Below are positions 1 through 64,000 of a DNA stretch of 64,000 nt, in pieces. The position numbers and the translations under genes were made by a program. Where the stretch lies: assembly GCF_016863295.1 (NCBI RefSeq), contig NZ_BOOP01000008.1:1-64000 (forward strand). Direction: 5' to 3'. Each line of letters opens with the position of its first letter. Within the stretch, counting starts at the first letter, position 1. This DNA comes from Planotetraspora phitsanulokensis (GTDB taxonomy: Bacteria > Actinomycetota > Actinomycetes > Streptosporangiales > Streptosporangiaceae). The notes beneath the pieces are model-generated. The model was not told where the DNA came from. It ran no database searches and worked only from the letters and a program-made list of their open reading frames with translations.

Positions 1-184
1 AGCTCACGAGGCCATCGCCGCATAGAAACGTCTCCACGCTTTCAGGGGATTGCCAGTTCCTCCTGCCGAAGTGGCCAAGCGCGCCGGCCACAGTGTTGAC
101 GTTCTTCTCCGTGTCTATGCCAAGTGTATGGATGGGCAACAAGAGCGCATCAACGGGAAGATCAACGAGGCCCTCAACGATTAA
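1..184 (+). pseudogene. C-terminal remnant of a tyrosine recombinase (integrase)
   Basis: The reading frame ending at the TAA at 182-184 reads ...EVAKRAGHSVDVLLRVYAKC followed by MDGQQERINGKINEAL. This matches the end of pSAM2-type actinobacterial integrases, with the catalytic His of the GHS box and the Tyr of VYAKC. The frame has a TAG at 23-25; upstream homology (RPSPHRNVSTLS, resembling the RP.DLRH..VSTWLNAGV part) continues in another frame, so a frameshift splits the end of the gene. The remainder lies outside the window. It is a dead relic showing that integrative elements have used this locus. Identity is fairly sure; whether the whole gene is dead cannot be judged from 184 bases. Confidence 0.7.
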
Positions 185-372
185 CCCGGGTTTCGGATGA
201 GTAACGTCCTCGCCTGCTGCGAAGCGGGATGCGCAGACTCAAATCGGACCGGGATGCCAATAGTCTCTACGACATCGACACTCTGGCCTGCGGAAACGCG
301 GGCCTTTGCGAAGTATCGGCTTCGCTGGGTCCAGCATATGGCCTCTGGCTCTAGGTGGCGCACTAGACCGGT

Positions 373-906
373 ATGTCCCTGAGGGGCATTATCGTTCTTC
401 CCATGAATCAAGAGATCTCATGGTGGACCCAGCTGGCATCGGCTGTGATTCTTGCAGTTTTGGGCGCGGCGTTAACTCTAGCCATTCAGCGGTTCGGCGC
501 CCGCAAGGAGAGCATGCATAAAGATCTTGAAGCATGGCGTGAGCTTCAGGTCGAGTCGCTGATAAAAGCTCAGGAGGCGGTTAACGCTCTATGGCATATG
601 GCGTGCTCGGTGGACGTTAAATCTCAAGCGCGTGAAGACGCTGCTAAAGTGCTTGCAGGCTACGGCGACGTGCTCATGTTTTCGGCGAGATTGGACGATC
701 AGGGCTTAATTGGTGCCACTCGGAAATGGGCTGAGGATGTGCTCGCGCACTACAACTATGCCGTCTCAAAGTCTTCCCCTAGCATGAAGGTAATGTTTCC
801 GAACCTGAGGCTAACTGAGGACTACGGCACACTGGTAACGCGCATGGGATTTGCGCTGCGTGACGTGCGGCAGCTGCGAAATCTTCCGCAGAGATCCTCA
901 GAGTAG
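373..906 (+). CDS. Small hypothetical protein with one N-terminal membrane segment
   Basis: A 177-residue protein of unknown function. Residues about 15-37 (WWTQLASAVILAVLGAALTL and onward) form one convincing transmembrane helix, followed by a basic stretch and a mostly helical cytoplasmic part with several Glu/Lys/Ala-rich segments. An alternative ATG at 403 would start just before the helix; neither start has a clear Shine-Dalgarno sequence. It stands alone between an integrase remnant and a truncated HAD gene, so its context gives no functional hint. It may be a genuine small membrane protein or element cargo. Confidence 0.5.
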   Translation: MSLRGIIVLPMNQEISWWTQLASAVILAVLGAALTLAIQRFGARKESMHKDLEAWRELQVESLIKAQEAVNALWHMACSVDVKSQAREDAAKVLAGYGDVLMFSARLDDQGLIGATRKWAEDVLAHYNYAVSKSSPSMKVMFPNLRLTEDYGTLVTRMGFALRDVRQLRNLPQRSSE

Positions 907-1152
907 CGTGTCAAGTTAGATGGTCGGGTAACCGTATGGCCCAGTCCTAGATTAGTTTATGCGGCGATTGCTTATCGTTTCTTAATCCATGGCAAGCCAG
1001 CGCGCATGGCGCCCTTTTTTTGGGGGGTGTAGCGCTCGCGACGCCGGTAGTTTGACTACAGTGATAATGTTCGCGGGGTGCCAAATATTCTACTTCGCTT
1101 CATGGATCGCCACTGATGCTGATTATCCTCATGCTTTCCGTGCTGTTCGTGA

Positions 1153-1755
1153 CTATGTGATCAGCTTGATGCTCTTGGCTCGGTGCGGAGTCCGGTTGAT
1201 CCATACGGTGCGTAGGCTGGCGGTGCGTCCTCCAGCGATGTCCTTGATGAAGTGGTCGCCCACCATCCATCCGCCCATGGAGAGGGTCGCACCGCAACGC
1301 TGAGCCGCGATCTCGAACAGGCCAATGTCGGGCTTGCGTATGCCTTCGGCGCCCGACAACGCGTAGCCATGGACCACATCGGCCAGTCCGGTCCGCTGGA
1401 TCTTGCCCAGCTGGTTGTCAGCCATTCCGTTGGTGACGATCCCAACCCGCCACCCTTCCGCCCGTAGCTCCGAGAGACCGGCCAGAACCTCGGGACGGCA
1501 CTCGACGAGGTACGGCATACGCCTGCGGTAGGCAGCCCACAGGTCTTCGACCGGATGGGACAAGCGGAACTGGTCGCGCACGGCACGGAAGAAGAGTTCC
1601 CGATGTGGGAGGCCGTTGCGGTCCAGGCTGAGCAGCCAGCCGACGCCGTCCTGGCCCAGGCCGTGATCCTCAGCGAACTCCTCGGCCCACGACACGAATG
1701 CGGCGTCGAGATCGATGAGGGTGTTATCAAGGTCGAAAAGGGCCAGGCGCTGCAC
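1153..1755 (-). CDS. HAD-superfamily hydrolase, C-terminus truncated
   Basis: A phosphatase-type HAD protein of 200 residues. Motif I (FDLDNTL, residues 6-12) carries both aspartates, motif II is the Thr of VTNG (about 109), motif III is the Lys of RKPD (about 141), and motif IV is GDH...D (about 167-173). The cap region between motifs I and II is helical, as in subclass I. The start is a GTG at 1755 with GAGG four bases upstream. Family members usually run 25-35 residues further; here homology stops after RTVW and the last residues look unrelated, so the 3' end has probably been lost. Its position outside the inferred att site fits a chromosomal gene damaged by insertions. Substrate unknown. 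Confidence 0.8.
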   Translation of the reverse strand: MQRLALFDLDNTLIDLDAAFVSWAEEFAEDHGLGQDGVGWLLSLDRNGLPHRELFFRAVRDQFRLSHPVEDLWAAYRRRMPYLVECRPEVLAGLSELRAEGWRVGIVTNGMADNQLGKIQRTGLADVVHGYALSGAEGIRKPDIGLFEIAAQRCGATLSMGGWMVGDHFIKDIAGGRTASLRTVWINRTPHRAKSIKLIT

Positions 1756-1982
1756 GAGCCTCAGCCTAGGGAGGGTCCATGAGGCTGCGTACCGCGGGAA
1801 CGTCCGGGAGCTTCCACGTCGAGAAAGCGGCTGTGACGTGGGTGAACATCACCCGGACTGGTTCGCATATGGTTCGCGATCATTGACCTAAGGCTGCATA
1901 TGGCTGCTCTCAGCTGCCTACGCCAGGGTGAGTCACAAGAGAGAACTCGCAGGTCAGGGGTGATATCGCAAGGTCAAAAAAG

Positions 1983-2055
1983 TGCCCCCGGCAGGATTCG
2001 AACCTGCGGCACCCGCTTTAGGAGAGTGGCGGCCATACAGCTACGGCGCCTGGTC
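1983..2055 (-). tRNA. tRNA-Arg(CCT) 3' half with degenerate 5' half: probable attachment site
   Basis: On the minus strand, 2027 to 1983 holds an intact anticodon loop (CCT at 2022-2020), variable loop, T arm GCAGG-TTCGAAT-CCTGC, acceptor 3' strand GGGGGC and discriminator A of an actinobacterial tRNA-Arg(CCT). The 5' half (2055-2028) does not form a D arm, gives a mismatch in the anticodon stem, and does not supply the GCCCCCG acceptor strand. Conservation restricted to anticodon loop through 3' end is the usual core for integrases that target tRNA genes. A functional tRNA is unlikely. By polarity, element DNA would lie at higher coordinates and chromosome at lower ones. Confidence 0.65.
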
Positions 2056-2226
2056 TGAGCTGTACCAACGCCCTGCACGACGAGTACCAATAACAAGATC
2101 ATCCCGTGTATGTCCCGCATTCAAAGCTGCCCGCTGGTTGCCGAATCCACGTCCACTCTGAAGTACGATACGTCGCCCTACATGCGGGGCTGGGTATGAC
2201 ACAAAGCCTTGATCCACAGGCCAGCG

Positions 2227-2574
2227 TCATCGCTGATCTCCTCGGCCCAGGATGGTGACAATGCCCACCAGGACCCCTCCTCCTGCTCCCAATCCAACGA
2301 TGAGGGAATGGGGCCACGAAGCGCCATCCGCCAGCATCAACGATGTCATCACCGTCGCGGCAAGGCCTGAGCTGGTGAGTGCCATCAGGGCGCGTTCAGA
2401 AAGCACGGTGATCTCCTCGTTGGTGGTCTTCGTGTGTTGACGAGTGGTGATGTCTTGGTGGCTACCGGGCTCGGGGTGTGTCGGGTGCCGTTGGCCTGGC
2501 TTGATGGGAGCGCCCTGGCTGGCGATCCCGGCAGTCGAGATGTGTGAATCTTGGGTGTGGTCGGTGTGCGCCAT
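2227..2574 (-). CDS. Small protein with C-terminal membrane hairpin
   Basis: A hypothetical protein of 115 residues. I chose the ATG at 2574 because GAAGGA lies about nine bases upstream; the open frame extends further but that part is low-complexity. The first 55 residues are hydrophilic and rich in His, Thr, Gln and Pro. The C-terminal 55 contain two hydrophobic segments (ALTSSGLAATVMTSLML and SLIVGLGAGGGVLVGIVTIL) separated by a short polar turn, so it should be a two-helix inner-membrane protein. It is divergent from the sigma-like gene at 2788. No family recognised. Confidence 0.5.
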   Translation of the reverse strand: MAHTDHTQDSHISTAGIASQGAPIKPGQRHPTHPEPGSHQDITTRQHTKTTNEEITVLSERALMALTSSGLAATVMTSLMLADGASWPHSLIVGLGAGGGVLVGIVTILGRGDQR

Positions 2575-2787
2575 AGTTCCTTCAGTGGCATGGATTGCCT
2601 GCGAGGTTGATGTCACTGAGGGTTTAGGTGGTGTCGCCCGCTTTCCCCTCGCTATGGCCGCCAAGAAAAATTTTGAGGTTCCCCGAGGGGAAGCTCGCTG
2701 CGGCTGCATAGAGCAAGGTGTTCAGAACTTTCATCTCCCGGGCCGTGATGTCCTCCACGGTCCCTCCCAACCCCCGAGGGAGCGAGT

Positions 2788-3774
2788 ATGTCGATGGCGC
2801 ATCTCGCCCAGCCCAGCCCAGATCGGACCGCGCTTGACAGTGAGGTGGATGGGCCAGGCCAGGGCGGCGTATCGGTCGATGGCGATATTGAGGACCTTGC
2901 CGAGAGCGAGGAAGGGGCACAGCTCCTACTGGTCGAGGCCATCACTGAAGTTGACATTGACCGCGTGGAGCAGGAGTACGCATCCGAAGCCGAGGTGGAG
3001 GACGAAGCGCAGCGCAGGGCCCGGCTGGCCAATGATCACAAGATTGTCCTAGCGATACAGGCGGATTTGGCGGCTGGGGGTCGCGACCTTTTTAAGCGTG
3101 CGGTCGACCCGTTGGCGCAGTACGCCTTGCCAATTCTTCGCCGTTGGTTGAGCAGCGGCGAGATTTTCGCCAAGGTTAATGAGATTCGTGAGCGTGCAAA
3201 TCAGACTCGGGCGCGAAGCGGCCGGGGCCCCCTGCCGCTGATACGTCGTAGTGACGCTGACTGGGGTTGGCTCGGGAAAGAGAAAGATCTGGTCTTCGAC
3301 CTCCTCGTTGAGGGCGTCGAAAGATTTCGGCGGACGGTTCAGGCAGGCCAGTGGGACCCCAGCCGAGGGGCCTCGTTGAAGACGTATTTTGTCGGAGCCT
3401 GTTTGGTCGGATTCGACAAGGTTTACCGTCAGCGCCGCACGGAGCGAGCTCTGCATCGGGCTGTGGTCAGGGCAGGTTCGAGTGATGACCTGGCGGTGAT
3501 CGAACCTTTTGCCCTGACGAGATCCGGGCGTGGCCCTGAGGCGCAGGTGATCCTGAGAGATCAGGTGGATCGTGTATTGGCCAAGATCCCAGATCTTCAG
3601 ATGCGTGACGTCCTGGTCTATCGCGCGCAGGGGTACACCCAGCGAGAAGCCGCTGAGAGAAGCGGATTGAGCGAGAAAGCCGCTGAAGGCCGGCTGGCTC
3701 GGTTACGCAAACAACTCGCCAGGGAGAACACAGCTCCGGGGACCCACGCAGACTCTGACGGCGCGGAGAGGTGA
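2788..3774 (+). CDS. Sigma-70-like factor (divergent)
   Basis: A 328-residue protein with an acidic N-terminal extension (about residues 15-80), a region 2-like segment (LVFDLLVEGVERFRR...WDPSRGASLKTYFVGAC..., about 168-220) and a region 4-like helix-turn-helix (YTQREAAERSGLSEKAAEGR, about 285-305). The region 4 signature is like ECF and SigB-type factors; region 2 lacks several usual aromatic residues of the -10-binding helix, so promoter use may be unusual. Start: ATG 2788 with GAGGGAG about nine bases before it. The stop overlaps the ribosome-binding region of the next gene, so the two are co-translated and probably act together. Confidence 0.65.
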   Translation: MSMAHLAQPSPDRTALDSEVDGPGQGGVSVDGDIEDLAESEEGAQLLLVEAITEVDIDRVEQEYASEAEVEDEAQRRARLANDHKIVLAIQADLAAGGRDLFKRAVDPLAQYALPILRRWLSSGEIFAKVNEIRERANQTRARSGRGPLPLIRRSDADWGWLGKEKDLVFDLLVEGVERFRRTVQAGQWDPSRGASLKTYFVGACLVGFDKVYRQRRTERALHRAVVRAGSSDDLAVIEPFALTRSGRGPEAQVILRDQVDRVLAKIPDLQMRDVLVYRAQGYTQREAAERSGLSEKAAEGRLARLRKQLARENTAPGTHADSDGAER

Positions 3775-3779
3775 TGATC

Positions 3780-5771
3780 ATGAACGAGCACGAAGCTCAC
3801 AGCACAGTCGAACTAGTCGACATAGAATCTGCCCGGCACGATGCCGCCGGCGGTGACGCGTTCGATGACTTGCTGGAGGGGTCGTCGCTAGGCAGTCCGG
3901 CCGCCCGACGGATTCGGAGTCTGACATCGCCGGACGACCTGCGTCGGTTGAACGGCCGACTTCACACCTCTTTTGCTTCCGCCCATCTTCCTGGGGCCGA
4001 CGTCGATGACGCAGTGCAGGCTCTGGTCGAAATGTGCAACCGCATAAAGATCGATGACCGATTCTGTCCTCGGTCGTCGGAGCTGATGAAAGAGAATGTA
4101 GACGCCTCTCCTGAGGATCAATCCACGAACCAGTTCCGATTGGTGTCGCCATACTCATCGCTAGAAGTGGTACTTAGTCGAGTTATAGAACACCAAGAAC
4201 CTGGCCGAAGCGGTGACGTCGCCTTCCCCGTAGAGGCGTCATGGGCGGCGATGCGTCTGGTTCAGCGACTCTTAGCACGGCCTGGTGGGCCAGCCCGTGC
4301 CCTCCAATACATCATCGACCAGGACGTGGTCGATGACGTGGGCCAAGACGTTGCTATCGCCATTGCTTCGACTACGCTTTCAAGCATCAGCGCTTCTTCG
4401 CCGGTTGTGGTGCGCGCCTGCACGGCGGCCGTGGAAAACAGTTTGATATCCCAGAACATGGTTCAAGACTTCACCGATTCCAAGGCTGCCGCACTCGAAG
4501 AGCCTCCATGCTGGGAAGACCTGACTCCACGTTCTCGGCCGTGGCAGGCGTATGACACCGGTGGCACGGATCGAGTTGGACCCAGTGTAGAAGCGAAGGG
4601 TCCTTCGTTCCTGCTCAACAAGCAGCAGTCCGCGGTTGGTGGCAGCCCTCACGTCGTGAAACATCCGTCATCCGGCAGTAGGCAGACGTTACGGAATCTG
4701 CTACCGCGGGAGAGAGTCGCGAGTCTTACTCCTGTAATGCAGGATCCGACGTGCACACCCATAGTGCTCCCCGCCTTAGTGGGTACCGTGCACCAGGGAA
4801 AGTCCAATCTTCTATCCGCCATGAGTGTGCTTCCGAGCCTGGGCGGCGATCTTCTCGTACCGGATCGACGGGATTGCGGCGCCGATCTGCAATGGCTATC
4901 ACGAGTGGATCGGTGCTTTTCGCCTGGTGCGGGGCGAGGATGGTGGCGTTGTCGCAGTGAGGAGGCGTACGAACGCGCCTGGGCCTCTCGCGTCGTAAAC
5001 GATCTTCGGGTTCGGTTCTGGATGTTACTGAAGAACCATCCGATGGAAGTCCTGATCGTCGACCTTGGTCGAACCGATAGATCCCAGACGTCAATCGAGT
5101 CGTGCCGTCTGGTTCGAAACTACTATTGGGAACGCATCATTGATGATGTGATTTCCAGCACGTTCGGATTTGTGCGTCACGACGTACAGGAGCTATTGGA
5201 GCGGGCCACAGCCAGACTCGTGGATTCTTGGCGCCCGTATGATCGGCGACTCTTGTCGTTCCGCCTTCCATTCTGGGACAGAGTCTCTGATCAATGTCAC
5301 TCGAATTCGTATGTATTCTCACAAACTTCCGGTGACGTTGTCGCTGTGCCACAATGGTGGCCGGGTCCGACATGTCGCCAGCCGGCGCTACCGCTGGCTG
5401 GAAGTCCTGTGGTAGGCGCCGAGACTCGGATATACGGCTTAGAGGCGCCCTACCGGCTCGAGCAGCTTGATCACGTGCTGAGTTGCCCGTTACCTTCGGG
5501 CTCCGCGAGAACGCGAAATGGTGTCCCCCCAATTTCGTCACAAAAAGCTGACCGTTGGTGGCCGAAGGTCGAAGTCGCATCTCTCCGACCGGAGGTCGGG
5601 GGGTTCGATGGTGGATGGCCCATCAGTGATCCGCCTTTTCTTGATGATCTCCTTGCGAGAGTACGGCGTTCAAATAGTGATCAGGATCCCTTCGATATGC
5701 CCTTCAGTGAGACTTCGGATCGCATCGATAGCGGCAGTAACCAGCCACTTAATTCGGCTCTTCACGGTTGA
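3780..5771 (+). CDS. Unknown protein linked to sigma-like gene, 3' end cut by an IS
   Basis: I do not recognise this 663-residue protein. The start at ATG 3780 is set by the strong Shine-Dalgarno GAGAGGTGAT, which overlaps the stop of the sigma-like gene. The N-terminal third is acidic; residues about 120-230 look helical (SSLEVVLSRVIEHQEPG, then RLVQRLLARPGGPARALQYI). A central stretch (about 330-530) is rich in Trp, Arg and Cys (for example GAGRGWWRCRSEE, FWMLLKNHPMEVLIVDLG). The last codons (SALHG) fall inside the terminal sequence of an ISL3 element beginning near 5756, so the native C-terminus is missing and function may be lost. Plausible roles are a sigma regulator or sigma-controlled effector; this is a guess from coupling alone. 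Confidence 0.55.
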   Translation: MNEHEAHSTVELVDIESARHDAAGGDAFDDLLEGSSLGSPAARRIRSLTSPDDLRRLNGRLHTSFASAHLPGADVDDAVQALVEMCNRIKIDDRFCPRSSELMKENVDASPEDQSTNQFRLVSPYSSLEVVLSRVIEHQEPGRSGDVAFPVEASWAAMRLVQRLLARPGGPARALQYIIDQDVVDDVGQDVAIAIASTTLSSISASSPVVVRACTAAVENSLISQNMVQDFTDSKAAALEEPPCWEDLTPRSRPWQAYDTGGTDRVGPSVEAKGPSFLLNKQQSAVGGSPHVVKHPSSGSRQTLRNLLPRERVASLTPVMQDPTCTPIVLPALVGTVHQGKSNLLSAMSVLPSLGGDLLVPDRRDCGADLQWLSRVDRCFSPGAGRGWWRCRSEEAYERAWASRVVNDLRVRFWMLLKNHPMEVLIVDLGRTDRSQTSIESCRLVRNYYWERIIDDVISSTFGFVRHDVQELLERATARLVDSWRPYDRRLLSFRLPFWDRVSDQCHSNSYVFSQTSGDVVAVPQWWPGPTCRQPALPLAGSPVVGAETRIYGLEAPYRLEQLDHVLSCPLPSGSARTRNGVPPISSQKADRWWPKVEVASLRPEVGGFDGGWPISDPPFLDDLLARVRRSNSDQDPFDMPFSETSDRIDSGSNQPLNSALHG

Positions 5772-6502
5772 GGGTGTAGTCGTGGTCTGAACCCGCCGGT
5801 CTCGAGCAGGCTTCTGGCGATGTGGTTGGTAAGGTTGCGGAACCCGAGTGCTGAGCCGCGGAGGTGTTCGAGGCGTCCGTTGATCGCCTCCGTGGGCCCG
5901 TTGCTGGTGCCAGGCCAGTCGAAGTAGGCGAGCACGTCGTCGGCACGCTTCTTCAGTGTCCGACCGAGCGTGACGACCTCGACAAGAGCGGCCGGGACAC
6001 CATGGCTGACTGAGTCGATCAGTGCGGTCATCAGGTCCCGGCCACGGCGGCGGTCTTCGTGGCGGTAGGCGGCGATCATCCGCTGGTAGATGCCCCAGGT
6101 CGCCTCGACCTCGACATGCTCCTCGACGGCGAACAGAGCACGCAGCCGGTGGATCTGCTTGTCGGTGAGCAGCCCGGCCCCGGTATGCAGCGTCCGGCGC
6201 GCGGAGTAGAGCGGGTCGCCCTTGTGGCCGCGGTGTTCGTGGATGGCCTGCTGGACCCGGCGCCGGCACCGATCGAGCGCGTCGCTGGCCAGGCGGACCA
6301 CGTGGAAGGGATCCATCACCGCGACTGCGTCAGGCAGCTCCTCGCTCGTGGCGGTCTTGAACCCGCTGAACCCGTCCATCGTGACCACCTCGATCCCGTC
6401 GCGCCACGCCTCTGGGCGAGCAGCAAGCCAGGCCTTGAACACCTGCTTTGAGCGGCCCTCGACCATGTCGAGCAGCCGTGCTGGGCCGGTGCCGTCGCGG
6501 AT
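5762..6502 (-). mobile_element. ISL3-family transposase, 5'-truncated remnant
   Basis: About 246 residues of the C-terminal half of a DDE_Tnp_ISL3 transposase: VTMDGFSGFK and AVAVMDPFHVVRLASDALDRCRR (second Asp region), then the terminal WPGTSNGPTEAINGRLEHLR with the catalytic Glu. ISL3 transposases are usually 400 residues or more; here the frame hits a TAG at 6505-6503 and homology stops, so the N-terminal helix-turn-helix and first catalytic Asp are gone. The right terminus, with an ISL3-like end GGCTCTTCACGG, begins at about 5756 inside the neighbouring 663-residue gene. The other terminus is not present. It cannot transpose by itself. Confidence 0.85.
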
Positions 6503-6748
6503 CTAAGCGCCGCCACCTGCATCGACGTTGGGTGCGCTGAGCGCGGATGAGATCGTCAGGCGGGCTAGCGTTCGGTGCGACAGAGGAATCGCGGCAGGGT
6601 AAGACAGCAACGAGGCTCCCGGGCTGCGGCATTGGACCTTGGTCGACCGCTGTCTTTACTGGGAGCCTCATCTCATCCCAACCCCAGCCTCGTACGTCCA
6701 CTGTGACCAGCATCATCACGATGGAAATGGCTCATTGGATAGGTCATC
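6503..6748. repeat. Non-coding IS debris with interleaved inverted repeats
   Basis: No coding potential was seen. Two perfect inverted pairs are interleaved, not nested: AAGACAGC (6601-6608) with GCTGTCTT (6650-6657), and GAGGCTCCC (6612-6620) with GGGAGCCTC (6661-6669). This looks like juxtaposed ends or a rearranged terminus of a second insertion sequence rather than a transcription terminator. Interpretation is uncertain. Confidence 0.35.
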
Positions 6749-8968
6749 TCAAATAGCCCTGCCGTGGTCTTGGATACGGCGCCATTCCTCGTCCAGGTAC
6801 TGCTGCTCATCGACCGGCTGTGCCTCAAGCAGCGCGTCAATGTCCTTGGCGAGGTCGCTCGGGCGGGCGATCCTGTTGAAGACGTCCGCCTTGAAGTTGG
6901 TGCGTGCGACCAGGCCTGTCTCCACGGTGTTCTTCGCGATCAGGCGGTGCACCATGACCCGTTCGGTCTGGCCCATCCGGTAGGCCCGGCCGACGGCTTG
7001 CCATTCGGTCGTGGGCTTGTATTGCGGCTCCATGATCACAACTACGGATGCAGCTTGGATATTTAGCCCGGTGCCGCCGATTTCGATCTGTAGAGCCAAG
7101 ACAGCGAAGCCCTCGCGCGCAGTGAACTCATCGATCAAATGATCGCGTCTGGATTGGGGAACCGCACCGCTTATCTCGCCACACTCATCACCGAACATGC
7201 TCTTGGCTGTGGAAACGACATCACTGAAGAAGCTAAAGACCAGGAGCTTTCGCCCACCATCCTTGCACTCTCGAGCGATCTCGGACAGGTATTTCATTTT
7301 CGCGGAATTCGGACCATTGGCCGTGGATAATTTTCGGCGTGCGTCCATCAGATTGTGGTCGGCGATGGCCGTGTTGTACGCCTTGGATTCTGTTTTCCCC
7401 ACCTGGATCAGCTCGTCATGCCAGATGAGCGTTGGCAGCTCCTCCAATACCTCCTTTTGATTTCGACGGAGATAGACGTGTGCGATCTCTCGACGGAACT
7501 TGTCGTCCTGAATATGAGCGGTCGTGCCGTCACCAAAGATCTCCCGAAGCCTCTGTCCCTTTGCGGGACTGACAAGCGCGGCCAGGTCGATGAACTCCTT
7601 GGCCTTGTTCTCCATTGGGGTGCCCCCCATCACAAGAGCCCTGCGCCCGCGTCGCATCAAGGTCGCCGCTGTCTGTGTCCGGCTGGTCTCGGGGTTCTTC
7701 ACGTAGTGAGCCTCATCGACAACGACGAACCCGAGCTGTGGCAGCACCTCGTCGGCAAGTTTGTTCGCCTGGTTGAAGGAGACCACGAGGATGCCTCGGT
7801 CGATGTTCCAACGTCGTAGCGTGTCCGCCGCGTCGGGACCGCGGTACGCGTGACCAGCCACCTTGTGCAGGGTCTCGTCGATCTCCTGAAGCCAGTTGTC
7901 GATAAGAGATGCGGGACAGATAACCAGGTGATGGTGCTGGCTGTCGTGTTCTATCGCATGGGCGATGGCCGCCAGCGCTTCGATCGTCTTGCCTAGGCCC
8001 ATCTCGTCACCCAGCAGAGCTTGTTCTACGACGAGGGCGAACTTGGCGCCGAATTGCTGGTAGAGCCGTAGATCTCTTCGCACCAGTGTCAGATCCAAGG
8101 GCTGGGCTTCGATCCGCGCCGCCAGGTCAGGTGGAAACAGCGGCTGTGTGAGCCCATGAAGAACGCTTGCTTTCTCCTGAGGATCGCCTTCCTCAAGGGT
8201 GAATCGCTCTAGCAGGGATAGCAGGCTTGCACTGGATCGTTGCCAGGTCGCTCGCAGGTCTGCGCCGCTCTGCGGTTCGCTGCTAAGGCGATGAACGTGA
8301 TCGATCTCGCGTGCCATTTTTTCCAACGCCTTGCCCGTCAAGGGCGACCTCGCGCGCCGGCGAGCTGCGTCGTACAGGTCACGGGTTTGCTGCCTGCTCC
8401 GCTTTGTGCTGAACGTCCACGGCCACCATTTGGTCGCCCGCTGGACCGAATTGAGATCACTCGCGAGCGGTCGCAGGACGTCCCATTGTGGAGATTGAGC
8501 GAGGAACCTGGTCTCGGCGTAGGCGTGAAGTGCACGTACCAGTTCTTCATCCTCCTCCCGCCATTCCTCAGAACTCGCAGGAGGCCGTAGGTCCGAAGCC
8601 GTGAGACGCCGGGCGTTTTTCAACCCTTCGTGCAGCTTGCGGACCCCCGCTGGGCCGATCCCGGGGATGCTCCCGAGCCTGGCCTGCTGTCGCTGGACGT
8701 CGGCGGCTGTGTGCAAGCCGCCATTGTGAAGAGCAGCGGTGGATATTCGAGGGGCCTCGTAGATCATGTCGGTGACCGGCAACTCTCGCAACCGTTTGGT
8801 CACGCTGGCGTGTTCCCGGTCACGGAGTGCAATTCGCAGATGCTTAGCGCAGCTGGCGACCAGAGTATGGCTATGTCCCTCCAATGGGTCGATGGTCGGC
8901 AGCAGTTCTGTTGCCCACCTGTGAATCTCCTTACGTTCGTGGTGAGTTGGGGGCATGCCTGATCCCAT
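6749..8968 (-). CDS. SNF2-family (SF2) helicase with helix-hairpin-helix region
   Basis: An ATP-dependent DNA translocase of about 739 residues from ATG 8968 (the frame is open to a GTG at 9025; no start has a strong ribosome-binding site). A helix-hairpin-helix motif (IPGIGPAGVRKLHEGL, about residues 105-120) precedes the ATPase. Helicase motifs are complete: GDEMGLGKT, VVVDEAHYVKN (DEAH), GGTPMENK, and in the second RecA lobe QIEIGGTGLNIQAA and QAVGRAYRMGQT with the arginine finger. It is the last gene of a three-gene minus-strand operon after the HEPN/AbiJ-like gene (121 bases). In this setting it probably remodels or tracks along invading DNA for the associated nuclease; that role is inference. 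Confidence 0.8.
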   Translation of the reverse strand: MGSGMPPTHHERKEIHRWATELLPTIDPLEGHSHTLVASCAKHLRIALRDREHASVTKRLRELPVTDMIYEAPRISTAALHNGGLHTAADVQRQQARLGSIPGIGPAGVRKLHEGLKNARRLTASDLRPPASSEEWREEDEELVRALHAYAETRFLAQSPQWDVLRPLASDLNSVQRATKWWPWTFSTKRSRQQTRDLYDAARRRARSPLTGKALEKMAREIDHVHRLSSEPQSGADLRATWQRSSASLLSLLERFTLEEGDPQEKASVLHGLTQPLFPPDLAARIEAQPLDLTLVRRDLRLYQQFGAKFALVVEQALLGDEMGLGKTIEALAAIAHAIEHDSQHHHLVICPASLIDNWLQEIDETLHKVAGHAYRGPDAADTLRRWNIDRGILVVSFNQANKLADEVLPQLGFVVVDEAHYVKNPETSRTQTAATLMRRGRRALVMGGTPMENKAKEFIDLAALVSPAKGQRLREIFGDGTTAHIQDDKFRREIAHVYLRRNQKEVLEELPTLIWHDELIQVGKTESKAYNTAIADHNLMDARRKLSTANGPNSAKMKYLSEIARECKDGGRKLLVFSFFSDVVSTAKSMFGDECGEISGAVPQSRRDHLIDEFTAREGFAVLALQIEIGGTGLNIQAASVVVIMEPQYKPTTEWQAVGRAYRMGQTERVMVHRLIAKNTVETGLVARTNFKADVFNRIARPSDLAKDIDALLEAQPVDEQQYLDEEWRRIQDHGRAI

Positions 8969-9089
8969 CGCTCGTTGAGGCGCTTTCCGCTGTTTTGTGA
9001 AGTCTGTTTTGCCTCGTCGAGGCACAGCGACATGGCTGTGGATATCGAAAGCGAGACCAAGAACGCGGTGCGGGGGCGGCGGGCCAGGG

Positions 9090-9902
9090 CTATGACGGCA
9101 GACTCTCTGCCAGGTCGTTCAAGGTGGCGTTGACGACTGGCCAGCACATCTCCACCGTGTCTCTGTCAGGAGTGTGACTCATTCGCACTTGGAGATGCGG
9201 GTGGACCAGGTTGCGAAAGTCCCTGAGCGCGTGACAGAGGCGAAGGACGTCTACCGCTATGAAGCCGTTGTGGTGAGCGAGCTCGATTAGGTCGTGGAGA
9301 TTCTTTTTTCCGAGCGAGCTCTCGGGTATAGATAGCCGATCTCGTGCGGCATCGAGGAGGACTCCTTCGAGAAGGCTTCCCAACATGATGATCGCCGCCA
9401 CGTGGCATCCGTTGTCGCTGCAGGTGCGTGCTTCATCGAGTCGACCTTGCAGCACCTTGGCTAGCTGGGCGTCTTTGACTACCTGACTCATCGTGACCTT
9501 GAGCGTGACGGGCGCGAGGGATCCGGGTGTGGCAAGTGTGGGATCGCATTCGATCACTCGTGGACGACCTGTGGGCCTCTCGACCTTGTATCCCTCGTGG
9601 ATCAGAAAGTCGTTGAGCATCTTGGTGACCCGTGCCGCCGTGTCTGCGGGCTCTCCTAGATACTCTCTCTGGTCGCAGAGACGGAGTATCACCTTTTCGA
9701 TGTCGTCGGGAGCCTTGCGCCGTTCCAGCAGGCGATCCGTCGTCCATTCTCTGCGCGGCCCTCCGTCGTAATCCGGGACATCGGTCCATCCCGCGCCTAG
9801 GAGGAACCCCGGCAGTTCCCATCCTTGGCGGCGGAGAGGCCCATCGTCGCCGCAGATGAGGCGGGCCAGCTCTTGTAGGGTTTTGTCATCAAGACGTTCC
9901 AT
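9090..9902 (-). CDS. HEPN/AbiJ-like abortive-infection protein
   Basis: A 270-residue protein. The N-terminal part (ELPGFLLGAGWTDVPDYDGG, RREWTTDRLLE) resembles N-terminal domains of abortive infection proteins such as the AbiJ group. The C-terminal 110 residues are helical and end with ALRDFRNLVHPHLQ, an R-x6-H arrangement like the catalytic RX4-6H of HEPN ribonucleases, followed by NATLNDL. It starts inside the end of the upstream helicase gene (14-base overlap), so it is translationally coupled. HEPN proteins typically cleave RNA when activated, giving dormancy or death; here the neighbouring helicases would be the sensors. Family assignment comes from pattern recognition only. Confidence 0.55.
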   Translation of the reverse strand: MERLDDKTLQELARLICGDDGPLRRQGWELPGFLLGAGWTDVPDYDGGPRREWTTDRLLERRKAPDDIEKVILRLCDQREYLGEPADTAARVTKMLNDFLIHEGYKVERPTGRPRVIECDPTLATPGSLAPVTLKVTMSQVVKDAQLAKVLQGRLDEARTCSDNGCHVAAIIMLGSLLEGVLLDAARDRLSIPESSLGKKNLHDLIELAHHNGFIAVDVLRLCHALRDFRNLVHPHLQVRMSHTPDRDTVEMCWPVVNATLNDLAESLPS

Positions 9903-12900
9903 GGGTCTCCTCGCCGGTGTCGTTTGAATTTCTATCTCCCGTTTCCTGAAGATCTACGGGCCTCCAGGTAGAAGCAATGGGCGATCCATCGGTGGCTATA
10001 CCGGGCGATATGCCTCGTAATTCCAGTTCCCGCCAGAGTGGTTGCAGCGCCGTATCCGGATCGAGGAAGAAGTCGCCCTCACGCAGCCGCCAAAACTCCC
10101 AGCCCGCGCGTCGTAGCTCCTGTTCGCGGATAATATCTGCGCGTACCCGCTCGGGCGTCGAGTGCCATTCGCGTCCGTCGCATTCGACAGCCAGCTTGCC
10201 GTGTCCACCGGTGACGACTAGATCGATCCTTTTCCCTCCGCCTGCGGGAACCTGAGGAATCACGTGGTACCCGCGCTCGCGGATACGTAGGAAGACACGC
10301 TGTTCGAATAGGGAGTCGAAGGGCCGGTGTGGCACGTCGGGTCGTATGTCCACGAGTTCGGTGGGGGTCAACTCGCCGGTGATCGGCTCGCTCATCCACG
10401 TGAGGAGCGAATGACGAAGATCATTGGTTTTAAGGCGATGCGCCGGAACTGAGGTGAAGAGCCACATTTGATCGCGTGCACGGCTGGCAGCCACATTGAA
10501 CCGCCGGCGCTCCTCTTTCTGCGCACCGGCGATTCTAGGCGGATCTGTGACGACCATTGAGAGGATGATCACATCACGTTGGTCACCCTGGAAGTCAGCC
10601 GGTGCACCCACGCGCAACTTCCGGCGCTCCTGCTCTGGCACCCCGATCTCCTTGCTGATCAGGCGTTCCAGTACGTGGATCTGGCCCAATCCTTGAAGCA
10701 CGACGACGCCGAATGTCTTGCTTGTGTAAGCCGGATCAGCGAATAGTTCGCCTAGCTTTTCGACGATCTGCTGTGCCTCGGTTTCGTTGCGTATCTTGGA
10801 GTCTCTGCCCTCGGTGAAGGCATTTGCGACGTACTCGACGCGCAACGGGTCCAGCCGATCGGCACCGAACTGGCGTAAAGGCACGAGGCGGCCGTCGTAG
10901 AACTGTCGAGATGACCAGCCGATGATCTCTGGCATGCAACGGAAGTGGTCATTCAGCCGAATGACCTTGGGGAAGCGGGCTGACAGCAGAGTGTAGAGGT
11001 TTGCTGTCGGAGCGAAGTCGTCCCGGAATGCCGGACGCATGTCCGGGAGATATGTGTCGAGTCGGTCATGGATCGGTTTTAGTTCTCCGAACCCCATGGC
11101 GGACGGTGCACACTGCTGGTCATCGCCAACAACGATCACGTGCGGCGCGAGCCACAGCAGGAATGCGGCGTCAATGCGCACCTGGCTTGCTTCATCCACG
11201 ATTACGACATCGAAGGAGTCCGGCTGTGGCTGAATCGTCTCCGCAACGAGCGGTAGCGGCATGATCCACGCGGGCACGGCCCCCTGCGCGAGGGACATCG
11301 CGTCTCGTGCGGCATGGCGATAACGCTGGGCGTACCGCTTGCTGGTGCCCTTGCCGAGATTGGTCATCCGGTTCTTGTATGCCTGAAGTGCCTGACGCTC
11401 CAGCTGCGTCATCCTCGTCAAGCAATGCAGCCATGCCTCTGCGGCGGCGAGCTCGGCTGTGATGTCGCCCAGCCTTTGCTCGGCTGTCTCCGATTCTTGT
11501 GCGAGTTTCTGGTCGCGGAGCGGGTCGCTGAGGCGGCGGCAGTATGCCGCAGCATGCCCCCATGACCAAACGGCTTCTAAGTCGGCCAGCCGCTCAGCCC
11601 ACTCCGGCTTGTCCGATGAATCGACCATGCGTGCGGCTAACGCGGGATGGGCGGCGCGCAAGCGCTCGATGAGCTCGTCACACCGCTGCTGGTCACGCCG
11701 CAGCCGCAGGGCAGTTGCTAACGAGTGGAGACCGTGCTCGTACGCTGAAGCATCACGCTGTCGTGCTGCCTGACCGAGGTGCCACGCGTGGGGTGAAGGC
11801 TCCACCAAGAGAGGTGTGAGCTCGCCCTGGAGCGCGTCAAGGACTACGACGGCACTTTGCGCGGCTGCTTGGTCGCGGCCCCACTGGATATTCTCGAACA
11901 ACTCATCCCAGCCGTCGGGCGTACGGACAGGATGACGGAGGCCCGAGGCGAGCAGAATCGCATCGATCTCTTTGCAGACTTCGCCGAACGACCGGATCTG
12001 CTCCAGATCGTCGGCTCGATCACGAAGCGCCGACAGTCGAGCGGCCAAAGTTCCAGTCAGGGACTTCGCCCCCGCCGACTGCCAATGCTCAGCGAGAGCT
12101 GTGACGACCTCCTGCGCACGGAGATACACGAGGATCGCGTCCACATCCTCCGCTCTTTCGGGCGGAAGCCCGTCCACGGAGCACCGGGACAAGATCGGCT
12201 CCGCCTCCCGGACGGCGCGTGGTTTTATGAGGCCGCCCAGCTTCTTCCCGTCGGCCAAGTGCCGGCGCAGCGCCATACTGATCCGCACCATGGCCGCAGC
12301 CTCTTTGGCGTCAACCTGCGGAATATGCACCTGACGCAGGCTCAGCGCGGTAAGCGCCCTTTGGTGCTGCGTAACCCCGCTGGAAATGTCATGCAGATGC
12401 TGCCATCGCCCCTGGTCTCGGCCGGCGAGACTGTCAAGCAGTGCTCGGCCACGCCATTCAGCTCGGTCCCATGAGGTTGCCCGCTGCGATGCCCCAAGAC
12501 GGTGCAACGCATCCAATCCACGTTGCAGAAGCTGTTCCACCGAATCGAGTTGCGGCTTGGGTAGCTGGCTGAGCAGCTCCCCAAGGATGCTCGGCGCCGC
12601 CCTGTCCTGTACGGCAGCCGCCTTCACGAGCTCTTTGAAAGCTTCTGGGCTGGGCACGTCCCGCGCGTCAGGGAGGAACTGATGGACGAGTGCCACCCGC
12701 TCTGGTGTCATCCCTAGAAGGAGGTGACCAAGCTCCAGCGCCTCCGGCTTTGTCAGAGGTGGGGTCTGCGTTATCTCATTCGGAAAAGGCCCGACCCAGT
12801 CGTATCGCGGTGCGACAGCCTGCACGGCTTCGATCACATCGGCTCGTGTACCCGAGTAACCCTTGGCAACCTCACGCTGGACTGTCTCGCTTTCTCGCAG

Positions 12901-14412
12901 TTCGAAGATGTCGTTGCGGAGAGCGGCGCGAGCTCTCAGGGCCTCCGCATGCTGTTTCCGTAGGAGCGCTATGGCACCCGCTAACTCATAGGTATCGGCA
13001 CTCGTCACGCGATCGGAGAGTGCGGTTATGGTACGTTCCAGCTCCTCGACTCCGCGGCCACCCTGGGACGCAAGGCGGACGCACAACTCCTGGAGGGGCC
13101 GAGGAAGCATGTCCCTGACAACAGAGAGTGCCTGGTCTTTAGCGCTGGTCACTAGCACACGCTTACCGCGTGCGAGCAGGGCAGCGAGAAGGTTCGCAAT
13201 CGTGTGTGTCTTTCCGGTACCGGGCGGGCCTTGGACCACGACGGCAGTGTCACTCTGCAGCCGCTCGAGTACCGATTGCTGTGCCGCGTTCGCCGGCAAC
13301 GGGAAGAGCGGATCTGCACCGAGCAGAGGGTCGGCGGAGTGACCAGACCGAGTCCGCCAGGCGAGACGCTCGTCCTGTTCCAGATCGACCACGAGTTGCG
13401 CCAATCCGAGGGGCGCGGTCGCCCCGGGCGCCTCGAGAGAGTCCAGAACCCGTTGGTAAAGATCCACAAGAACATTGCTGTCCCGCTCACGAACGATTAG
13501 AGCGGGCGAAAGCGTCATCACTGCGACTCCGTCCACGGAGTCGGGACGATCCCAACCTTCAGAGAACCGGACAGCATGATCTAGTGCGAGGGAATGCCAT
13601 TTCTGCAGGAGGCCGCGGACCTCGACCGACAAGGGACCGAAGGGGTTCTCCTGGAATTGCTGTCGGAGTGCGTCCACGCGCTCGGCTACGAATCCGTCCT
13701 CCACCTCGAGAAATTGCCGGTCTTCGAGATGAAGGGGAGCATCGTCGGGGATCCGGACGATGATCCCGGCCGTCTGCTTATCCACAGACAAGTCAAGACG
13801 CACGGTGACCAGGTGGCGCTGCACCTGGTCACCTCTGCGCGAGTCCAAACTGAGCAGTCCCACCCCAAGGACGACTTCGAGCGTGTCGTCGTGCTGACTC
13901 AAACGACCGATGACATTAGCGATCTCGCGATGCAACTTCCTGCGAGGCTCTGCTGCCTGTTCTGCTTCCGCCCAGCTACGCCAATTGCTGAGCCACTTCT
14001 GAAACACCGAGGTGACACGCCGTTCGTCTTCCATTGGCTCGGTGGCCGGGACCAGGGATCCGCTCGCGGCTTCCGCAGAAGGCTCTTCCTGGGAAAGCAG
14101 CCTGGGATCGCCGTAAGGGTCAGATACTTGATCGATATCTACAAAACGCGTCAGCAGATCGGGGACCTGCGGAGGTGGCATCCGAGGCTCGTAATCGAGC
14201 ACGAGCACGGTTCCATCCTGGCGTTCGCCTGGTCGCTCAATCCCTTCTGGAAGGTCGGCTAGCCACCAGACCCCCTCCCTTTCCTTGTACTTGTCGCAGT
14301 TACGGATCGAACGGCGACCAGCGCGCACCAAGTCTTGGAGGTAGGCAACCAATCCGACAGTGGCCCGGAGCACCGACGGGTCGGTCGCGGTTCTGACCTC
14401 GGATGTCGGCAT
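9889..14412 (-). CDS. Giant SF1 (AAA_11/AAA_12) helicase with C-terminal Vsr/DUF559-like nuclease domain
   Basis: A 1507-residue protein. Walker A is VQGPPGTGKTHTIANLLAAL (about residue 395); a long helical insert of about 600 residues with coiled-coil character (QRLGDITAELAAAEAWL) follows. Walker B is VVIVDEASQVR (about 1090), then VVGDDQQCAPS, LNDHFRCMPEII and the C-terminal AAA_12 motifs FQGDQRDVIILSMV and RRRFNVAASRARDQ. The last 110 residues form a Vsr/REase fold (FEQRVFLRIRERGYHVIPQV, RIDLVV, AVECDGREWH) with the usual E...D...ExD core. The start ATG 14412 has GGGGGA nine bases upstream. First gene of an operon with a HEPN-like and a SNF2 protein. Helicase-nucleases of this layout are widespread in defence islands; it probably unwinds and cuts foreign DNA. 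Confidence 0.85.
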   Translation of the reverse strand: MPTSEVRTATDPSVLRATVGLVAYLQDLVRAGRRSIRNCDKYKEREGVWWLADLPEGIERPGERQDGTVLVLDYEPRMPPPQVPDLLTRFVDIDQVSDPYGDPRLLSQEEPSAEAASGSLVPATEPMEDERRVTSVFQKWLSNWRSWAEAEQAAEPRRKLHREIANVIGRLSQHDDTLEVVLGVGLLSLDSRRGDQVQRHLVTVRLDLSVDKQTAGIIVRIPDDAPLHLEDRQFLEVEDGFVAERVDALRQQFQENPFGPLSVEVRGLLQKWHSLALDHAVRFSEGWDRPDSVDGVAVMTLSPALIVRERDSNVLVDLYQRVLDSLEAPGATAPLGLAQLVVDLEQDERLAWRTRSGHSADPLLGADPLFPLPANAAQQSVLERLQSDTAVVVQGPPGTGKTHTIANLLAALLARGKRVLVTSAKDQALSVVRDMLPRPLQELCVRLASQGGRGVEELERTITALSDRVTSADTYELAGAIALLRKQHAEALRARAALRNDIFELRESETVQREVAKGYSGTRADVIEAVQAVAPRYDWVGPFPNEITQTPPLTKPEALELGHLLLGMTPERVALVHQFLPDARDVPSPEAFKELVKAAAVQDRAAPSILGELLSQLPKPQLDSVEQLLQRGLDALHRLGASQRATSWDRAEWRGRALLDSLAGRDQGRWQHLHDISSGVTQHQRALTALSLRQVHIPQVDAKEAAAMVRISMALRRHLADGKKLGGLIKPRAVREAEPILSRCSVDGLPPERAEDVDAILVYLRAQEVVTALAEHWQSAGAKSLTGTLAARLSALRDRADDLEQIRSFGEVCKEIDAILLASGLRHPVRTPDGWDELFENIQWGRDQAAAQSAVVVLDALQGELTPLLVEPSPHAWHLGQAARQRDASAYEHGLHSLATALRLRRDQQRCDELIERLRAAHPALAARMVDSSDKPEWAERLADLEAVWSWGHAAAYCRRLSDPLRDQKLAQESETAEQRLGDITAELAAAEAWLHCLTRMTQLERQALQAYKNRMTNLGKGTSKRYAQRYRHAARDAMSLAQGAVPAWIMPLPLVAETIQPQPDSFDVVIVDEASQVRIDAAFLLWLAPHVIVVGDDQQCAPSAMGFGELKPIHDRLDTYLPDMRPAFRDDFAPTANLYTLLSARFPKVIRLNDHFRCMPEIIGWSSRQFYDGRLVPLRQFGADRLDPLRVEYVANAFTEGRDSKIRNETEAQQIVEKLGELFADPAYTSKTFGVVVLQGLGQIHVLERLISKEIGVPEQERRKLRVGAPADFQGDQRDVIILSMVVTDPPRIAGAQKEERRRFNVAASRARDQMWLFTSVPAHRLKTNDLRHSLLTWMSEPITGELTPTELVDIRPDVPHRPFDSLFEQRVFLRIRERGYHVIPQVPAGGGKRIDLVVTGGHGKLAVECDGREWHSTPERVRADIIREQELRRAGWEFWRLREGDFFLDPDTALQPLWRELELRGISPGIATDGSPIASTWRPVDLQETGDRNSNDTGEETHGTS

Positions 14413-14985
14413 GGAGTGTCCCCCTTGTGAGTAGCAAGCCTTTCAGGATCCACCGAGATCGCTCATCGATCAACCGCTTCCTCAAAATTGACCCAAAGCG
14501 GCCAACCTTGATCTTTGTCTCCTGCGGGTCCGCGGGACGTCAACACCTCTAGCGCGGAAGGGCGGGCCTAATGATCGCGATCCGGCCGGCCAGCCGCGGC
14601 CGGTCGCGGACCCGCGTTCTCAGGGCCAATTCAGTTGACAACAGCGAGACATGGACAGAGGCAGCGGCCCAGGCGGTGGCAGACCTAGATCAATGTTCGG
14701 TAGCACGCGCTGTACGTCCTATCGGTCTGAACAGTCACTAGATGGAATGCCGTGATCTGGTAGATCCTGGGCCAGCAGGTCACGGGATGCCGGATGAGGA
14801 AGCGAGCTGCGGCTGCACCGCGCGCACGGCATCATGCGGTCGTCCGCTGGGTGCCCACCTGCCACGCTTCGCCGCTAAGTCACCATCTTTGCTGATGCGG
14901 GACAATGTGACGGGATTGTGATGAGGCAGACCTACGATCTATCCCATTCAGGGACGGGCTGCGGGGACTTACCAAAGGGCTGATA
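14413..14985. other. Intergenic region between divergent genes
   Basis: 573 bases separating the minus-strand helicase operon from the membrane-anchored gene. I see no credible coding sequence and no clear promoter match. A GC-rich stretch near 14580-14620 is locally self-complementary (CCGGCCGGCC-like). It must hold the promoters of both operons, but their elements cannot be assigned with confidence. Confidence 0.4.
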
Positions 14986-15603
14986 GTGAACGCCTCACAC
15001 AAGAATGATCTTGCGAAGTTCGCGGTGCTTGGGATTTTTATTTCCCTGCCCATCGCCGTGAGCCTTGTAGGTGCCCAAATATGGTTAAGCAGGAGTTCCT
15101 CAGGTCTACCGACACCATCCGTGACGGTTACTGTCACGACATCTCATGAGCCGGCCAAATTTCTACCGTCTGACGCTATGTCGGCAACACCGACACCCGC
15201 GTCAAAGGCTTCCCCGGTAAGGAAGCCCAAGCCTCGCCCTGAGGGCACAGTTGAGTTGGTGGAATGGCACGATCAAGTTGCCGATAGCAAGTGTGTCAAA
15301 GTTCAGACGTTCTATGAAAATCGTTCAAATACGGCAATTAAGATGATCGCTCAGACTTTCCTGACTGACTACACACCCAAGCATCGAGCCGGGCAATATC
15401 CTGACAGCAAGAACGGCCCGATCAAGACTCTGACTCAGAACGTGGGAATTCCTCCGTTCGAGACCCGAGAGGTTACGTGGGATGTCTGCGCACCGGAGCT
15501 CGCAAAGCTTATGAATCCTCCATCAGCCGATGGTACGGACGGGTATATGTCCGAAGTCGGTGCGGCCCCTCAAGGGTTCAAATGGAGATGGTTTTCACGC
15601 TGA
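14986..15603 (+). CDS. Membrane-anchored extracytoplasmic protein
   Basis: A 205-residue protein with a short cytoplasmic head, one transmembrane helix (FAVLGIFISLPIAVSLVGAQ, about residues 12-33), a Ser/Thr/Pro linker (about 38-85) and an outside domain of about 115 residues with two cysteines that could pair (DSKCVKVQTF and WDVCAPE). The start is GTG 14986 with AAAGG eight bases upstream. The outer domain looks like a small beta fold, as in FxLYD-type secreted proteins, but I cannot name a family. GC is lower than in the helicase genes. No operon partner. Confidence 0.55.
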   Translation: MNASHKNDLAKFAVLGIFISLPIAVSLVGAQIWLSRSSSGLPTPSVTVTVTTSHEPAKFLPSDAMSATPTPASKASPVRKPKPRPEGTVELVEWHDQVADSKCVKVQTFYENRSNTAIKMIAQTFLTDYTPKHRAGQYPDSKNGPIKTLTQNVGIPPFETREVTWDVCAPELAKLMNPPSADGTDGYMSEVGAAPQGFKWRWFSR

Positions 15604-15836
15604 TCAATGATTCAGTGGATGATCTATGGCCCGATGTCGAAGTGGCATTGTGCCCAGTATGAGGTTGCCACGTTGAAGAACGGCCTCCCGAATGTCTGCG
15701 CGTCTGCGGTCGTCCAGGCATGCAGTGAGCGCAAGTCGTGGCAACATTAGCCATCGCGGCCGGCACTTGTCGGTCTCCGCCGCTGTAATCGCGCAAGATC
15801 GCCTTCATTGGCGTATCTGCTGGCCGGATTGATCAG

Positions 15837-15864
15837 CTGATCGGCCCATCGATGGGCCGATCAG
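15837..15864. terminator. Perfect 28-bp palindrome over the stop of the DUF2075 gene
   Basis: Positions 15837-15864 are a perfect palindrome with the core GGCCCATCGATGGGCC and arms of 14 bases. It covers the TGA (15863-15861) of the minus-strand helicase gene. There is no U-tract, so it fits an actinobacterial-type hairpin terminator or mRNA-end stabiliser; a binding site for a dimeric protein is an alternative. Confidence 0.5.
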
Positions 15865-17729
15865 GTCTCGATTGCAGGGATCAAATGTGTTAGGAAGTTG
15901 CGGGTAGCCGGGTCGACCGCGTAAATAATCGTGCCGCGCATCCCGCGAGTGAGTAGCACTTTGTAGACGTTGCGAGCGAGCTTGTCGAAATCGACATCCG
16001 GTACCGCCTTCTTACTCCTGAAGGCGGGATCCTTGTTCTCAGAGCGAACCGTGACGAGGGAACCGTTCCGGGCTACGAGGTCGGGGCCGATGATGACGCC
16101 GGACCAGTCGTACTCGAAACCTTGGGCGGTGTAGATGCATCCGACCTGTCCGAAGCCGCTTGGTTCGGTTGCCCACAGCATGCTGGGCGGGGCGTCGCCG
16201 ACGGCTCGGTCCCTCTTGACGTTCCACGGTCGTGACCAGTCGCCGATGACGACGTCGTCCACAAGGGAGTCGTCAGTACGCGGGTCGCTCCACGGCCAGC
16301 AGAACCCCGCGGTCATGCGCGCGGTGCCGGGCTTGGCGTGGAGGGCGGCCTCGAGTTCCTGCGGGGAGTGCGCAATTCGTACCTCGAAGTCCTCGTCGCC
16401 GTCCCATGCCACAGGGTCTCCGCTGTTCAGGCCGAGCAGGCGCAGGACCCATTGCTCGTACTTGCGGCTGCCGCCGCAGCGGAATTGTTCGTCCAGGGAG
16501 ACACGGTTGACCGTGTAGCCCCGCGACTGCGCGTACTCCTCGATGGTTTGCACGGCGCCGATCTCACCAGGCCGTACGACCTGGTGCTCGTCGAGCAGGA
16601 AGACCGGCACCCTGGCGGCGGCCATCAACTCGTCGAGTTGTGGGCGGCCGATGCGTTTCGCCGCCGGCGTGAAGCGGTTGGTCGAGGTTTCACGGATGCG
16701 GTGCGCTTCATCGCAAATCAAGACGTCCAGGCTGTTTTGCTCGGCGTCGGTGAAGCTGTTGAAGTACATGAAGAGGTTCTTGATTCGCGTGCTGCCCCGG
16801 CCGGGATAGCGTCGCATGGTTTGGGTGAACGACTGCGAGCCGGTCGCGTGCAGTGCTGTCCTCCCCTGTCGGTAGAGCTCACCCAGTAGGGAGAGGGCGA
16901 TTACGCTCTTGCCGCTTCCGGGGCCGCCGGTGACGATGACGACCTGTTTGAAGTCGGCTCGGCGTGCCTTGTCGACGGCGCGCATGACCAGTTCGTAGGC
17001 GACCTGCTGTTCGTCGAGGAGGGTGAACTGCTCCCGGTCGCGAATCTCATTGGCGGCGTACTCCATGAGCTGCTTGCTCGGCGCTACCGGGCTGCTTAGG
17101 AGCCGGTCGGCGACTTCGGCGCCCGGCTTGTCGGCCAGTCGCTCGCGTAGGTACTTGTGGAAGTCACCGCGCCGCTGCTTGGTGAACAGCCTGCTCCGTT
17201 CGTCCTGGACCTGGTCGTGAAGACCGTCTACGTCGAGGTCCATGGCATTGTGCAAGTAAGCGGCGCCGTGGACGGCTTGCGGCCGATCCTTGAGCACGCC
17301 GAGGAAGTCACACATGTACTCGCAGTAGCGCCGGACCTGCTCGGCAGGGTTGAGCATCTCTCCACCCGGCATGCCGTCCACGATTACCAGGTGCTCGCCT
17401 TGGTCGGACGGCTCTGCGCGGCTCCACTGCTTAAGCTCTACGACGACGTAGGAGTCCTCGCCGGTACGCGGGTGCACGCCTGCTAGCACCACGTCGGCGC
17501 GCTTGCTGGTCAATGGAAGCTTGTACTCGACCAGCATCTCGACTTTGCTGAGCCCCGCATCGGCCAGGTCTCTGGCGAGTGCGGGAAGGCTCCGTTCCCA
17601 TGACTTGGCTTCGGAGGGGGAGGGGCCGCGGCCAGTTGTCATCCGCAGGTGCTCGCTGATTTGCTCGGCAAGCGCCGCTTCGTTGGGCGAGGCAATGAGG
17701 CTCTCCACGGACAGCCGTAATGCCGTCAC
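15861..17729 (-). CDS. DUF2075 (Schlafen group 3-like) helicase with N-terminal PD-(D/E)XK nuclease-like domain
   Basis: A 622-residue protein. The N-terminal 180 residues have a restriction-endonuclease core: KRADVVLAG (Asp) and VVVELKQW (ExK) near residues 75-102. The ATPase shows Walker A VTGGPGSGKSVIALSLLGEL (about 267), Walker B VLICDEAHRIRE (about 338), VFLLDEHQVVRPGE, LDEQFRCGG and a C-terminal NVYKVLLTRGMRGT with the arginine finger. Family members are called DUF2075 and are related to Schlafen helicases. The start is a GTG at 17729 with GGGGGAAG upstream. It lies 105 bases after a MazG-like gene on the same strand; such pairing suggests a joint stress or defence role, the helicase acting on nucleic acid and MazG on nucleotides. 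Function is not proven. Confidence 0.8.
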   Translation of the reverse strand: MTALRLSVESLIASPNEAALAEQISEHLRMTTGRGPSPSEAKSWERSLPALARDLADAGLSKVEMLVEYKLPLTSKRADVVLAGVHPRTGEDSYVVVELKQWSRAEPSDQGEHLVIVDGMPGGEMLNPAEQVRRYCEYMCDFLGVLKDRPQAVHGAAYLHNAMDLDVDGLHDQVQDERSRLFTKQRRGDFHKYLRERLADKPGAEVADRLLSSPVAPSKQLMEYAANEIRDREQFTLLDEQQVAYELVMRAVDKARRADFKQVVIVTGGPGSGKSVIALSLLGELYRQGRTALHATGSQSFTQTMRRYPGRGSTRIKNLFMYFNSFTDAEQNSLDVLICDEAHRIRETSTNRFTPAAKRIGRPQLDELMAAARVPVFLLDEHQVVRPGEIGAVQTIEEYAQSRGYTVNRVSLDEQFRCGGSRKYEQWVLRLLGLNSGDPVAWDGDEDFEVRIAHSPQELEAALHAKPGTARMTAGFCWPWSDPRTDDSLVDDVVIGDWSRPWNVKRDRAVGDAPPSMLWATEPSGFGQVGCIYTAQGFEYDWSGVIIGPDLVARNGSLVTVRSENKDPAFRSKKAVPDVDFDKLARNVYKVLLTRGMRGTIIYAVDPATRNFLTHLIPAIET

Positions 17730-17834
17730 AGGCTTCCCCCAGGCAGCACGAGGTAACTCGTGCGGGTGGGGGCGTATCCGCTCCGGCGTTAGCCGTACAA
17801 GCGCGGAAGCCCGTCGGGCCGCATCACATGGTCA

Positions 17835-18191
17835 TCATGAGGTTAGTGGAGGCGCTTTCCTAGCTGAACCGCGATAGAGATCAGGATCGTAACGACGCTC
17901 GTTCTCGTCCAGTTTGGCGTTGGCGGCCTCGATGAGGTCCACGTCAAGCAGATCGGCAAGGCGGACGAGGTAGAGGCTCACGTCGGCAAGCTCGGACCGT
18001 ACGCGGTCGAAGGTTGCAGGCTCCAGATGCTTTGACTGTTCTGGCGTCAGCCACTGAAACTCAGCCACCAGCTCGCCGACTTCGCCGGCAAGGGCCATCA
18101 CCAGGTTCTTCGGCGTATGGAACTGTCCCCAATTCCGAGCACTCGCGAAGTCCTGCAGCCGTACGGCCAGCTGATTCAGGTCGGTCGTCAC
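17835..18191 (-). CDS. MazG-like nucleotide pyrophosphohydrolase
   Basis: A 118-residue all-alpha NTP pyrophosphatase of the short MazG/iMazG (RS21-C6) type. The metal-binding set EVGELVAEFQWL (ExxE(x)) at about 36-47 and ELADVSLYLVRLADLLDVDL (ExxD) at about 66-85 are both intact. Such enzymes hydrolyse (d)NTPs or damaged nucleotides to NMP plus PPi in the cytosol. The start is GTG 18191, with GAGG directly before it. It precedes the DUF2075 helicase on the same strand and has a truncated paralogue at 21314-21538. In defence loci such enzymes can limit nucleotides or remove a nucleotide signal; which applies here is unknown. Confidence 0.85.
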   Translation of the reverse strand: MTTDLNQLAVRLQDFASARNWGQFHTPKNLVMALAGEVGELVAEFQWLTPEQSKHLEPATFDRVRSELADVSLYLVRLADLLDVDLIEAANAKLDENERRYDPDLYRGSARKAPPLTS

Positions 18192-18573
18192 CTCTGTAAC
18201 CGTACTGCTTTGGGCACCAGGCAGCGTCTCGACTCGGCCACCTGGTCCGCTGCACCCTCACGCAGTAGGAGAGCGGTCGTTGTGTCGACCCCTCACATGG
18301 TCTGACCTGCGCAGACATCGGATTCTGCTTGCGTTCGCTACGTGATGATCCCGCATATGCCCCGTGTTTGTATGGTCGACCACTTCGTCACGCTGCACTA
18401 AACCTCAACCAGCCGGGAGAAGCTCTGCAGGAGACTCGGATGGCAGCCGAGCGCTACCCGGACGGCGCCCGGCCCTGGCTTTGGCCCACCCGGAAGAGCA
18501 GGTCTGTCCGCCATATCCCTAGCTCCCCCTCCGCCAAAATCACGTTTAGCGGGCGCGCAGGAACGCATTGAGG
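18192..18573. other. Intergenic region
   Basis: 382 bases with no convincing gene. A plus-strand frame near 18365-18490 reads RPLRHAALNLNQPGEALQETRMAAERYPDG, which faintly resembles a tetratricopeptide-type tail of a regulator, but it has no start signal or continuing homology. I treat it as possible debris. Confidence 0.3.
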
Positions 18574-18777
18574 TCATTCATCGGGCGGGCCTCCCGTGAC
18601 GCAGACTCCGCAAGGTGTCCAGCCAGCTGCTTCGGCGAGCTCGGCTGTTGCGAACCGGTGAACGTCGTGTTGTTCGTAGCCTTGTACCTCTCCGCTGAGC
18701 CGGCCCGCACGAAGCCCCGAGCAGTCCTCTCTCACGTGATAGCGGTCACCGGCGCCGGTAGCGACGAACTCGATCAT
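18574..18777 (-). CDS. Small putative metal-binding protein
   Basis: A 67-residue protein from ATG 18777, preceded by GAGAGGAG about nine bases upstream. It contains YHVREDCSGL early and WTPCGVCV late, giving a His-x3-Cys plus Cys-x2-Cys set, the arrangement found in small Ada-like or zinc-knuckle domains. No partner gene is evident. It could be a short DNA- or metal-binding protein; the function is unknown. The strong ribosome-binding site supports it being real. Confidence 0.5.
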   Translation of the reverse strand: MIEFVATGAGDRYHVREDCSGLRAGRLSGEVQGYEQHDVHRFATAELAEAAGWTPCGVCVTGGPPDE

Positions 18778-19254
18778 GGCCGCTACTCCTCTCGTTTTCC
18801 AGTTGCCGACACGGTGATGGACTCGCACGCTGGCCGCGCACACTCCAGGATCGCCGACTTCCCGGAATCAGCGGCGCGTTCTCCGCGTAATCTGACGTAC
18901 CTCGAAAGAGGTTCGGGGCATCGGGACTCTTCGTCTGTCCCGGTGGAGATCGCCGCATCATGTCCACTAGGCATCGTCAACGATCCAGCCCTTACCAAGG
19001 CAGGCCAATAACTGCTTGAGGCCAGAAGGCGATTGCTTCCAGTTTGGATGAATCGCCCTCGACCTGGCATAACCAACCGATGGCGTTGCGAACCTGCCTC
19101 ACGATGCCCTGATCAGATCGCTGGACAAAATAGAGGATCTTCCTAACCCTCGATGTCAGGCTCTGGATAAAACACACCAGTGGTGGTGAACCGATCGGCG
19201 AGGACCCAAGCCTGACGACGGCTGTAGTCTCCGTGGACCTATGGACGGCCATGG
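18778..19254. other. Intergenic region
   Basis: 477 bases with no supported gene on either strand. Frames present here have no homology I recognise and no ribosome-binding sites. GC is lower than in the flanking helicase genes. Confidence 0.35.
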
Positions 19255-19446
19255 TCAGTGACAAGTGACAGGCCGGCCAGAGTCATGCGATTCATGCACG
19301 ATGCTGCAGACACCATGCTGGCTCACTGACCGAACCCAGTGAGCGCTGAGGTCCGATACCGAGCGATCAAGATCCAAGGCATGCCCCGATACCTCTTCGC
19401 TGCCATTGGTATAGACATTCTGCACAGTGATGTCATACTCGATCAT
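19255..19446 (-). CDS. Short hypothetical protein
   Basis: A possible 63-residue cytosolic protein beginning MIEYDITVQNVYTNGSEE, with AGGAC close to the ATG at 19446. The sequence is hydrophilic with alternating polar and aliphatic residues (a possible beta strand pair, then a helix DLSAHWVRSVSQHG). It is divergent from the Pycsar effector, whose start lies only about 36 bases away. No family recognised; it may be an overlooked small regulator or simply non-functional. Confidence 0.4.
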   Translation of the reverse strand: MIEYDITVQNVYTNGSEEVSGHALDLDRSVSDLSAHWVRSVSQHGVCSIVHESHDSGRPVTCH

Positions 19447-19481
19447 GTCCTGAACTTCCCGATGTTGCTGGCGAGACGGCT

Positions 19482-19994
19482 TTGAGTATGTGGCTGGAGC
19501 GAAAGAAAGTCCCAGAACCCGACAGCGCTGACGCCCACTTCGCAATTTCGCAATTCAGTGCATGGATAATGAACGCCGACACAAAAGCAGGCGTACTCGC
19601 AGCCGCACTCGCCATATTGATCAACGGGCTTCTCGGTCAAAAGATTGCCATAACCGCGCTGTTGCCACCAAGGAATGTGGCGGCATGGCTGCCGTTAACT
19701 GCATTGACAGGTTCGGCGATCTGCATCATTGCTGCGAGCATGCATCTTATTTTGGCGGTGCGACCAAAGATCAGGCAGGATGAGTTCAGTCGCTATTCAT
19801 GGCCTTCTGTATCTAAATCCACTATATCGCAACTCGTGTCGCGTGGGACTGATACAGATCGGGAGGAAGCGTGGAAAACAGCACATACACTAGCGTCGAT
19901 TGCCGAGATTAAGTTTCGTCGACTCAGAGTGGCATTCATATGGTGGCTAATTGCCGCGCTGCTACTACTGCTGGGTATCGCCAGCCTCCCCTGA
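19482..19994 (+). CDS. Pycsar effector, two-helix membrane protein (PycTM-like)
   Basis: A 170-residue protein (TTG 19482; ATG 19488 is an alternative start). It has the Pycsar effector layout: an N-terminal helix with HFAISQFSAWIMNADTKAGV, a first membrane segment (AGVLAAALAILINGLL), a second (AAWLPLTALTGSAICIIAAS), a soluble helical region, and a C-terminal hydrophobic segment (FIWWLIAALLLLLGIASL). The N-ADTKAGV box is the family hallmark. In Pycsar, cUMP or cCMP made by the partner cyclase makes the effector disrupt the inner membrane, killing the infected cell. The cyclase follows 91 bases downstream on the same strand. GC near 52 percent differs sharply from neighbouring operons, suggesting separate acquisition. 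Confidence 0.8.
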   Translation: MSMWLERKKVPEPDSADAHFAISQFSAWIMNADTKAGVLAAALAILINGLLGQKIAITALLPPRNVAAWLPLTALTGSAICIIAASMHLILAVRPKIRQDEFSRYSWPSVSKSTISQLVSRGTDTDREEAWKTAHTLASIAEIKFRRLRVAFIWWLIAALLLLLGIASLP

Positions 19995-20085
19995 TAAATA
20001 GTAGGGCAATCCCCTTGACGAGAGGCCGCGCATTTGGGTATCTCATGATAGGTCAACAGTGCCGCGTCGGGGGGATTGCAAGCAA

Positions 20086-21141
20086 ATGTACGATTTTGGA
20101 GATGAGTATCAGATGGCGGAGGACGCGAGCGCTGTCGTCATATTTGTGGATGTTAGAGGTTTCACCAAGTGGGCAGAGGCGAATGAGGTCTTCATAAACC
20201 TCGATAACTTCATCGGCGGATTCCTCGGGATATTGAGACGCCGGTTCGCCGAAGAGTCGTATCACTTAAAGCCATTGGGTGACGGTGCTCTATTGCTTCG
20301 AGAGCTCCCGGTAGCTCAGAGCAATCGAGAGATGACCGCCCTCTTGGCGAGGATCCTTCTGACAATAGCTCGCGTGGAAAAAGAATTCAACAGACACTGT
20401 ACCGACTTTGCCAATCGTGTTGGACATTCCTCTGAATTGCGGCTTGGCTGGGGCATCGTGAGAGGAAAGGTTCTGCGCGTGGGCGATGATTGGGCGGGGC
20501 ATAATCTAAACAAGTGCTCGCGCCTTTGCGGCGAGGCCAGGCCCTTCGGGATAGTCATTGATCGCGATGACTTCCCTGAACTTCCGCGAGATGCGCGCGG
20601 TTTAGTTGAACAGGTGAGGAAGCTTCGGGGAATCGGAGATACTCCGGTCTGGGTTACCGCCGAAATAGCCTCGCAATTCGTGCCGCGGGAGAGGCTTCGA
20701 GAGACCCCCGAAGTTCATATCGCGGGGACTTGTTTTACGGAAGACAAAGATCAAAAAATTAGGCTGCTATTGGCTAGGCGATCCTTGGATCGTGAGCTAT
20801 TCCCAGGGAAGCTCGAAGGCTGCGGCGGACAGCTACGCTATTCCGAAACGTTCGCTGACGGCCTCAAGCGGCATTTTAGATCGGAAATGAACATAGATGT
20901 GGAGGTACTCGAAGATCTTCATTGTCTATATGAGATCAGAGAACCGGGTTCACCCATAATACCTGGGATTCGGTTTCTGTGTAAGAAAGTCGGAGATAAC
21001 TCTCCTTACTCATCGAATCACTCCTCGCTGATCTGGGTGCAGGAGAGTGAATTTAGAACCATGCCTTCGCAGAGTTTCGTGGGCAATCTCAAGCAAGAAC
21101 TTATCGATCTACTCGATCGCTACCGACGAAGTGCGCATTGA
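20086..21141 (+). CDS. Pycsar-type class III nucleotide cyclase fused to a nudix-like domain
   Basis: A 352-residue protein from ATG 20086 (GGGGGAT upstream; ATG 20113 with GGAGATGAG is also possible). The cyclase domain shows VVIFVDVRGFTKWAEANE (first metal Asp) and LKPLGDGALLL (second, GDG), then LRLGWGIVRGKVLRVGDDWAGHNLNKCSRLC, the usual pattern of class III cyclases. Residues about 220-345 resemble a nudix hydrolase: LFPGKLEGCGGQ, then ETFADGLKRHFRSEMNI, matching G-x5-E-x7-R but with His and Ser where the REUxEE box needs Glu. The nudix part is therefore probably binding-only or weakly active. It follows the two-helix effector; together they form a cyclic pyrimidine signalling defence pair. 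The fused domain might bind or degrade a nucleotide signal. Confidence 0.75.
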   Translation: MYDFGDEYQMAEDASAVVIFVDVRGFTKWAEANEVFINLDNFIGGFLGILRRRFAEESYHLKPLGDGALLLRELPVAQSNREMTALLARILLTIARVEKEFNRHCTDFANRVGHSSELRLGWGIVRGKVLRVGDDWAGHNLNKCSRLCGEARPFGIVIDRDDFPELPRDARGLVEQVRKLRGIGDTPVWVTAEIASQFVPRERLRETPEVHIAGTCFTEDKDQKIRLLLARRSLDRELFPGKLEGCGGQLRYSETFADGLKRHFRSEMNIDVEVLEDLHCLYEIREPGSPIIPGIRFLCKKVGDNSPYSSNHSSLIWVQESEFRTMPSQSFVGNLKQELIDLLDRYRRSAH

Positions 21142-21313
21142 GTCGAACGTTGACCGTGCCTCGTCACACCGCTAAGAAGTCCAAACAGCGTTGGAGTTTG
21201 GCCAGTCGGCCTGAAGGTCGGTAAGCGCCATGTGTGAACTGATACGGATCGCCCGAGTGCTGACCCTGCATGCCGGGATTCCCGGCATGGCTACTCACCC
21301 CGTCGCCGCAGCG

Positions 21314-21538
21314 CTATACGAGTGGTATCGCAAGCTCGGCCCGTACGCCCCCCAAGGTTTCTGCGTCCAGAGTGCGGGACTCTTCCGGCGTCAGCCACTG
21401 GAACTCTGCCACTAGTTCGCCGACCTCGCCGGCGAGGGCCATCGCCAGGTTCTTGGGCGTATGGAACTGTTCCCAGTCACGGGCACGTGCGAAGCCTTGC
21501 AGCCGCATGGCTAGCTGATCCAGCTCGGTCGTCATCTT
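21314..21538 (-). pseudogene. Truncated mazG-like paralogue
   Basis: From the ATG at 21538 the protein reads MTTELDQLAMRLQGFARARD and on to EVGELVAEFQWLTPEES. It closely follows the intact MazG protein at 17835-18191 through RAELA, then ends in unrelated AIPLV. The ExxE half of the active site is kept and the ExxD half is missing, so it should be inactive. The upstream bases also match those before the intact copy. The two copies flank the Pycsar genes and lie on the same strand. Confidence 0.8.
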
Positions 21539-21900
21539 CGCAACCATAGCTTTGAGGGCTTGATGGAAATCCGGTATATCTGCGCCTGTTGAGCGACGAC
21601 CCGGGAAGCGCTCGATCGTGCACAGGAGGCTCTGGACATGTTTGTCACGGCTGCCGCATCCCGGCTCCGCTGTGCGTGAAGAGACGGTCCAGTCATGGCC
21701 GGCGGCTGTGTTGGCCAACGCTACGGCGAATGGCAAGTCAGCGACGGCCGCTACTGCCGGAGGGCTCCATGACCCCACTCGCCACCACGACAGACCAGCT
21801 GGCCGAAGCCTTGGCGCCGACCGCCCCGGCCTCGTCATAGTGACAACACTCGCCGACCCCACATGATCGGCTGGAGTTACACCACTCAGTGGGACGCGAC
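21539..21900. other. Intergenic region
   Basis: 362 bases without a convincing gene. A plus-strand frame at about 21694-21771 encodes a 25-residue Cys/Trp-containing peptide (MAGGCVGQRYGEWQVSDGRY...), and another (MTPLATTTDQLAEALAP) follows it, but neither has a defined family or full length. They may be fragments of small actinobacterial regulators. Confidence 0.3.
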
Positions 21901-24900
21901 CTACCGAGAGCTCTGCTGCCTTGGTGTGTACGGCTGAGCAGGATGGGCGAGGTTGTATTGATACACCACGTGCTCAGGGATCGCCTTGCCAGGTCCGAAC
22001 TCGTACCGTTGCTTGCGTGCCCACTGCACAACATCCTTGTACTGAGGACCGCCGGATCGGAAGGAGCCATCTGCGGCGTCCGTGGCCGACGCCCTCCATC
22101 CCGCTAAAGTCGCTGCTTCCTCGATGAGCTGTACCCGCCTCCGTGTCCTGCCCGGGAGGCCTAGCTCGCTCAGGACGTTGTCGATGAGGTCGTCGTACGT
22201 CAAGGCGCGTCCGTCTCCCCAAAGCCAGCGGATCACCGCCATGAGCTCATCTGACTCATATGCGGTGATCGGCCGGCTACCCGATCGGAGGAAAAGTGGG
22301 CGCTCAGGCTTCTTCGTGGGGCTGGCCTTCGCTGTTGGCAATTCCCGCCGTGCGTCTCCTTGGGGAGAGCTGCGAATTCCTCGCCCCGAGATCATCCGTG
22401 CCGCGCCATCATGATCTTGAATCGAGTGCGTCATGCGAAAGACGTTGGAGCCCCAGGCGAACTGGAGATCGGCCATCGATACATCAACGCGTCCAGCGGT
22501 CCGGGAAACCACGTCCCCGGGAGCTTCGACCATGAGCGTTGCTTCGTCAGAAGCCAGACTTGCCCGAACACCGCGTCGTGCAAGCGCGTCAGCAAGACTC
22601 CTGAGGTAAGAACGAGCCCTGTCATCCGAGGTACGCCTGCCATGTGTTCCAGTGTTGGACGGCAGGTCTGTGGAGCCACCGTCACGCTGCTGTGCTGCTC
22701 GCACGATGTCCTTGACACGGTGTATGGCCCATGTGGATGCGTGTGCAGAAAGCTTTAATTCACTGGTTATGTCCCTGACGAGATCGTTCTCCGACCGTCT
22801 CCGTCCGTCGCTTTTGATCCACAGGGCTAAAGCAATGAGTTCGTTATCGGTGTAAGTGGCGATCGCGCGACCCAGGGGGATGGGGCAGACGCCCCGGGAG
22901 TCCTTTTTATGATTTCCGGATGAATGAGAAACGGCCGCCGTGCCGTTCGTCGCATAATGACCTGACTCAGAGGAGTTGTCGTTACTTCTCCTGAATGCCC
23001 CGCCTTCAGGGTCTTTGATCGTATGCGTGTCACCGCCGTCCCAGGCGGACATGCTGCTGTTGATCGAGGCTTCTATCCACCCATCAGTGCTTATGGCGAT
23101 TCGCGGCGGTTCGGGAGTAGACGCTTGTCTTTCGTGCACGCGCAGGCCGAGTGTAGGATCCGCGCGAGTGGTCTGTGCGGATTCATTGGGGGTCGCTTGC
23201 CCAGTGTTCCGGGACAGTGAGTTTGCGCCACTGTCTGGAGCCGTCTTTTGGGTAGCTCTATCGTCTTGTGCGGTAGCGCGTGATGCCGCAGCGTCAGTCC
23301 TTGTAGCTTCCTTTGGAAGGAGTCGTTCGGATTCGCTGCGAAGAGAGATGAGGCTTTCCTCGCTGATCTTCTTGGCTGCGCCGTAGTGGTCTGCAACGGG
23401 GTGCGAGTCCCGTGAGATACGAACGCCCCACACGTATCTGGCGCTGCTGGTCAATACTCTTACCTGACCAGCTGTGCGCTCGACGACGGCTGCCGGTCCA
23501 TTGACAGCCAGAACCAGGTTCTCGGGTTCCAGAGCTACATCGATGCCCAGTTGACTGAGTGCGCCGGCCAGTTCGACCAGGCGAGCGAGGGCTTCACTGT
23601 CTGTATGCACGTGTCGGGAAGTGGCACTGCCGGCAGGGGTCGTGGGCGTAGAAGATCGATGGACCCCACGAGGCTGGACAGGGTTAGACCCACGGCCTGA
23701 TCGAGCTATCGCATAGGCGGCTCCTTCGGTGTCCTTGATGGGATGAGTGGAACGGAATCGACCTGCGCCCCATACGAAGCGGCCGTTCGCGACCGAAGCC
23801 TCGATCCGACCTGCGGTCGCAATGATGGCCTTAGAGGGTTTGCTGACTGTCAAGGCCGGTTCGTCAATGCTGGACGTTAAGGATGTTGAAACGCCGCGCC
23901 TAGTGAGAGCAGCCGCCAGCGCCTGTAGATACGAGCGAGCTTCCTGCTGTCGGCCACTCCCTCGGACGAGCTTGCCGTCGGTGGTAGTCGGGATAGAGGA
24001 ATTGGTCCGCGCGACTCTTGCCTTGGATGCGACCATCTTCTTTCTCGCCGTAGGCTTGCCTAGGGGTTTCACCTTTGGCGTTGCCTCAGGTTGCGGCGTC
24101 CTCCGGGCAGCTTGCCGACCAGCAATCTGGCGGAGTTGAGTCAAGGCCTTTCCCTCGAGCTGACGGATCCGCTCTCTCGTGACGCCGACGCGATTGCCGA
24201 TCTGCTCCAAGGTCCACTCTTCACCGTCGAGCAGCCCGAAGCGGAGAGCCAAGACCTCAATTGATCTTTTCTCTGGAAGCAGCTTGAGTAGCCGATAAAG
24301 CTCACGCGCGTCCATCTCCCTGTGCACCTGGTCCTCGAAGGGGGGAAGATGGTCGGTCGGCGCAAGAAAATCACCAAGCGATGCATCCTCTCCCACAATT
24401 ACGTCGAGGGAAGCGGTCACCTTACTGAGCTTCAGCGCCTCCATCACCTTCGACGGGGACAGGTCCAAAACGAGCGCTATCTCTGCAGGGCCAGAGGGAA
24501 GTCCGCGCTCGAAAAGCGACCGTTGCGCCTGCCTCACGCTGTTGCAGGTTTCGTGCATATGCACAGGAATTCTGATCAGTGAACCGAAATCTGCGATGCT
24601 TCTGGATAGGGACTGCCTCACCCACCATGTGGCATAGGTGGAGAACTTGTAACCCTTCGACGCGTCGAACTTTCGGACTGCACGCATGATCCCCAGAACC
24701 CCGTACTGAACGAGGTCCTCATATTCCATCCCTTCGGGGAGCGGCAGCTTGGTAGCTATGCTGTGAACCAAGCCGAGATTGTGAACAACCATGCACTCCC
24801 AGGCCATTTTGGATGGCGATCCAGGTTCCAGCGTGTTCGGAAAGTCCTCCGGCAGATCCACATCGAGTGCTCGCCCGTCCCTGATCAGATGAGCAAGTCC

Positions 24901-25389
24901 CAATTCTTCTTCCGCGGTTAAGATCCGCTTCCACGGCCGATCCGTGTACCGATCATCCTCGATCACTCTGACGGCGGCGGCGACGGCGTCGGAGAGCTCA
25001 ACTGAGGTGACGGTCCGAGCTTTGCCCTCAAGACGATCAGTTGCCTTCGGGGCACCCTCCTGCCTGGCGGTCGCCGCCCGCGTACCCGCGGTGGTCGGCC
25101 GATGGTTGGCCACCCGGGCGTTGCCGGCACTCGGCTCATGCCGCCGCTCCGATTCAAGTCCGCCAGGTATCGCCAATCCGAACGAAGGAGCGAATTCCAG
25201 AAGTAGCCTGGCCTCGGGCTCGCTCAGTTGGGCCGCGTCAATGACCCGCTTCCACCCGGCCTCGCTCATTACCGCACCGTGTGCGAATCGCAGTGCAAGA
25301 CGCAAAGCGCCGTCGACGCGCATGTTGCCGGTGCTGCGCAGGGGTGCAACAGAGTCAGCGTCGGTCGCATCAAAGGACGGGATGAACAT
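21901..25389 (-). CDS. Sigma-70 factor fused to repeated domains and an Lsr2-like C-terminus
   Basis: A 1162-residue protein from ATG 25389. Residues about 165-275 are a near-consensus group 1/2 sigma region 2 (EYEDLVQYGVLGIMRAVRKF, GYKFSTYATWWVRQSLSRSI, IRIPVHMHE), then region 3 and region 4 (WTLEQIGNRVGVTRERIRQL, about 390-410). A long tail follows. Module A (L..LA.AL.RRGV, TAGR, F.WG...THPI.D..GAA) occurs about four times, one copy partial. Module B (ITAYESDELMAVIRWLWGDG; IATYTDNELIALALWIKSDG) occurs twice. The last 40 residues (VVQWARKQRYEFGPGKAIPE) resemble the Lsr2 DNA-binding domain, with GPGKAIP replacing the RGRIP minor-groove hook. It is divergent from the first drm operon and could control it. 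I know no sigma factor of this layout. Confidence 0.8.
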   Translation of the reverse strand: MFIPSFDATDADSVAPLRSTGNMRVDGALRLALRFAHGAVMSEAGWKRVIDAAQLSEPEARLLLEFAPSFGLAIPGGLESERRHEPSAGNARVANHRPTTAGTRAATARQEGAPKATDRLEGKARTVTSVELSDAVAAAVRVIEDDRYTDRPWKRILTAEEELGLAHLIRDGRALDVDLPEDFPNTLEPGSPSKMAWECMVVHNLGLVHSIATKLPLPEGMEYEDLVQYGVLGIMRAVRKFDASKGYKFSTYATWWVRQSLSRSIADFGSLIRIPVHMHETCNSVRQAQRSLFERGLPSGPAEIALVLDLSPSKVMEALKLSKVTASLDVIVGEDASLGDFLAPTDHLPPFEDQVHREMDARELYRLLKLLPEKRSIEVLALRFGLLDGEEWTLEQIGNRVGVTRERIRQLEGKALTQLRQIAGRQAARRTPQPEATPKVKPLGKPTARKKMVASKARVARTNSSIPTTTDGKLVRGSGRQQEARSYLQALAAALTRRGVSTSLTSSIDEPALTVSKPSKAIIATAGRIEASVANGRFVWGAGRFRSTHPIKDTEGAAYAIARSGRGSNPVQPRGVHRSSTPTTPAGSATSRHVHTDSEALARLVELAGALSQLGIDVALEPENLVLAVNGPAAVVERTAGQVRVLTSSARYVWGVRISRDSHPVADHYGAAKKISEESLISLRSESERLLPKEATRTDAAASRATAQDDRATQKTAPDSGANSLSRNTGQATPNESAQTTRADPTLGLRVHERQASTPEPPRIAISTDGWIEASINSSMSAWDGGDTHTIKDPEGGAFRRSNDNSSESGHYATNGTAAVSHSSGNHKKDSRGVCPIPLGRAIATYTDNELIALALWIKSDGRRRSENDLVRDITSELKLSAHASTWAIHRVKDIVRAAQQRDGGSTDLPSNTGTHGRRTSDDRARSYLRSLADALARRGVRASLASDEATLMVEAPGDVVSRTAGRVDVSMADLQFAWGSNVFRMTHSIQDHDGAARMISGRGIRSSPQGDARRELPTAKASPTKKPERPLFLRSGSRPITAYESDELMAVIRWLWGDGRALTYDDLIDNVLSELGLPGRTRRRVQLIEEAATLAGWRASATDAADGSFRSGGPQYKDVVQWARKQRYEFGPGKAIPEHVVYQYNLAHPAQPYTPRQQSSR

Positions 25390-25453
25390 GGAACGTACTT
25401 TGTCACTCTGCACCGACAGAATCACTAGCCGACATTGCCAAATGTGGAATACG

Positions 25454-25481
25454 TTGCGATCGCTGCCATCTCTGGTATATC
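25454..25481 (+). promoter_or_regulatory. Possible promoter of the first drm operon
   Basis: In the 146-base gap between the sigma-Lsr2-like gene and drmA, TTGCGA (25454-25459) and TATATC (25476-25481) are separated by 16 bases and lie about 55 bases before the chosen ATG. The match to a vegetative promoter is moderate. The neighbouring sigma protein could instead recognise another element here. Confidence 0.3.
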
Positions 25482-25535
25482 TGGCGATTCCGGGCGCGAC
25501 TGCGCCGCCTTCGACCTGGATTGAGCGTGAGAGCA

Positions 25536-28500
25536 ATGACGGTGGGGGCAGCCGGCGACCCGACGGCTCTACGGGCGTCGTTCGTCGATTACCTGAGGCA
25601 GCAACTGGTCGGTCCCGTAGGTGGAGATCGTGAGGTGCTCACCGACCCACCCGACCGGCGCTATCTGATGGGAACGCTCTATCCACGCGAAGCGGCCTTC
25701 CAGGATGTCGCCACTTTGGACGGCGAGTCCCCGGACGAACAGACCGACTCTGACGACGGCGGAGATGAGGGACAGGCCGCGCAGGATCCGGTGTCGGATG
25801 CCGGCGCTTGGCTGCCTTCATCCCTCGGGCTGTCGTTCTTCACCGACGCTACGGACATCAGGATCCGCTGTTGGGGCGGCACTTACAGCATGGCCAGGCT
25901 AAACGATCGGCGTCAGTGGACGCGCGACCCGCTCAGAGTGGAGGAGCACAGGCTCCCGGACGATTCCTTGTCCGTGTTCTCCGGTCGTGGCGAGGTCCGC
26001 GTTCGGCGACGTCCATACGGGCGTGGTCACCTCATCACCGTCGCCTTGGTCAACTCACATGTTTCGTCGAATAACAGTCGGGACTGGGCCCACATGTTGT
26101 TCCAGGTTGGCTTGGAGGTCCGCGCTGAGGACGGGCAGGTTCTCGAGTACCCGAGTGTTCGTCTGAGCAGCCAGGACGAGGAGGAGCAGGAGCTACGTCT
26201 CCAGTACAGGCACGCGAAGACGTACTCGATCGGGCACGGCTGCGCCACAAAGATTGTCTCGGGGGACGAGAGCGGTAGCGTCACCGCGATCGCGACTGAG
26301 GTGATGCCCGAGGAATCCGTGGCTTCAGTACGAGCTTCAGGACCACAAGATCTTGCAGTTCTGTCTCTCGCCAAGCTCTCCGACCCCGCGCTCGGGCCGA
26401 CGGAGTTGGCGGACTCGCTCAGTGACTTCGTGCGGGGTTATCGTTCCTGGTTCGAAGGCCAGGTTGCCGCGGCAGCCGGACTGGAATCCTGGGGGCGAGC
26501 TCCCGCGCAGCGGATTTTGGAACGTATCGACCGGGCGATTCGGCGCATGGAGAGGGGCATCGTTTGCCTCGTCGATGACCAGGAGTCGAAGGCCTTCGAA
26601 GCCTTCCGCTTGGCCAACCGTGCAATGGCTCTCCAGATGCGCAGATCCGAAGCCGACCTCGGTGGTGCAAGGCGCAGGCGGGGTGAAGCGGTGGCGCAGG
26701 TGGCCGAGCCGAATCTTCGCGACTACAGATGGCGTCCGTTTCAGCTCGCCTACTTCCTCATGGTCGTGGAAGGCCTGGTGAGAGAGGACCATCCTGACCG
26801 TGAGGTAGTCGATCTCATCTGGTTTCCGACCGGCGGCGGCAAAACTGAGGCGTACCTGTTCGTGGCTGCTTTCGAGATCATCCTGCGACGGCTCAGCCAT
26901 GGTGAAGCAGGTGGTGGGACCACCGTCATCAGTAGGTACACGCTGAGCCTCCTGACCACTCAGCAGTTCCAGCGGGCGGCCAGCATCATCTGCGCCTTGG
27001 AGTACCTGCGCCGCGGCTTGGATACCGCCTTCTCACCTGCGCTCGGCGAAGAACCGATCACGATAGGTCTGTGGGTCGGTGAGGCTACGACTCCGAACAA
27101 GTACTCGGGCGACTCGGGCGCCGAGGAAGCCCTCCAGCAGCTTCTCGGCATGAGCAAACCCGATGACCGTTTCCTGCTGGAACGCTGCCCATGGTGCGGA
27201 ACCGAAATTGTGCCGCGCAGCAAGTCCCAGAGGAGCGACTACGGCATCAAGGCGACATCGTCATCGTTCAGGTTCCACTGTACGAATGATGGCTGCGCGT
27301 TCTCGGAGGTACTTCCAGTCTCGGTCGTCGACGACCACCTGTACGAGTTCCCGCCAACCTTCTTGCTCGGAACCGTCGACAAGTTTGCCCGCCTTGCCTG
27401 GGAGCGCCGAGCCGGAGCGTTGTTCAGCAGTAATGGACGACGCCGACCCTCGTTGATTATCCAGGACGAGTTGCATCTGCTCTCGGGCCCGCTAGGTACC
27501 ACAGTCGGTCTCTACGAAGCTGCCATATCGGAACTTTGCGCATGGGACGGCATCCGGCCGAAGATCATTGCTTCTACCGCCACCATCCGACGGGCCGGCG
27601 ATCAGGTTCGCGGTCTGTACGGGCGGCCGGTTCAGCTCTTCCCGCCTGCCGGCCTAGACGCGAGGTATTCCTATTTCTCGGAACCTGATCCAACTCGAGC
27701 CGGACGCCTGTATCTCGGGGTCATGGCTCAGGGACACACCAACTCCACCGCCATAGTTCACACCACGGCAGCGATGGCGCAGGCCCCCGTCGAGACCTCC
27801 GACGACCCCCTGTTTCAGGATGCCTACTGGACCCTGGTCGCCTACCACCACAGCCTCCGTGAGCTGGGCCGGACCGTAACACTTGCTCGTGACGACGTCG
27901 GTGCCCGCCTGAAGTACCTGGGCGCGCTCAATGACAAGGTGCGTTCCTGGAGCGAGGAGAAGGTGGAGGAGCTTACTGCCAACTTGTCCCGTGCTGAACA
28001 ACCCCGACTTCTCGAACGCCTGGAGATTTCACATCCGGAGGAAGGGGCGGTCTCGTTCCTGGCCTCGACGAACATGTTGTCCGTGGGCATCGATGTGAGG
28101 CGGCTCTCGTTGATGCTGATGATGGGTCAGCCGAAGACCACCTCCGAATACATCCAGGCCACAAGCCGCGTCGGCCGTCACAGGGTTCCCGGGCTCGTGG
28201 TGACGATGCTCCGTCCCACCAAGCCCAGGGACCGGTCGCACTACGAGGCCTTCGGCGTATACCACCAGTCGCTGTACCGGCACGTCGAGCCGACCAGTGT
28301 CACGCCCTGGTCGCTGGCATCCAGACAACGGGCCCTCCACGGCTGCCTCGTGATCCTGTTCAGGCACGGCCTTGGCCTGTCCGCCGACGACCAGGCTGGG
28401 GAGGTCCTGCATCGCAGCGACGACCTCGAAAGGATCAAGAAGCAACTCCTTGCCCACGTGGGAACCGCAGATCCTCATGAGCTGGCGGCCACCGAGCGCG

Positions 28501-28703
28501 ACCTGAATCGGCTGATCACTGAGTGGATCGACTTGGCTCAGATCGCTGAGAGATCGAACAAAAAACTTAGATACACGTTCCAAGGCAGGGCTCAGAAGAA
28601 CTTGATCAAGCAGTTCGGAAGGGGCGACGGCCTCTGGGAAACGCTCAATTCCATGAGAAATGTGGACAACGAGGCGCTGGTCAAGGTCAGAGGAGAAGAG
28701 TGA
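25536..28703 (+). CDS. drmA: DrmA-like SF2 helicase (DISARM-type), copy 1
   Basis: A DNA helicase of 1055 residues (ATG 25536; TTG 25521 and GTG 25527 are in frame). It opens with the DrmA-like segment LRASFVDYLRQQLVGPVGG and YLMGTLYPRE. Helicase motifs: WFPTGGGKTEAYLFVAAFEI (about 430), IIQDELHLLSGPLG (DELH box, about 644), ASTATIRRA, then STNMLSVGIDVRRL and EYIQATSRVGRH (about 874). A zinc finger (CPWCG...CTNDGC) sits between the lobes. DrmA with DrmB forms the translocating core of DISARM, which blocks incoming unmethylated phage DNA. The stop overlaps the drmB start (TGATG). A paralogue is at 45055-48255. Confidence 0.8.
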   Translation: MTVGAAGDPTALRASFVDYLRQQLVGPVGGDREVLTDPPDRRYLMGTLYPREAAFQDVATLDGESPDEQTDSDDGGDEGQAAQDPVSDAGAWLPSSLGLSFFTDATDIRIRCWGGTYSMARLNDRRQWTRDPLRVEEHRLPDDSLSVFSGRGEVRVRRRPYGRGHLITVALVNSHVSSNNSRDWAHMLFQVGLEVRAEDGQVLEYPSVRLSSQDEEEQELRLQYRHAKTYSIGHGCATKIVSGDESGSVTAIATEVMPEESVASVRASGPQDLAVLSLAKLSDPALGPTELADSLSDFVRGYRSWFEGQVAAAAGLESWGRAPAQRILERIDRAIRRMERGIVCLVDDQESKAFEAFRLANRAMALQMRRSEADLGGARRRRGEAVAQVAEPNLRDYRWRPFQLAYFLMVVEGLVREDHPDREVVDLIWFPTGGGKTEAYLFVAAFEIILRRLSHGEAGGGTTVISRYTLSLLTTQQFQRAASIICALEYLRRGLDTAFSPALGEEPITIGLWVGEATTPNKYSGDSGAEEALQQLLGMSKPDDRFLLERCPWCGTEIVPRSKSQRSDYGIKATSSSFRFHCTNDGCAFSEVLPVSVVDDHLYEFPPTFLLGTVDKFARLAWERRAGALFSSNGRRRPSLIIQDELHLLSGPLGTTVGLYEAAISELCAWDGIRPKIIASTATIRRAGDQVRGLYGRPVQLFPPAGLDARYSYFSEPDPTRAGRLYLGVMAQGHTNSTAIVHTTAAMAQAPVETSDDPLFQDAYWTLVAYHHSLRELGRTVTLARDDVGARLKYLGALNDKVRSWSEEKVEELTANLSRAEQPRLLERLEISHPEEGAVSFLASTNMLSVGIDVRRLSLMLMMGQPKTTSEYIQATSRVGRHRVPGLVVTMLRPTKPRDRSHYEAFGVYHQSLYRHVEPTSVTPWSLASRQRALHGCLVILFRHGLGLSADDQAGEVLHRSDDLERIKKQLLAHVGTADPHELAATERDLNRLITEWIDLAQIAERSNKKLRYTFQGRAQKNLIKQFGRGDGLWETLNSMRNVDNEALVKVRGEE

Positions 28704-30574
28704 TGGCCCTTCGTCGACGGGTCCGGCAGTCCCAGACAATCTTCCCGTTTGGAGTTGGCGGGATCTTCGACCAGCGAGGTGAGTCGTTCACCGCTGTCGA
28801 CATCCGACACTGGCCTCAGCAAGCCAAGAAGATCCTTTTTCCGAGGCTCGCGAAGAAGCTCAACGTAGATCATTTCCGCGGGGCCCCGGTAGCACCTTCC
28901 GGCCGCGCTGATCCGCCGAGCGACTGGCCGAGGGTGCCCTACTTCCGGTTCCCCGCATGGCTCTTTTGCGATCACTGCCGCCGCATGTACCGATGGAGTC
29001 CTGAGAAGGAAGAGCAGGACCAAGCGCCGATCTGCCCGCGCTGTGCTCCGGTCTCGAAGCTGGTTCCGATGCGATTCATCCAGATCTGCTCTCGCAGTCA
29101 CATGTCGGATGTTGACTGGTCGTGGTGGGCGCATTCCACCCTGTCGGTCGATGATCGCGACCAGTGTCCTGACAATATGCGGCTCAAGTTCACCACCTCA
29201 AAGGAGACGAGCGGGCTCGATTCTCTCCGGGTGTCGTGCATCAACTGTCCAGCAAGCCGGAGTCTGCACGGAGTTGGCGGCGACGAGATCGTCAAGAAGC
29301 TGGGACTGACCTGTCGTGGTCGCCAGCCCTGGCAGCCCATCAGTGAGGCTGACGAGTGTCAGGAACAGCCCCAGATCGTTCAGCGAGGGGCTGCGAACGT
29401 CTACTTCCCCGTGATCTACGGCGCAATTGACATTCCTGCCTTGGCCGTACCTTCTGACGTGGAAGAGGGTGAGGAGTCTGTTCGGGTCAAGTCACACAAC
29501 ACTTGGACGCTCTTCCTTACTGCACCAGCCGCGACCAGGCACCTGTTCAGACAGATCATTTCCGTAGACTGTGGAGTCCCCGAGGAGTTCGTAGAGCACC
29601 TGGCTACCTTCCCGGGAGATGCAGATGAGGCCGGCTCCGAATCCGCGGTCGCCCAGAGCATCGATCTCGATTTCGACGAATGGCGAGTCTTTACCACGCC
29701 CGCCGACGAGCGACCGACGACCAAGAACTTTGTCACACGAGACACCACACTGTCCGCGGGAATTTCTCAGGCAGTCGGCTCCTTCGGCCTGAGTTCGAGA
29801 ATTACGGGCATCGTCCTCGCTGACCGGATCCGAGAAGTCCGAGCACTGACTGGCTTCTCCCGCCACTCCCCTGGTATCAACGTCATCCCGGCCCACATGA
29901 AGTCCACCCGGCCCAAATGGTTCCCGGGTGTCGAGACTTTCGGCGAAGGGATCTTCCTAGCCTTCGACGAGCAGCAACTCAGTGAGTGGGAAGCGTCATA
30001 CCAGGTGAAAAACCACGTAGAGGCGCATGAGGCGGATCTTTCCAGGTCCTTTCAGCAGGACCTACTTCGCGATCGATCAGGTACGCCCATGCTGCCGAGG
30101 TATCCCCTTCTCCATACCTTCGCCCACCTGCTGATCAGGCAGTTGTCCTTCGAGTCGGGCTACAACACCGCCTCTCTCCGAGAACGCGTCTACGCACGTG
30201 TTCCCATGGGAGTGACGGCCGCGCCAATGGGCGGAATTCTCATCTACACCGCAGCCGGAGACGCGGAGGGTACGCTGGGCGGCCTCGTCCGTCAGGGAAC
30301 ACCTTCCTTCCTGACCGAGACGCTCGTCCGTGCCCTCGAAGCCAGTGCCTGGTGCTCGAACGATCCGCTCTGTTCGGAGAACTCCGGTCAGGGACTTGGG
30401 AACCTCAACCGAGCCGCCTGCCACGCCTGCGCCCTCCTGCCAGAAACGAGCTGCGAGGCTGGCAACGCGCTGTTGGACAGGACTCTTGTCACTGGCAACG
30501 GGATCGTTCAAGGATTCTTCGAACCAGTTCTCAACGCTGCACGCGCCGATTCAGCAACGGAGGCAGGCAGTTGA
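28703..30574 (+). CDS. drmB: DrmB-like DUF1998 protein, copy 1
   Basis: A 623-residue protein from ATG 28703, overlapping the drmA stop by one base, with AGGAGAAG upstream. The N-terminus (QTIFPFGVGGIFDQRGESFT) and the zinc-ribbon sets FCDHCRR / ICPRC and CINCPASRS are as in DrmB. The C-terminal DUF1998 domain ends with LHTFAHLLIRQLSFESGYN and CHACALLPETSCE followed by LLDRTLV (about residues 470-595). DrmB is the obligate partner of DrmA. Its gene is tightly coupled downstream to a short UvrD-like gene (TTGA overlap). It has almost the same length as the second copy at 48257-50131. Confidence 0.8.
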   Translation: MALRRRVRQSQTIFPFGVGGIFDQRGESFTAVDIRHWPQQAKKILFPRLAKKLNVDHFRGAPVAPSGRADPPSDWPRVPYFRFPAWLFCDHCRRMYRWSPEKEEQDQAPICPRCAPVSKLVPMRFIQICSRSHMSDVDWSWWAHSTLSVDDRDQCPDNMRLKFTTSKETSGLDSLRVSCINCPASRSLHGVGGDEIVKKLGLTCRGRQPWQPISEADECQEQPQIVQRGAANVYFPVIYGAIDIPALAVPSDVEEGEESVRVKSHNTWTLFLTAPAATRHLFRQIISVDCGVPEEFVEHLATFPGDADEAGSESAVAQSIDLDFDEWRVFTTPADERPTTKNFVTRDTTLSAGISQAVGSFGLSSRITGIVLADRIREVRALTGFSRHSPGINVIPAHMKSTRPKWFPGVETFGEGIFLAFDEQQLSEWEASYQVKNHVEAHEADLSRSFQQDLLRDRSGTPMLPRYPLLHTFAHLLIRQLSFESGYNTASLRERVYARVPMGVTAAPMGGILIYTAAGDAEGTLGGLVRQGTPSFLTETLVRALEASAWCSNDPLCSENSGQGLGNLNRAACHACALLPETSCEAGNALLDRTLVTGNGIVQGFFEPVLNAARADSATEAGS

Positions 30575-31659
30575 GACTGCCCTCGATTCTGGACCTATCC
30601 GAGGAGCAGGAGTTCGTAACGAACCTGCCCGCCGTCGGGAGATTTCTGATCAGCGGCCCGGCTGGTTCCGGAAAGACCATCATGGCCCTCTACCGCACAT
30701 GGTCCCTGGTCATGCAAGGGCGAAGGCCTGTTCTCATGACATATTCACGCCCGCTGAAAGGTTACTGCGCACAAGCCGCACGACGCCTTGGTCTTGAATC
30801 AACGGTGATGACATTCCACGAGTGGTTTTCGAACTACTGGAAGAGGAGATTCAACCAAAATCCACCAGTCCAGGATGACAGGTACAGCTTCAACTGGAAT
30901 GCGATCCTTCTTCGACTGGGGCAGGCGGACCGCACCGAGATCGAGATCGAGGACCTCGTCGTTGACGAAGGGCAGGATCTCCCGCGTGAGTTCTATCTGG
31001 TCTCAACACTGATCGCCGAGAACGTTACGGTGTTCGCTGACGAGAACCAGCGGATCACGGACACCCAGAGCACCCTTGAAGAGATCAGATCCTTTCTCGG
31101 CCCAGGTACCCTCCACCGCGCCGTTGGTCTGAATGCGCGGAACACCGTCGAGATCGCGCGATTCGCCGGCCTGTTTGCAGATGAAGCCCTTCCTGTGCCC
31201 ACGCGGCGGGGACAGCCTCCTGAGCTGCACTGGTATTCAAGGATGAGGGAAGTCATCGATCGGATCGTCCGGTACACCAAGGAGAACCCTGGCCACGAAG
31301 TGGCGATCACCGCGCAGCACCAACAAACCATCCTCAGCCTGTGGACAGAGCTGGACAGGCAGCGGGTGTCGTCGGCGCAGATCTATGTTCGTCGCGGCAC
31401 CATCCGCAGAGATATCGACTTCGGTAAGCGGGGCACCAAGATCCTCACGGCTAGGTCCATGAAGGGACTCGAATTCGACGCGGTGTTCGTCACTGACCTT
31501 GAGACGTACTCGACGGACGCGACCGACCACGCCACGCGCATGCAGATGTACGTCCTCGCCACCCGTGCCCGCGAGCGGCTACATCTGATGTACCGCGGTT
31601 CTGCTGAGCCTCCGATCGTGGCGCAGATCCCAGACAATGTCCTTCTTCGCAGTCCATGA
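30571..31659 (+). CDS. Short UvrD/SF1-type ATPase
   Basis: A 362-residue protein. The TTG at 30571 is chosen because it overlaps the drmB stop and has GGAGG nine bases upstream. Motifs: SGPAGSGKTIMALYRTW (Walker A, about 29), VVDEGQDLPREFY (DExQ, about 130), FADENQRITD, LNARNTVEIARFAGL, and RSMKGLEFDAVFVTDLE with the C-terminal VLATRARERLHLMY. It is half the size of standard UvrD helicases because the 1B and 2B subdomains are missing, so it may be a DNA-dependent ATPase rather than a processive helicase. As the third gene of the drm operon it should work with DrmA-DrmB. Confidence 0.8.
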   Translation: MRLPSILDLSEEQEFVTNLPAVGRFLISGPAGSGKTIMALYRTWSLVMQGRRPVLMTYSRPLKGYCAQAARRLGLESTVMTFHEWFSNYWKRRFNQNPPVQDDRYSFNWNAILLRLGQADRTEIEIEDLVVDEGQDLPREFYLVSTLIAENVTVFADENQRITDTQSTLEEIRSFLGPGTLHRAVGLNARNTVEIARFAGLFADEALPVPTRRGQPPELHWYSRMREVIDRIVRYTKENPGHEVAITAQHQQTILSLWTELDRQRVSSAQIYVRRGTIRRDIDFGKRGTKILTARSMKGLEFDAVFVTDLETYSTDATDHATRMQMYVLATRARERLHLMYRGSAEPPIVAQIPDNVLLRSP

Positions 31660-31948
31660 GGGGTCAGCAGGTTGCGTCAGACGGTCGGTGCGCCGCATCC
31701 GCGGCGGCAAACGGTGCGCCGGGTGGTCGCGATGTCGACCATGGCGTCGGACGGAACGGTGCGCAGCTGTGGGGGATGGGTATCGCCATCACGACTGGGC
31801 CCGGTCGTAACTGGGCCAATTCTGAGAGCTGTTCATCGACGCGCTTGGCCCATCTTTGGGCGAGGACCCGCGGCGGCCATTCAATTCATATGAAGACCGA
31901 AACTGCCGGCCGCCGGGCGTCTTGGTCTACAGAGAAGTGAGCCAACAT
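31660..31948. other. Convergent intergenic region
   Basis: Between the plus-strand drm operon and the minus-strand methyltransferase operon. No gene seen. GC-rich dyads such as GGGCCCGGTCGTAACTGGGCC near 31797-31817 could act as terminators. Confidence 0.35.
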
Positions 31949-33127
31949 CTACCGCGGAGCGGTGGCACACAGATAGCGATACAACTCGCGAGCGATCGCC
32001 TGGGCGAGGCCGGCGGGGACGGCGTTGCCGATTTGGCGGGCGATCTGGATCTTGCTGCCGACCCACTTGTAGTTGGGTGGGAAGCCTTGAAGGAGGGCGG
32101 CTTCCAGGTGGGTGATCGGGCGGTCGGCCTTGGGGTGGAGGTATCGCCCCTTCTCGGGCTTGTAGAACTCGGTGCGGATCGTCACCGAGGGGCGATCCCA
32201 CCAGAGGCGGCCCATCACGTCGCCGGAGCCGTTCCGGTGGTTGATCCAGTTCTCGGTGGACAGCTCTTCCGGCAGGGAGTGGCGGTTTCCGCCCTCAGGG
32301 ATCGCTCGGTAGCGCCTGAGCGAGAGTTCTGTTGGGTTGCGGCCGATGTGAAGGTCGGTGGTCAGGAATGTTCCTGGCAGCGTTGCTCCGAGCAGATCAC
32401 AGCTCCGTTCGGGGAGTTGGGTGGTCTCAGTCTCTGGGGGGGTCGTGCTGAAGACCACGCTGGATGGGATCCAGTCCTCGAGAGGTGTGAAGAGTGTGCC
32501 CTCGCTGCCCTTCTTGTCCGGCTTCCGATGGGTGGGGTGAGGGTGCTCAAGAGGCTTGCGTGATGGATGGGAGGCGACGAGATCCCGGTGAGTGGCCAGG
32601 ACGATTACGCGCCTGCGGGTTTGGGGGACGCCATAGTCAGCCGCGTTGAGGAGCTTCGTCTGCAAGACGTAGTCGCTTAGTTCGCCGTCAGGGCGGGTGG
32701 AGGCGGTGAGCAACTCGAACTCGCGCGACCGCAGGAACCGGTCCACGTTCTCGATGACGAATATCTTGGGCTTGAGGGTGAGGACCACACGGACGTACTC
32801 CTTCCAGAGCTTGTTCCGGGGGTCGTTCGGGTCCTCCTTGCCCAGTCCGGAGAAGCCCTGGCAGGGTGGGCCGCCGAGGATCACGTCCACGGTGGAGGCC
32901 ACGTCCTTGGGGTCCCACTTGGCAATGTCGCCGGCGTGAATGTGGTCGGTTCCACCGGCCTCCTCGGCGAAGTTCGCGGCATAGGTCGAAGCCGCCGCGA
33001 TGTCCCACTCAACCGCACCTACGGTGCGGAAGGCGCCGGGCTTGAACGTGTGGAATCCCTGGGTCAGACCCCCACACCCCGCGAAGAGGTCGACGATGTT
33101 TATGGGGTTGGTGGCGGGGGCGGTCAT
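31949..33127 (-). CDS. DNA (cytosine-5) methyltransferase, apparently active
   Basis: A 392-residue C5-MTase from ATG 33127 (AAGG eight bases upstream; a GTG nine bases earlier is in frame). All key motifs are intact: I DLFAGCGGLTQG, IV GGPPCQGFS with the catalytic Cys, VI ENVDRF, VIII QTRRRVIVL, X QIGNAVPAGLA. The target-recognition region is roughly residues 190-330. It methylates cytosine at carbon 5 in an unknown DNA site. It is the last gene of a five-gene operon, ten bases after a catalytically altered paralogue. In DISARM-like systems such an enzyme marks host DNA as self. Confidence 0.9.
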   Translation of the reverse strand: MTAPATNPINIVDLFAGCGGLTQGFHTFKPGAFRTVGAVEWDIAAASTYAANFAEEAGGTDHIHAGDIAKWDPKDVASTVDVILGGPPCQGFSGLGKEDPNDPRNKLWKEYVRVVLTLKPKIFVIENVDRFLRSREFELLTASTRPDGELSDYVLQTKLLNAADYGVPQTRRRVIVLATHRDLVASHPSRKPLEHPHPTHRKPDKKGSEGTLFTPLEDWIPSSVVFSTTPPETETTQLPERSCDLLGATLPGTFLTTDLHIGRNPTELSLRRYRAIPEGGNRHSLPEELSTENWINHRNGSGDVMGRLWWDRPSVTIRTEFYKPEKGRYLHPKADRPITHLEAALLQGFPPNYKWVGSKIQIARQIGNAVPAGLAQAIARELYRYLCATAPR

Positions 33128-33137
33128 GGGCGTCACC

Positions 33138-34115
33138 TTATCGAGGGCAAGGGGCCAGTGCTGCCGCGATGTGGTGGCCTACGGCCTCGGCGAGCGGGGG
33201 TGGGAACACCTGAGCGACCTGTTTGTAGCGTGCGGTCTTGCCCCCGGTGACGATCCAATCGTCAGGCAATCCCTGCAGCTTCATCACCTGATCGACGGTC
33301 AACTTGGGCACTCCGTCCCGGCCGAGCTCCGGGTCGAAGCCGAAGTCGTCGTCGGGTGCGTCGTTGCCGAGGCTGTGGGCGTTCACGGCCAGGTCCATCC
33401 ACTGCCGCTTGGTTCGGGTGGGGCCGAGGTCGGCGCCGCCGTGGTTCTTCGATCCGCCGACGATCGTCGGTGCGACACGGTCGGCCAGCATCGCCCAGGC
33501 GTCCGCGAAGGGCCAGCCCCTGCTGGCCATCGAGTCTCGGAGCGCCTCGCCGACCGTTGCGCTGGCTTGATGAGTCGTCGGAGGCCATGTGAAGCGGGCG
33601 AAGTCGTCCGGGTGCATGGCGACCAGCAGACAGCTGCGCCTGGTCTGCGGCACGCCGAAGTGTTGGGCATCCAGGACGTTCCATTCCCAGCAATAGCCGA
33701 GGTGCTTCAGCTCTGCCTCGACCTCCTTGCGGACCTGTGCGAACTTCGGGGACAGCAGCGACGGCGTCGTCTCCAGCAGGATCGTGCGAGGCTGCAACTC
33801 GATCGCGAGGTAGACCGCCGCGGCCAGCAGGTCCCGCTTGTCGTTGGTGCCCTCCTGCTTGCCGGCAATGGAATAAGGAGTGGACGGCACGCCGCCGGAT
33901 AAGAGGTCGACGGTTGAGATCCCATGGTCGGCTCCGACGAAGTCCTTGAAGTCCATCTCCAAGACGTTCCAATGCGGCCGGTTGGCGCGCAGCGTTCGAC
34001 AGGCGTGCGGATCATTGTCGATCACGACAACTGGATTGAACCCCGCCCGCTCCAGGCCGAGCGCTTGTCCACCGGTCCCGGCGCCGATCTCCAGGCTGGT
34101 GAACCGCCCGCCCAT
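33138..34115 (-). CDS. C5-methyltransferase homologue lacking the catalytic cysteine
   Basis: A 325-residue protein with the fold of a C5-MTase. Motif I is degenerate (LEIGAGTGGQALGLE), motif IV reads SGGVPSTPYS instead of GGPPCQPFS, so the catalytic Cys is Ser (TCC in the DNA), and motif VI ENV is ETT. Motif VIII is kept (VPQTRRSCLLVA) and motif X is altered (QVAQVFPPPLAEAVG). It should bind DNA or AdoMet without methylating. It is coupled to the intact methyltransferase ten bases downstream, which suggests a regulatory or specificity subunit, comparable in logic to DNMT3L. The reading frame is uninterrupted over its whole length, arguing against simple decay. Confidence 0.85.
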   Translation of the reverse strand: MGGRFTSLEIGAGTGGQALGLERAGFNPVVVIDNDPHACRTLRANRPHWNVLEMDFKDFVGADHGISTVDLLSGGVPSTPYSIAGKQEGTNDKRDLLAAAVYLAIELQPRTILLETTPSLLSPKFAQVRKEVEAELKHLGYCWEWNVLDAQHFGVPQTRRSCLLVAMHPDDFARFTWPPTTHQASATVGEALRDSMASRGWPFADAWAMLADRVAPTIVGGSKNHGGADLGPTRTKRQWMDLAVNAHSLGNDAPDDDFGFDPELGRDGVPKLTVDQVMKLQGLPDDWIVTGGKTARYKQVAQVFPPPLAEAVGHHIAAALAPCPR

Positions 34116-34178
34116 GCGTACTCCTCCTTGATCCAGCTCGCCGAGAATATGTGATCCCGTCTATCAAGCGTCCCAGAA

Positions 34179-35006
34179 CTACTCGGACATTTCTCTGACA
34201 CTGGGACTATCGGCAAAGAGTTGCGTGAAGAGGGTGGCGAGGATGTCCACCGAGCTGGAGCGTGTCCGCCCATCGGAAGGACCGATCGGCAGCGAGTCAT
34301 AAGGCACCAATACGCCCGTCAACTCCTCGATCCAGTCGCGGAAGGCGTCCACGTCTCTTAGGCCGTCGGGCGCATGCGCCTCATAGGACAGTGTGCTTCC
34401 AGCGGTATTCACCGCTTGTGCAAGGGCGTTGACCTGCCGCCCGGTACGGATCACGTCAGTGGTGAGCAGTTTGATGATTGCCTGGGCGGTCGGCCGGTGG
34501 AGGATGACGTCGAGCCTTAACACAGTGTTTAAGACATCCTGGTTACTGCAGGCCACCACGACCGGCCCATAATCCGGTCCATCCCGGAACAGTTCGGCAG
34601 CCCACCACAATCGGGCGAACGCCTGGGAATGGAACGGCCCAGAAAACCGCGCACGGGACACGCTTGGAGGATTCCCACGACTTAAGTGCCGCCAGTAGAC
34701 ATAATCGGGTGCCAACCGTAGGGCCACATAGTTCCAGATCCGGGAGCCCGAAGCCTGACGGCGGGTCAATCGCAACGTCGCGTGTAGTACCGGAGCCAAC
34801 CAGGCATCGGCCGAGGTCCGCTCGGACGGCGTGAATCGCTTCATCGCCTCGTCGAAAAGCTGTCGTAGCGGCTCAGCCTCCCAAGCGGTCGGCTCCGACA
34901 TCTGATCGATTGCGGCGAGTGGCAGCGGCTCGCTGTTCTCCAGCACGCCGGTGGTGAGGAGCCTTGCGGCGGCCTCGTCAGGCAGCAGGCGCACCGTCGT
35001 GTTCAC
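34179..35006 (-). CDS. DUF6339-like protein of unknown function
   Basis: A 275-residue cytosolic protein with a helical middle part (YVYWRHLSRGNPPSVSRARF, FARLWWAAELFRDGPDYG) and a second region RPTAQAIIKLLTTDVIRTGR. It resembles the DUF6339 family that accompanies cytosine methyltransferase operons in actinobacteria, though I am not sure of the family number. The start is a GTG at 35006 overlapping the upstream stop (GTGA), with the strong site GGAGGA; it is therefore translationally coupled. No catalytic motif is visible. It could be an adaptor for the MTase pair or the ATPase. Confidence 0.55.
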   Translation of the reverse strand: MNTTVRLLPDEAAARLLTTGVLENSEPLPLAAIDQMSEPTAWEAEPLRQLFDEAMKRFTPSERTSADAWLAPVLHATLRLTRRQASGSRIWNYVALRLAPDYVYWRHLSRGNPPSVSRARFSGPFHSQAFARLWWAAELFRDGPDYGPVVVACSNQDVLNTVLRLDVILHRPTAQAIIKLLTTDVIRTGRQVNALAQAVNTAGSTLSYEAHAPDGLRDVDAFRDWIEELTGVLVPYDSLPIGPSDGRTRSSSVDILATLFTQLFADSPSVREMSE

Positions 35007-35935
35007 TCGTCCTCCGGCAAGGTCTTCTCCAGGGATCGAATGAAGCCGCCCAGGCTACGCGGCATGCGCGCCTGTTTGGCCGCTGCATGTAGCACCCGCG
35101 TCTGGATCCGACCCACACCCCGGTTGACGATCTCCCGGAGCGCATCGTCCGGCGAATGGTCAGGGAAGAGATCGGGCAGCATGCGTTGAAGCACCAGACC
35201 ACGCCAACCTTTCGGCCACTCATGGTTGTCGACTTGGTGAGCCGCTTCATTGAAGAGCGCGGTCCACATGTCCACCGCGATCTGTGCCGCCAGGGCATCG
35301 CGCATCGGCCGCTCCGCGGCCCTGGGGCTTTCCAGTACGGCGCGCAGGCCGTCAAATCCGCTGTTCAGATTGAGCACGGCCGCCTCGTCTGTGGTGGTCA
35401 CCGCCCAGGGGTCGCTCTTGCACCAAATCAGTTCCGGATCCTCGGCGAAGTTGATCCAGCGTGTCTGGATTGACTCCCGCTGTGTTGCCACACGAGCCCG
35501 GAGATCCACAGTCCACGGCTGTGCGACGGTCGCGATCACGCGACCGGGCACATCAGCCACCGTAGCCACGAGTTGTCCGGCGATCTGGACCCGGCCGAAG
35601 TGGTCGTCGCGATGGAGTTCCACCTCGCCGGTCCACTCGCCGGGCTGCCTCATCATGAGCTTCACGGCCGAATGTGTGTTGGTCCGCCGTTCGGACGCCG
35701 TGACCAGAAAGGCGAGGCTGAACCAGGGACCCGTGTCCAGTTCGTGTCGCGGTGCGCTCACCTGGAGCATCAGTCGTACGACATTCCAGTCCTCGCGCTC
35801 AAGGAGATGCAGCGCAACCGTGTGGTCCGGTTCCGAGATCATTCCGTACGGCAACGCCACATCGTCGAGCCGAACCTCGCGCACGCTCATGGTGACCTCG
35901 CCCGCCAATACCGGGTAGGGCATGATCTGCTTCAT
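35003..35935 (-). CDS. Unknown protein of the methyltransferase-ATPase operon
   Basis: A 310-residue protein with no family I recognise. The first half looks like beta-sheet (TVALHLLEREDWNVVRLMLQ, WFSLAFLVTASE, GEVELHRDDHFGRVQIAG), the second like helices (WTALFNEAAHQVDNHEWPKG, IQTRVLHAAAKQARMPRSLG). It starts at ATG 35935, overlapping the stop of the XRE-GHKL gene by four bases, and overlaps the next gene by four. Strict coupling suggests a complex with stoichiometric subunits. It might be a scaffold between the ATPase and the methyltransferases. Confidence 0.6.
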   Translation of the reverse strand: MKQIMPYPVLAGEVTMSVREVRLDDVALPYGMISEPDHTVALHLLEREDWNVVRLMLQVSAPRHELDTGPWFSLAFLVTASERRTNTHSAVKLMMRQPGEWTGEVELHRDDHFGRVQIAGQLVATVADVPGRVIATVAQPWTVDLRARVATQRESIQTRWINFAEDPELIWCKSDPWAVTTTDEAAVLNLNSGFDGLRAVLESPRAAERPMRDALAAQIAVDMWTALFNEAAHQVDNHEWPKGWRGLVLQRMLPDLFPDHSPDDALREIVNRGVGRIQTRVLHAAAKQARMPRSLGGFIRSLEKTLPEDE

Positions 35936-38025
35936 CGGCCGGTGTCCTTGGCTTGGACCAGGTCGACCTCGGCGATCGCCATTCGACCGGCCACGGGGTG
36001 GCTGGCCACATCGCTCACGCCCGTGAAGACCGCGGACCGCTCCCGGGCGGCACAGAGCAGCACGTCGCCACTAACCTCGCAGTTCGACTCGGCGGAGAGC
36101 TCGGCCCACCGTGCTTCGGGCTTGGGGCCCGAACGGGTGGCGAATCGGAGCAACGGTCGGAGCACCCAGGCATCTTCACGCTCCGGAAGCTTGATCTCGA
36201 CCCTAATCCGCCACGCGCCCATTTCGTCGACTTCGCCGGTTGCGCTCTTGACGGTCGGATACCCCTTGGTGCGAGGCAACGGTAGGGGTTCGAGGCTGGT
36301 CAAATCTCGCAGGACGGAGGGAGCGCCCTCCTGCTCGACGGGTTCGGCGGGTTTCACGGCACCTCGAACCATGGCGAGGATCGCCTTCCGAAACTCCTTC
36401 AGCCTGGTTGTGGCGCCCCGCGCGTAGGTCGAGGTCAGGTCCTCGGTGGGCTTCCAGTCGTTGTGCTCGGGCGGTTCGGCGGCCCGCAGAAATGCCTCGG
36501 CAGCCTCGTCGGCCGGCAGCTCGGCCTTCGTTGCGATCCCGGCAAGCAGCACTGCCTGGAACCGGGTCGAGCCGAGGGGCGTACCGGTGACGGGTCGATC
36601 CAACACGGTCATCCGGGTGCCGCGCATGCCGACCAGCCGATTGGGTTTCTGGTCGTCCTCGGCCGCCGGGGTCACCAGCAGCACCGCGCGGTGTTCGATC
36701 GGAACGGCGCCGGTCTCGGTCTTACGCGGCGGCACGGTCAAAGGCACGGACAGCTCGACAACATCATCGGACTTGGTGAGTCGTGGCGCCGTGGTCCGAT
36801 CCAGGAACGCCCGTACGGCACGCGCTCGGGCGGGCTCGTAGCGGTATGGGTCCACTCGCTCCTCGGCCACGACGACCTGGCCGTCGCGCAGCGCCGCCAC
36901 CGAGGCCTCCAACATGGGTGCCTGGCCGCGACCGGCGATCATGGATGCCCAGAAGTCCGTGGCCAGGCCATGGACCAGGACTGTGTGCATCTCTTCGAGA
37001 GTGATTGCCTCGCCGGAAGGATCGTGCGCGCCGACGATCAGGAAGCTTGTACCCGGGTCGGAACTGCCCCGGGTGAGATACAGCTCTTCGACCGTGCGCT
37101 CACCGGCCCACCAGGAGCGGGCGGCAGACTCTCGCGTGGGGTCGCTGCTGCCGAGCCAGGCCGGTCCTGCGTATTGGACGCCGTTCAGCTCGTGCCAGGG
37201 GAGATCAATGCGGCCGATCATTCGCCGCTCGCGCAGGTTCTCGTGAGGATCAGAGAGCGTGCTGTTGACAATTACCAGGCCGAATCGGCTGGCGCCCCAG
37301 ATCGTGGCCTTGCCCAGACCGAATGAGCCGCCGGCGGGGCCCTTCTTGTGGCTGTCGAGTTGCCTGCGTACGACTGCGGCGAATCGCCCGTCGTCATACT
37401 CCGGACCGGTCAGGCCGTTGGCGTTGTAGTCGTCGATGCGGAGGAGAAGCAGCTTGCCGGTTTCCCGTAGTTCGTGGAGACCGTCGGCCAGCATGCGGCC
37501 GACCTTCTGCTTCGAGTCGCCGGCTGCCTCGACGTGGGGAACGAGGTCGTCCCAGCGGATGGCCTCCTGCAGCCGGCGCAGACGCTCGCCGGTGATCTCG
37601 TGCAGGGTGAAGCGCATTCGGACGGGACGCTGCTCGTCATGCCGCTCGTCCAGGCTGTTTTGCGTCGCCTCCCTGGCGGTGATCGCTAGCGAAGAGTCGA
37701 AGGCGAAGGCCGCCGCGTTTCCCAGCTCTCGGCCACCATCGGAGTGGGCCAGACGGTGATGCCAACTGACGTAGCCACTGGACTCAGGAACCTCGTCCCG
37801 TGTAGTCGAGGAGCCGGCGGCCAGGTCGAGGATCTCTTCAATCGCTTGAACCTTGTCGATCCGGGGCGTGGCGCGGCCGGTGATCCAGGCGGAGACCGCC
37901 GCGCGGGTCACGTCCAGGGCGGTGGCAAGTTCCGACTGGCTCATGCCCTTGCGGCGTAACTGTCTGCCCAGCCAAGCCCCGAAGGCCTCCGGGTCCCGGG
38001 CGATGTCTTCACCGTCCTGCGTCAT
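35932..38025 (-). CDS. XRE-type HTH fused to a GHKL ATPase
   Basis: A 697-residue protein from ATG 38025 (GGAG ten bases upstream). Residues about 10-70 are an XRE HTH (LRRKGMSQSELATALDVTRA, AVSAWITGRATPRIDKV). A GHKL (HSP90/MutL/MORC-type) ATPase follows: N-box ITAREATQNSLDER (about 125), IDDYNANGLTGPE (about 200), and the lid GGSFGLGKATIWGAS (about 240). The C-terminal 350 residues have no family I know. First gene of a five-gene operon with two unknown proteins and two C5-MTase homologues. GHKL ATPases in restriction-modification contexts act as ATP-driven DNA clamps. The HTH probably autoregulates the operon; see the operator-like site upstream. Confidence 0.8.
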   Translation of the reverse strand: MTQDGEDIARDPEAFGAWLGRQLRRKGMSQSELATALDVTRAAVSAWITGRATPRIDKVQAIEEILDLAAGSSTTRDEVPESSGYVSWHHRLAHSDGGRELGNAAAFAFDSSLAITAREATQNSLDERHDEQRPVRMRFTLHEITGERLRRLQEAIRWDDLVPHVEAAGDSKQKVGRMLADGLHELRETGKLLLLRIDDYNANGLTGPEYDDGRFAAVVRRQLDSHKKGPAGGSFGLGKATIWGASRFGLVIVNSTLSDPHENLRERRMIGRIDLPWHELNGVQYAGPAWLGSSDPTRESAARSWWAGERTVEELYLTRGSSDPGTSFLIVGAHDPSGEAITLEEMHTVLVHGLATDFWASMIAGRGQAPMLEASVAALRDGQVVVAEERVDPYRYEPARARAVRAFLDRTTAPRLTKSDDVVELSVPLTVPPRKTETGAVPIEHRAVLLVTPAAEDDQKPNRLVGMRGTRMTVLDRPVTGTPLGSTRFQAVLLAGIATKAELPADEAAEAFLRAAEPPEHNDWKPTEDLTSTYARGATTRLKEFRKAILAMVRGAVKPAEPVEQEGAPSVLRDLTSLEPLPLPRTKGYPTVKSATGEVDEMGAWRIRVEIKLPEREDAWVLRPLLRFATRSGPKPEARWAELSAESNCEVSGDVLLCAARERSAVFTGVSDVASHPVAGRMAIAEVDLVQAKDTGR

Positions 38026-38058
38026 CGCGAGGTTTCTCCAGGTGAGACGGGGGTTCGA

Positions 38059-38093
38059 TTGACAGCCCATGCTAGCGTCAAACCAAACTTGAC
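38059..38093 (-). promoter_or_regulatory. Operator-like repeats upstream of the XRE-GHKL operon
   Basis: Between about 34 and 68 bases before the ATG are three copies of one half-site: TTGAC at 38059-38063, GTCAA at 38077-38081 and TTGAC at 38089-38093. The last two form the dyad GTCAA-N7-TTGAC and the first two form TTGAC-N13-GTCAA. This is the kind of site bound by small XRE proteins and is placed well for autoregulation by the HTH domain. Confidence 0.45.
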
Positions 38094-38463
38094 ACCACCT
38101 GGCTGCCGTTGGCTCTATGAGGAGTCCGATGCTTCGAGGATCCGAAAAGGACAATTCGGCCAAATGGGCGGCATTTCAGGTGAAAAGCCCATCTGTTTTC
38201 TTCTCTTGCGAGCAAAGTGTCACTCATGTAAAGATGGGCCCACTCTCAGGAGGAGTCGGACGAAGGCTCTTCCAAGGGGTAAAGTCTATTCGAATCCGTC
38301 CGACCGTCCCTCTCGCTTTCTCACCGGCATCGAGCCGTATCTGAGTGTGCCCGAATAGAGCGGCATCAATGCGCCGCCGAGGCCTTCGTCGGCGTGCCCG
38401 ATTTGGTCTCTCGCTCTTGCCCAACCCCCTCAATTGGCATTCCAGCGTTGGGAGACAACTGCT
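38094..38463. other. Divergent intergenic region
   Basis: Remaining part of the gap between the two core operons. No gene seen. A weak plus-strand promoter candidate is TTGCGA (38206-38211), 17 bases, TAAAGA (38229-38234), which would give a leader of over 200 bases for the GHKL-helicase gene. AT-rich bases cluster at 38170-38240, consistent with a regulatory region. Confidence 0.3.
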
Positions 38464-41400
38464 GTGAGCAGCGAAGAACCCTCCGTTCTCGCGGTCATCC
38501 TCCAACAGACCGTGCGCGTGCTTGAGACCTACAAAATCGATCCCGGCCTGATCCAAGAACACGCTAACGGCGAGCGTCGTATCAAGGAGGGCGGCTACGG
38601 CGATCGGCAGATCTATGAGCTTGTCCAGAATGGCGCCGACGAGCTTAGGAACGATCCAGGCGGCGAAATTGCCGTGGTCCTCACCGGCACTCACTTGTAC
38701 TGCGCGAACCAGGGAACCGCCATGACTCCCGAGGGCGCGGACACCATTCTGCGCATGGGAGTTTCGCGCAAGCGAGGCGGCCAGATCGGCCGGTTCGGTG
38801 TTGGCGTGAAGTCCGTGCTGAGTGTGACGGACGTCCCCGAATTTTTCAGCAGAGAGGACGACAAGAGCTTCGGATTTGACAGGGAGTGGGCCGAGCTGGA
38901 GATCAGGCAGATCCAGCCTGCAGCCCCGGAGACGCCCGTACTCCGGATCGCCCGCCCACTCGATAGGAATCGGGCTGCTGCCACTGACGCGATCCTCAAG
39001 GAACTGCTTTCTTGGGCGACGACGGTCGTGCGGTTGCCTCTGAAGCCCGCCGCCGTGGCTCGGTTGGCCAAGGACATTGACGACTTTCCTGCGGAGTTCT
39101 CCCTGTTCTCTCCGCACGTCGGGACGGTCACCTTGGAGAAGCGGCTGTCCGGGCAGGTCTCCAAGCGACAGATCTTCCAGCAGACCAACGGCGACCGCCG
39201 CGCCCTGCAGAAGCTCCTGTCCGTCGGAGGAAGGGAAGAGCGGGAGGAGACCGACGAGTGGCGGGTCTTCACTCGCGTCTACCGTCCCTCCTCCAAGGCT
39301 CTGGAGGAGGCCGGTGAGCTTCACGACCGTCCCGAGATCGACGTCGCGTGGGCGGTTCCCGATGTGGAGGGCCGTGCCGCCGGGCGCGGACAGTTCTGGG
39401 CCTACTTTCCGACGAACTACACCACGACGCTCCGCGGCATCGTCAATGCGCCGTGGAAGACGAGCGAGGACCGCCAGAACCTGTACGCGGGCAACCAGTT
39501 CAATGAAGAGTTGATCGCCGAGGTCGCCGACCTGGTGGTCTCGTCCTTCCCGCTGTTGGCGCGCACTGACGACCCCGGGGCGTACCTGGATTTCGTGCCG
39601 GCCCGTGGTTTCGAGGAACCGCAGTGGGCAGCCAAGGCACTTGTCGCGAAGACCTGGGAGATTGCCGCCAACCGGCCTGTTTTCCCGGACCAGAGCGGCA
39701 AGTTCGGTACCCCGGCCGACGTGCGCCTGCATCCCGATGACCTGCGGCCGGAGTGGCTGCAGTGGTGGGGTGAATACAGCGGCCGGCCGGTGAACTGGGT
39801 CCACCACTCCGTTGAGAAGGCCAAGAACAAGCACCGCCGAGACAGCGCCAACCGGATTCTGTCCCACACGGCCACCCCGGTCGCCACCGTCAAGGAGTGG
39901 CTGGAGGCACTCGTCGCCGACGGCTCGGCTGAAGCGTCGGCACGGGCGGTGCTCATCGCCGCGGACATGAAGCGGCACACGCATCCGCAGGCTGATGACG
40001 CCTTGCGGGCAAAGATCGTTCTCACCGAGACGCTTGGCATGGTCGCCCCGTCCACCCGGGTCTTTCGTCGATCCGCCGCGGACGGTCTGGCCGACAACAC
40101 GGTTTACGTGGACGAGCGCGTCTACGGGGGCGACGAGGTAATCGCGCGGGCACTGGACTCGCTCGGCATTCACGAGGCCGACCACGTCGGTCGATTCGCC
40201 TCCGTGGTGGAGCGCGGTTTCTACGGCTACGTCGACCGCGACTGGGTCGCGTTCTGGGAGCTGGCGCGGCTGGCGGGTCCCGCCGGCGTACGGGCCGCGT
40301 TCGACGGCCGTGACATCGACACCGCGAAGGAACTCAAGGTCAAGACCCTGATGGGTGACTTCCGAAGGATCAGGGACAGTCTGCTCCCCGGCCGCGTGGT
40401 TCCCGGCGACGGTTCCCGCGACAGTCAGGTCACGGTGGACATGACGTTCCACCGGGAGGATCGAGCATTCCTCCCCCAACTCGGTCTGCTCGACGGCCCC
40501 ATCGCCAACGTGGAGCCCGACGGGGAGGACTGGTTCGAGGACTACAAGGAGGTCTACTGGAAGCAGTATGTGGCCAAGCTTCCGGCCAATGAGCCTCGGC
40601 CCACCCTGGCCAAGATGCAGTTCGAGGGGACCAAGCCCGCGGGGCCGCTGCATCTGTTCATGTCGCTGTCGCATGAGGGACGTGCGGCTTTCCTCAAGGC
40701 GATCCCATCGGGTGCGGCGGTGGCGAACTGGACCATGCAGCCAGGCAACAAGGGTGTGTCGAGTCGAAGGTCGATCCCATCCCCGATGCGGTGGCTGGCA
40801 CGTAGGTATGGCTATCTGCAGACAACGCGGGGACTGCGTACGATCGCGCGTTGCGTCGGCCCCGAGCTGATCGCTCACAAGGACGTCCTTCCGGTTGCTG
40901 ACGTGTCCGCCAGCGTCGCCTCGATGTTGGCGTTGCCGCACACGCTGGGCGATCTACGGGAGTCGCTGTGGGCGGAACTGGTCGAGGAGGCGTCCTCGTC
41001 GACCGATGACACCTTCCCCGGCAAGGTCTACGCCCTGCTGTTTGAGGTCGTTGTGAGCTTCCCCGAGGGAGCCACGAAGCGGTGTCGCGTGGGCGACGGG
41101 TGGCGTAGCGACGTCGAGGACAAAGACATCGCGGTGACCGCGGTTCGTTCCGAATACGAGGCACTGATACGTGAGAGGGTGCCGGCCCTGCTGGTCCCGA
41201 CCGACTCGCTCGCGGAGACGATGCGGGAAGAGTGGGGCATGCTCGCCCCCTCGGACGCGATCCAGAAGGAGATCAGGTATGTCGGTCAGGCGGACGCCGT
41301 ACTGCTCATGGAGGAGTTCCCGTACCTGAAGACGCTTCGACGTTCGCAGGTTGAGGGATGGTCCACGGTTCGGTGCGACGAACTGGAAGAGATCATCCGG

Positions 41401-43158
41401 ACTCCTAACGGCATGCGGACTCAGCCGATCCCCGCGGCTGTGATGCCACAGGAACGCAAGGTTCTCGTCCGGATGCCTGCAGACGATCTGCAGGTGCTCA
41501 ACGCGGTGGACCGGGTCCTGAAGCTTTCGCTCGGTCCGGCGCACTGCAAGAGCGTTCTCGACCGGCGTGAGGCGGAACGCAACAACGAGCGAATCCAGCG
41601 GATACGCAAGACCGAGAGCCTGGTCGAGAAGCTGCTGCTACTCGTGGGGGCTGAGGCCTTGAGGAAGGGGCTCCCAGAGGGCTTGGTGGAGAGCGACCAG
41701 GCCGAAAAGGGTGTTGCCCAGGGCGAGCGGCGTGTCGCCGAGCTGGCCCACAACGCGTATGGGACCGAAGTTCTGCGGATCTACCGCAAGGACATCGAGG
41801 TGGCGTTCCCCCAGCTCTCCGCGAGCTTCCGTGGCGACGCCACGTCGGTGCGCATCGTCAACGACCTTCGCTTCCCTGGTGAATATGCGGGAACCAGGGG
41901 AGAGACGCTGCCGCCGCTGGAGAAGGTGTCCGGGCCGACCGCCTTTCCGCGACTCCACGACTACCAGGAGAGGCTGGCGCAAAAGGCGGTCGAGCTGCTG
42001 GCCAAGTATGATGCGCCGCGCGCCATGCTGTGCCTGCCGACCGGCGCCGGTAAGACCCGTGTGGCGGCCGAAGCCGTCATTCGGGTGATCAAGGAACGCG
42101 GGTTGGGTGGCCGCCCAGTGCTCTGGATCGCCCAGAGTGAGGAACTCTGCGAGCAGGCGGTCCAGAGCTGGTCGTTCGTCTGGTCCAAGGTCGGGCCGGC
42201 CGAGCAACTCGTCATCAACCGGCTCTGGTCCACCCGCGAAGCCGCTCCCAGCAACGACACGGCTCAGCTGGTGGTCGCCACCGACGCCAAGCTCGATGTT
42301 TGCCTGTCCACGCCCGAGTACGCCTGGCTTCGCGACCCCGCGCTGGTGATCATTGACGAGGCGCACGCCTCAATCACGCCGCGGTACACCCGCATCCTGA
42401 CGTCGATGGGCTTGACGTTCAGGGAGACGTCTCGTCCCTTGCTTGGTCTGACGGCCACGCCGTTCCGCGGCTTCAACGAGACCGAGACCAATCGTCTGGT
42501 CGATCGTTATGGGGGGAATCGCCTTGACGACGGCATCTTCGCGAGTGGAGATCCCTACGCCGAACTGCAGGAGTTGGGCGTGCTCGCGCGGGTGGACCAC
42601 CAGCAGCTCGAGGGCATGACGCTGGCCCTCTCGGAGGAGGACCTGAGGCAGGCGACCGCCTTCGAAGGCGCGAGGCTGCCCGCTTCTGTGGAGGAGAAGC
42701 TCGGGCGCGACATTGAGCGCAACCAGATGCTCATTAGGGAGATCAGGGCGCTGCCTGAGGACAGCCCGGTCCTGCTCTTCGCCGCTTCGGTCAACCATGC
42801 CAAGCTCATGGCCGCGCAGCTCAACGACCTGGGCATCAGGTCCGCGGCGATCGACTCCGGCACTCCGGACGCCGATCGACGCACCCTGATCGAGAAGTTC
42901 CGGCGAAGGCAGATCCGCGTGCTGGCCAACTACGGCGTACTCGCCCAGGGCTTCGACGCCCCGGCCACCGAGGTGGTGATCGTCGCCCGGCCGACCTACA
43001 GTCCGAACGTCTACCAGCAGATGATCGGGCGTGGTCTCCGTGGCCCCAAGAACGGCGGCAAGGAGACCTGCCTGATCCTCGACGTGGCCGACAACATCAT
43101 CAACTACGACCGTCAGCTGGCCTTCACCCAGTTCGAGCACCTCTGGGGCAACAAGTGA
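38464..43158 (+). CDS. GHKL (sacsin/HSP90-like) ATPase fused to an SF2 helicase
   Basis: A 1564-residue fusion from GTG 38464 (GGGAGA about ten bases upstream). N-terminal GHKL motifs: IYELVQNGADELRND (N-box, about 52), YCANQGTAMTPEG, and GRFGVGVKSVLSVTD (lid, about 112), as in sacsin-like ATPases. A long helical linker follows. The SF2 helicase occupies about 1160-1560: LCLPTGAGKTRVAAEAVIRV, VIIDEAHASITPRY, LLGLTATPFRGFNE, VLANYGVLAQGFDAPATEVV, MIGRGLRGPKNGGKETC. First gene of an operon with UvrD, drmA2, drmB2 and a RelE-UvrD fusion (four-base overlap with uvrD). Two ATP motors on one chain suggest a DNA-loaded clamp handing over to a helicase; this is inference. Confidence 0.85.
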   Translation: MSSEEPSVLAVILQQTVRVLETYKIDPGLIQEHANGERRIKEGGYGDRQIYELVQNGADELRNDPGGEIAVVLTGTHLYCANQGTAMTPEGADTILRMGVSRKRGGQIGRFGVGVKSVLSVTDVPEFFSREDDKSFGFDREWAELEIRQIQPAAPETPVLRIARPLDRNRAAATDAILKELLSWATTVVRLPLKPAAVARLAKDIDDFPAEFSLFSPHVGTVTLEKRLSGQVSKRQIFQQTNGDRRALQKLLSVGGREEREETDEWRVFTRVYRPSSKALEEAGELHDRPEIDVAWAVPDVEGRAAGRGQFWAYFPTNYTTTLRGIVNAPWKTSEDRQNLYAGNQFNEELIAEVADLVVSSFPLLARTDDPGAYLDFVPARGFEEPQWAAKALVAKTWEIAANRPVFPDQSGKFGTPADVRLHPDDLRPEWLQWWGEYSGRPVNWVHHSVEKAKNKHRRDSANRILSHTATPVATVKEWLEALVADGSAEASARAVLIAADMKRHTHPQADDALRAKIVLTETLGMVAPSTRVFRRSAADGLADNTVYVDERVYGGDEVIARALDSLGIHEADHVGRFASVVERGFYGYVDRDWVAFWELARLAGPAGVRAAFDGRDIDTAKELKVKTLMGDFRRIRDSLLPGRVVPGDGSRDSQVTVDMTFHREDRAFLPQLGLLDGPIANVEPDGEDWFEDYKEVYWKQYVAKLPANEPRPTLAKMQFEGTKPAGPLHLFMSLSHEGRAAFLKAIPSGAAVANWTMQPGNKGVSSRRSIPSPMRWLARRYGYLQTTRGLRTIARCVGPELIAHKDVLPVADVSASVASMLALPHTLGDLRESLWAELVEEASSSTDDTFPGKVYALLFEVVVSFPEGATKRCRVGDGWRSDVEDKDIAVTAVRSEYEALIRERVPALLVPTDSLAETMREEWGMLAPSDAIQKEIRYVGQADAVLLMEEFPYLKTLRRSQVEGWSTVRCDELEEIIRTPNGMRTQPIPAAVMPQERKVLVRMPADDLQVLNAVDRVLKLSLGPAHCKSVLDRREAERNNERIQRIRKTESLVEKLLLLVGAEALRKGLPEGLVESDQAEKGVAQGERRVAELAHNAYGTEVLRIYRKDIEVAFPQLSASFRGDATSVRIVNDLRFPGEYAGTRGETLPPLEKVSGPTAFPRLHDYQERLAQKAVELLAKYDAPRAMLCLPTGAGKTRVAAEAVIRVIKERGLGGRPVLWIAQSEELCEQAVQSWSFVWSKVGPAEQLVINRLWSTREAAPSNDTAQLVVATDAKLDVCLSTPEYAWLRDPALVIIDEAHASITPRYTRILTSMGLTFRETSRPLLGLTATPFRGFNETETNRLVDRYGGNRLDDGIFASGDPYAELQELGVLARVDHQQLEGMTLALSEEDLRQATAFEGARLPASVEEKLGRDIERNQMLIREIRALPEDSPVLLFAASVNHAKLMAAQLNDLGIRSAAIDSGTPDADRRTLIEKFRRRQIRVLANYGVLAQGFDAPATEVVIVARPTYSPNVYQQMIGRGLRGPKNGGKETCLILDVADNIINYDRQLAFTQFEHLWGNK

Positions 43159-45071
43159 ACGGCGCCTACAGCGCCACCCCCGCGCTCACCGCCGAGCAGC
43201 GGGCCGTCGTCGAGCAGCCCGCTGACGCCCTGACCCTTGTGACCGCCCAGGCGGGTGCAGGCAAGACGCACACTCTCGTGCGTCGGCTCGACCGGCTGGT
43301 TGCCGAGGAAGACCTGAGCGCCGGGGAGATCCTGGTGCTCACCTTCTCCCGCGCCGCCGTTCGCGAGCTCAGGAGCCGCCTGTCGGGGCACGGCGAAGCC
43401 GCCCGACACGTGCGGGCGCAGACCTTTGACTCCTGGGCCCTCAGCCTTCTCACGCAGGTTGACGCCCAGGGCGACTGGGCCGGCAGGTCGTTCGACGCCC
43501 GAATCGAAGGCGCGCGTAAGGCGATCGACGAGGGCCTAGCCGACGAGCTGTACGAGCATGACCTCCACCACGTCGTCATTGACGAGGTTCAGGACCTGGT
43601 CGGGGTTCGGCGGGATCTGGTGGAGGCTCTGCTGGACCGGTTCGACTGTGGATTCACCGTGGTGGGTGATCCGGCTCAGTCGATCTACGGCTTCACCGTC
43701 AAGGATCCCGAGGAGCGCAAGCTCGAGACCAATCGGTTCTTCGAGTGGCTTCGGATCACGTTCGGTGAGGATCTGACGGAGCTCAGCCTGACGAAGAATT
43801 TTCGGGCCAGGACCGGAGAGGCCAAGGTGGCACTCGGTTTTGGCCCCACGCTCCGACTCCTCTCGGAGTCGGGCAACGTGGATGGCGAGCCACACTACGC
43901 AGACCTTCGCGTTGCCCTCACCGGCGTCATGGACTTCGGCGGCTTCGACGAGCTTGCCGGCGATGCGTTGACCAGTTACGGCGGAACCACCGCGATTCTC
44001 TGCCGGACCAACGGCCAGGCGCTGATCGTCTCCGAGCGGCTCCACTCCGTCGGCGTGCCGCATCGCCTCCAGCGGTCGGCCCGCGACCGGGCCGTTCCCG
44101 CCTGGATCGGTCTGCTGATGGCTCGGAGCGGGTCGCTGTCACTGAGCCGGGAGAAGTTCGACGAGCTGATTGTCGACCTTCCGCTGCCGGACGGCTCAGA
44201 CATTGACCTTCTATGGCGGTCGCTGCAACGCACCGGTTCGGGGCGCGGATCGGATCGAATTCTCGATCTTTCCCGATTGCGGACGACACTCGCATCCGGA
44301 TGGCTGCCCGACGAGTTGACCGCGCAACCGCCCGCACGGTTGGTGGTCTCTTCCTTCCACCGAGCCAAGGGGCTTGAGTTCGATCGGGTCCTCGTCGTGG
44401 ATCCCGGCCCGCTGCAGATCGCCCAGGCCAAGAGGCGCAGGAGCATCGAGAAGGATGCGGCGGATGAGGCCCGGCTGCTCTACGTGGCCATGACCAGGCC
44501 GCGAGAGGAGCTCTACCGGCTCGCGCCCATGGAGAACCTCAACATCCGTGTCGACGATCGAACCGGCCGATGGGGGCGCTATTTCTACCAGTACTGGCGT
44601 CGTGACGGACTGGAGCTTGGAGGCGGCGACGTGGTCACCGACTACCCCGCCGGAACCGTGGACTTCGACGCCGACGCGACCGAGGTGCAGCACTACCTGG
44701 CCACGGCCGTACAACCAGGCGACGCCGTGGAGCTGGAGCGTCTGTATCCGAACCCGATCGCGATCGCGGAGAGTCCGCCGTACGTCATCAAGCACCGGGG
44801 GCGTCCGATTGGAACGGTCTCCGAGCGGTTCCGCGGCGATCTGTGTCAGTACTTGAAGACCAGCAGGACCTACACCCCGCAGAACTTTCCGGCAGCGGTC
44901 TCTAATGTCCGCATCGATGCGGTGGAGACGGTCGCTGGCAACGAGGCGGCTGCCATCCGCGCCGGACTCAACCACCACGGGATCTGGCTGGCGCCACGCC
45001 TCGTCGGCCTATCCACCTTCACATGGGATAAGAAGACCCAGGAAACGGAACCCGATGTCCAGGCACAGTGA
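43155..45071 (+). CDS. UvrD-like SF1 helicase
   Basis: A 638-residue helicase. The GTG at 43155 overlaps the preceding stop (GTGA). Motifs: TAQAGAGKTHTLVRRLDRL (Walker A, about 31), VLTFSRAAVRELRSRL (Ia), HVVIDEVQDLVGVRR (DEVQ), TVVGDPAQSIYGF (III), LTKNFRARTGEAK (IV), SSFHRAKGLEFDRVLVVDPG (V) and RLLYVAMTRPREELYRL (VI). After the helicase a C-terminal region of about 120 residues (AVELERLYPNPIAIAESPPY...) has no family I know. Third-strand activity and polarity are unknown. It is placed between the GHKL-helicase and drmA2 and should act in the same complex or pathway. Confidence 0.85.
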   Translation: MNGAYSATPALTAEQRAVVEQPADALTLVTAQAGAGKTHTLVRRLDRLVAEEDLSAGEILVLTFSRAAVRELRSRLSGHGEAARHVRAQTFDSWALSLLTQVDAQGDWAGRSFDARIEGARKAIDEGLADELYEHDLHHVVIDEVQDLVGVRRDLVEALLDRFDCGFTVVGDPAQSIYGFTVKDPEERKLETNRFFEWLRITFGEDLTELSLTKNFRARTGEAKVALGFGPTLRLLSESGNVDGEPHYADLRVALTGVMDFGGFDELAGDALTSYGGTTAILCRTNGQALIVSERLHSVGVPHRLQRSARDRAVPAWIGLLMARSGSLSLSREKFDELIVDLPLPDGSDIDLLWRSLQRTGSGRGSDRILDLSRLRTTLASGWLPDELTAQPPARLVVSSFHRAKGLEFDRVLVVDPGPLQIAQAKRRRSIEKDAADEARLLYVAMTRPREELYRLAPMENLNIRVDDRTGRWGRYFYQYWRRDGLELGGGDVVTDYPAGTVDFDADATEVQHYLATAVQPGDAVELERLYPNPIAIAESPPYVIKHRGRPIGTVSERFRGDLCQYLKTSRTYTPQNFPAAVSNVRIDAVETVAGNEAAAIRAGLNHHGIWLAPRLVGLSTFTWDKKTQETEPDVQAQ

Positions 45072-48000
45072 GCACTACGCCTTCCGGAGAGATCTGGTCA
45101 AACGCTTACGGCTTGACACGATCGGCCCGGTGGGCGGGGACGACGAGATTCTCACGGACTCACCGGTGACGACCTACGCGGCCGGTGTGCTTTACCCTCA
45201 GCGGCGCGATCGCGAAGAGGTCCAGGCGGAGATGGGGGAGCGCGATGTCGATCTCTCGCCCGAGACGCGGGTCAAGGACGATGCGCCGGATACCGGTGTC
45301 TCCCTGGCGAACGATCAGGCACCCTCTTCCATGGGGCTGACCTTCGGGGTAGACCCGACGATTTCGTCGATCATCACGGTGACCGTGACGGCAGCGATTT
45401 ATGAGTCGGTGGACAGCAGCGGTCGCCCGGTGAAGGCCCAGCGCGCCGAGCGTCGGACCACGGAGGAGCAGGAGCTGCGCTGGCGTCGTCGCCAGTTGGA
45501 GATCGACCCGGTACTCGTTGATGCGAACATCGTTGGCCAGCTCACCCAGACTCTTGCTGCAGGTGTCGAGCTGCGAGTCCGGGTACGGAAGCCGAAGGAG
45601 GGCGCCGTCTCCATCACGGTGGCCCTGCTCAACGTGCACGAGGTCGAGCAGTTCGGCATCCGCGACGCCTACTGCCTTTTCCAGCCCAGGATCAATGTGT
45701 CCGGTGCGGAGGGGACGAAGCCGTTCGTAGAGCGCCCCGTGCCCGTCGGCGCAGACGAGGACGAGATCAAGACGAACAGACTGCTCTACCGGTACGCGCC
45801 GAACTTCGCGGTCGGCCACGGCTGCGCGGCCGACTGGGACTGGACGCCTTCCGCCCCCCGTGATGAGGCGATGTTGAAGGGCGCCGCGGCTGCGGTTGCT
45901 GAGATCTGGACTGAGTTTGTCCCGACCAAGGAAGTGCTGCTCACCGACTCCAATCCGGAGATCGACGACTCGGCGCTCCGCATGATCGATCTGGCTCGGA
46001 AGCCCGATGAGGAGATCTTCTCGGCCGTGCGCGGGCTGGTGGAGGGATACCGCGCCTGGATCGCGGAACGCGCTGAGGAGTCCCGCCTGCTGGGTACCAC
46101 GGAGTACGGGCAGGCCGCACGAGACCAGATCAGACTGTGCGAAGCCGCCTGCGACCGAATGGTCTCGGGCATTGAGACGCTCCAGCGCGACCCCCAAGTC
46201 ATGGCCGCCTTCCGGTACGCCAATGAGGCAATGGCCGTTCAACGGGCCCGCACGAGCTGGATCAAGGGCCAGAAGAGGAGCGAGGTGCAGCTGGAACTGG
46301 GCAAGTGGCGCCCGTTCCAGATCGCCTTCCTGCTGCTGTGCCTCGACGGCATCGTAGACCCCGATCACCTCGACCGGCGGCGCGCCGACCTCCTCTGGTT
46401 TCCCACCGGCGGTGGTAAGACCGAGGCATACCTGGGCATCATCGCCTTCACCGTCTTCCTACGCCGGCTGAGCAGGGGGGCGGCCGGCGGAGGCGTCACC
46501 GCGATCATGCGGTACACGCTCAGACTGCTCACTCTGCAGCAGTTCGAGCGCGCCGCCACCCTCATCTGCGCCATGGAGAACATCCGGAGCGCACTGTCGA
46601 ACGAGCTGGGCAACGAGACCATCTCCATCGGCATGTGGGTCGGCGCAGCAGCCACGCCGAACAAGCTGAAGGACGCCGCCGAAAGCCTCAAGAAGCTGCG
46701 AGACGGTGGCGAGCTGCACAAGGAGAATCCGGTTCAGCTCCGCTTCTGCCCATGGTGCGGCACCCCCATGGGACCGGACGAGTATGAAGTCGACCTCACC
46801 AGCTCCAACATGCGCATCTTCTGTGCCTCCGAGGAATGTGACTTCCACGACGCCCTTCCAGTCCACGTGGTGGACGAGAAGATCTATGCGATTCGCCCGA
46901 CACTGATCATCGCCACTGTGGACAAGTTCGCGCAGATCACCTGGCGGCCCGAGGTTGCGGCACTCTTCAATCGGGATCGCGAGGGCACGGCTCCACCGGA
47001 GCTGATCGTTCAGGACGAGCTGCATCTGATCTCCGGGCCGCTGGGCAGCCTAACCGGCCTCTATGAGACCGCGATCGACGTTGCCGCCGAGCAGCCCAAG
47101 GTGATCGCCTCGACTGCCACCATCCGCCGCGCGAAGAAGCAGGTCAATCAGCTGTTCAGCCGGGAGGTGGCACAGTTTCCGCCCGCCGGCCTGGACGCCC
47201 GCGACTCCTGGTTCGCAGTGGAAACGCCGGCTGCGGACAAGGCGTCACGGCTCTATGTCGGGTTACTCGCGCCCAACACCAGTCAGGCGACCCTCCTGGT
47301 CCGCTCGTACGCGGCGTTGTTGCATCACGCGGCCCAGATCGAGGGTCGCGACTCGGTTCGGGATGCCTACTGGACCTTGGTGGGCTACTTCGGCAGCTTG
47401 CGCATCCTCGCCGCGGCCGAACTCCAGGTTCTGGATGACGTCCAGGATCGGCTCAAGTTGCTGGCCGAGCGGCATGAAACCCAAGCCCGACGCGCGGACC
47501 AGCTCACCGAGCTGACCAGTCGGGTGAAGTCAAGTGAGATCCCGAAGCGGCTCAAGGACCTGGAGCGCATGCTTCCAGACGAGAACGTTTTCGACACGGT
47601 GCTCGCAACGAACATGATCTCGGTCGGTGTGGACGTCGACCGGCTGGGCCTCATGGCCATCACAGGCCAGCCGCAGACCACCGCCGAATACATCCAGTCG
47701 AGCAGCCGTGTCGGACGTCAGCACCCCGGCCTGGTCGTCACGCTGTACAACGCCAACCGATCGCGGGACCGCTCACACTACGAGAGCTTCGTGCCCTATC
47801 ACTCGGCGCTATACCGGCAGGTGGAGTCCACCAGCGTCACGCCGTTCTCGCCCCGAGCTCGTGACCGGGCGCTGCATGCCGTCCTGGTGGGCATGGCTCG
47901 GCTCATCTACCCCGAGCTCAGGCTGAACGGGGCGGCGGCGGCCGTACACAAGCACATGAACCGAGTCGAGGAGCTGCAGGATCTGATTCTCGCCAGGGTC

Positions 48001-48255
48001 AAGGCGGTCGATGAGGAGGAGCTGAGTGGGGTCGAGAAGGACCTCAACGATCTCATCGCCAAATGGCTGCAGCTCGCCGACGATAATCCAGACCTGGTTT
48101 ATGAGGCCAAGCCCCGGCACAAGCCAAGCGAGCGGCGCAATCCCGACGAGGCGCTGCTGCGCAGCCACACAGACACCGATCTCACGAAGGCGACTCCCAC
48201 GCTGTGGAGCCTCCGTGACGTGGACGCCGAGTCCGACCTTTACCTGGAGCGATGA
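45055..48255 (+). CDS. drmA: DrmA-like SF2 helicase (DISARM-type), copy 2
   Basis: A 1066-residue helicase from ATG 45055, overlapping the UvrD gene by 17 bases; ACGGAA precedes the start. It shares with copy 1 the N-terminal LVKRLRLDTIGPVGGDDEIL and the motifs WFPTGGGKTEAYLGIIAFTV (about 448), IVQDELHLISGPLG (about 654), ASTATIRRAKKQV, ATNMISVGVDVDRL and EYIQSSSRVGRQH (about 881). The zinc finger CPWCG...CASEEC between the lobes is also kept. The copies are clearly paralogous but diverged along their whole length, so they were probably acquired or specialised separately. It works with the DrmB encoded one base downstream. Confidence 0.8.
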   Translation: MSRHSEHYAFRRDLVKRLRLDTIGPVGGDDEILTDSPVTTYAAGVLYPQRRDREEVQAEMGERDVDLSPETRVKDDAPDTGVSLANDQAPSSMGLTFGVDPTISSIITVTVTAAIYESVDSSGRPVKAQRAERRTTEEQELRWRRRQLEIDPVLVDANIVGQLTQTLAAGVELRVRVRKPKEGAVSITVALLNVHEVEQFGIRDAYCLFQPRINVSGAEGTKPFVERPVPVGADEDEIKTNRLLYRYAPNFAVGHGCAADWDWTPSAPRDEAMLKGAAAAVAEIWTEFVPTKEVLLTDSNPEIDDSALRMIDLARKPDEEIFSAVRGLVEGYRAWIAERAEESRLLGTTEYGQAARDQIRLCEAACDRMVSGIETLQRDPQVMAAFRYANEAMAVQRARTSWIKGQKRSEVQLELGKWRPFQIAFLLLCLDGIVDPDHLDRRRADLLWFPTGGGKTEAYLGIIAFTVFLRRLSRGAAGGGVTAIMRYTLRLLTLQQFERAATLICAMENIRSALSNELGNETISIGMWVGAAATPNKLKDAAESLKKLRDGGELHKENPVQLRFCPWCGTPMGPDEYEVDLTSSNMRIFCASEECDFHDALPVHVVDEKIYAIRPTLIIATVDKFAQITWRPEVAALFNRDREGTAPPELIVQDELHLISGPLGSLTGLYETAIDVAAEQPKVIASTATIRRAKKQVNQLFSREVAQFPPAGLDARDSWFAVETPAADKASRLYVGLLAPNTSQATLLVRSYAALLHHAAQIEGRDSVRDAYWTLVGYFGSLRILAAAELQVLDDVQDRLKLLAERHETQARRADQLTELTSRVKSSEIPKRLKDLERMLPDENVFDTVLATNMISVGVDVDRLGLMAITGQPQTTAEYIQSSSRVGRQHPGLVVTLYNANRSRDRSHYESFVPYHSALYRQVESTSVTPFSPRARDRALHAVLVGMARLIYPELRLNGAAAAVHKHMNRVEELQDLILARVKAVDEEELSGVEKDLNDLIAKWLQLADDNPDLVYEAKPRHKPSERRNPDEALLRSHTDTDLTKATPTLWSLRDVDAESDLYLER

Positions 48256-48256
48256 G

Positions 48257-50131
48257 ATGGCACTGCGTAACGGCCGAACGCGACAGGCCGGCCAGAACGG
48301 CGATGGCGACGTCACCCGAAAGCCGCTCGGCGCGGTGCGGCGCGCCCAGGCCATCACCACGTACGGTGTGGGAGCGATCCTCGCCATCGAGGATCAGTCG
48401 TACATCGTCAGCGGGCTCGACAGCTGGCGTGTGTGGCCGTCTGACATGATCTATGAGCCGCGGCTTCAGCACTGGCTTCGGGTCGCAAAGTTTCAGCTTC
48501 CTCCCGCGGATGAGCCCCCCTCCGGGGATGGGATCAGGGTTCGCCTGTTCCCGGAGATGTACTCCTGCGCCTCGTGCATGAAGCTCCAGGAGTTCCGCCG
48601 GTTCGGTTCGCCGCCAGGTAAGAGCGTCTGCGGGGCCTGCGAGAAGCCGCTAACGCCGTCACGGTTCGTCGTTGCCTGTGAGAACGGGCATCTGGACGAC
48701 TTCCCGTACTTCGAGTGGGTGCACAAGAAGAGCGACCAGACCCGCGGGGAGAGCGGGCAGACCAAGCATGAACTCACGCTGGAAAGCACCGGTCAGACAG
48801 CCTCGCTCCGCTCCGTCGTGATCAAGTGCTCGTGCGGAGTGCGACCGGCATCGCTCGAAGGAGCCTTTGGCGGCGGCGCCATGTCCGCCTTGGGGATCAA
48901 GTGCACCGGGCAGCGGCCCTGGCTCGGGCGCGATGCCAAGCAACCCGGGTGCACCGCCGCGCCGCGAACGTTGCAACGAGGCGCCTCTGCGGCCTGGTTC
49001 CCGATCAACAGATCGGCGCTGTCGATCCCTCCATGGTCGGAGACGCTGCAGCAACGGCTGAACCCGCACTACGCGATGTTCGGCGTTCTGCTGGATAACG
49101 ACCTGCCGGATACGGTCATCCTCGAGACGATCAAAAAGACCGACATCATGGATGACGGCCGGTTCACCGCGGAGGAGGTTTTGTCGGCTGTCCGTCGGCG
49201 TCGGGAGCTGGAGGCAAGTGCCCTGCCGGATTCCGACGAGACGGTCATGTTCGAATCCGCGAACGAGCTGCGTGAGGAGGAGTACAACCAGCTCTACGAC
49301 GGCACCGGAGGCGTTGGCCGCGACGAGAATTTCGAGTGCGTACAGGCGCCCGGCGACGGCAGAGCGCTGCCCTACGGCCTCAAGCGCTCCATGCTGGTGA
49401 AGCGGCTCCGCGAGGTCCGAGCCCTCCAGTCGTTCACCAGGGTCGCCATGCCGGATCCGACCGGGGGGGACACGCGGAAGGCTTCGCTGGCAAAGGGGCC
49501 GGTGGACTGGCTGCCGGCGGTCGAGGTCAGCGGCGAAGGCGTTTTCCTCGCCATCGACGAACAGCTTCTTCGGGAGTGGGAGCAGCGGCCGGGACCGATG
49601 CGACGGGCGCACCAGATCTGGGGCAACCACACCGCGATCCTGCGCGAGCGGGCTGAGCGAACGGGAAGCACGAAGCCACCCGGCGACATCACATCTCCGG
49701 TGACGCCTCGCTATGTGCTTTTGCACACGCTGGCGCACGTTCTCATCAATGAGTGGAGCCTGGACTGTGGCTATCCCGCAGCGGCGCTTCGCGAGCGGCT
49801 GTACATCTCCGACAAGATGGCCGGCGTGCTCATTTACACGGCCACAAGCGATTCGGCCGGCAGCCTGGGCGGCGTCGTGGCCCAAGGGGAGCACCGCAAG
49901 CTCCACGAGACGCTGGAATCAGCTCTCGCGCGCACCGAATGGTGCTCCCAGGACCCTCCCTGCATGGAGTCCGAGGCCAGCGGCATCGACAGCCTCAACC
50001 TGGCTGCCTGCTATGCCTGCGTGCTTCTGCCCGAGACCAGCTGCGAGACCAACAACGTCTTCCTGGACCGGGCCATGCTGATCGGTACCCCGGAGGACCA
50101 GTCGACCGGTTTCTTCTACAAGGGCATGTGA
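48257..50131 (+). CDS. drmB: DrmB-like DUF1998 protein, copy 2
   Basis: A 624-residue protein. The ATG at 48257 lies one base after the drmA2 stop. Zinc-binding pairs CASCMK / CGACEK (about residues 100-130), VACENGHLDDFPYF, CSCG and the C-terminal DUF1998 signature LLHTLAHVLINEWSLDCGYP and CYACVLLPETSCE followed by NNVFLDRAML (about 495-610) match copy 1. The start QAITTYGVGAILAIEDQSYI equals the FPFGVGGIFDQRGESF region of copy 1. Partner of DrmA2. No phospholipase-D drmC gene follows, unlike canonical DISARM; a RelE-UvrD fusion takes that place 63 bases downstream. Confidence 0.8.
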   Translation: MALRNGRTRQAGQNGDGDVTRKPLGAVRRAQAITTYGVGAILAIEDQSYIVSGLDSWRVWPSDMIYEPRLQHWLRVAKFQLPPADEPPSGDGIRVRLFPEMYSCASCMKLQEFRRFGSPPGKSVCGACEKPLTPSRFVVACENGHLDDFPYFEWVHKKSDQTRGESGQTKHELTLESTGQTASLRSVVIKCSCGVRPASLEGAFGGGAMSALGIKCTGQRPWLGRDAKQPGCTAAPRTLQRGASAAWFPINRSALSIPPWSETLQQRLNPHYAMFGVLLDNDLPDTVILETIKKTDIMDDGRFTAEEVLSAVRRRRELEASALPDSDETVMFESANELREEEYNQLYDGTGGVGRDENFECVQAPGDGRALPYGLKRSMLVKRLREVRALQSFTRVAMPDPTGGDTRKASLAKGPVDWLPAVEVSGEGVFLAIDEQLLREWEQRPGPMRRAHQIWGNHTAILRERAERTGSTKPPGDITSPVTPRYVLLHTLAHVLINEWSLDCGYPAAALRERLYISDKMAGVLIYTATSDSAGSLGGVVAQGEHRKLHETLESALARTEWCSQDPPCMESEASGIDSLNLAACYACVLLPETSCETNNVFLDRAMLIGTPEDQSTGFFYKGM

Positions 50132-50194
50132 GTAGCGTGATCTTCAGGCCCGATCACGGCAGGTCGGGCCTGACGCGGCTAGGGAGGAGACGAC

Positions 50195-52288
50195 ATGGCA
50201 CGTCTGGGCATCCACCAGGACTTCCTGCAGGATCTGATCCGCTTGGAGCGCCCAGTCCAGCAGAAGGTCGTCGACACCATTCTCAAGTTCGAACAGACCG
50301 CTCATGCCGGAGCGCACCTGGAGAAGCTCAACAACATCCGTGACGAGCGGCTGAAAAGCATCCGGATTGACCGGAAATACCGGGGCATCGTCCTGGTCCC
50401 CGACAAGGGCGATCAGCTCACCCTGCTTCGCGTCGACACTCATGATGAGGCCTATGCGTGGGCTCAGAACCGCCGGGTGTCGGTCAACGTGGCCACCGGC
50501 CACATGGAGATTCGTGACGAAGCAATCATCGACACGACGATTGAGGCACTGACGCAGGTCCCCACGGAGCGAGTGAGGCCTCTGTTCGAGCACATCTCCG
50601 ATGCCGACCTGAGCCGGCTGGGTATCGACGACCAGATCCGCAAGTTCGCGCGGATGTTGACCGATGCGGCCATGCTGGAGGCACTGGAGGGCAGACTTCC
50701 CCAGATCCAGTACGACGTGCTCTTCGGACTGGCCGCCGGGATGTCCCCCGAGGAGGTCTGGAACGACGTGGTCGGCTCTGCCGCACCGGAGAGAATCGAC
50801 CCGGAGGACCTCGCTGCCGCCACCCGGCGCATGCCTGACAAGGTGGCGCTGGTTCGGGGGCCTGACGAGCTCATGGAGCTGTTCGACAAGCCGTTCGCGC
50901 GGTGGCGCGTCTACCTGCATCCTCTGCAGCGGGAGGCGGCGTTTCGGTCCTACTCGGGTGCGGCCCAGGTGACCGGTGGTCCCGGCACGGGCAAGACCGT
51001 GGCAGCCCTGCACCGTGCCCGACACCTCGCTCGAGGGGGTGGTCGGGTGCTGCTCACCACGTTCACCGCGACGCTCACCCGATCGTTGGCAGAGTCGCTT
51101 CGGCTGCTGGAGACCGACGATGAGATCCTTTCTCGAATCGACGTGCTCACCGTGGACCAGGTCGCCCGCCGAGTGGTGGATGGGGACTCCGGGAAGTTCG
51201 CGCTGCTTCGCGACGATGAGGAGATGGAAATCTGGCGGCGGATCATCCGTCGCCGTGACCTGGACTTCGGCGAGACGTTCCTCCGCGAGGAGTGGCGGCA
51301 GGTGGTTCTTTCCCAGCAGATCACCACCTCCGACGGGTACCTTTCGGCCCATCGGATCGGGCGCGGCCGTCGACTCGGCCCCCTGCAGCGGGCGCAGATC
51401 TGGCGCGCGATCGCAGAGTTCGACCAGGAGTTGAACGACCGCAACTTCCGCACGTTCGAGACGGTCTGCGTAGAGGCGGCCCGTCTGTTGACCGAACGGG
51501 ACGGCAATGCGTACGACCACGTGATCGTGGACGAGGCGCAGGATCTGCATCCGGTCCGCTGGCGGGTGCTGCGGGCAGCGGTGGCCGAGGGGCCCGACGA
51601 CCTGTTCATCGCCAGCGACACACACCAGCGGATCTACGACAATCGGGTCAGCCTCGGTTCGGTCGGTATCCACCTGGCCGGTCGGTCCACGCGGTTGAAG
51701 ATCAACTACCGCACCACCGCGGAGATCCTCGCGTGGAGCTGCGCCATGCTGGCCGCCGACAAGATTGACGACCTTGATGGGCAGCGGGTCAGCCTGAGCG
51801 GCTGCCGCTCCGAGGTCCACGGTGCCAGACCCGAGTTGTTCGGGGGCTCGACCAAGAGTGCGGAGCTCGCTCACCTGGTGGAGACCGTGCAGTCCTGGCT
51901 GGACGCGGGAGTCCAGCCTGAGGAGATCGGTATCGCCGCACGTTCGGGCCCCCTGGCCCAGGACGCGGCAGCCGCGCTCACGCGTGCCAACATCCCTGCC
52001 AGCCACCTGACGCGCGACAAAGATGGCGCCGAGGGGCACGTGCGGGCCACCACCATGCACCGGATGAAGGGCCTAGAGTTCCGCTGCGTGGCGGTGATCG
52101 GGGTGGGAGGGAACCAGGTGCCCGCCGCAGGTTCGATCACACCAGTGGAACAGGACGCCCCGACCCACTCGAACGACCTGCAGCGGGAACGATGCCTTCT
52201 CTTCGTCGCCTGTACCCGGGCGCGGGAACGCCTGCAGGTGTCATGGCACGGTGAACCAAGCCCGTTTCTCAACCTCGCCAGTGGTTGA
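50195..52288 (+). CDS. RelE/ParE-like domain fused to a UvrD-type helicase
   Basis: A 697-residue protein from ATG 50195 (GGGAGGAGACGAC upstream). Residues 1-100 follow the RelE/ParE toxin fold: FLQDLIRLERPVQQKVVDTI, HLEKLNNIRDERLKSIRIDR, KYRGIVLVPDKGD and LRVDTHDEAYAWA. A linker leads to an SF1 helicase: VTGGPGTGKTVAALHRARHL (about 261), VIVDEAQDLHPVRWR (about 445), IASDTHQRIYDN, LKINYRTTAEILAW, TTMHRMKGLEFRCVAVIG and LLFVACTRARERL. RelE domains cleave mRNA on the ribosome; alone among the operon genes, this one could link DNA sensing to translation arrest. Whether the RelE-like part is catalytic cannot be told. Its 3' end overlaps the convergent kinase gene by 20 bases. Confidence 0.8.
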   Translation: MARLGIHQDFLQDLIRLERPVQQKVVDTILKFEQTAHAGAHLEKLNNIRDERLKSIRIDRKYRGIVLVPDKGDQLTLLRVDTHDEAYAWAQNRRVSVNVATGHMEIRDEAIIDTTIEALTQVPTERVRPLFEHISDADLSRLGIDDQIRKFARMLTDAAMLEALEGRLPQIQYDVLFGLAAGMSPEEVWNDVVGSAAPERIDPEDLAAATRRMPDKVALVRGPDELMELFDKPFARWRVYLHPLQREAAFRSYSGAAQVTGGPGTGKTVAALHRARHLARGGGRVLLTTFTATLTRSLAESLRLLETDDEILSRIDVLTVDQVARRVVDGDSGKFALLRDDEEMEIWRRIIRRRDLDFGETFLREEWRQVVLSQQITTSDGYLSAHRIGRGRRLGPLQRAQIWRAIAEFDQELNDRNFRTFETVCVEAARLLTERDGNAYDHVIVDEAQDLHPVRWRVLRAAVAEGPDDLFIASDTHQRIYDNRVSLGSVGIHLAGRSTRLKINYRTTAEILAWSCAMLAADKIDDLDGQRVSLSGCRSEVHGARPELFGGSTKSAELAHLVETVQSWLDAGVQPEEIGIAARSGPLAQDAAAALTRANIPASHLTRDKDGAEGHVRATTMHRMKGLEFRCVAVIGVGGNQVPAAGSITPVEQDAPTHSNDLQRERCLLFVACTRARERLQVSWHGEPSPFLNLASG

Positions 52289-54266
52289 CGATCGCCGCGA
52301 TCTCCTCGTTGGAGATCGCGGCAAGTCTCAGCGGGTACGGCATGCTCTTCCGGCCAGTAATGAGCAACCCCTCCCCGGGGCGCAGCGACTCGGCACCCAC
52401 CTGGTCGAGCACTCGCATGCTCTGTTCCGCCGTCGGCACCTTCAGGGCCAGCCGGGCCGTGATGTAGGCCTTGACCTGACCGGTGATCACACGTTCGTCT
52501 GAGGAGGTCGTCCGAACAATGACATGAACGCCGACCGCGCGGCCTTCCCTGGTCAGCTCCCTGATGGCCTTTTCTGCGGAGGGCAGCCGCATGGTTTCGG
52601 CCAGCTCGTCGACGACCACAAGCACGTGCGGATGGACCTGCTCGGCATCGCCCAGGGCCTCGAGCGGGACAGGCGTCCGCCCTTCGCGCACCTCCCGGTT
52701 GAAGTCGTCGGCAGTACGGCAGCGCATCGCGGACAGATCTGCATAGCGTCGTTCAACCTCGGCGACCGCCCACGTCAGCGGATCCTCCTGTTGCACTACG
52801 TGCGGCAGCTCTGTGAAGGGGTTCAGGCCGCCCCTCCGGGAGTCGAGTAGCACCAAGCGGAGGTGACGTGGGCTCTGTCGCATCAGAGCCGAGGCGATGA
52901 GAGTGCGGAGTGGATCAATGTCCTCGGCGTCACCACCGATCAATACATGCGGTGATTGCGTCAGGTCCAGGATGGCTGGATTGCCATCTCGGTCGCGCCC
53001 AATGATCAGCGCGTCTCCCGTGGGCGTTTCGCGCAGCAGATCGCCGAGGCTGATCAGGTCGGGCGTGCTGTGTGGCACCTCGACGATCACGGCAGCGACA
53101 CCCGGTAGAGGCGAACTCGAATGTTCCAGTTCGACAAGTCGAACTGCGGTGTTGTTCAGGGCAGCGGCAAAGGCGGCTGCCAATGCGAGCACCTCACCGG
53201 CGGGCGTTGTCGGTCCCAGCCTGATCTCGAACCGAGTAAGACCGGGGACGCGGGTGTATCCAGCCAGCTTGGCGTCGACGCTTGTCTTCCGTAGAACGGT
53301 CTCGATCTTCTTCGCCGCGGCGTCGTCGACGTCGGTGTGTTTCCGCTCCGGAACGCCAGACTTCAGAAGTCTTTCGGACGGAGGCTGTCGGACCGTTCTG
53401 GCGCCGGCGGACGGCTTGGGTCTGGGCGTCGAGCGAGTCCGCATGGCCTTCAACCGGGCGGCGACCTCCGCCGCCGTCTCCGGGCGGTTCTCCGGTTTCT
53501 TGGCCAGCATCTGGAGGACCAGTTCGTCCAACTCGGCCGGGACTTCGGCGCGGGTCGCGCTCGGTGCCTCCGGAGTTTTGGAGTTGTGCTGGAAGATCAG
53601 TTGCCAACCGTGGCCGAGGAAGGGGCGATCACCGGTCAGCATCTCGTACAGGACGCAGCCCAGAGAGTAGAGGTCGCTCCGCTCGTCCGGTTGGCCGTCG
53701 AACTGCTCCGGAGCCATGTAAGCGGCAGTGCCCACCTGTGCGGTCGCCTTGCTCTGGTCGGGCTCGAGGACCCTGGCAATCCCGAAGTCGCAGAGCTTCG
53801 GTCGATCGCCGGGCAGAAGCATGATGTTGGCGGGCTTGATGTCCCGGTGGATGACTCTCTTGGAATGCGCGGCGGCCAGCGCGTCCGCCAGGCGCGCTCC
53901 GATGGTTATCACGCGCTCGATCGGCAGGCCGTTCCGAGCCCTGGACATGACCTTTGCCAGGTCCTCACCGGGCAGCAACTCCATGACGAAGAACAGCTGG
54001 CCCTGGTCTTCGTCCGCGTCGTGGATCACTACAATCCCGGCGTGCTGAAGCACTCCACAGATCTGCGCCTCCGCTCGGAAACGCTCAACCCGATGCGGGT
54101 CCGGATCGAGATGATCGGGAAAGATCTTGACCGCCACCTCGCGGTTCAGCCGCAGGTCGAAGCCCTTCCAGACCTCGCCCATCGCCCCTGAGCCAAGCTT
54201 CTCGTCCAGGCGATACCGATCGGCCAACGTGACACCGTCCAGCACGGCACGCTCCGTTCCGATCAA
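52269..54266 (-). CDS. Ser/Thr protein kinase fused to an FtsK-like domain with lost Walker A
   Basis: A 665-residue protein. Residues about 18-280 are a complete Hanks-type kinase: LGSGAMGEVWKG (Gly loop), AVKIF (Lys), VIHRDIKPANIML (catalytic loop), CDFGIARV (DFG) and GTAAYMAPEQF. A basic Pro/Arg linker follows. Residues about 330-660 match FtsK/SpoIIIE: Walker B HVLVVVDELAETM (about 550), then AVGVHVIVRTTSSDERVITG and RVLDQVGAESLRPGEGLLI. The Walker A position reads HVLIGGDAEDIDPL instead of GxxGxGKS, so the Lys is absent and ATP hydrolysis is unlikely. No membrane segments were seen. It may be a sensor that phosphorylates defence proteins. Start ATG at about 54266; monocistronic. Confidence 0.85.
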   Translation of the reverse strand: MIGTERAVLDGVTLADRYRLDEKLGSGAMGEVWKGFDLRLNREVAVKIFPDHLDPDPHRVERFRAEAQICGVLQHAGIVVIHDADEDQGQLFFVMELLPGEDLAKVMSRARNGLPIERVITIGARLADALAAAHSKRVIHRDIKPANIMLLPGDRPKLCDFGIARVLEPDQSKATAQVGTAAYMAPEQFDGQPDERSDLYSLGCVLYEMLTGDRPFLGHGWQLIFQHNSKTPEAPSATRAEVPAELDELVLQMLAKKPENRPETAAEVAARLKAMRTRSTPRPKPSAGARTVRQPPSERLLKSGVPERKHTDVDDAAAKKIETVLRKTSVDAKLAGYTRVPGLTRFEIRLGPTTPAGEVLALAAAFAAALNNTAVRLVELEHSSSPLPGVAAVIVEVPHSTPDLISLGDLLRETPTGDALIIGRDRDGNPAILDLTQSPHVLIGGDAEDIDPLRTLIASALMRQSPRHLRLVLLDSRRGGLNPFTELPHVVQQEDPLTWAVAEVERRYADLSAMRCRTADDFNREVREGRTPVPLEALGDAEQVHPHVLVVVDELAETMRLPSAEKAIRELTREGRAVGVHVIVRTTSSDERVITGQVKAYITARLALKVPTAEQSMRVLDQVGAESLRPGEGLLITGRKSMPYPLRLAAISNEEIAAIVNHWRG

Positions 54267-54576
54267 CGGGAGTCATTGAGGTCGTCGTGCTTCCGACCGA
54301 TGGTCTGACGACAGTCGGAGCTCGGTACGGATCGTAGTCGCTCCGGTGGGTATGGCCACGTTTACACGGAACTGGGCCTGCCGTTGCGGCATCGTGAACC
54401 GCAAGCCTCGCCGTTCGAGAGTGTCCCTGAGCCCGGCCCGGTGGGAGGACAGGCGTGAGTGTGCCCCTTGTGGCAGCTCGTTCTTGATGATCCCGACGAG
54501 CATCGACAATCTTTGCCCGGAACAGAATGCTCGGCTCGGGTACTATCCGAGGCTGGGAAGGCAGGGGTGAGCTGCT
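54267..54576. other. Divergent intergenic region (kinase / vsr)
   Basis: 310 bases between the minus-strand kinase gene and the plus-strand vsr gene. No credible gene. It must contain both promoters, but no confident -10/-35 pair was found. Confidence 0.3.
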
Positions 54577-55122
54577 GTGGTGGAAGGTTCACGTCGATCC
54601 GTCTCCTGGGCATCCAGCGCAGGTGTGCGACGAGCCATGCAGTCCAACAAGGGACGCGACACCCGACCAGAGTTGGCTCTGCGGCGAGCAGTCCACGCAT
54701 TGGGCCTGCGATACAGGGTCTGCACGCGACCGCTTCCTGGGGTGGGTACAGCGGACCTCGTCTTTACCAGAGCTCGGCTGGCGGTCTTCCTGGATGGATG
54801 CTTCTGGCACGGTTGTCCGACGCACCATACGGTGGCTAAGACCAACTCTGACTTCTGGGCCCGCAAGCTTCGGATCAATCGCGAGAACGACCAAAAGACC
54901 AATCGTCTTCTCCAAGAGGCTGGTTGGGGCGTTCTGCGCATCTGGGAACACGAGGATCCGGGGGAAGCGGCAAGGCTTGTGCAAGAGGCGTATCGACACC
55001 GTTTCGAGTCTGCGCATGACACGCAAGGGTTGTCCGATTCCGCAGATCACCAGCGGTCTGGCGGGCTTGTTGGCAGCGATCGTGAGCGCGGCGAGGCGAG
55101 AACATACGACGTGGACGCGTGA
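54577..55122 (+). CDS. vsr: Very-short-patch-repair (Vsr) endonuclease
   Basis: A 181-residue Vsr protein (GTG 54577). The family core is intact: MQSNKGRDTRPELALRRAVH (residues about 21-40), LPGVGTADLVFTRARLAVFL with the catalytic Asp, DGCFWHGCPTHH (His and Cys ligands of the structural zinc) and WARKLRINRENDQKTNRLLQ. The last 50 residues are low in family similarity. Vsr nicks next to T in T:G mismatches that arise when 5-methylcytosine deaminates, starting repair. It is followed 272 bases later by a C5-MTase fused to an EndoIII-like domain, the expected partnership. In MORC-type restriction systems Vsr-like nucleases also serve as the restriction subunit. Confidence 0.9.
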   Translation: MVEGSRRSVSWASSAGVRRAMQSNKGRDTRPELALRRAVHALGLRYRVCTRPLPGVGTADLVFTRARLAVFLDGCFWHGCPTHHTVAKTNSDFWARKLRINRENDQKTNRLLQEAGWGVLRIWEHEDPGEAARLVQEAYRHRFESAHDTQGLSDSADHQRSGGLVGSDRERGEARTYDVDA

Positions 55123-55394
55123 CAATCGGCCATTCCGGCTACCGGAGCTAGGCGTTCCCGTGGTGCGAGACCGAGTGGCCGCGTGTATGCCGCAGACGCC
55201 TGCGTGAATCACCACCGATGCATGGTTCCGTGTTGTGTTCGCGCGAGCAGCGGAGGCAGGGTCCTCGAGTCCGGCCCTGCGCCGGTCGCCAAGAGTGCAA
55301 GACCGGTGAAGTCATTCCGCTGGCGAGCCCTGTCCCGCGATCATTTGGCGACGGGACTCGGTTATGACGGACCGAGCGAGTATGGTCCGTTACC

Positions 55395-57389
55395 GTGCCA
55401 GCTCATGACGAGACAAATCCACGACCGCACCGCAAGAAAACCTATGGTGTGAAGCTCGTGCGAGGTCCTTTTGTCCGGCTTGTGCCGCATCCAGAGTCGA
55501 CCCCCGACACCGCCTCATTTCTTTCGTATGCGGCGACTCTACGGAGGAGCGGTGCTCGCCTGGCCGCGGACCTGTTCTGTGGCGCTGGCGGCCTCAGTCT
55601 CGGTTTGGAGGACAGCGGCTACAAGGTGGTGCTGGCGGTTGACCACGATCGGGAGGCGACCGAGACCCACCGTCATCACCACGGCGGGCTGACCGTTGAC
55701 TGGGATCTTGGTGACCCGGCGATCATCCAGCAGGTCGCCGATCTGATCAGAATGGCAGGGATCGAGCTCTTGGCGGGCGGACCGCCATGCCAGCCGTTTT
55801 CCAAGGCCGGCCGCTCCAAGATCCGCTATCAGGTCAGACATGGTTTGCGTGATGCGCGTGACCGGCGTCGGAACCTGTGGCAATCGTACTTGGAGATCAT
55901 CCGGCTGGCTCGGCCCGCTGCGGTCCTCATGGAGAACGTGCCGGACATGGTGCTCGACCGGGAGATGTTCATTTTGCGCACCATGGTCCACGAGCTGGAG
56001 CTCATGGGCTATGCCGTAGAGGAACGGGCTGTGGACACCTACCGGTACGGAGTTCCGCAATGGCGGCAGCGGCTCATCCTTGTGGCGTTGCGCAACCGCA
56101 CCGCCTTTCACTGGCCGGGGGAGGTGCCGGAACGGACAACCGTCATGAACGCCATCGGCGATCTGCCTTCGGTGGAGGGTGGGTGGCGTCCGGAAGGCGG
56201 TGCGGATGGCTGGGCCGATTATGAGAGGCCATTGACGTCGTTCCAGCAGAGGATGCGGGCCAGGGTGAACTTGGCCGACCGCCACAAGGTGTTCGACCAT
56301 GTCACTCGACCGGTCCGAGAGGACGACTTGGCGGCCTTCGAGTTGATGAGCTCCAACACCCGTTACTCGGAGCTGCCAGCCGAGGTGAAGCGCTATCGGG
56401 ACGACATCTTCGACGACAAGTACAAGCGACTCGACGCCGATGGGCTGTCTCGCACGATCACGGCGCACATCGCCAAGGACGGCTACTGGTACATTCACCC
56501 CTATCAGAACCGTACTCTGACGGTCCGTGAGGCGGCACGTCTCCAGACGTTTCCGGACACGTACAGGTTTGCAGGTCCGCCCTCGGCGGCATTCCGGCAG
56601 ATCGGCAACGCCGTTCCGCCGATGCTGGGTGAGGAACTGGGGCGGGCCATCATTGCCGCGCTTGACGCTCCGGTGAAGGCACCGTTCGCGACGCAGGACG
56701 TTGCCCGCGCGCTCGCCCACTGGTATGTCGCCCGACAGCGTCGAACGTTCCCGTGGCTCGCTGGTGTGAACCGCTGGCAGGTCATCATCGGCGAGACACT
56801 TCTCGACCGAGCCCATGCCAACACCGTGCGTCTCATCTGGCCGCTGGTCGCCCGCTGGGATGGGCCTTCGAAAATACTCGGCAATGAGGAGCAGTTTCGC
56901 GAGGTCGCCCGGTGGATCGGCCGGGAGGACCGCGCTGACCGGATCTTGGGGATTGCGCGTCATCTCGTGGACAACCCTGGAAACCTCGGTGACGACCGTC
57001 TCCGAGACGTCCCCGGCCTGACTGACGCCATCGCCGCTCTGGCGGTGCTCGCGGCTCCACTTTCCGCCGAGACTTCTCTCGCGGCAGAAGGCGAGGAGTT
57101 GCCAGATGCGGAGGCGCCCGGAAATGAGGAGCCGGTGCTTGTCACGAAGGGCGTGCTCCGTGTAGCCGGACGATTCTCCGGCGAACCGGTGGAGGACAAG
57201 AACAGGATGACCGATGGTCGCCTCGCGGTTGCGCGGATGATCGGGGATGACGATGACGCCCGCGACGCCCACCGTGGCCTGATCGAGCTGGCCAACAGTT
57301 TGTGCAGGCCCGAAGGGCCGGCCTGCATGGACTGTCCGCTGCACAAGATGTGCCGCGCCGCTGTCGAGCCAGCGAACGTCCTGTTTTGA
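55395..57389 (+). CDS. C5-cytosine methyltransferase fused to an endonuclease III-like Fe-S domain (copy 1)
   Basis: A 664-residue fusion (GTG 55395; the frame includes YGVKL, also found at the paralogue's N-terminus). MTase motifs: ADLFCGAGGLSLGLEDSGYK (I), GGPPCQPFSKAGR (IV, catalytic Cys), MENVPDMV (VI), PQWRQRLILVA (VIII), FRQIGNAVPPMLG (X, about 400). Residues about 430-660 resemble HhH-GPD glycosylases: FPWLAGVNRWQVIIGETLLD, LRDVPGLTDAIAALAVLAAP (hairpin), ending in Cys-x6-Cys-x2-Cys-x5-Cys (637-653), the exact EndoIII/MutY cluster spacing. The hairpin lacks the catalytic Lys (LPGVGxxTA becomes VPGLTDAIA) and the catalytic Asp position is also changed, so it may bind but not excise bases. 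Convergent with the MORC-like gene (six-base gap). Confidence 0.85.
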   Translation: MPAHDETNPRPHRKKTYGVKLVRGPFVRLVPHPESTPDTASFLSYAATLRRSGARLAADLFCGAGGLSLGLEDSGYKVVLAVDHDREATETHRHHHGGLTVDWDLGDPAIIQQVADLIRMAGIELLAGGPPCQPFSKAGRSKIRYQVRHGLRDARDRRRNLWQSYLEIIRLARPAAVLMENVPDMVLDREMFILRTMVHELELMGYAVEERAVDTYRYGVPQWRQRLILVALRNRTAFHWPGEVPERTTVMNAIGDLPSVEGGWRPEGGADGWADYERPLTSFQQRMRARVNLADRHKVFDHVTRPVREDDLAAFELMSSNTRYSELPAEVKRYRDDIFDDKYKRLDADGLSRTITAHIAKDGYWYIHPYQNRTLTVREAARLQTFPDTYRFAGPPSAAFRQIGNAVPPMLGEELGRAIIAALDAPVKAPFATQDVARALAHWYVARQRRTFPWLAGVNRWQVIIGETLLDRAHANTVRLIWPLVARWDGPSKILGNEEQFREVARWIGREDRADRILGIARHLVDNPGNLGDDRLRDVPGLTDAIAALAVLAAPLSAETSLAAEGEELPDAEAPGNEEPVLVTKGVLRVAGRFSGEPVEDKNRMTDGRLAVARMIGDDDDARDAHRGLIELANSLCRPEGPACMDCPLHKMCRAAVEPANVLF

Positions 57390-57395
57390 ACGCGG

Positions 57396-58694
57396 TTAAC
57401 GGTGGAGCCCCAGCAGCCGCGCCGACTCTGGGTCAGTCAGCCGCAACTGGTCGATGATGCGGGTGAGCGCCGCGTATTCGCCGGCCACCATGGCGGCTGC
57501 ACGCAGCGCCAACCCGGCCGTTCCCGCCGCATTAGCGACCATCTGTTCCTCGCGTGGCATCGCCAGGCCTGCCAAACGCTCGTTCCCGGCCTTGCGAGGT
57601 GTCTTTCGGTAGGCGCCGTTGGCGAGCACGCAGAGTTCGTTGACGGCCGGCTCGACCAGCTGCCGCAGGGACGGGGGCAGGGTCACCCGCATCTTCGCCA
57701 CGTCGATGTTGAACGCATTGTCGAGATCGGTGTCGAAGTCAACCGACGCGCGTGCCAGCTTCGTGTGCTCATCGATTCCGCGGATACCGGCCCAGCCGCC
57801 CCACTGCACCAGCCGGTCCGCGCGGTACACATACAGGCCCTGCTGCCGGTTCCAGTTCAGTGGGCCGGAGAGACGTTCAAATTCCGCGAGAGCGGAGAAC
57901 TGCTCCCGTGACGGCAGCACGTACCGGCGCAGCGTTACATGCCCGGACAGGTCACCGATTTGCACCTCGAACCGAAGCGCGGGAAGGTCCTGCCGATGTT
58001 GCTCTTGTGGGGCGAACGGGTTCCACGCCTGCACCTTCTCCCCGTTAACGGTGATGACCAGTTGATGCCCAGTGGTCCCTTCGAGATGGCGGTGAAATAC
58101 AGCACCGAGATGTTCGGCCGTCTTCGCCGCGAGGGACTCGAGCCGCCGTCGTGCCCATCCGCCCTCCGGTCGCTTCTCCGGTAACACACGGTCGAGGTTG
58201 CGCCATACCACGACCGTGCCGGCCGACTCCGCCAACCACGCGTGGCACCGGTCGAGAACCTCGTCCCGAGCAGGGTCGGCGACGACCCACTGGTCCCAGT
58301 CTTCGATGAGATCGAGATCGAGCTGTCTGGCATGCACACGGCTCGCCGCCGAGGCGCGCGTTGCCACCGTGACCGAACGGCACTGCGACAACGACGCGGT
58401 CTTCAGCCCGAGCCCATAACGCCCGAGGTCTCCCCGCCGGTAGTCGCGGCGGCTGCCAAAGCGTAGGGCCTCGTTCAGTGCGCCAGGCTTCATCCCGGCA
58501 CCGTCATCTACGATGAATACGCGCGAGGCCAGTCCGTCGAACTCGATGAGGACGTCCACCCGCTTGGCCCCGGCTGAGACGCTGTTGTCGACGATGTCGG
58601 CAATTGCTGTCGGGAAGTCGTAACCGATGTCCCGCAGGGAACCGGTCAGCCGGGCGGCTGACGGTGGAACCTCGAACCAGCTGCGCGACGCCAT
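57396..58694 (-). CDS. MORC-like GHKL ATPase
   Basis: A 432-residue protein from ATG 58694 (GGAGG upstream). GHKL motifs: IADIVDNSVSAGAKRVDVLI (N-box, about 30-50), VFIVDDGAGMKPGALNEALR (about 60-80), GDLGRYGLGLKTASLSQCRS (lid, about 86-106) and the GTVVVW strand. The C-terminal half is a transducer-like domain followed by helices. It matches prokaryotic MutL/MORC-like ATPases described in restriction-modification gene clusters together with cytosine methylases, Vsr or other endonucleases and AIPR proteins, all present around it here. The usual Z1 helicase partner is not in the window and may lie past the right edge. Presumably forms an ATP-dependent clamp that activates cleavage. Confidence 0.8.
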   Translation of the reverse strand: MASRSWFEVPPSAARLTGSLRDIGYDFPTAIADIVDNSVSAGAKRVDVLIEFDGLASRVFIVDDGAGMKPGALNEALRFGSRRDYRRGDLGRYGLGLKTASLSQCRSVTVATRASAASRVHARQLDLDLIEDWDQWVVADPARDEVLDRCHAWLAESAGTVVVWRNLDRVLPEKRPEGGWARRRLESLAAKTAEHLGAVFHRHLEGTTGHQLVITVNGEKVQAWNPFAPQEQHRQDLPALRFEVQIGDLSGHVTLRRYVLPSREQFSALAEFERLSGPLNWNRQQGLYVYRADRLVQWGGWAGIRGIDEHTKLARASVDFDTDLDNAFNIDVAKMRVTLPPSLRQLVEPAVNELCVLANGAYRKTPRKAGNERLAGLAMPREEQMVANAAGTAGLALRAAAMVAGEYAALTRIIDQLRLTDPESARLLGLHR

Positions 58695-58951
58695 ATGTCC
58701 ACCCTCCGACGGTCATCTTGAGGACCAGGATTTCACAAGACAGGGGGTGATCATGCCGTCGGTTGTGGTCCTGTGGAAGCGGCACCGCTAGATCACTTCA
58801 ATAACGAAGAATGACGAGCAGCCGCCCACATCTATCGCCTGCGACCCGCGGCTTTGCAGTCTTCTTCAGCGGTCGGTCGTGACCTTCGGCTCTGTTAATC
58901 ACTATGTGGCTGGCTGTCTGATCGCATGCAGGGGTGGAGCGGGTTAACGGT

Positions 58952-59914
58952 CTACTCGCTCAGGCGTCTCTCGTCCCAGCCGTCCGTTGCAAGCGCTAGG
59001 TGTTGTTCGAGGTAGGTGGGAGTCGGGCGGAGCTGTGGTGCGACCTGGATCGGCGCATTGTCGAGCACCGCCAAGTGGGGATAGTCGTGCAGGCTGGGTG
59101 CGATGCGCAGTGTCCAGGTTCTGGTGTCGATGACCAAGAGTCCGCGATCGAACAGTGTGTGGAGATCGCGGCGGAGTAGTAGGCCGCCATTGAGGTCGTG
59201 GTTGGGAGTGTCCGCGTAGCGGTAGAGGTGGGCGGCTTCGAGGCACTCGGCCGGTTGGGCTCCCGTGATGGCGCAGCAGGCGCCGTAGCGCTCTAGGAGG
59301 TGGCTCCGGAACTTCGCCTGCCCCACTCGTGCTTTCTGAAGGACCTGTCTGTGGCCACCGTTGATGGGAGGGCGTACACCGCCGTCTTCCCTCCACCACC
59401 TAGGGCCAAGGCCGGCAGCGGTGCGGAAGTGTTCACGCAGGCCATCTGGTTCAATCGGGCGGATGGACTGTTGTCCTGACCGGTTTCCATACAGGTTACG
59501 GAGGGTCTTCTCCGGCATCGGTGTGTCTAAGGGGCGCCAAGTGCGACCGTAGTGACCCTCGAATACGGTGACGTCGATGGTCTCTGATGTCGGGGTGTTG
59601 AACTCTTCCCCGCATGGTGAGCACTTGAAGCGAACATCATGCCTCTTGCGTGGTTTGAAGCCGGTCGATCCGCATTGCGGACAACGCCGGCGCTCCTTTC
59701 TGCCCGGACCTGAAACGATCTCGTCCATCCAGGCAAGCCCGAGAACCCACCCTCCGTCCTTAAGGATGATTAGATCGCCTTCTTGGACGTCCCGACTGTG
59801 GGCGACGGTGCTGTTCCAGATGTACTTCTCGCCCAAGACGTCTTCATAGCCGAGGTTGCCTCCGAATTGCCGGTCGGCTTCCTCGACACTCAGGAGACTC
59901 CATGCTCTGAACAT
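58952..59914 (-). CDS. EVE/PUA-like, zinc-ribbon and HNH endonuclease
   Basis: A 320-residue nuclease from ATG 59914. The first 70 residues (WSLLSVEEADRQFGGNLGYE, KYIWNSTVAHSRDVQEGD, LIILKDGGWVLGLAWMDEI) resemble EVE-type domains that read modified bases. A zinc ribbon follows (CPQCGS ... CSPCGE, about 80-105). The C-terminal HNH region reads RYGACCAITGAQPAECLEAA, HLYRYADTPNHDLNGGLLLR and RDLHTLFDRGLLVI, with the usual His, Asn and His. EVE-HNH proteins are modification-dependent restriction enzymes. It lies 360 bases after a C5-MTase-EndoIII-like gene on the same strand, so it is either the paired restriction enzyme or cuts foreign modified DNA. The EVE call is by pattern only. Confidence 0.75.
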   Translation of the reverse strand: MFRAWSLLSVEEADRQFGGNLGYEDVLGEKYIWNSTVAHSRDVQEGDLIILKDGGWVLGLAWMDEIVSGPGRKERRRCPQCGSTGFKPRKRHDVRFKCSPCGEEFNTPTSETIDVTVFEGHYGRTWRPLDTPMPEKTLRNLYGNRSGQQSIRPIEPDGLREHFRTAAGLGPRWWREDGGVRPPINGGHRQVLQKARVGQAKFRSHLLERYGACCAITGAQPAECLEAAHLYRYADTPNHDLNGGLLLRRDLHTLFDRGLLVIDTRTWTLRIAPSLHDYPHLAVLDNAPIQVAPQLRPTPTYLEQHLALATDGWDERRLSE

Positions 59915-60274
59915 CGGCTCATGATGCCATGCCAGATCCGGAATTTGCGGAGGATCAGGTTTCGTCTCCAGTCGCGTACCGTCCCCGCTGCGCTTCCCTA
60001 CTTCGTGTCTCCGGCGATGGCGTTGCCGTATTGGCCGACGGTCGTGTCCTGATTCTTCGCCAGCCCGCATTCAAGGGCCCGAAAGTCGACCGGTGGCGCC
60101 AGGAGGATCGACATGAATCGGCTCCGGGAGCGATCCACGGACTCCCTCTTTGGAGTCGACTGGGTGGCGCGCGCTTCGCGTCCGGGAATGCGATCAACCA
60201 CGATGCGTCTCGCCGCCGTGCGCGTGGGTCGAGAAGCCAGAGAAGTCGAGGGCTCCTCTTGCCGGGATGTCTCG
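59915..60274. other. Gap between HNH and methyltransferase genes
   Basis: 360 bases. I see no supported gene; long plus-strand frames here are shadows running into the methyltransferase gene and show no homology. A leader or promoter for the HNH gene is likely, but no consensus elements were recognised. Confidence 0.3.
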
Positions 60275-62164
60275 CTACCAGAGGGTGGCGGCGCCGGGTC
60301 GCTCCTGCAGGGCATATTTGCATGATGTGGACAGAGGGCAGGTGCCGCAGAGCGGTTCTTTCGGAAGGCACGTGGTCAGGCCTAGCATGCGGAGCCCAGC
60401 CATCCGAAGCGGCGCCGCCTTGCCACCACCGATCAGTCGTGCGAGATCCACGCGGCCGTCGGTGAGCCGGTTGGTTTTGTCCGAATCGCTGCCTGAGACC
60501 CTGGCGGCCACCCGGAGGGACAACTGGGACGTGAGCATGAGGTCTTGGTCGCTCAGGAGTGTGAGCAGGGCTTCTTCTGCGGGCTGTAAATTGAGTTTCT
60601 CCGCCAGGTCGGCCGGGTCCTTCCACACGTTCTGCTTCGTAGTCAGGTCCGAGAGCGGCTCCAAACGCTGCGCGGCCTTTGGATCATCGAGTGCCTCGAC
60701 GAGGGTGCGGTACTCCTTCTGTGTGAGTTTCCCCAACCCCTTGAGGGGGTGCAGAGCCTGAGCCATGTGGCGGATGTCGAGCCGGCCGCCGAGGCTGAGC
60801 CTGGTGACGACGGCGGCCACGGCGGCAGTCATGTCAGGTCCAGGGAAGCTGAACCAGTTCACTCCCTCCCTTTGTTCGGCGGCCCACTCTGACAGTTGCT
60901 TGTGGATGAGCGCCCATCGGTTCGGGGAGGAGAAGAGCTCCTCCTGGTGAGCGTTGTCTGGGTTGATGGCTTGAGCTGCAAATCGACCCAGTTCCGGCGG
61001 TACGGCATTGCCGATCTGGCGGAAGGCGTCGCTCCGGGTGCCGGCGAAGCGGAAATGATCGGGGAAGGTTTGGATCCGGGCGGCCTCACGAACGGTGATC
61101 GTTCTGTTCTGCTCAGGATGGATGTACCAGTAGCCGTCCTTGGCGATGTGAGCGGTGATGGAGCGGCTGAGGTCGTTCCAATCGAGACGCTTGTACTTGT
61201 CGTCGAAGGTTTCCGCGCTGTAGCGTCGCAGATCCTCGGGGATGTCCGAGTACAGGGTCTTGTGGTCCATCAGCTTGAATACTTCAAGGTCATCGGGCCG
61301 GACCGGGCGTGTCATGTGGTCGACAACCGTGCTTGGGTCCGCGCGCTTGCGCATCCGCTTGGCGAACTCGGAGGCGGAGGCTTCCCCACGGTACGGCAGG
61401 CTCCTGCCTCCGACGGGATCGTCTTCGGGCAGGACCGGAAGATCTCCGATCGCGTCACGAACAGTGATCTTCTTCTGGGTTTCCGGCCAGGGAAACTCGT
61501 GGTGGTCGTTGCGAGCAAGAACGATGAGACGCTTCCGGTGCTGCGGGATGCCGTATGTCCACGCGTCGACCAGCCGGACGTCCGTGTGGTAGCCCACGTT
61601 TTCGAGGTTCTCGACTATTTCGCGCACAACCCGGAAGTCGTCGCCCAAGGCCATGTCGGGCACGTTCTCCATCAGTACCGCACGTGGCTTGACTGCCAAG
61701 ACGACCTCGAGGAAGGCACGCCAGAGCTCCTTGCGCGCATCGTGCGGGTCACGCCCGGCGTGTTCGATAAGACTGCGGATCTTGCTACGCCCGGCTCGGC
61801 TGAACGGTTGGCATGGAGGCCCACCAGCCACGAGATCAATCTTCGTCTGTTTGAGGAGCCGTATGAGCGTCGCCCGTGCCTCGATGTCGGAGAGATCGAT
61901 TTTGAGGGAGAGCCCCGGAAAGTTCGCCTTGTGGGTTTCGACGGCGCGCTGATCGTGGTCGACCGCGGCGACCACGGTCCAACCCGCCTGTTCCAGTCCC
62001 AAGCTCAGTCCGCCGGCACCCGAGAAAAGATCGACGGCCAGTCGGTCGCCACGCGCGAGCCTCTCGTTACACCACTCGGGAAACTGTTCCTCCGAGCAGG
62101 CGTCTGGCGGGTCGGGGAGGGACAGGACATCGCTGCGATGCAGCTTCACCCCGTAGAAGGACAC
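60275..62164 (-). CDS. C5-cytosine methyltransferase fused to an endonuclease III-like Fe-S domain (copy 2)
   Basis: A 629-residue paralogue of the 55395-57389 gene. The GTG at 62164 is set by an excellent site, AGGAGGTTAG. MTase motifs: VDLFSGAGGLSLGLEQAGWT (I), GGPPCQPFSRAGR (IV, catalytic Cys), MENVPDMA (VI), PQHRKRLIVLA (VIII), FRQIGNAVPPELG (X). The C-terminal 210 residues are more diverged from HhH-GPD proteins than copy 1 but share LRVAARVSG...NRLTDGRVDLARLIG and keep Cys-x6-Cys-x2-Cys-x5-Cys (CLPKEPLCGTCPLSTSC, 599-615). It follows the AIPR gene by 144 bases and precedes the EVE-like HNH gene on the same strand, as in an operon. Confidence 0.85.
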   Translation of the reverse strand: MSFYGVKLHRSDVLSLPDPPDACSEEQFPEWCNERLARGDRLAVDLFSGAGGLSLGLEQAGWTVVAAVDHDQRAVETHKANFPGLSLKIDLSDIEARATLIRLLKQTKIDLVAGGPPCQPFSRAGRSKIRSLIEHAGRDPHDARKELWRAFLEVVLAVKPRAVLMENVPDMALGDDFRVVREIVENLENVGYHTDVRLVDAWTYGIPQHRKRLIVLARNDHHEFPWPETQKKITVRDAIGDLPVLPEDDPVGGRSLPYRGEASASEFAKRMRKRADPSTVVDHMTRPVRPDDLEVFKLMDHKTLYSDIPEDLRRYSAETFDDKYKRLDWNDLSRSITAHIAKDGYWYIHPEQNRTITVREAARIQTFPDHFRFAGTRSDAFRQIGNAVPPELGRFAAQAINPDNAHQEELFSSPNRWALIHKQLSEWAAEQREGVNWFSFPGPDMTAAVAAVVTRLSLGGRLDIRHMAQALHPLKGLGKLTQKEYRTLVEALDDPKAAQRLEPLSDLTTKQNVWKDPADLAEKLNLQPAEEALLTLLSDQDLMLTSQLSLRVAARVSGSDSDKTNRLTDGRVDLARLIGGGKAAPLRMAGLRMLGLTTCLPKEPLCGTCPLSTSCKYALQERPGAATLW

Positions 62165-62308
62165 CTAACCTCCTTGTGCTGTACTCCCCGAAGACCACCA
62201 GGAGAACACAGACCCCCGGCCGCGGCAAGTATTCTTGCGCACCTGCAGCACTTGCGCCCCATGGAAGATCGTGATGCTCGCGAACCGCCATGGGGGTGAC
62301 GGCGAGAC

Positions 62309-64000
62309 TCAGACTCCCACCCAGTTGATGTCTTGGACCGCCTTCCAGCAGTCGACCTTCTTGCACCACTCGGTGACGTTGCCGGATCCAGGGGCGTCGA
62401 GCAGAACGTTGCGCACCAGTCCGCTGAGGGTGGCGACCGACCGGAGCGTCTCCGGAGCCAGTCCCTGTGCCCGCCAGATGCCGCTCAGAGTGGCCTCCAC
62501 GTTGATCTCTTGGACTAGGCGCGCAATGGTGTAGGTGGTGACGTTGGCGAGATAGCCTGCACCCGGGTTAAGGCGCATAATTTCCTTCCGCGCCTGAGAG
62601 AAGAAGATTGCCTTCGCCACGAGCTCGCGGAAGTACTGGTCGTCGGGGAGGCCGTCCCGCCCGGCGATGACATTCATCGTCCACTCGTGAAAGCACTTTT
62701 GAGCGCCGAGGCTGACGGTGTGCGGCTCCTGCTGGAACGTCATGTCGTACTTCGCGGCATCGGTCTTTGTGAACTTCTGGAGCCGAGGGTTTTCCTTGTC
62801 GAAGGCCTTCTGCTGTGCCCGCGGCAGTCGCGCACGATCGACCTGGTACTGTCCACGCACCCGCTCGTAGAACCAGTGACTCTCATGCTGGGCTCCGTCG
62901 CTTGCGGGTGCCCACAGTCTGCGGGAAAGACGCTCCAGCTCCACGTGGAACGGGCTGTTGGACTCGAAATCCGCCTCGTTGATGGTGTTCTGGGAGTTGG
63001 CGTAGAGGGAGATCTTGGGCACCAGCTCGTCGAGCAGTTCAGGCTCAACCACCGTGATCTTTGCGGGAACCTGGATCATGCTCAGGTCGGCATCGTCACG
63101 CCTGGCCGCGTGGTGGAGCGAGGCCGTCGTCTGTCCACCGTTGACGATCTGGACGTCGTGAAGTTGCGTGAGGGCGTCACCTGACTGGGTGAGCGTGGCG
63201 CCGGTGGCGGTCACCGAAATCCCGTTGTTGTAGGCCAGGAAGCGACCTGGGGCCGTTTTGATGGTGTCGTTGAGGCCCTTGTTGACCTTGCCGCGGGCTT
63301 GGAGGAAGGCGCGGATGTTCCGCTGCAGAAGCTTGGCGCCGTGTTCTTCGTACATGTCGGCAAGCAGTTGGCCGGGAATGATCGCCAGGAAGCAGCGGTG
63401 ATCATTGTCGGTGCCGGTGGCAGGGAGGCATGGAAGGGGACCACCCAGTGCATCGAAGTCGATGGTGATCGGCTCTTCGTGCCGTCCTGAGGTGGCCAGC
63501 TTGCGGAGCCGCTCAATGTCCCAGACATGCTGGACCACGGGGATGTCGCCGAGGCTCTCCTCGGGAAGGCCGGTCAGAGTCGTGCGCCCGTCGGTGAAGA
63601 GGAAGATTCTGATCTTGCCGAACTCGGGCCAGTTTGCGTGGATGGTCTGTGCCATGTCGAACTCGGGAGTGGACTCCTCCATCTGGAGGTGGTAGCCGTC
63701 CGAGCAGCTTGCCGCGAAGTTCAGTGCCCATTTCAACCGCTTGAGCACCTGGTCGCGGGGGAGGGTCTGCCCGGAGTTGCCGTAGTTCGCAACGACGAGG
63801 TCCAAGACGCGCCCATCGTCGCTGATGTAGTAGCCGGCGACCTCCATGCGACTTCTGCCCAATGGGGCAACGAAGTAGCAGATCCGCAGGTCCTCCAGAG
63901 CCCCATCCTCTACGAGGTACTCCTGGACTACCTGGACGAAGACGTCGCGCCTGAGCCAGCCGGAATCATGCCCCAGCCGCTCTTCGACGGCCTGTTCAAG
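62309..64000 (-). CDS. AIPR (abortive infection phage resistance) protein, cut by the window edge
   Basis: At least 563 residues; the frame stays open to base 64000 (LEQAVEERLGHDSGWLRRDV... upstream of the first internal Met), so the true start is outside. The AIPR core is clear: GRFLAYNNGISVTATGATLT, VQIVNGGQTTASLHHAARR, KISLYANSQNTINEADFESN and SPFHVELERLSRRLW, followed by PRAQQKAFDKENPR. AIPR proteins occur in AbiG/Abi-type exclusion and in MORC-type restriction clusters beside cytosine methylases and Vsr-like nucleases. Here it leads an operon with a C5-MTase fusion and probably an HNH nuclease. Biochemical activity of the family is unsettled; a DNA-recognition or nuclease-accessory role is inferred. 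Confidence 0.85.
   Translation of the reverse strand, partial: LEQAVEERLGHDSGWLRRDVFVQVVQEYLVEDGALEDLRICYFVAPLGRSRMEVAGYYISDDGRVLDLVVANYGNSGQTLPRDQVLKRLKWALNFAASCSDGYHLQMEESTPEFDMAQTIHANWPEFGKIRIFLFTDGRTTLTGLPEESLGDIPVVQHVWDIERLRKLATSGRHEEPITIDFDALGGPLPCLPATGTDNDHRCFLAIIPGQLLADMYEEHGAKLLQRNIRAFLQARGKVNKGLNDTIKTAPGRFLAYNNGISVTATGATLTQSGDALTQLHDVQIVNGGQTTASLHHAARRDDADLSMIQVPAKITVVEPELLDELVPKISLYANSQNTINEADFESNSPFHVELERLSRRLWAPASDGAQHESHWFYERVRGQYQVDRARLPRAQQKAFDKENPRLQKFTKTDAAKYDMTFQQEPHTVSLGAQKCFHEWTMNVIAGRDGLPDDQYFRELVAKAIFFSQARKEIMRLNPGAGYLANVTTYTIARLVQEINVEATLSGIWRAQGLAPETLRSVATLSGLVRNVLLDAPGSGNVTEWCKKVDCWKAVQDINWVGV

Follow-up and report, generated by a model that had tools for sequence, protein, structure and literature searches.

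Two drmC-less DISARM-like operons in one island of Planotetraspora phitsanulokensis, probably independent defence systems

The 64,000-nt stretch analysed here (the window: positions 1–64,000, forward strand, of contig NZ_BOOP01000008.1, assembly GCF_016863295.1 of the soil actinobacterium Planotetraspora phitsanulokensis) contains two DrmA-DrmB pairs. Do they, with the genes between and around them, form a single composite system or two? DISARM class 1 and class 2 combine DrmA-DrmB-DrmC with DrmMI/DrmD or DrmMII/DrmE, respectively. In the following, the operons of pair 1 and pair 2 are referred to as system A and system B, and their DrmAB cores as core 1 and core 2.

Both pairs lie where a first-pass annotation had placed them, match the PADLOC DrmA and DrmB profiles and have whole frames; adjacent genes within each operon share a few bases or directly adjoin (Table 1). 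The short UvrD, the RelE-UvrD fusion and the two GHKL proteins (M33A and GHKL-SF2) that this annotation listed are also present, the RelE part and the M33A GHKL motifs being recognized by eye. Its inventory had to be amended in several places. The sigma-70-type gene goes with pair 1, the Vsr gene had been missed, MT2 lacks the catalytic cysteine, and M33A probably starts at the ATG at 38025 rather than at 38163, to which the open frame continues. The flanks additionally hold a DrmD/DpdE-type SNF2 helicase and a Mza set, with all five profiles (MzaA–E) matched in the island (E 2.4e-19 to 9.2e-174). The MzaA match lies 32 kb from MzaB and is confined to the sigma part of the sigma-70-type gene (profile positions 428–658 of 683).

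Table 1. Features of the island, in window coordinates.
Feature	Position	Strand	System	Evidence
DrmD/DpdE-type SNF2 helicase	6749–9025	opposite to drmA1		DrmD profile 3.2e-91; DpdE 4.3e-89
sig, sigma-70-type factor (regions 2, 3, 4), long C-terminal part, MzaA-like	21901–25536	-	A	Pfam Sigma70_r2/r3/r4; PADLOC MzaA 4.9e-39
drmA1, YprA-type SF2 helicase half	25536–28703	+	A	PADLOC DrmA 4.6e-202; tree
drmB1 (DUF1998/MZB)	28700–30574	+	A	PADLOC DrmB 1.6e-74; Pfam MZB
uvrD1, short SF1 helicase, 362 aa	30571–31659	+	A	Pfam UvrD_C_2, AAA_19
MT1, active-type m5C methyltransferase	31949–33136	-	B	Pfam DNA_methylase 8.5e-61; PCQ motif
MT2, m5C methyltransferase paralogue without catalytic cysteine	33138–34115	-	B	Pfam DNA_methylase 6.7e-46
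M33C (DUF6339)	34179–35006	-	B	Pfam DUF6339; PADLOC PDC-M33C 1.1e-4
M33B, no family; predicted Ig-like sandwich + helical half	35003–35935	-	B	structure model
M33A, HTH + GHKL-type ATPase	35932–38025	-	B	Pfam HTH_3; PADLOC PDC-M33A 8.1e-24; motif columns
Operator-like element TTGAC-N13-GTCAA-N7-TTGA	38059–38092	.	B	intergenic pattern counts
ghklSF2, GHKL (Tiamat/sacsin-like) fused to SF2 helicase (GHKL-SF2), 1574 aa	38434–43158	+	B	PADLOC, Pfam
uvrD2, UvrD-family SF1 helicase	43155–45071	+	B	Pfam UvrD-helicase 7.5e-27
drmA2	45055–48255	+	B	PADLOC DrmA 2.3e-248; solved DrmA 7s9v 7.6e-172
drmB2 (DUF1998/MZB)	48257–50131	+	B	PADLOC DrmB 1.6e-68; Pfam MZB
RelE-like domain (by eye) fused to UvrD helicase, ArmD-like	50195–52288	+	B accessory	Pfam UvrD-helicase, UvrD_C
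Ser/Thr kinase fused to FtsK/SpoIIIE-type domain	52269–54266	-	B accessory	Pfam Pkinase 2.2e-51, FtsK_SpoIIIE
Vsr-type endonuclease	about 54577–55122	+	member of B or of MT3	tblastn 69% to L033 Vsr; PADLOC Vsr 4.4e-17
MT3, m5C methyltransferase with C-terminal extension	55395–57389	+	A/Mza	Pfam DNA_methylase; f17 neighbourhood
MzaB, GHKL ATPase	57396–58694	-	A/Mza	PADLOC MzaB 7.1e-59; Pfam HATPase_c_3
HNH nuclease	58952–60070	-		Pfam HNH_2
MT4, m5C methyltransferase	60275–62164	-	A/Mza	Pfam DNA_methylase
MzaE/AIPR	62309–64000 (extends to 64111, past window)	-	A/Mza	PADLOC MzaE 7e-80
MzaD	64033–65025 on contig, past window			PADLOC MzaD 2.4e-19
MzaC/Z1	65022–68375 on contig, past window			PADLOC MzaC 9.2e-174

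The two DrmAB cores and their partners

Conservation of system B was examined in 79 named actinobacterial loci anchored on ghklSF2, with at most 10 kb fetched on each side. Of these, 75 have the whole GHKL-SF2/UvrD/DrmA/DrmB array in an unchanging order, and its members are neighbours within 300 bp (ghklSF2-uvrD2, 77/77; uvrD2-drmA2, 76/76; drmA2-drmB2, 76/76). Pair 2 is a member of a conserved actinobacterial operon. Residues 25–444 of GHKL-SF2 match PADLOC TmtA (1.3e-42), and Pfam assigns ResIII and Helicase_C to the protein, with SACS below its cut-off. The accessory genes are less regular: RelE-UvrD and the kinase-FtsK/SpoIIIE fusion are each matched in 8/79 loci and Vsr in 57/79. The core of system B contains no confirmed nuclease, and Vsr may belong to the methyltransferases rather than to this core. 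The proposal that RelE-UvrD generally replaces drmC in pair 2 does not hold at such a frequency, and the fusion has already been described as ArmD of ARMADA II (PMC12458937).

The core 1 operon consists of DrmA, DrmB and a short UvrD. A sigma-70-type gene is found near it in 23 of the 26 fetched DrmA1-clade loci, at 92–2236 bp from the drmA1 core. Mza genes sometimes accompany this operon; in f17 loci, MT3 and mzaE are contiguous with the DrmA1 core and sig, and system B is absent (5/5). Pair 1 is a drmC-less DISARM relative with its own operon type, distinct from pair 2.

The methyltransferase pair, the M33 module and its upstream element

M33A is encoded in 68 of the 79 ghklSF2 loci, usually together with M33B, M33C, an MT1-type methyltransferase and a cysteine-less paralogue, and often with Vsr. 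In 67 of these 68, it and ghklSF2 point away from each other on either side of a single intergenic region, and the M33C-B and M33B-A distances are each within 300 bp in 66/66 loci. The PCQ motif of MT1 is retained in 39/39 aligned rows. The missing cysteine of MT2 is observed directly, in 68/69 rows; the sole row with a cysteine is a 26%-identical gene from a canonical DISARM locus (L128). The dead MT2 is present in 63/68 loci having M33A versus 0/11 lacking it. These 11 loci carry ghklSF2 without M33A and MT2, and M33 is therefore not essential to the core.

Pfam matches of M33A are restricted to HTH families; its GHKL motif columns are near-invariant in 67 rows of relatives. The PDC-M33A profile match covers residues 159–301 only, and that of PDC-M33C is likewise partial. 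M33B had no match in PADLOC or Pfam profile searches, and its predicted fold comes from comparison of a structure model (pLDDT 81, pTM 0.47).

The element upstream of M33A comprises three conserved half-sites. Its conservation was counted directly: the pattern occurs in 42 of 76 M33A/GHKL-SF2 intergenic regions, and is lacking in 34, versus one match across 1.71 Mb of sequence from these loci. The element also precedes M33A in L219, where M33 accompanies Mza-type genes; no copy turned up close to the M33A genes of L048 and L049, searched with a stricter pattern, or of L220–L222.

M33 also occurs with core 1 (L048, L049), with Mza-like genes (L219, L220) and, where DrmAB is missing, alongside MT1 and Vsr (L221, L222). 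In four of 14 M33A-bearing genomes, the 20 kb examined contain no DrmAB core; MT2 is absent as well from two of the four. It is conceivable, as a tentative proposal, that MT1-MT2-M33CBA is a portable 'self-recognition hub' of at least three effector sets (GHKL-SF2/UvrD/DrmAB-2; sigma/DrmAB-1/UvrD; Mza-type Z1/DUF4420/GHKL), maybe serving two DrmAB effectors here. Such a hub would combine a working cytosine methyltransferase, its conserved but catalytically dead twin and an HTH-GHKL sensor whose gene is preceded by the conserved element; in its logic, the dead twin can be likened to a bacterial counterpart of DNMT3L. Literature searches found no description of the active and dead methyltransferase pairing with M33A, of the M33 module accompanying several effector sets, or of the three-half-site element.

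One system or two

In a tree of 88 DrmA sequences, the DrmA2 clade comprises 42 rows (fork support 99), 41 of which have ghklSF2 and uvrD2, and all 23 rows with sig and uvrD1 sit in the other main clade. The two types occur together in 2 of 341 family genomes, with about 1.3 expected by chance, and in the second of these the pairs are on different contigs. No drmA1 or sig match was obtained in the fetched stretches of the 79 ghklSF2-anchored loci. A same-genus genome shares positions 31958–54363, the 22.4-kb MT1-to-kinase unit, at 82–88% identity, and the 80 kb retrieved around the unit there yielded no match to drmA1, sig or Mza; system B therefore seems to lie inside the system A/Mza cluster. 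This nesting is deduced from content and boundaries rather than from an empty site, because no close relative with the same system A and Mza gene order was found (DrmA1 identity at most 58–60%). The GC content is 0.606 for the sig-to-uvrD1 block and 0.647–0.658 for the MT1-to-kinase blocks. On these direct observations of gene content, order, clades and unit boundaries, the island probably houses two independent DISARM-like defence systems, with system B (31949–54266, perhaps plus Vsr) inside the system A/Mza cluster.

The first-pass annotation had instead joined the pairs, a view that it would have taken as refuted if they never co-occurred in other genomes, and their co-occurrence is close to nil; its description of a DISARM-like, drmC-less, multi-gene locus, for which literature searches gave no existing system name, stands, but the single composite is not supported. 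A super-system in which both DrmAB pairs, the M33/methyltransferase module and Mza make up one or two joint complexes would fit the physical adjacency of the genes, the position of M33 between two cores either of which it can accompany elsewhere, and the finding of RelE-UvrD, Vsr and m5C methyltransferases with both core types; it is very improbable given the separate clades and partners, the chance-level co-occurrence and the same-genus stretch with B but not A. We give hardly any credence to an ordinary DISARM whose drmC was lost or lies elsewhere, with the UvrD genes as passers-by. DrmA and DrmB are bona fide, the m5C methyltransferases match DrmMII profiles (although MT1, MT3 and MT4 score better against a general MTase_II or DruM profile), and the SNF2 helicase 16.5 kb left of drmA1 matches DrmD, with DpdE nearly equal and BrxHI/BrxHII (4.9e-15) ranked after both. 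However, eight DrmC queries matched nothing in the window, in 40 core-2 loci or in 22 core-1 loci, while the same queries found a DrmC-type match beside drmB in 14/14 canonical-type DrmA clade loci, which bears out the reported absence of drmC; UvrD2, moreover, is immediately upstream of drmA2 in all 76 loci where both genes were found. The only PLD-domain match above cut-off on the contig lies near 160 kb, and neither DrmD nor DrmE is among the matches listed for genes from 21.9 to 57.4 kb. Somewhat more weight, though still on the unlikely side, is given to the DrmAB-helicase operon and the M33/MT1/MT2/Vsr cassette being two neighbouring systems, with M33 as an independent R-M-like system (PADLOC PDC-M33). 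The loci with M33 outside a DrmAB context and the ghklSF2 loci lacking M33A agree with such a separation, but M33A is present in most ghklSF2 loci, nearly always divergent across an intergenic region that often holds the conserved element.

Proposed mechanism and relation to known systems

For two independent systems, the likely function is methylation-aware anti-phage DNA processing. MT1 would methylate host DNA. MT2 may still bind DNA, and probably SAM, but add no methyl groups; it would either assist MT1 or detect sites that carry no modification. M33A, together with M33B and M33C, could form an ATP-driven sensor-regulator; by binding the element in front of its own gene, it would control the divergent operons. 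Upon infection, GHKL-SF2, UvrD2 and DrmA2-DrmB2 would engage and unwind unmodified or ssDNA-containing phage DNA, and a nuclease, the stand-alone Vsr or sometimes RelE-UvrD, would take the role of DrmC and complete the attack. DrmA1-DrmB1-UvrD1 of system A may do similar work, with a dedicated sigma factor as its switch, and possibly acts together with Mza.

The DISARM/YprA family thereby gains two well-defined drmC-less branches, one recurrent in Actinomycetota, suggesting that DrmC is not the only partner with which DrmAB can function. The active/dead m5C pair with an HTH-GHKL protein makes it possible to study directly the self/non-self discrimination of DISARM-like systems, and also how such large arrays are switched on. 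The island also clearly illustrates an entire, sharply bounded defence unit that apparently lies within another.

Both pairs resemble DISARM in the split into a YprA-type DrmA and a DUF1998 DrmB encoded by separate genes, with DNA methyltransferases nearby. They differ in lacking DrmC and in having their own DrmA clades, with UvrD and GHKL-SF2 in system B and a sigma factor and short UvrD in system A. ARMADA type II (ArmABCD) has OB-CON-DUF1998 and Vsr fused to its YprA-type helicase, a BrxHII-like helicase and a PglX-like methylase (PMC12458937). The YprA-type helicase, further helicases, methyltransferase, RelE-UvrD and Vsr-type nuclease are shared features; here, however, DrmA2 and DrmB2 are separate genes, Vsr stands alone, the methylases are of m5C type and GHKL proteins are added. 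No PglX-like methylase is among the matches listed for the window genes scanned, a subset of the open frames.

Mza and the MORC/paraMORC R-M operons also combine GHKL ATPases with SF2 helicases, m5C methyltransferases, Vsr, RE-fold and AIPR proteins, and the portion of Iyer 2008 consulted (PMC2292703) does not mention DrmAB, a dead methyltransferase or a sigma factor in these operons. Unlike Mza, system B has no AIPR, Z1 or DUF4420 of its own in the 22.4-kb unit. M33A and M33C resemble the PADLOC candidate PDC-M33, although both matches are partial and M33B matches none of its profiles. CapK is an HTH-STAS-GHKL protein with a CapS partner, whereas M33A is HTH only in Pfam and its kinase role putative; what the two share is an HTH-GHKL protein whose gene lies next to an immune operon's promoter (PMC13373217).

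Gene content and the two DrmA lineages

The window opens a contig from a genome of 9.17 Mb, which belongs to the same genus as G566. Profile searches recovered both DrmA-DrmB pairs where the first-pass annotation had placed them. Pair 1 (drmA1-drmB1) forms core 1 with a short UvrD gene, uvrD1, and is preceded on the opposite strand by a sigma-70-type gene, sig, which also matches MzaA; this set is termed system A. Pair 2 (drmA2-drmB2) stands behind genes for a 1574-aa GHKL-SF2 fusion (ghklSF2) and a UvrD (uvrD2), the four forming core 2, and is followed by genes for a RelE-UvrD protein (relUvrD), a kinase-FtsK fusion (kinFts) and then Vsr. Located between the pairs are two m5C methyltransferase homologues (MT1 and MT2) and the genes M33C (DUF6339), M33B (no family) and M33A (HTH-GHKL), which together with core 2 constitute system B. 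The Vsr gene after pair 2 had been overlooked at first pass. The right side of the island carries MT3, MzaB, HNH, MT4, MzaE, MzaD and MzaC, with MzaD and MzaC beyond the window.

Positions of selected window features
Feature	Position	Placement or match
Second sigma-type protein in the island	2788-3774	Sigma70_r4_2, weak match
ISL3 transposase	5762-6466	
SNF2 helicase	6749-9025	strand opposite to drmA1, 16.5 kb left of drmA1; DrmD (3.2e-91) and DpdE (4.3e-89) profiles
1507-aa SF1 helicase with C-terminal MTES_1575 REase domain	9889-14412	PADLOC PDC-S37, Hhe-like
Schlafen-g3-type helicase	15861-17729	
sig (MzaA-like)	21901-25536	short repeat, several copies in the C-terminal ~700 residues (by eye)
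Short UvrD (uvrD1)	30571-31659	3' of pair 1
Conserved element	38059-38092	upstream of likely M33A start, 38025
UvrD (uvrD2)	43155-45071	5' of pair 2
kinFts	52269-54266	by eye, Walker A motif of the FtsK-like part seems not to be of the normal form or is missing
MzaB, MzaE, MzaD and MzaC homologues, HNH, fourth m5C methyltransferase (MT4)	57396-64000, and 2310-8376 of the fetched locus L072	32 kb from sig

In most other loci sig is matched over its sigma part alone (residues ~160-520), and the kinase gene matches as two pieces in L083, L084 and L085. L072 also carries a dynamin-like LeoA/LeoBC homologue (15203-16819; contig 75.2-76.8 kb); another GTPase-like frame, seen by eye, lies at contig 76.8-78.5 kb. 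A RepSA-type replication initiator, an FtsK-type protein and an integrase (L073 5737-11188; contig ~85-91 kb) and a tRNA-Arg (L073 17622-17695; contig ~97.5 kb) lie beside the island and are probably an actinomycete integrative element.

Searches for DrmA homologues covered 394 class genomes and 341 family genomes, and the window proteins were mapped onto the fetched neighbourhoods, each spanning at most 20 kb. A maximum-likelihood tree was built from 88 DrmA proteins, two from the window and 86 from other loci; the tree search was short, and SH-aLRT was the sole measure of support. The DrmA2 clade comprises 42 rows, with ghklSF2 and uvrD2 in 41; the exception, L045, has drmA2, drmB2 and uvrD2 matches and no ghklSF2 within the stretch examined. 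DrmA1 belongs to another main clade, which takes in every one of the 23 rows that have both sig and uvrD1, a locus cut by a contig end (L136), and three rows in which a ghklSF2 homologue is present but neither a uvrD2 match nor sig. This clade has 27 rows, and sig is matched in 23 of its 26 fetched loci, 92-2236 bp from the core. The genome counts are lower bounds, since scoring was confined to the two best first-look candidates of each genome: among the 341 family genomes, tallied by hand, at least 35 have a DrmA2-type gene (≥52% identity) and at least 13 a DrmA1-type gene (≥54% identity). Both types occur in at least two (G000 and G595), with about 1.3 expected by chance, and in G595 they are on different contigs.

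A third arrangement, with a GHKL-SF2 homologue 5' of a DrmA1-like DrmAB and no uvrD2 match, is present in L062, L137 and L138. By eye, L062, one of the three DrmA1-clade loci without sig, has a NERD-UvrD type protein between ghklSF2 and drmA; a protein of this type directly precedes drmA in L054, L063, L064 and L066.

System B as an ordered unit and its place in the island

System B is a recurrent, ordered gene set. A scan with a GHKL-SF2 alignment gave at least 79 named loci, the basis of all 79-locus counts; judged by genus names, the organisms are actinobacterial, mostly Streptomyces, and also Actinomadura, Herbidospora, Rhodococcus, Amycolatopsis and others. Among these listed loci, core genes are matched in 79 (ghklSF2), 77 (uvrD2), 77 (drmA2) and 76 (drmB2), and M33A, M33B and M33C in 68, 66 and 67. 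MT2 is matched in 63, Vsr in 57, MT1 in 33, MzaC in 12 (at 27-34% identity), relUvrD and kinFts in 8 each, MzaB in 2, and drmA1, sig, uvrD1, MzaD and MzaE in none. Of the 79, 75 have all four core genes. The joins within the core are all below 300 bp (77/77, 76/76 and 76/76), as are the M33C-M33B and M33B-M33A gaps (66/66 each), and 67 of the 68 M33A genes are transcribed divergently from ghklSF2. The incomplete cores are those of L152 and L177, which end at a contig edge, L190, with no uvrD2 within the 2.5 kb examined after ghklSF2, and L205, with drmA2 and drmB2 on the other strand and no uvrD2.

DNA of a same-genus genome, which has the unit from MT1 to the kinase gene and no pair 1 in the stretch compared, aligns with window positions 31958-54363 at 82-88% identity. 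Beyond these limits there are a weak Vsr stretch (54604-54860) and two short weak matches between drmA1 and the drmA2 of that genome, with no further alignment over the 80 kb compared, in which sig, drmA1 and the Mza genes were not found. The GC content is 0.606 from sig to uvrD1, 0.647-0.658 in the blocks that run from MT1 as far as the kinase gene, 0.615 in Vsr and 0.628 in the MzaE-D-C genes. In the f17 genomes, five of five loci (L050-L053, L055) have relUvrD, drmA1, drmB1, uvrD1, sig, mzaE and MT3 as one contiguous set in which system B is missing, and the extended loci of three of these genomes (L103-L105) also carry Vsr, MT4 and MzaB. Because the unit has sharp edges and the f17 set is contiguous without it, system B of the window seems to be lodged within system A and the Mza genes; we infer this nesting, as the f17 gene order differs from that of the window and no empty-site relative was found. 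The relUvrD gene of a close relative, G517 (L079 15223-16719), is interrupted by ~1.5 kb of other DNA.

The first-pass reading of both pairs as a single composite system is rejected by the DrmA tree, the census and the same-genus unit, and was mostly wrong: the pairs belong to separate clades and co-occur at chance level (at least 2 of 341). Two independent DISARM-like systems in one island, with system B inside system A/Mza, is the reading we favour as rather probable. That the locus is instead an ordinary DISARM becomes somewhat likelier, and the favoured reading less so, because the left flank holds the DrmD-type SNF2 match; we nevertheless judge it very improbable, given the distribution of DrmC. 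A DrmC-type match was obtained in 14 of 14 loci of the canonical-type DrmA clade, the positive control, whereas the same queries gave no match in the window or in any of the 40 core-2 and 22 core-1 loci searched. All eight proteins sent to PADLOC from beside drmB in the canonical-type clade matched DrmC. A nearby drmC is rejected by these controlled searches, and no DrmC match was found either in five divergent DrmA loci that belong to neither clade (L063-L067). The initial observation of two pairs without drmC is upheld and extended.

M33B or the central part of GHKL-SF2 may hide a nuclease, but predicted-structure comparisons lend this no support and gave no enzyme clue for either region. 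The M33B model adopts an Ig-like arrangement of a widespread kind, for which glycosidase Ig domains share the top score (best Z 8.5; 107 aligned at rmsd 2.9). The GHKL-SF2 middle (residues 440-1170) yielded a confident model (pLDDT 89.6, pTM 0.67), with TRAP1/Hsp90 as the best Foldseek match (E 0.6) and a best Z of 4.3.

On the drmB side of ten canonical DISARM-type loci (L119-L128), a Ser/Thr kinase is matched in seven and RelE-UvrD in four (L119, L120, L123 and L127). Since canonical loci often carry them, the two accessory genes are shared among DISARM-like systems.

The M33 module, its methyltransferases and its upstream element

M33 is a portable module. M33A is present in at least 14 of the 394 class genomes, beside core 2 in eight, beside core 1 in two and with neither in four; two of these last four loci contain homologues of MzaB, MzaD and MzaC, and the other two contain MT1 and Vsr and no other window genes. 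M33A is missing from 11 of the 79 listed ghklSF2 loci. Its GHKL motif columns and HTH are near-invariant in 67 rows. A phage origin of M33A was rejected, with no match among 50,697 phage records.

In m5C methyltransferases, the cysteine of motif IV (PCQ) is catalytic. MT2 and its relatives possess a full m5C methyltransferase domain from which this cysteine is absent in 68 of 69 rows, with arginine in 61; the sole exception is a 26%-identical gene in a canonical DISARM locus (L128). PCQ is kept in all 39 MT1-type rows. Across the 79 listed loci, 63 of the 68 with M33A combine MT2 lacking PCQ with an active-type methyltransferase, the two being adjacent (≤600 bp) in 58, and MT2 occurs in none of the 11 without M33A. 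The active/dead pairing tracks M33A, not the DrmAB core. The distant M33 loci L221 and L222 (M33A 30-37% identical) have M33 without MT2.

The M33A/GHKL-SF2 intergenic region contains a conserved element, TTGAC-N10-15-GTCAA-N4-8-TTGA, in 42 of the 76 regions left after identical ones were merged (from 85; 61 kb in all), with one match in the other 1.71 Mb of these loci. Its two-site form occurs in 57 of the 76, versus six background matches. The pattern was spotted by eye in 12 aligned regions (the window and 11 others) and then counted on all, so the counts in those 12 are not independent. Among M33A loci that are not beside core 2, L219 has the element upstream of M33A; it was not found there in L220-L222, nor near M33A in L048 and L049 with a stricter pattern. 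A -35/-10 promoter reading of the region is not claimed, the spacing fitting poorly.

Likely function and relation to known systems

By analogy with DISARM, ARMADA II (validated against phage in PMC12458937) and GHKL-helicase-methyltransferase-Vsr operons (PMC2292703), the most likely role of system B is defence by methylation-aware processing of DNA. The helicase-GHKL core would act on phage DNA that is unmodified or replicating, while sensing and regulation would fall to M33. M33A resembles CapK, an HTH-GHKL protein beside an immune promoter (PMC13373217).

The literature searched, with most subscription journals and all supplements beyond reach, contained no description of the gene set and no mention of DUF6339. 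Systems A and B are new as variants of the split-YprA (DISARM) kind, although an unseen description is possible, and their gene sets are worth naming. A Tsukamurella plasmid (L218) carries UvrD-DrmA-DrmB, its DrmA being 45% identical to DrmA2; next come a DEAD helicase gene and a large gene whose annotation is restriction subunit M. This locus may combine the core of system B with class-1-like parts.
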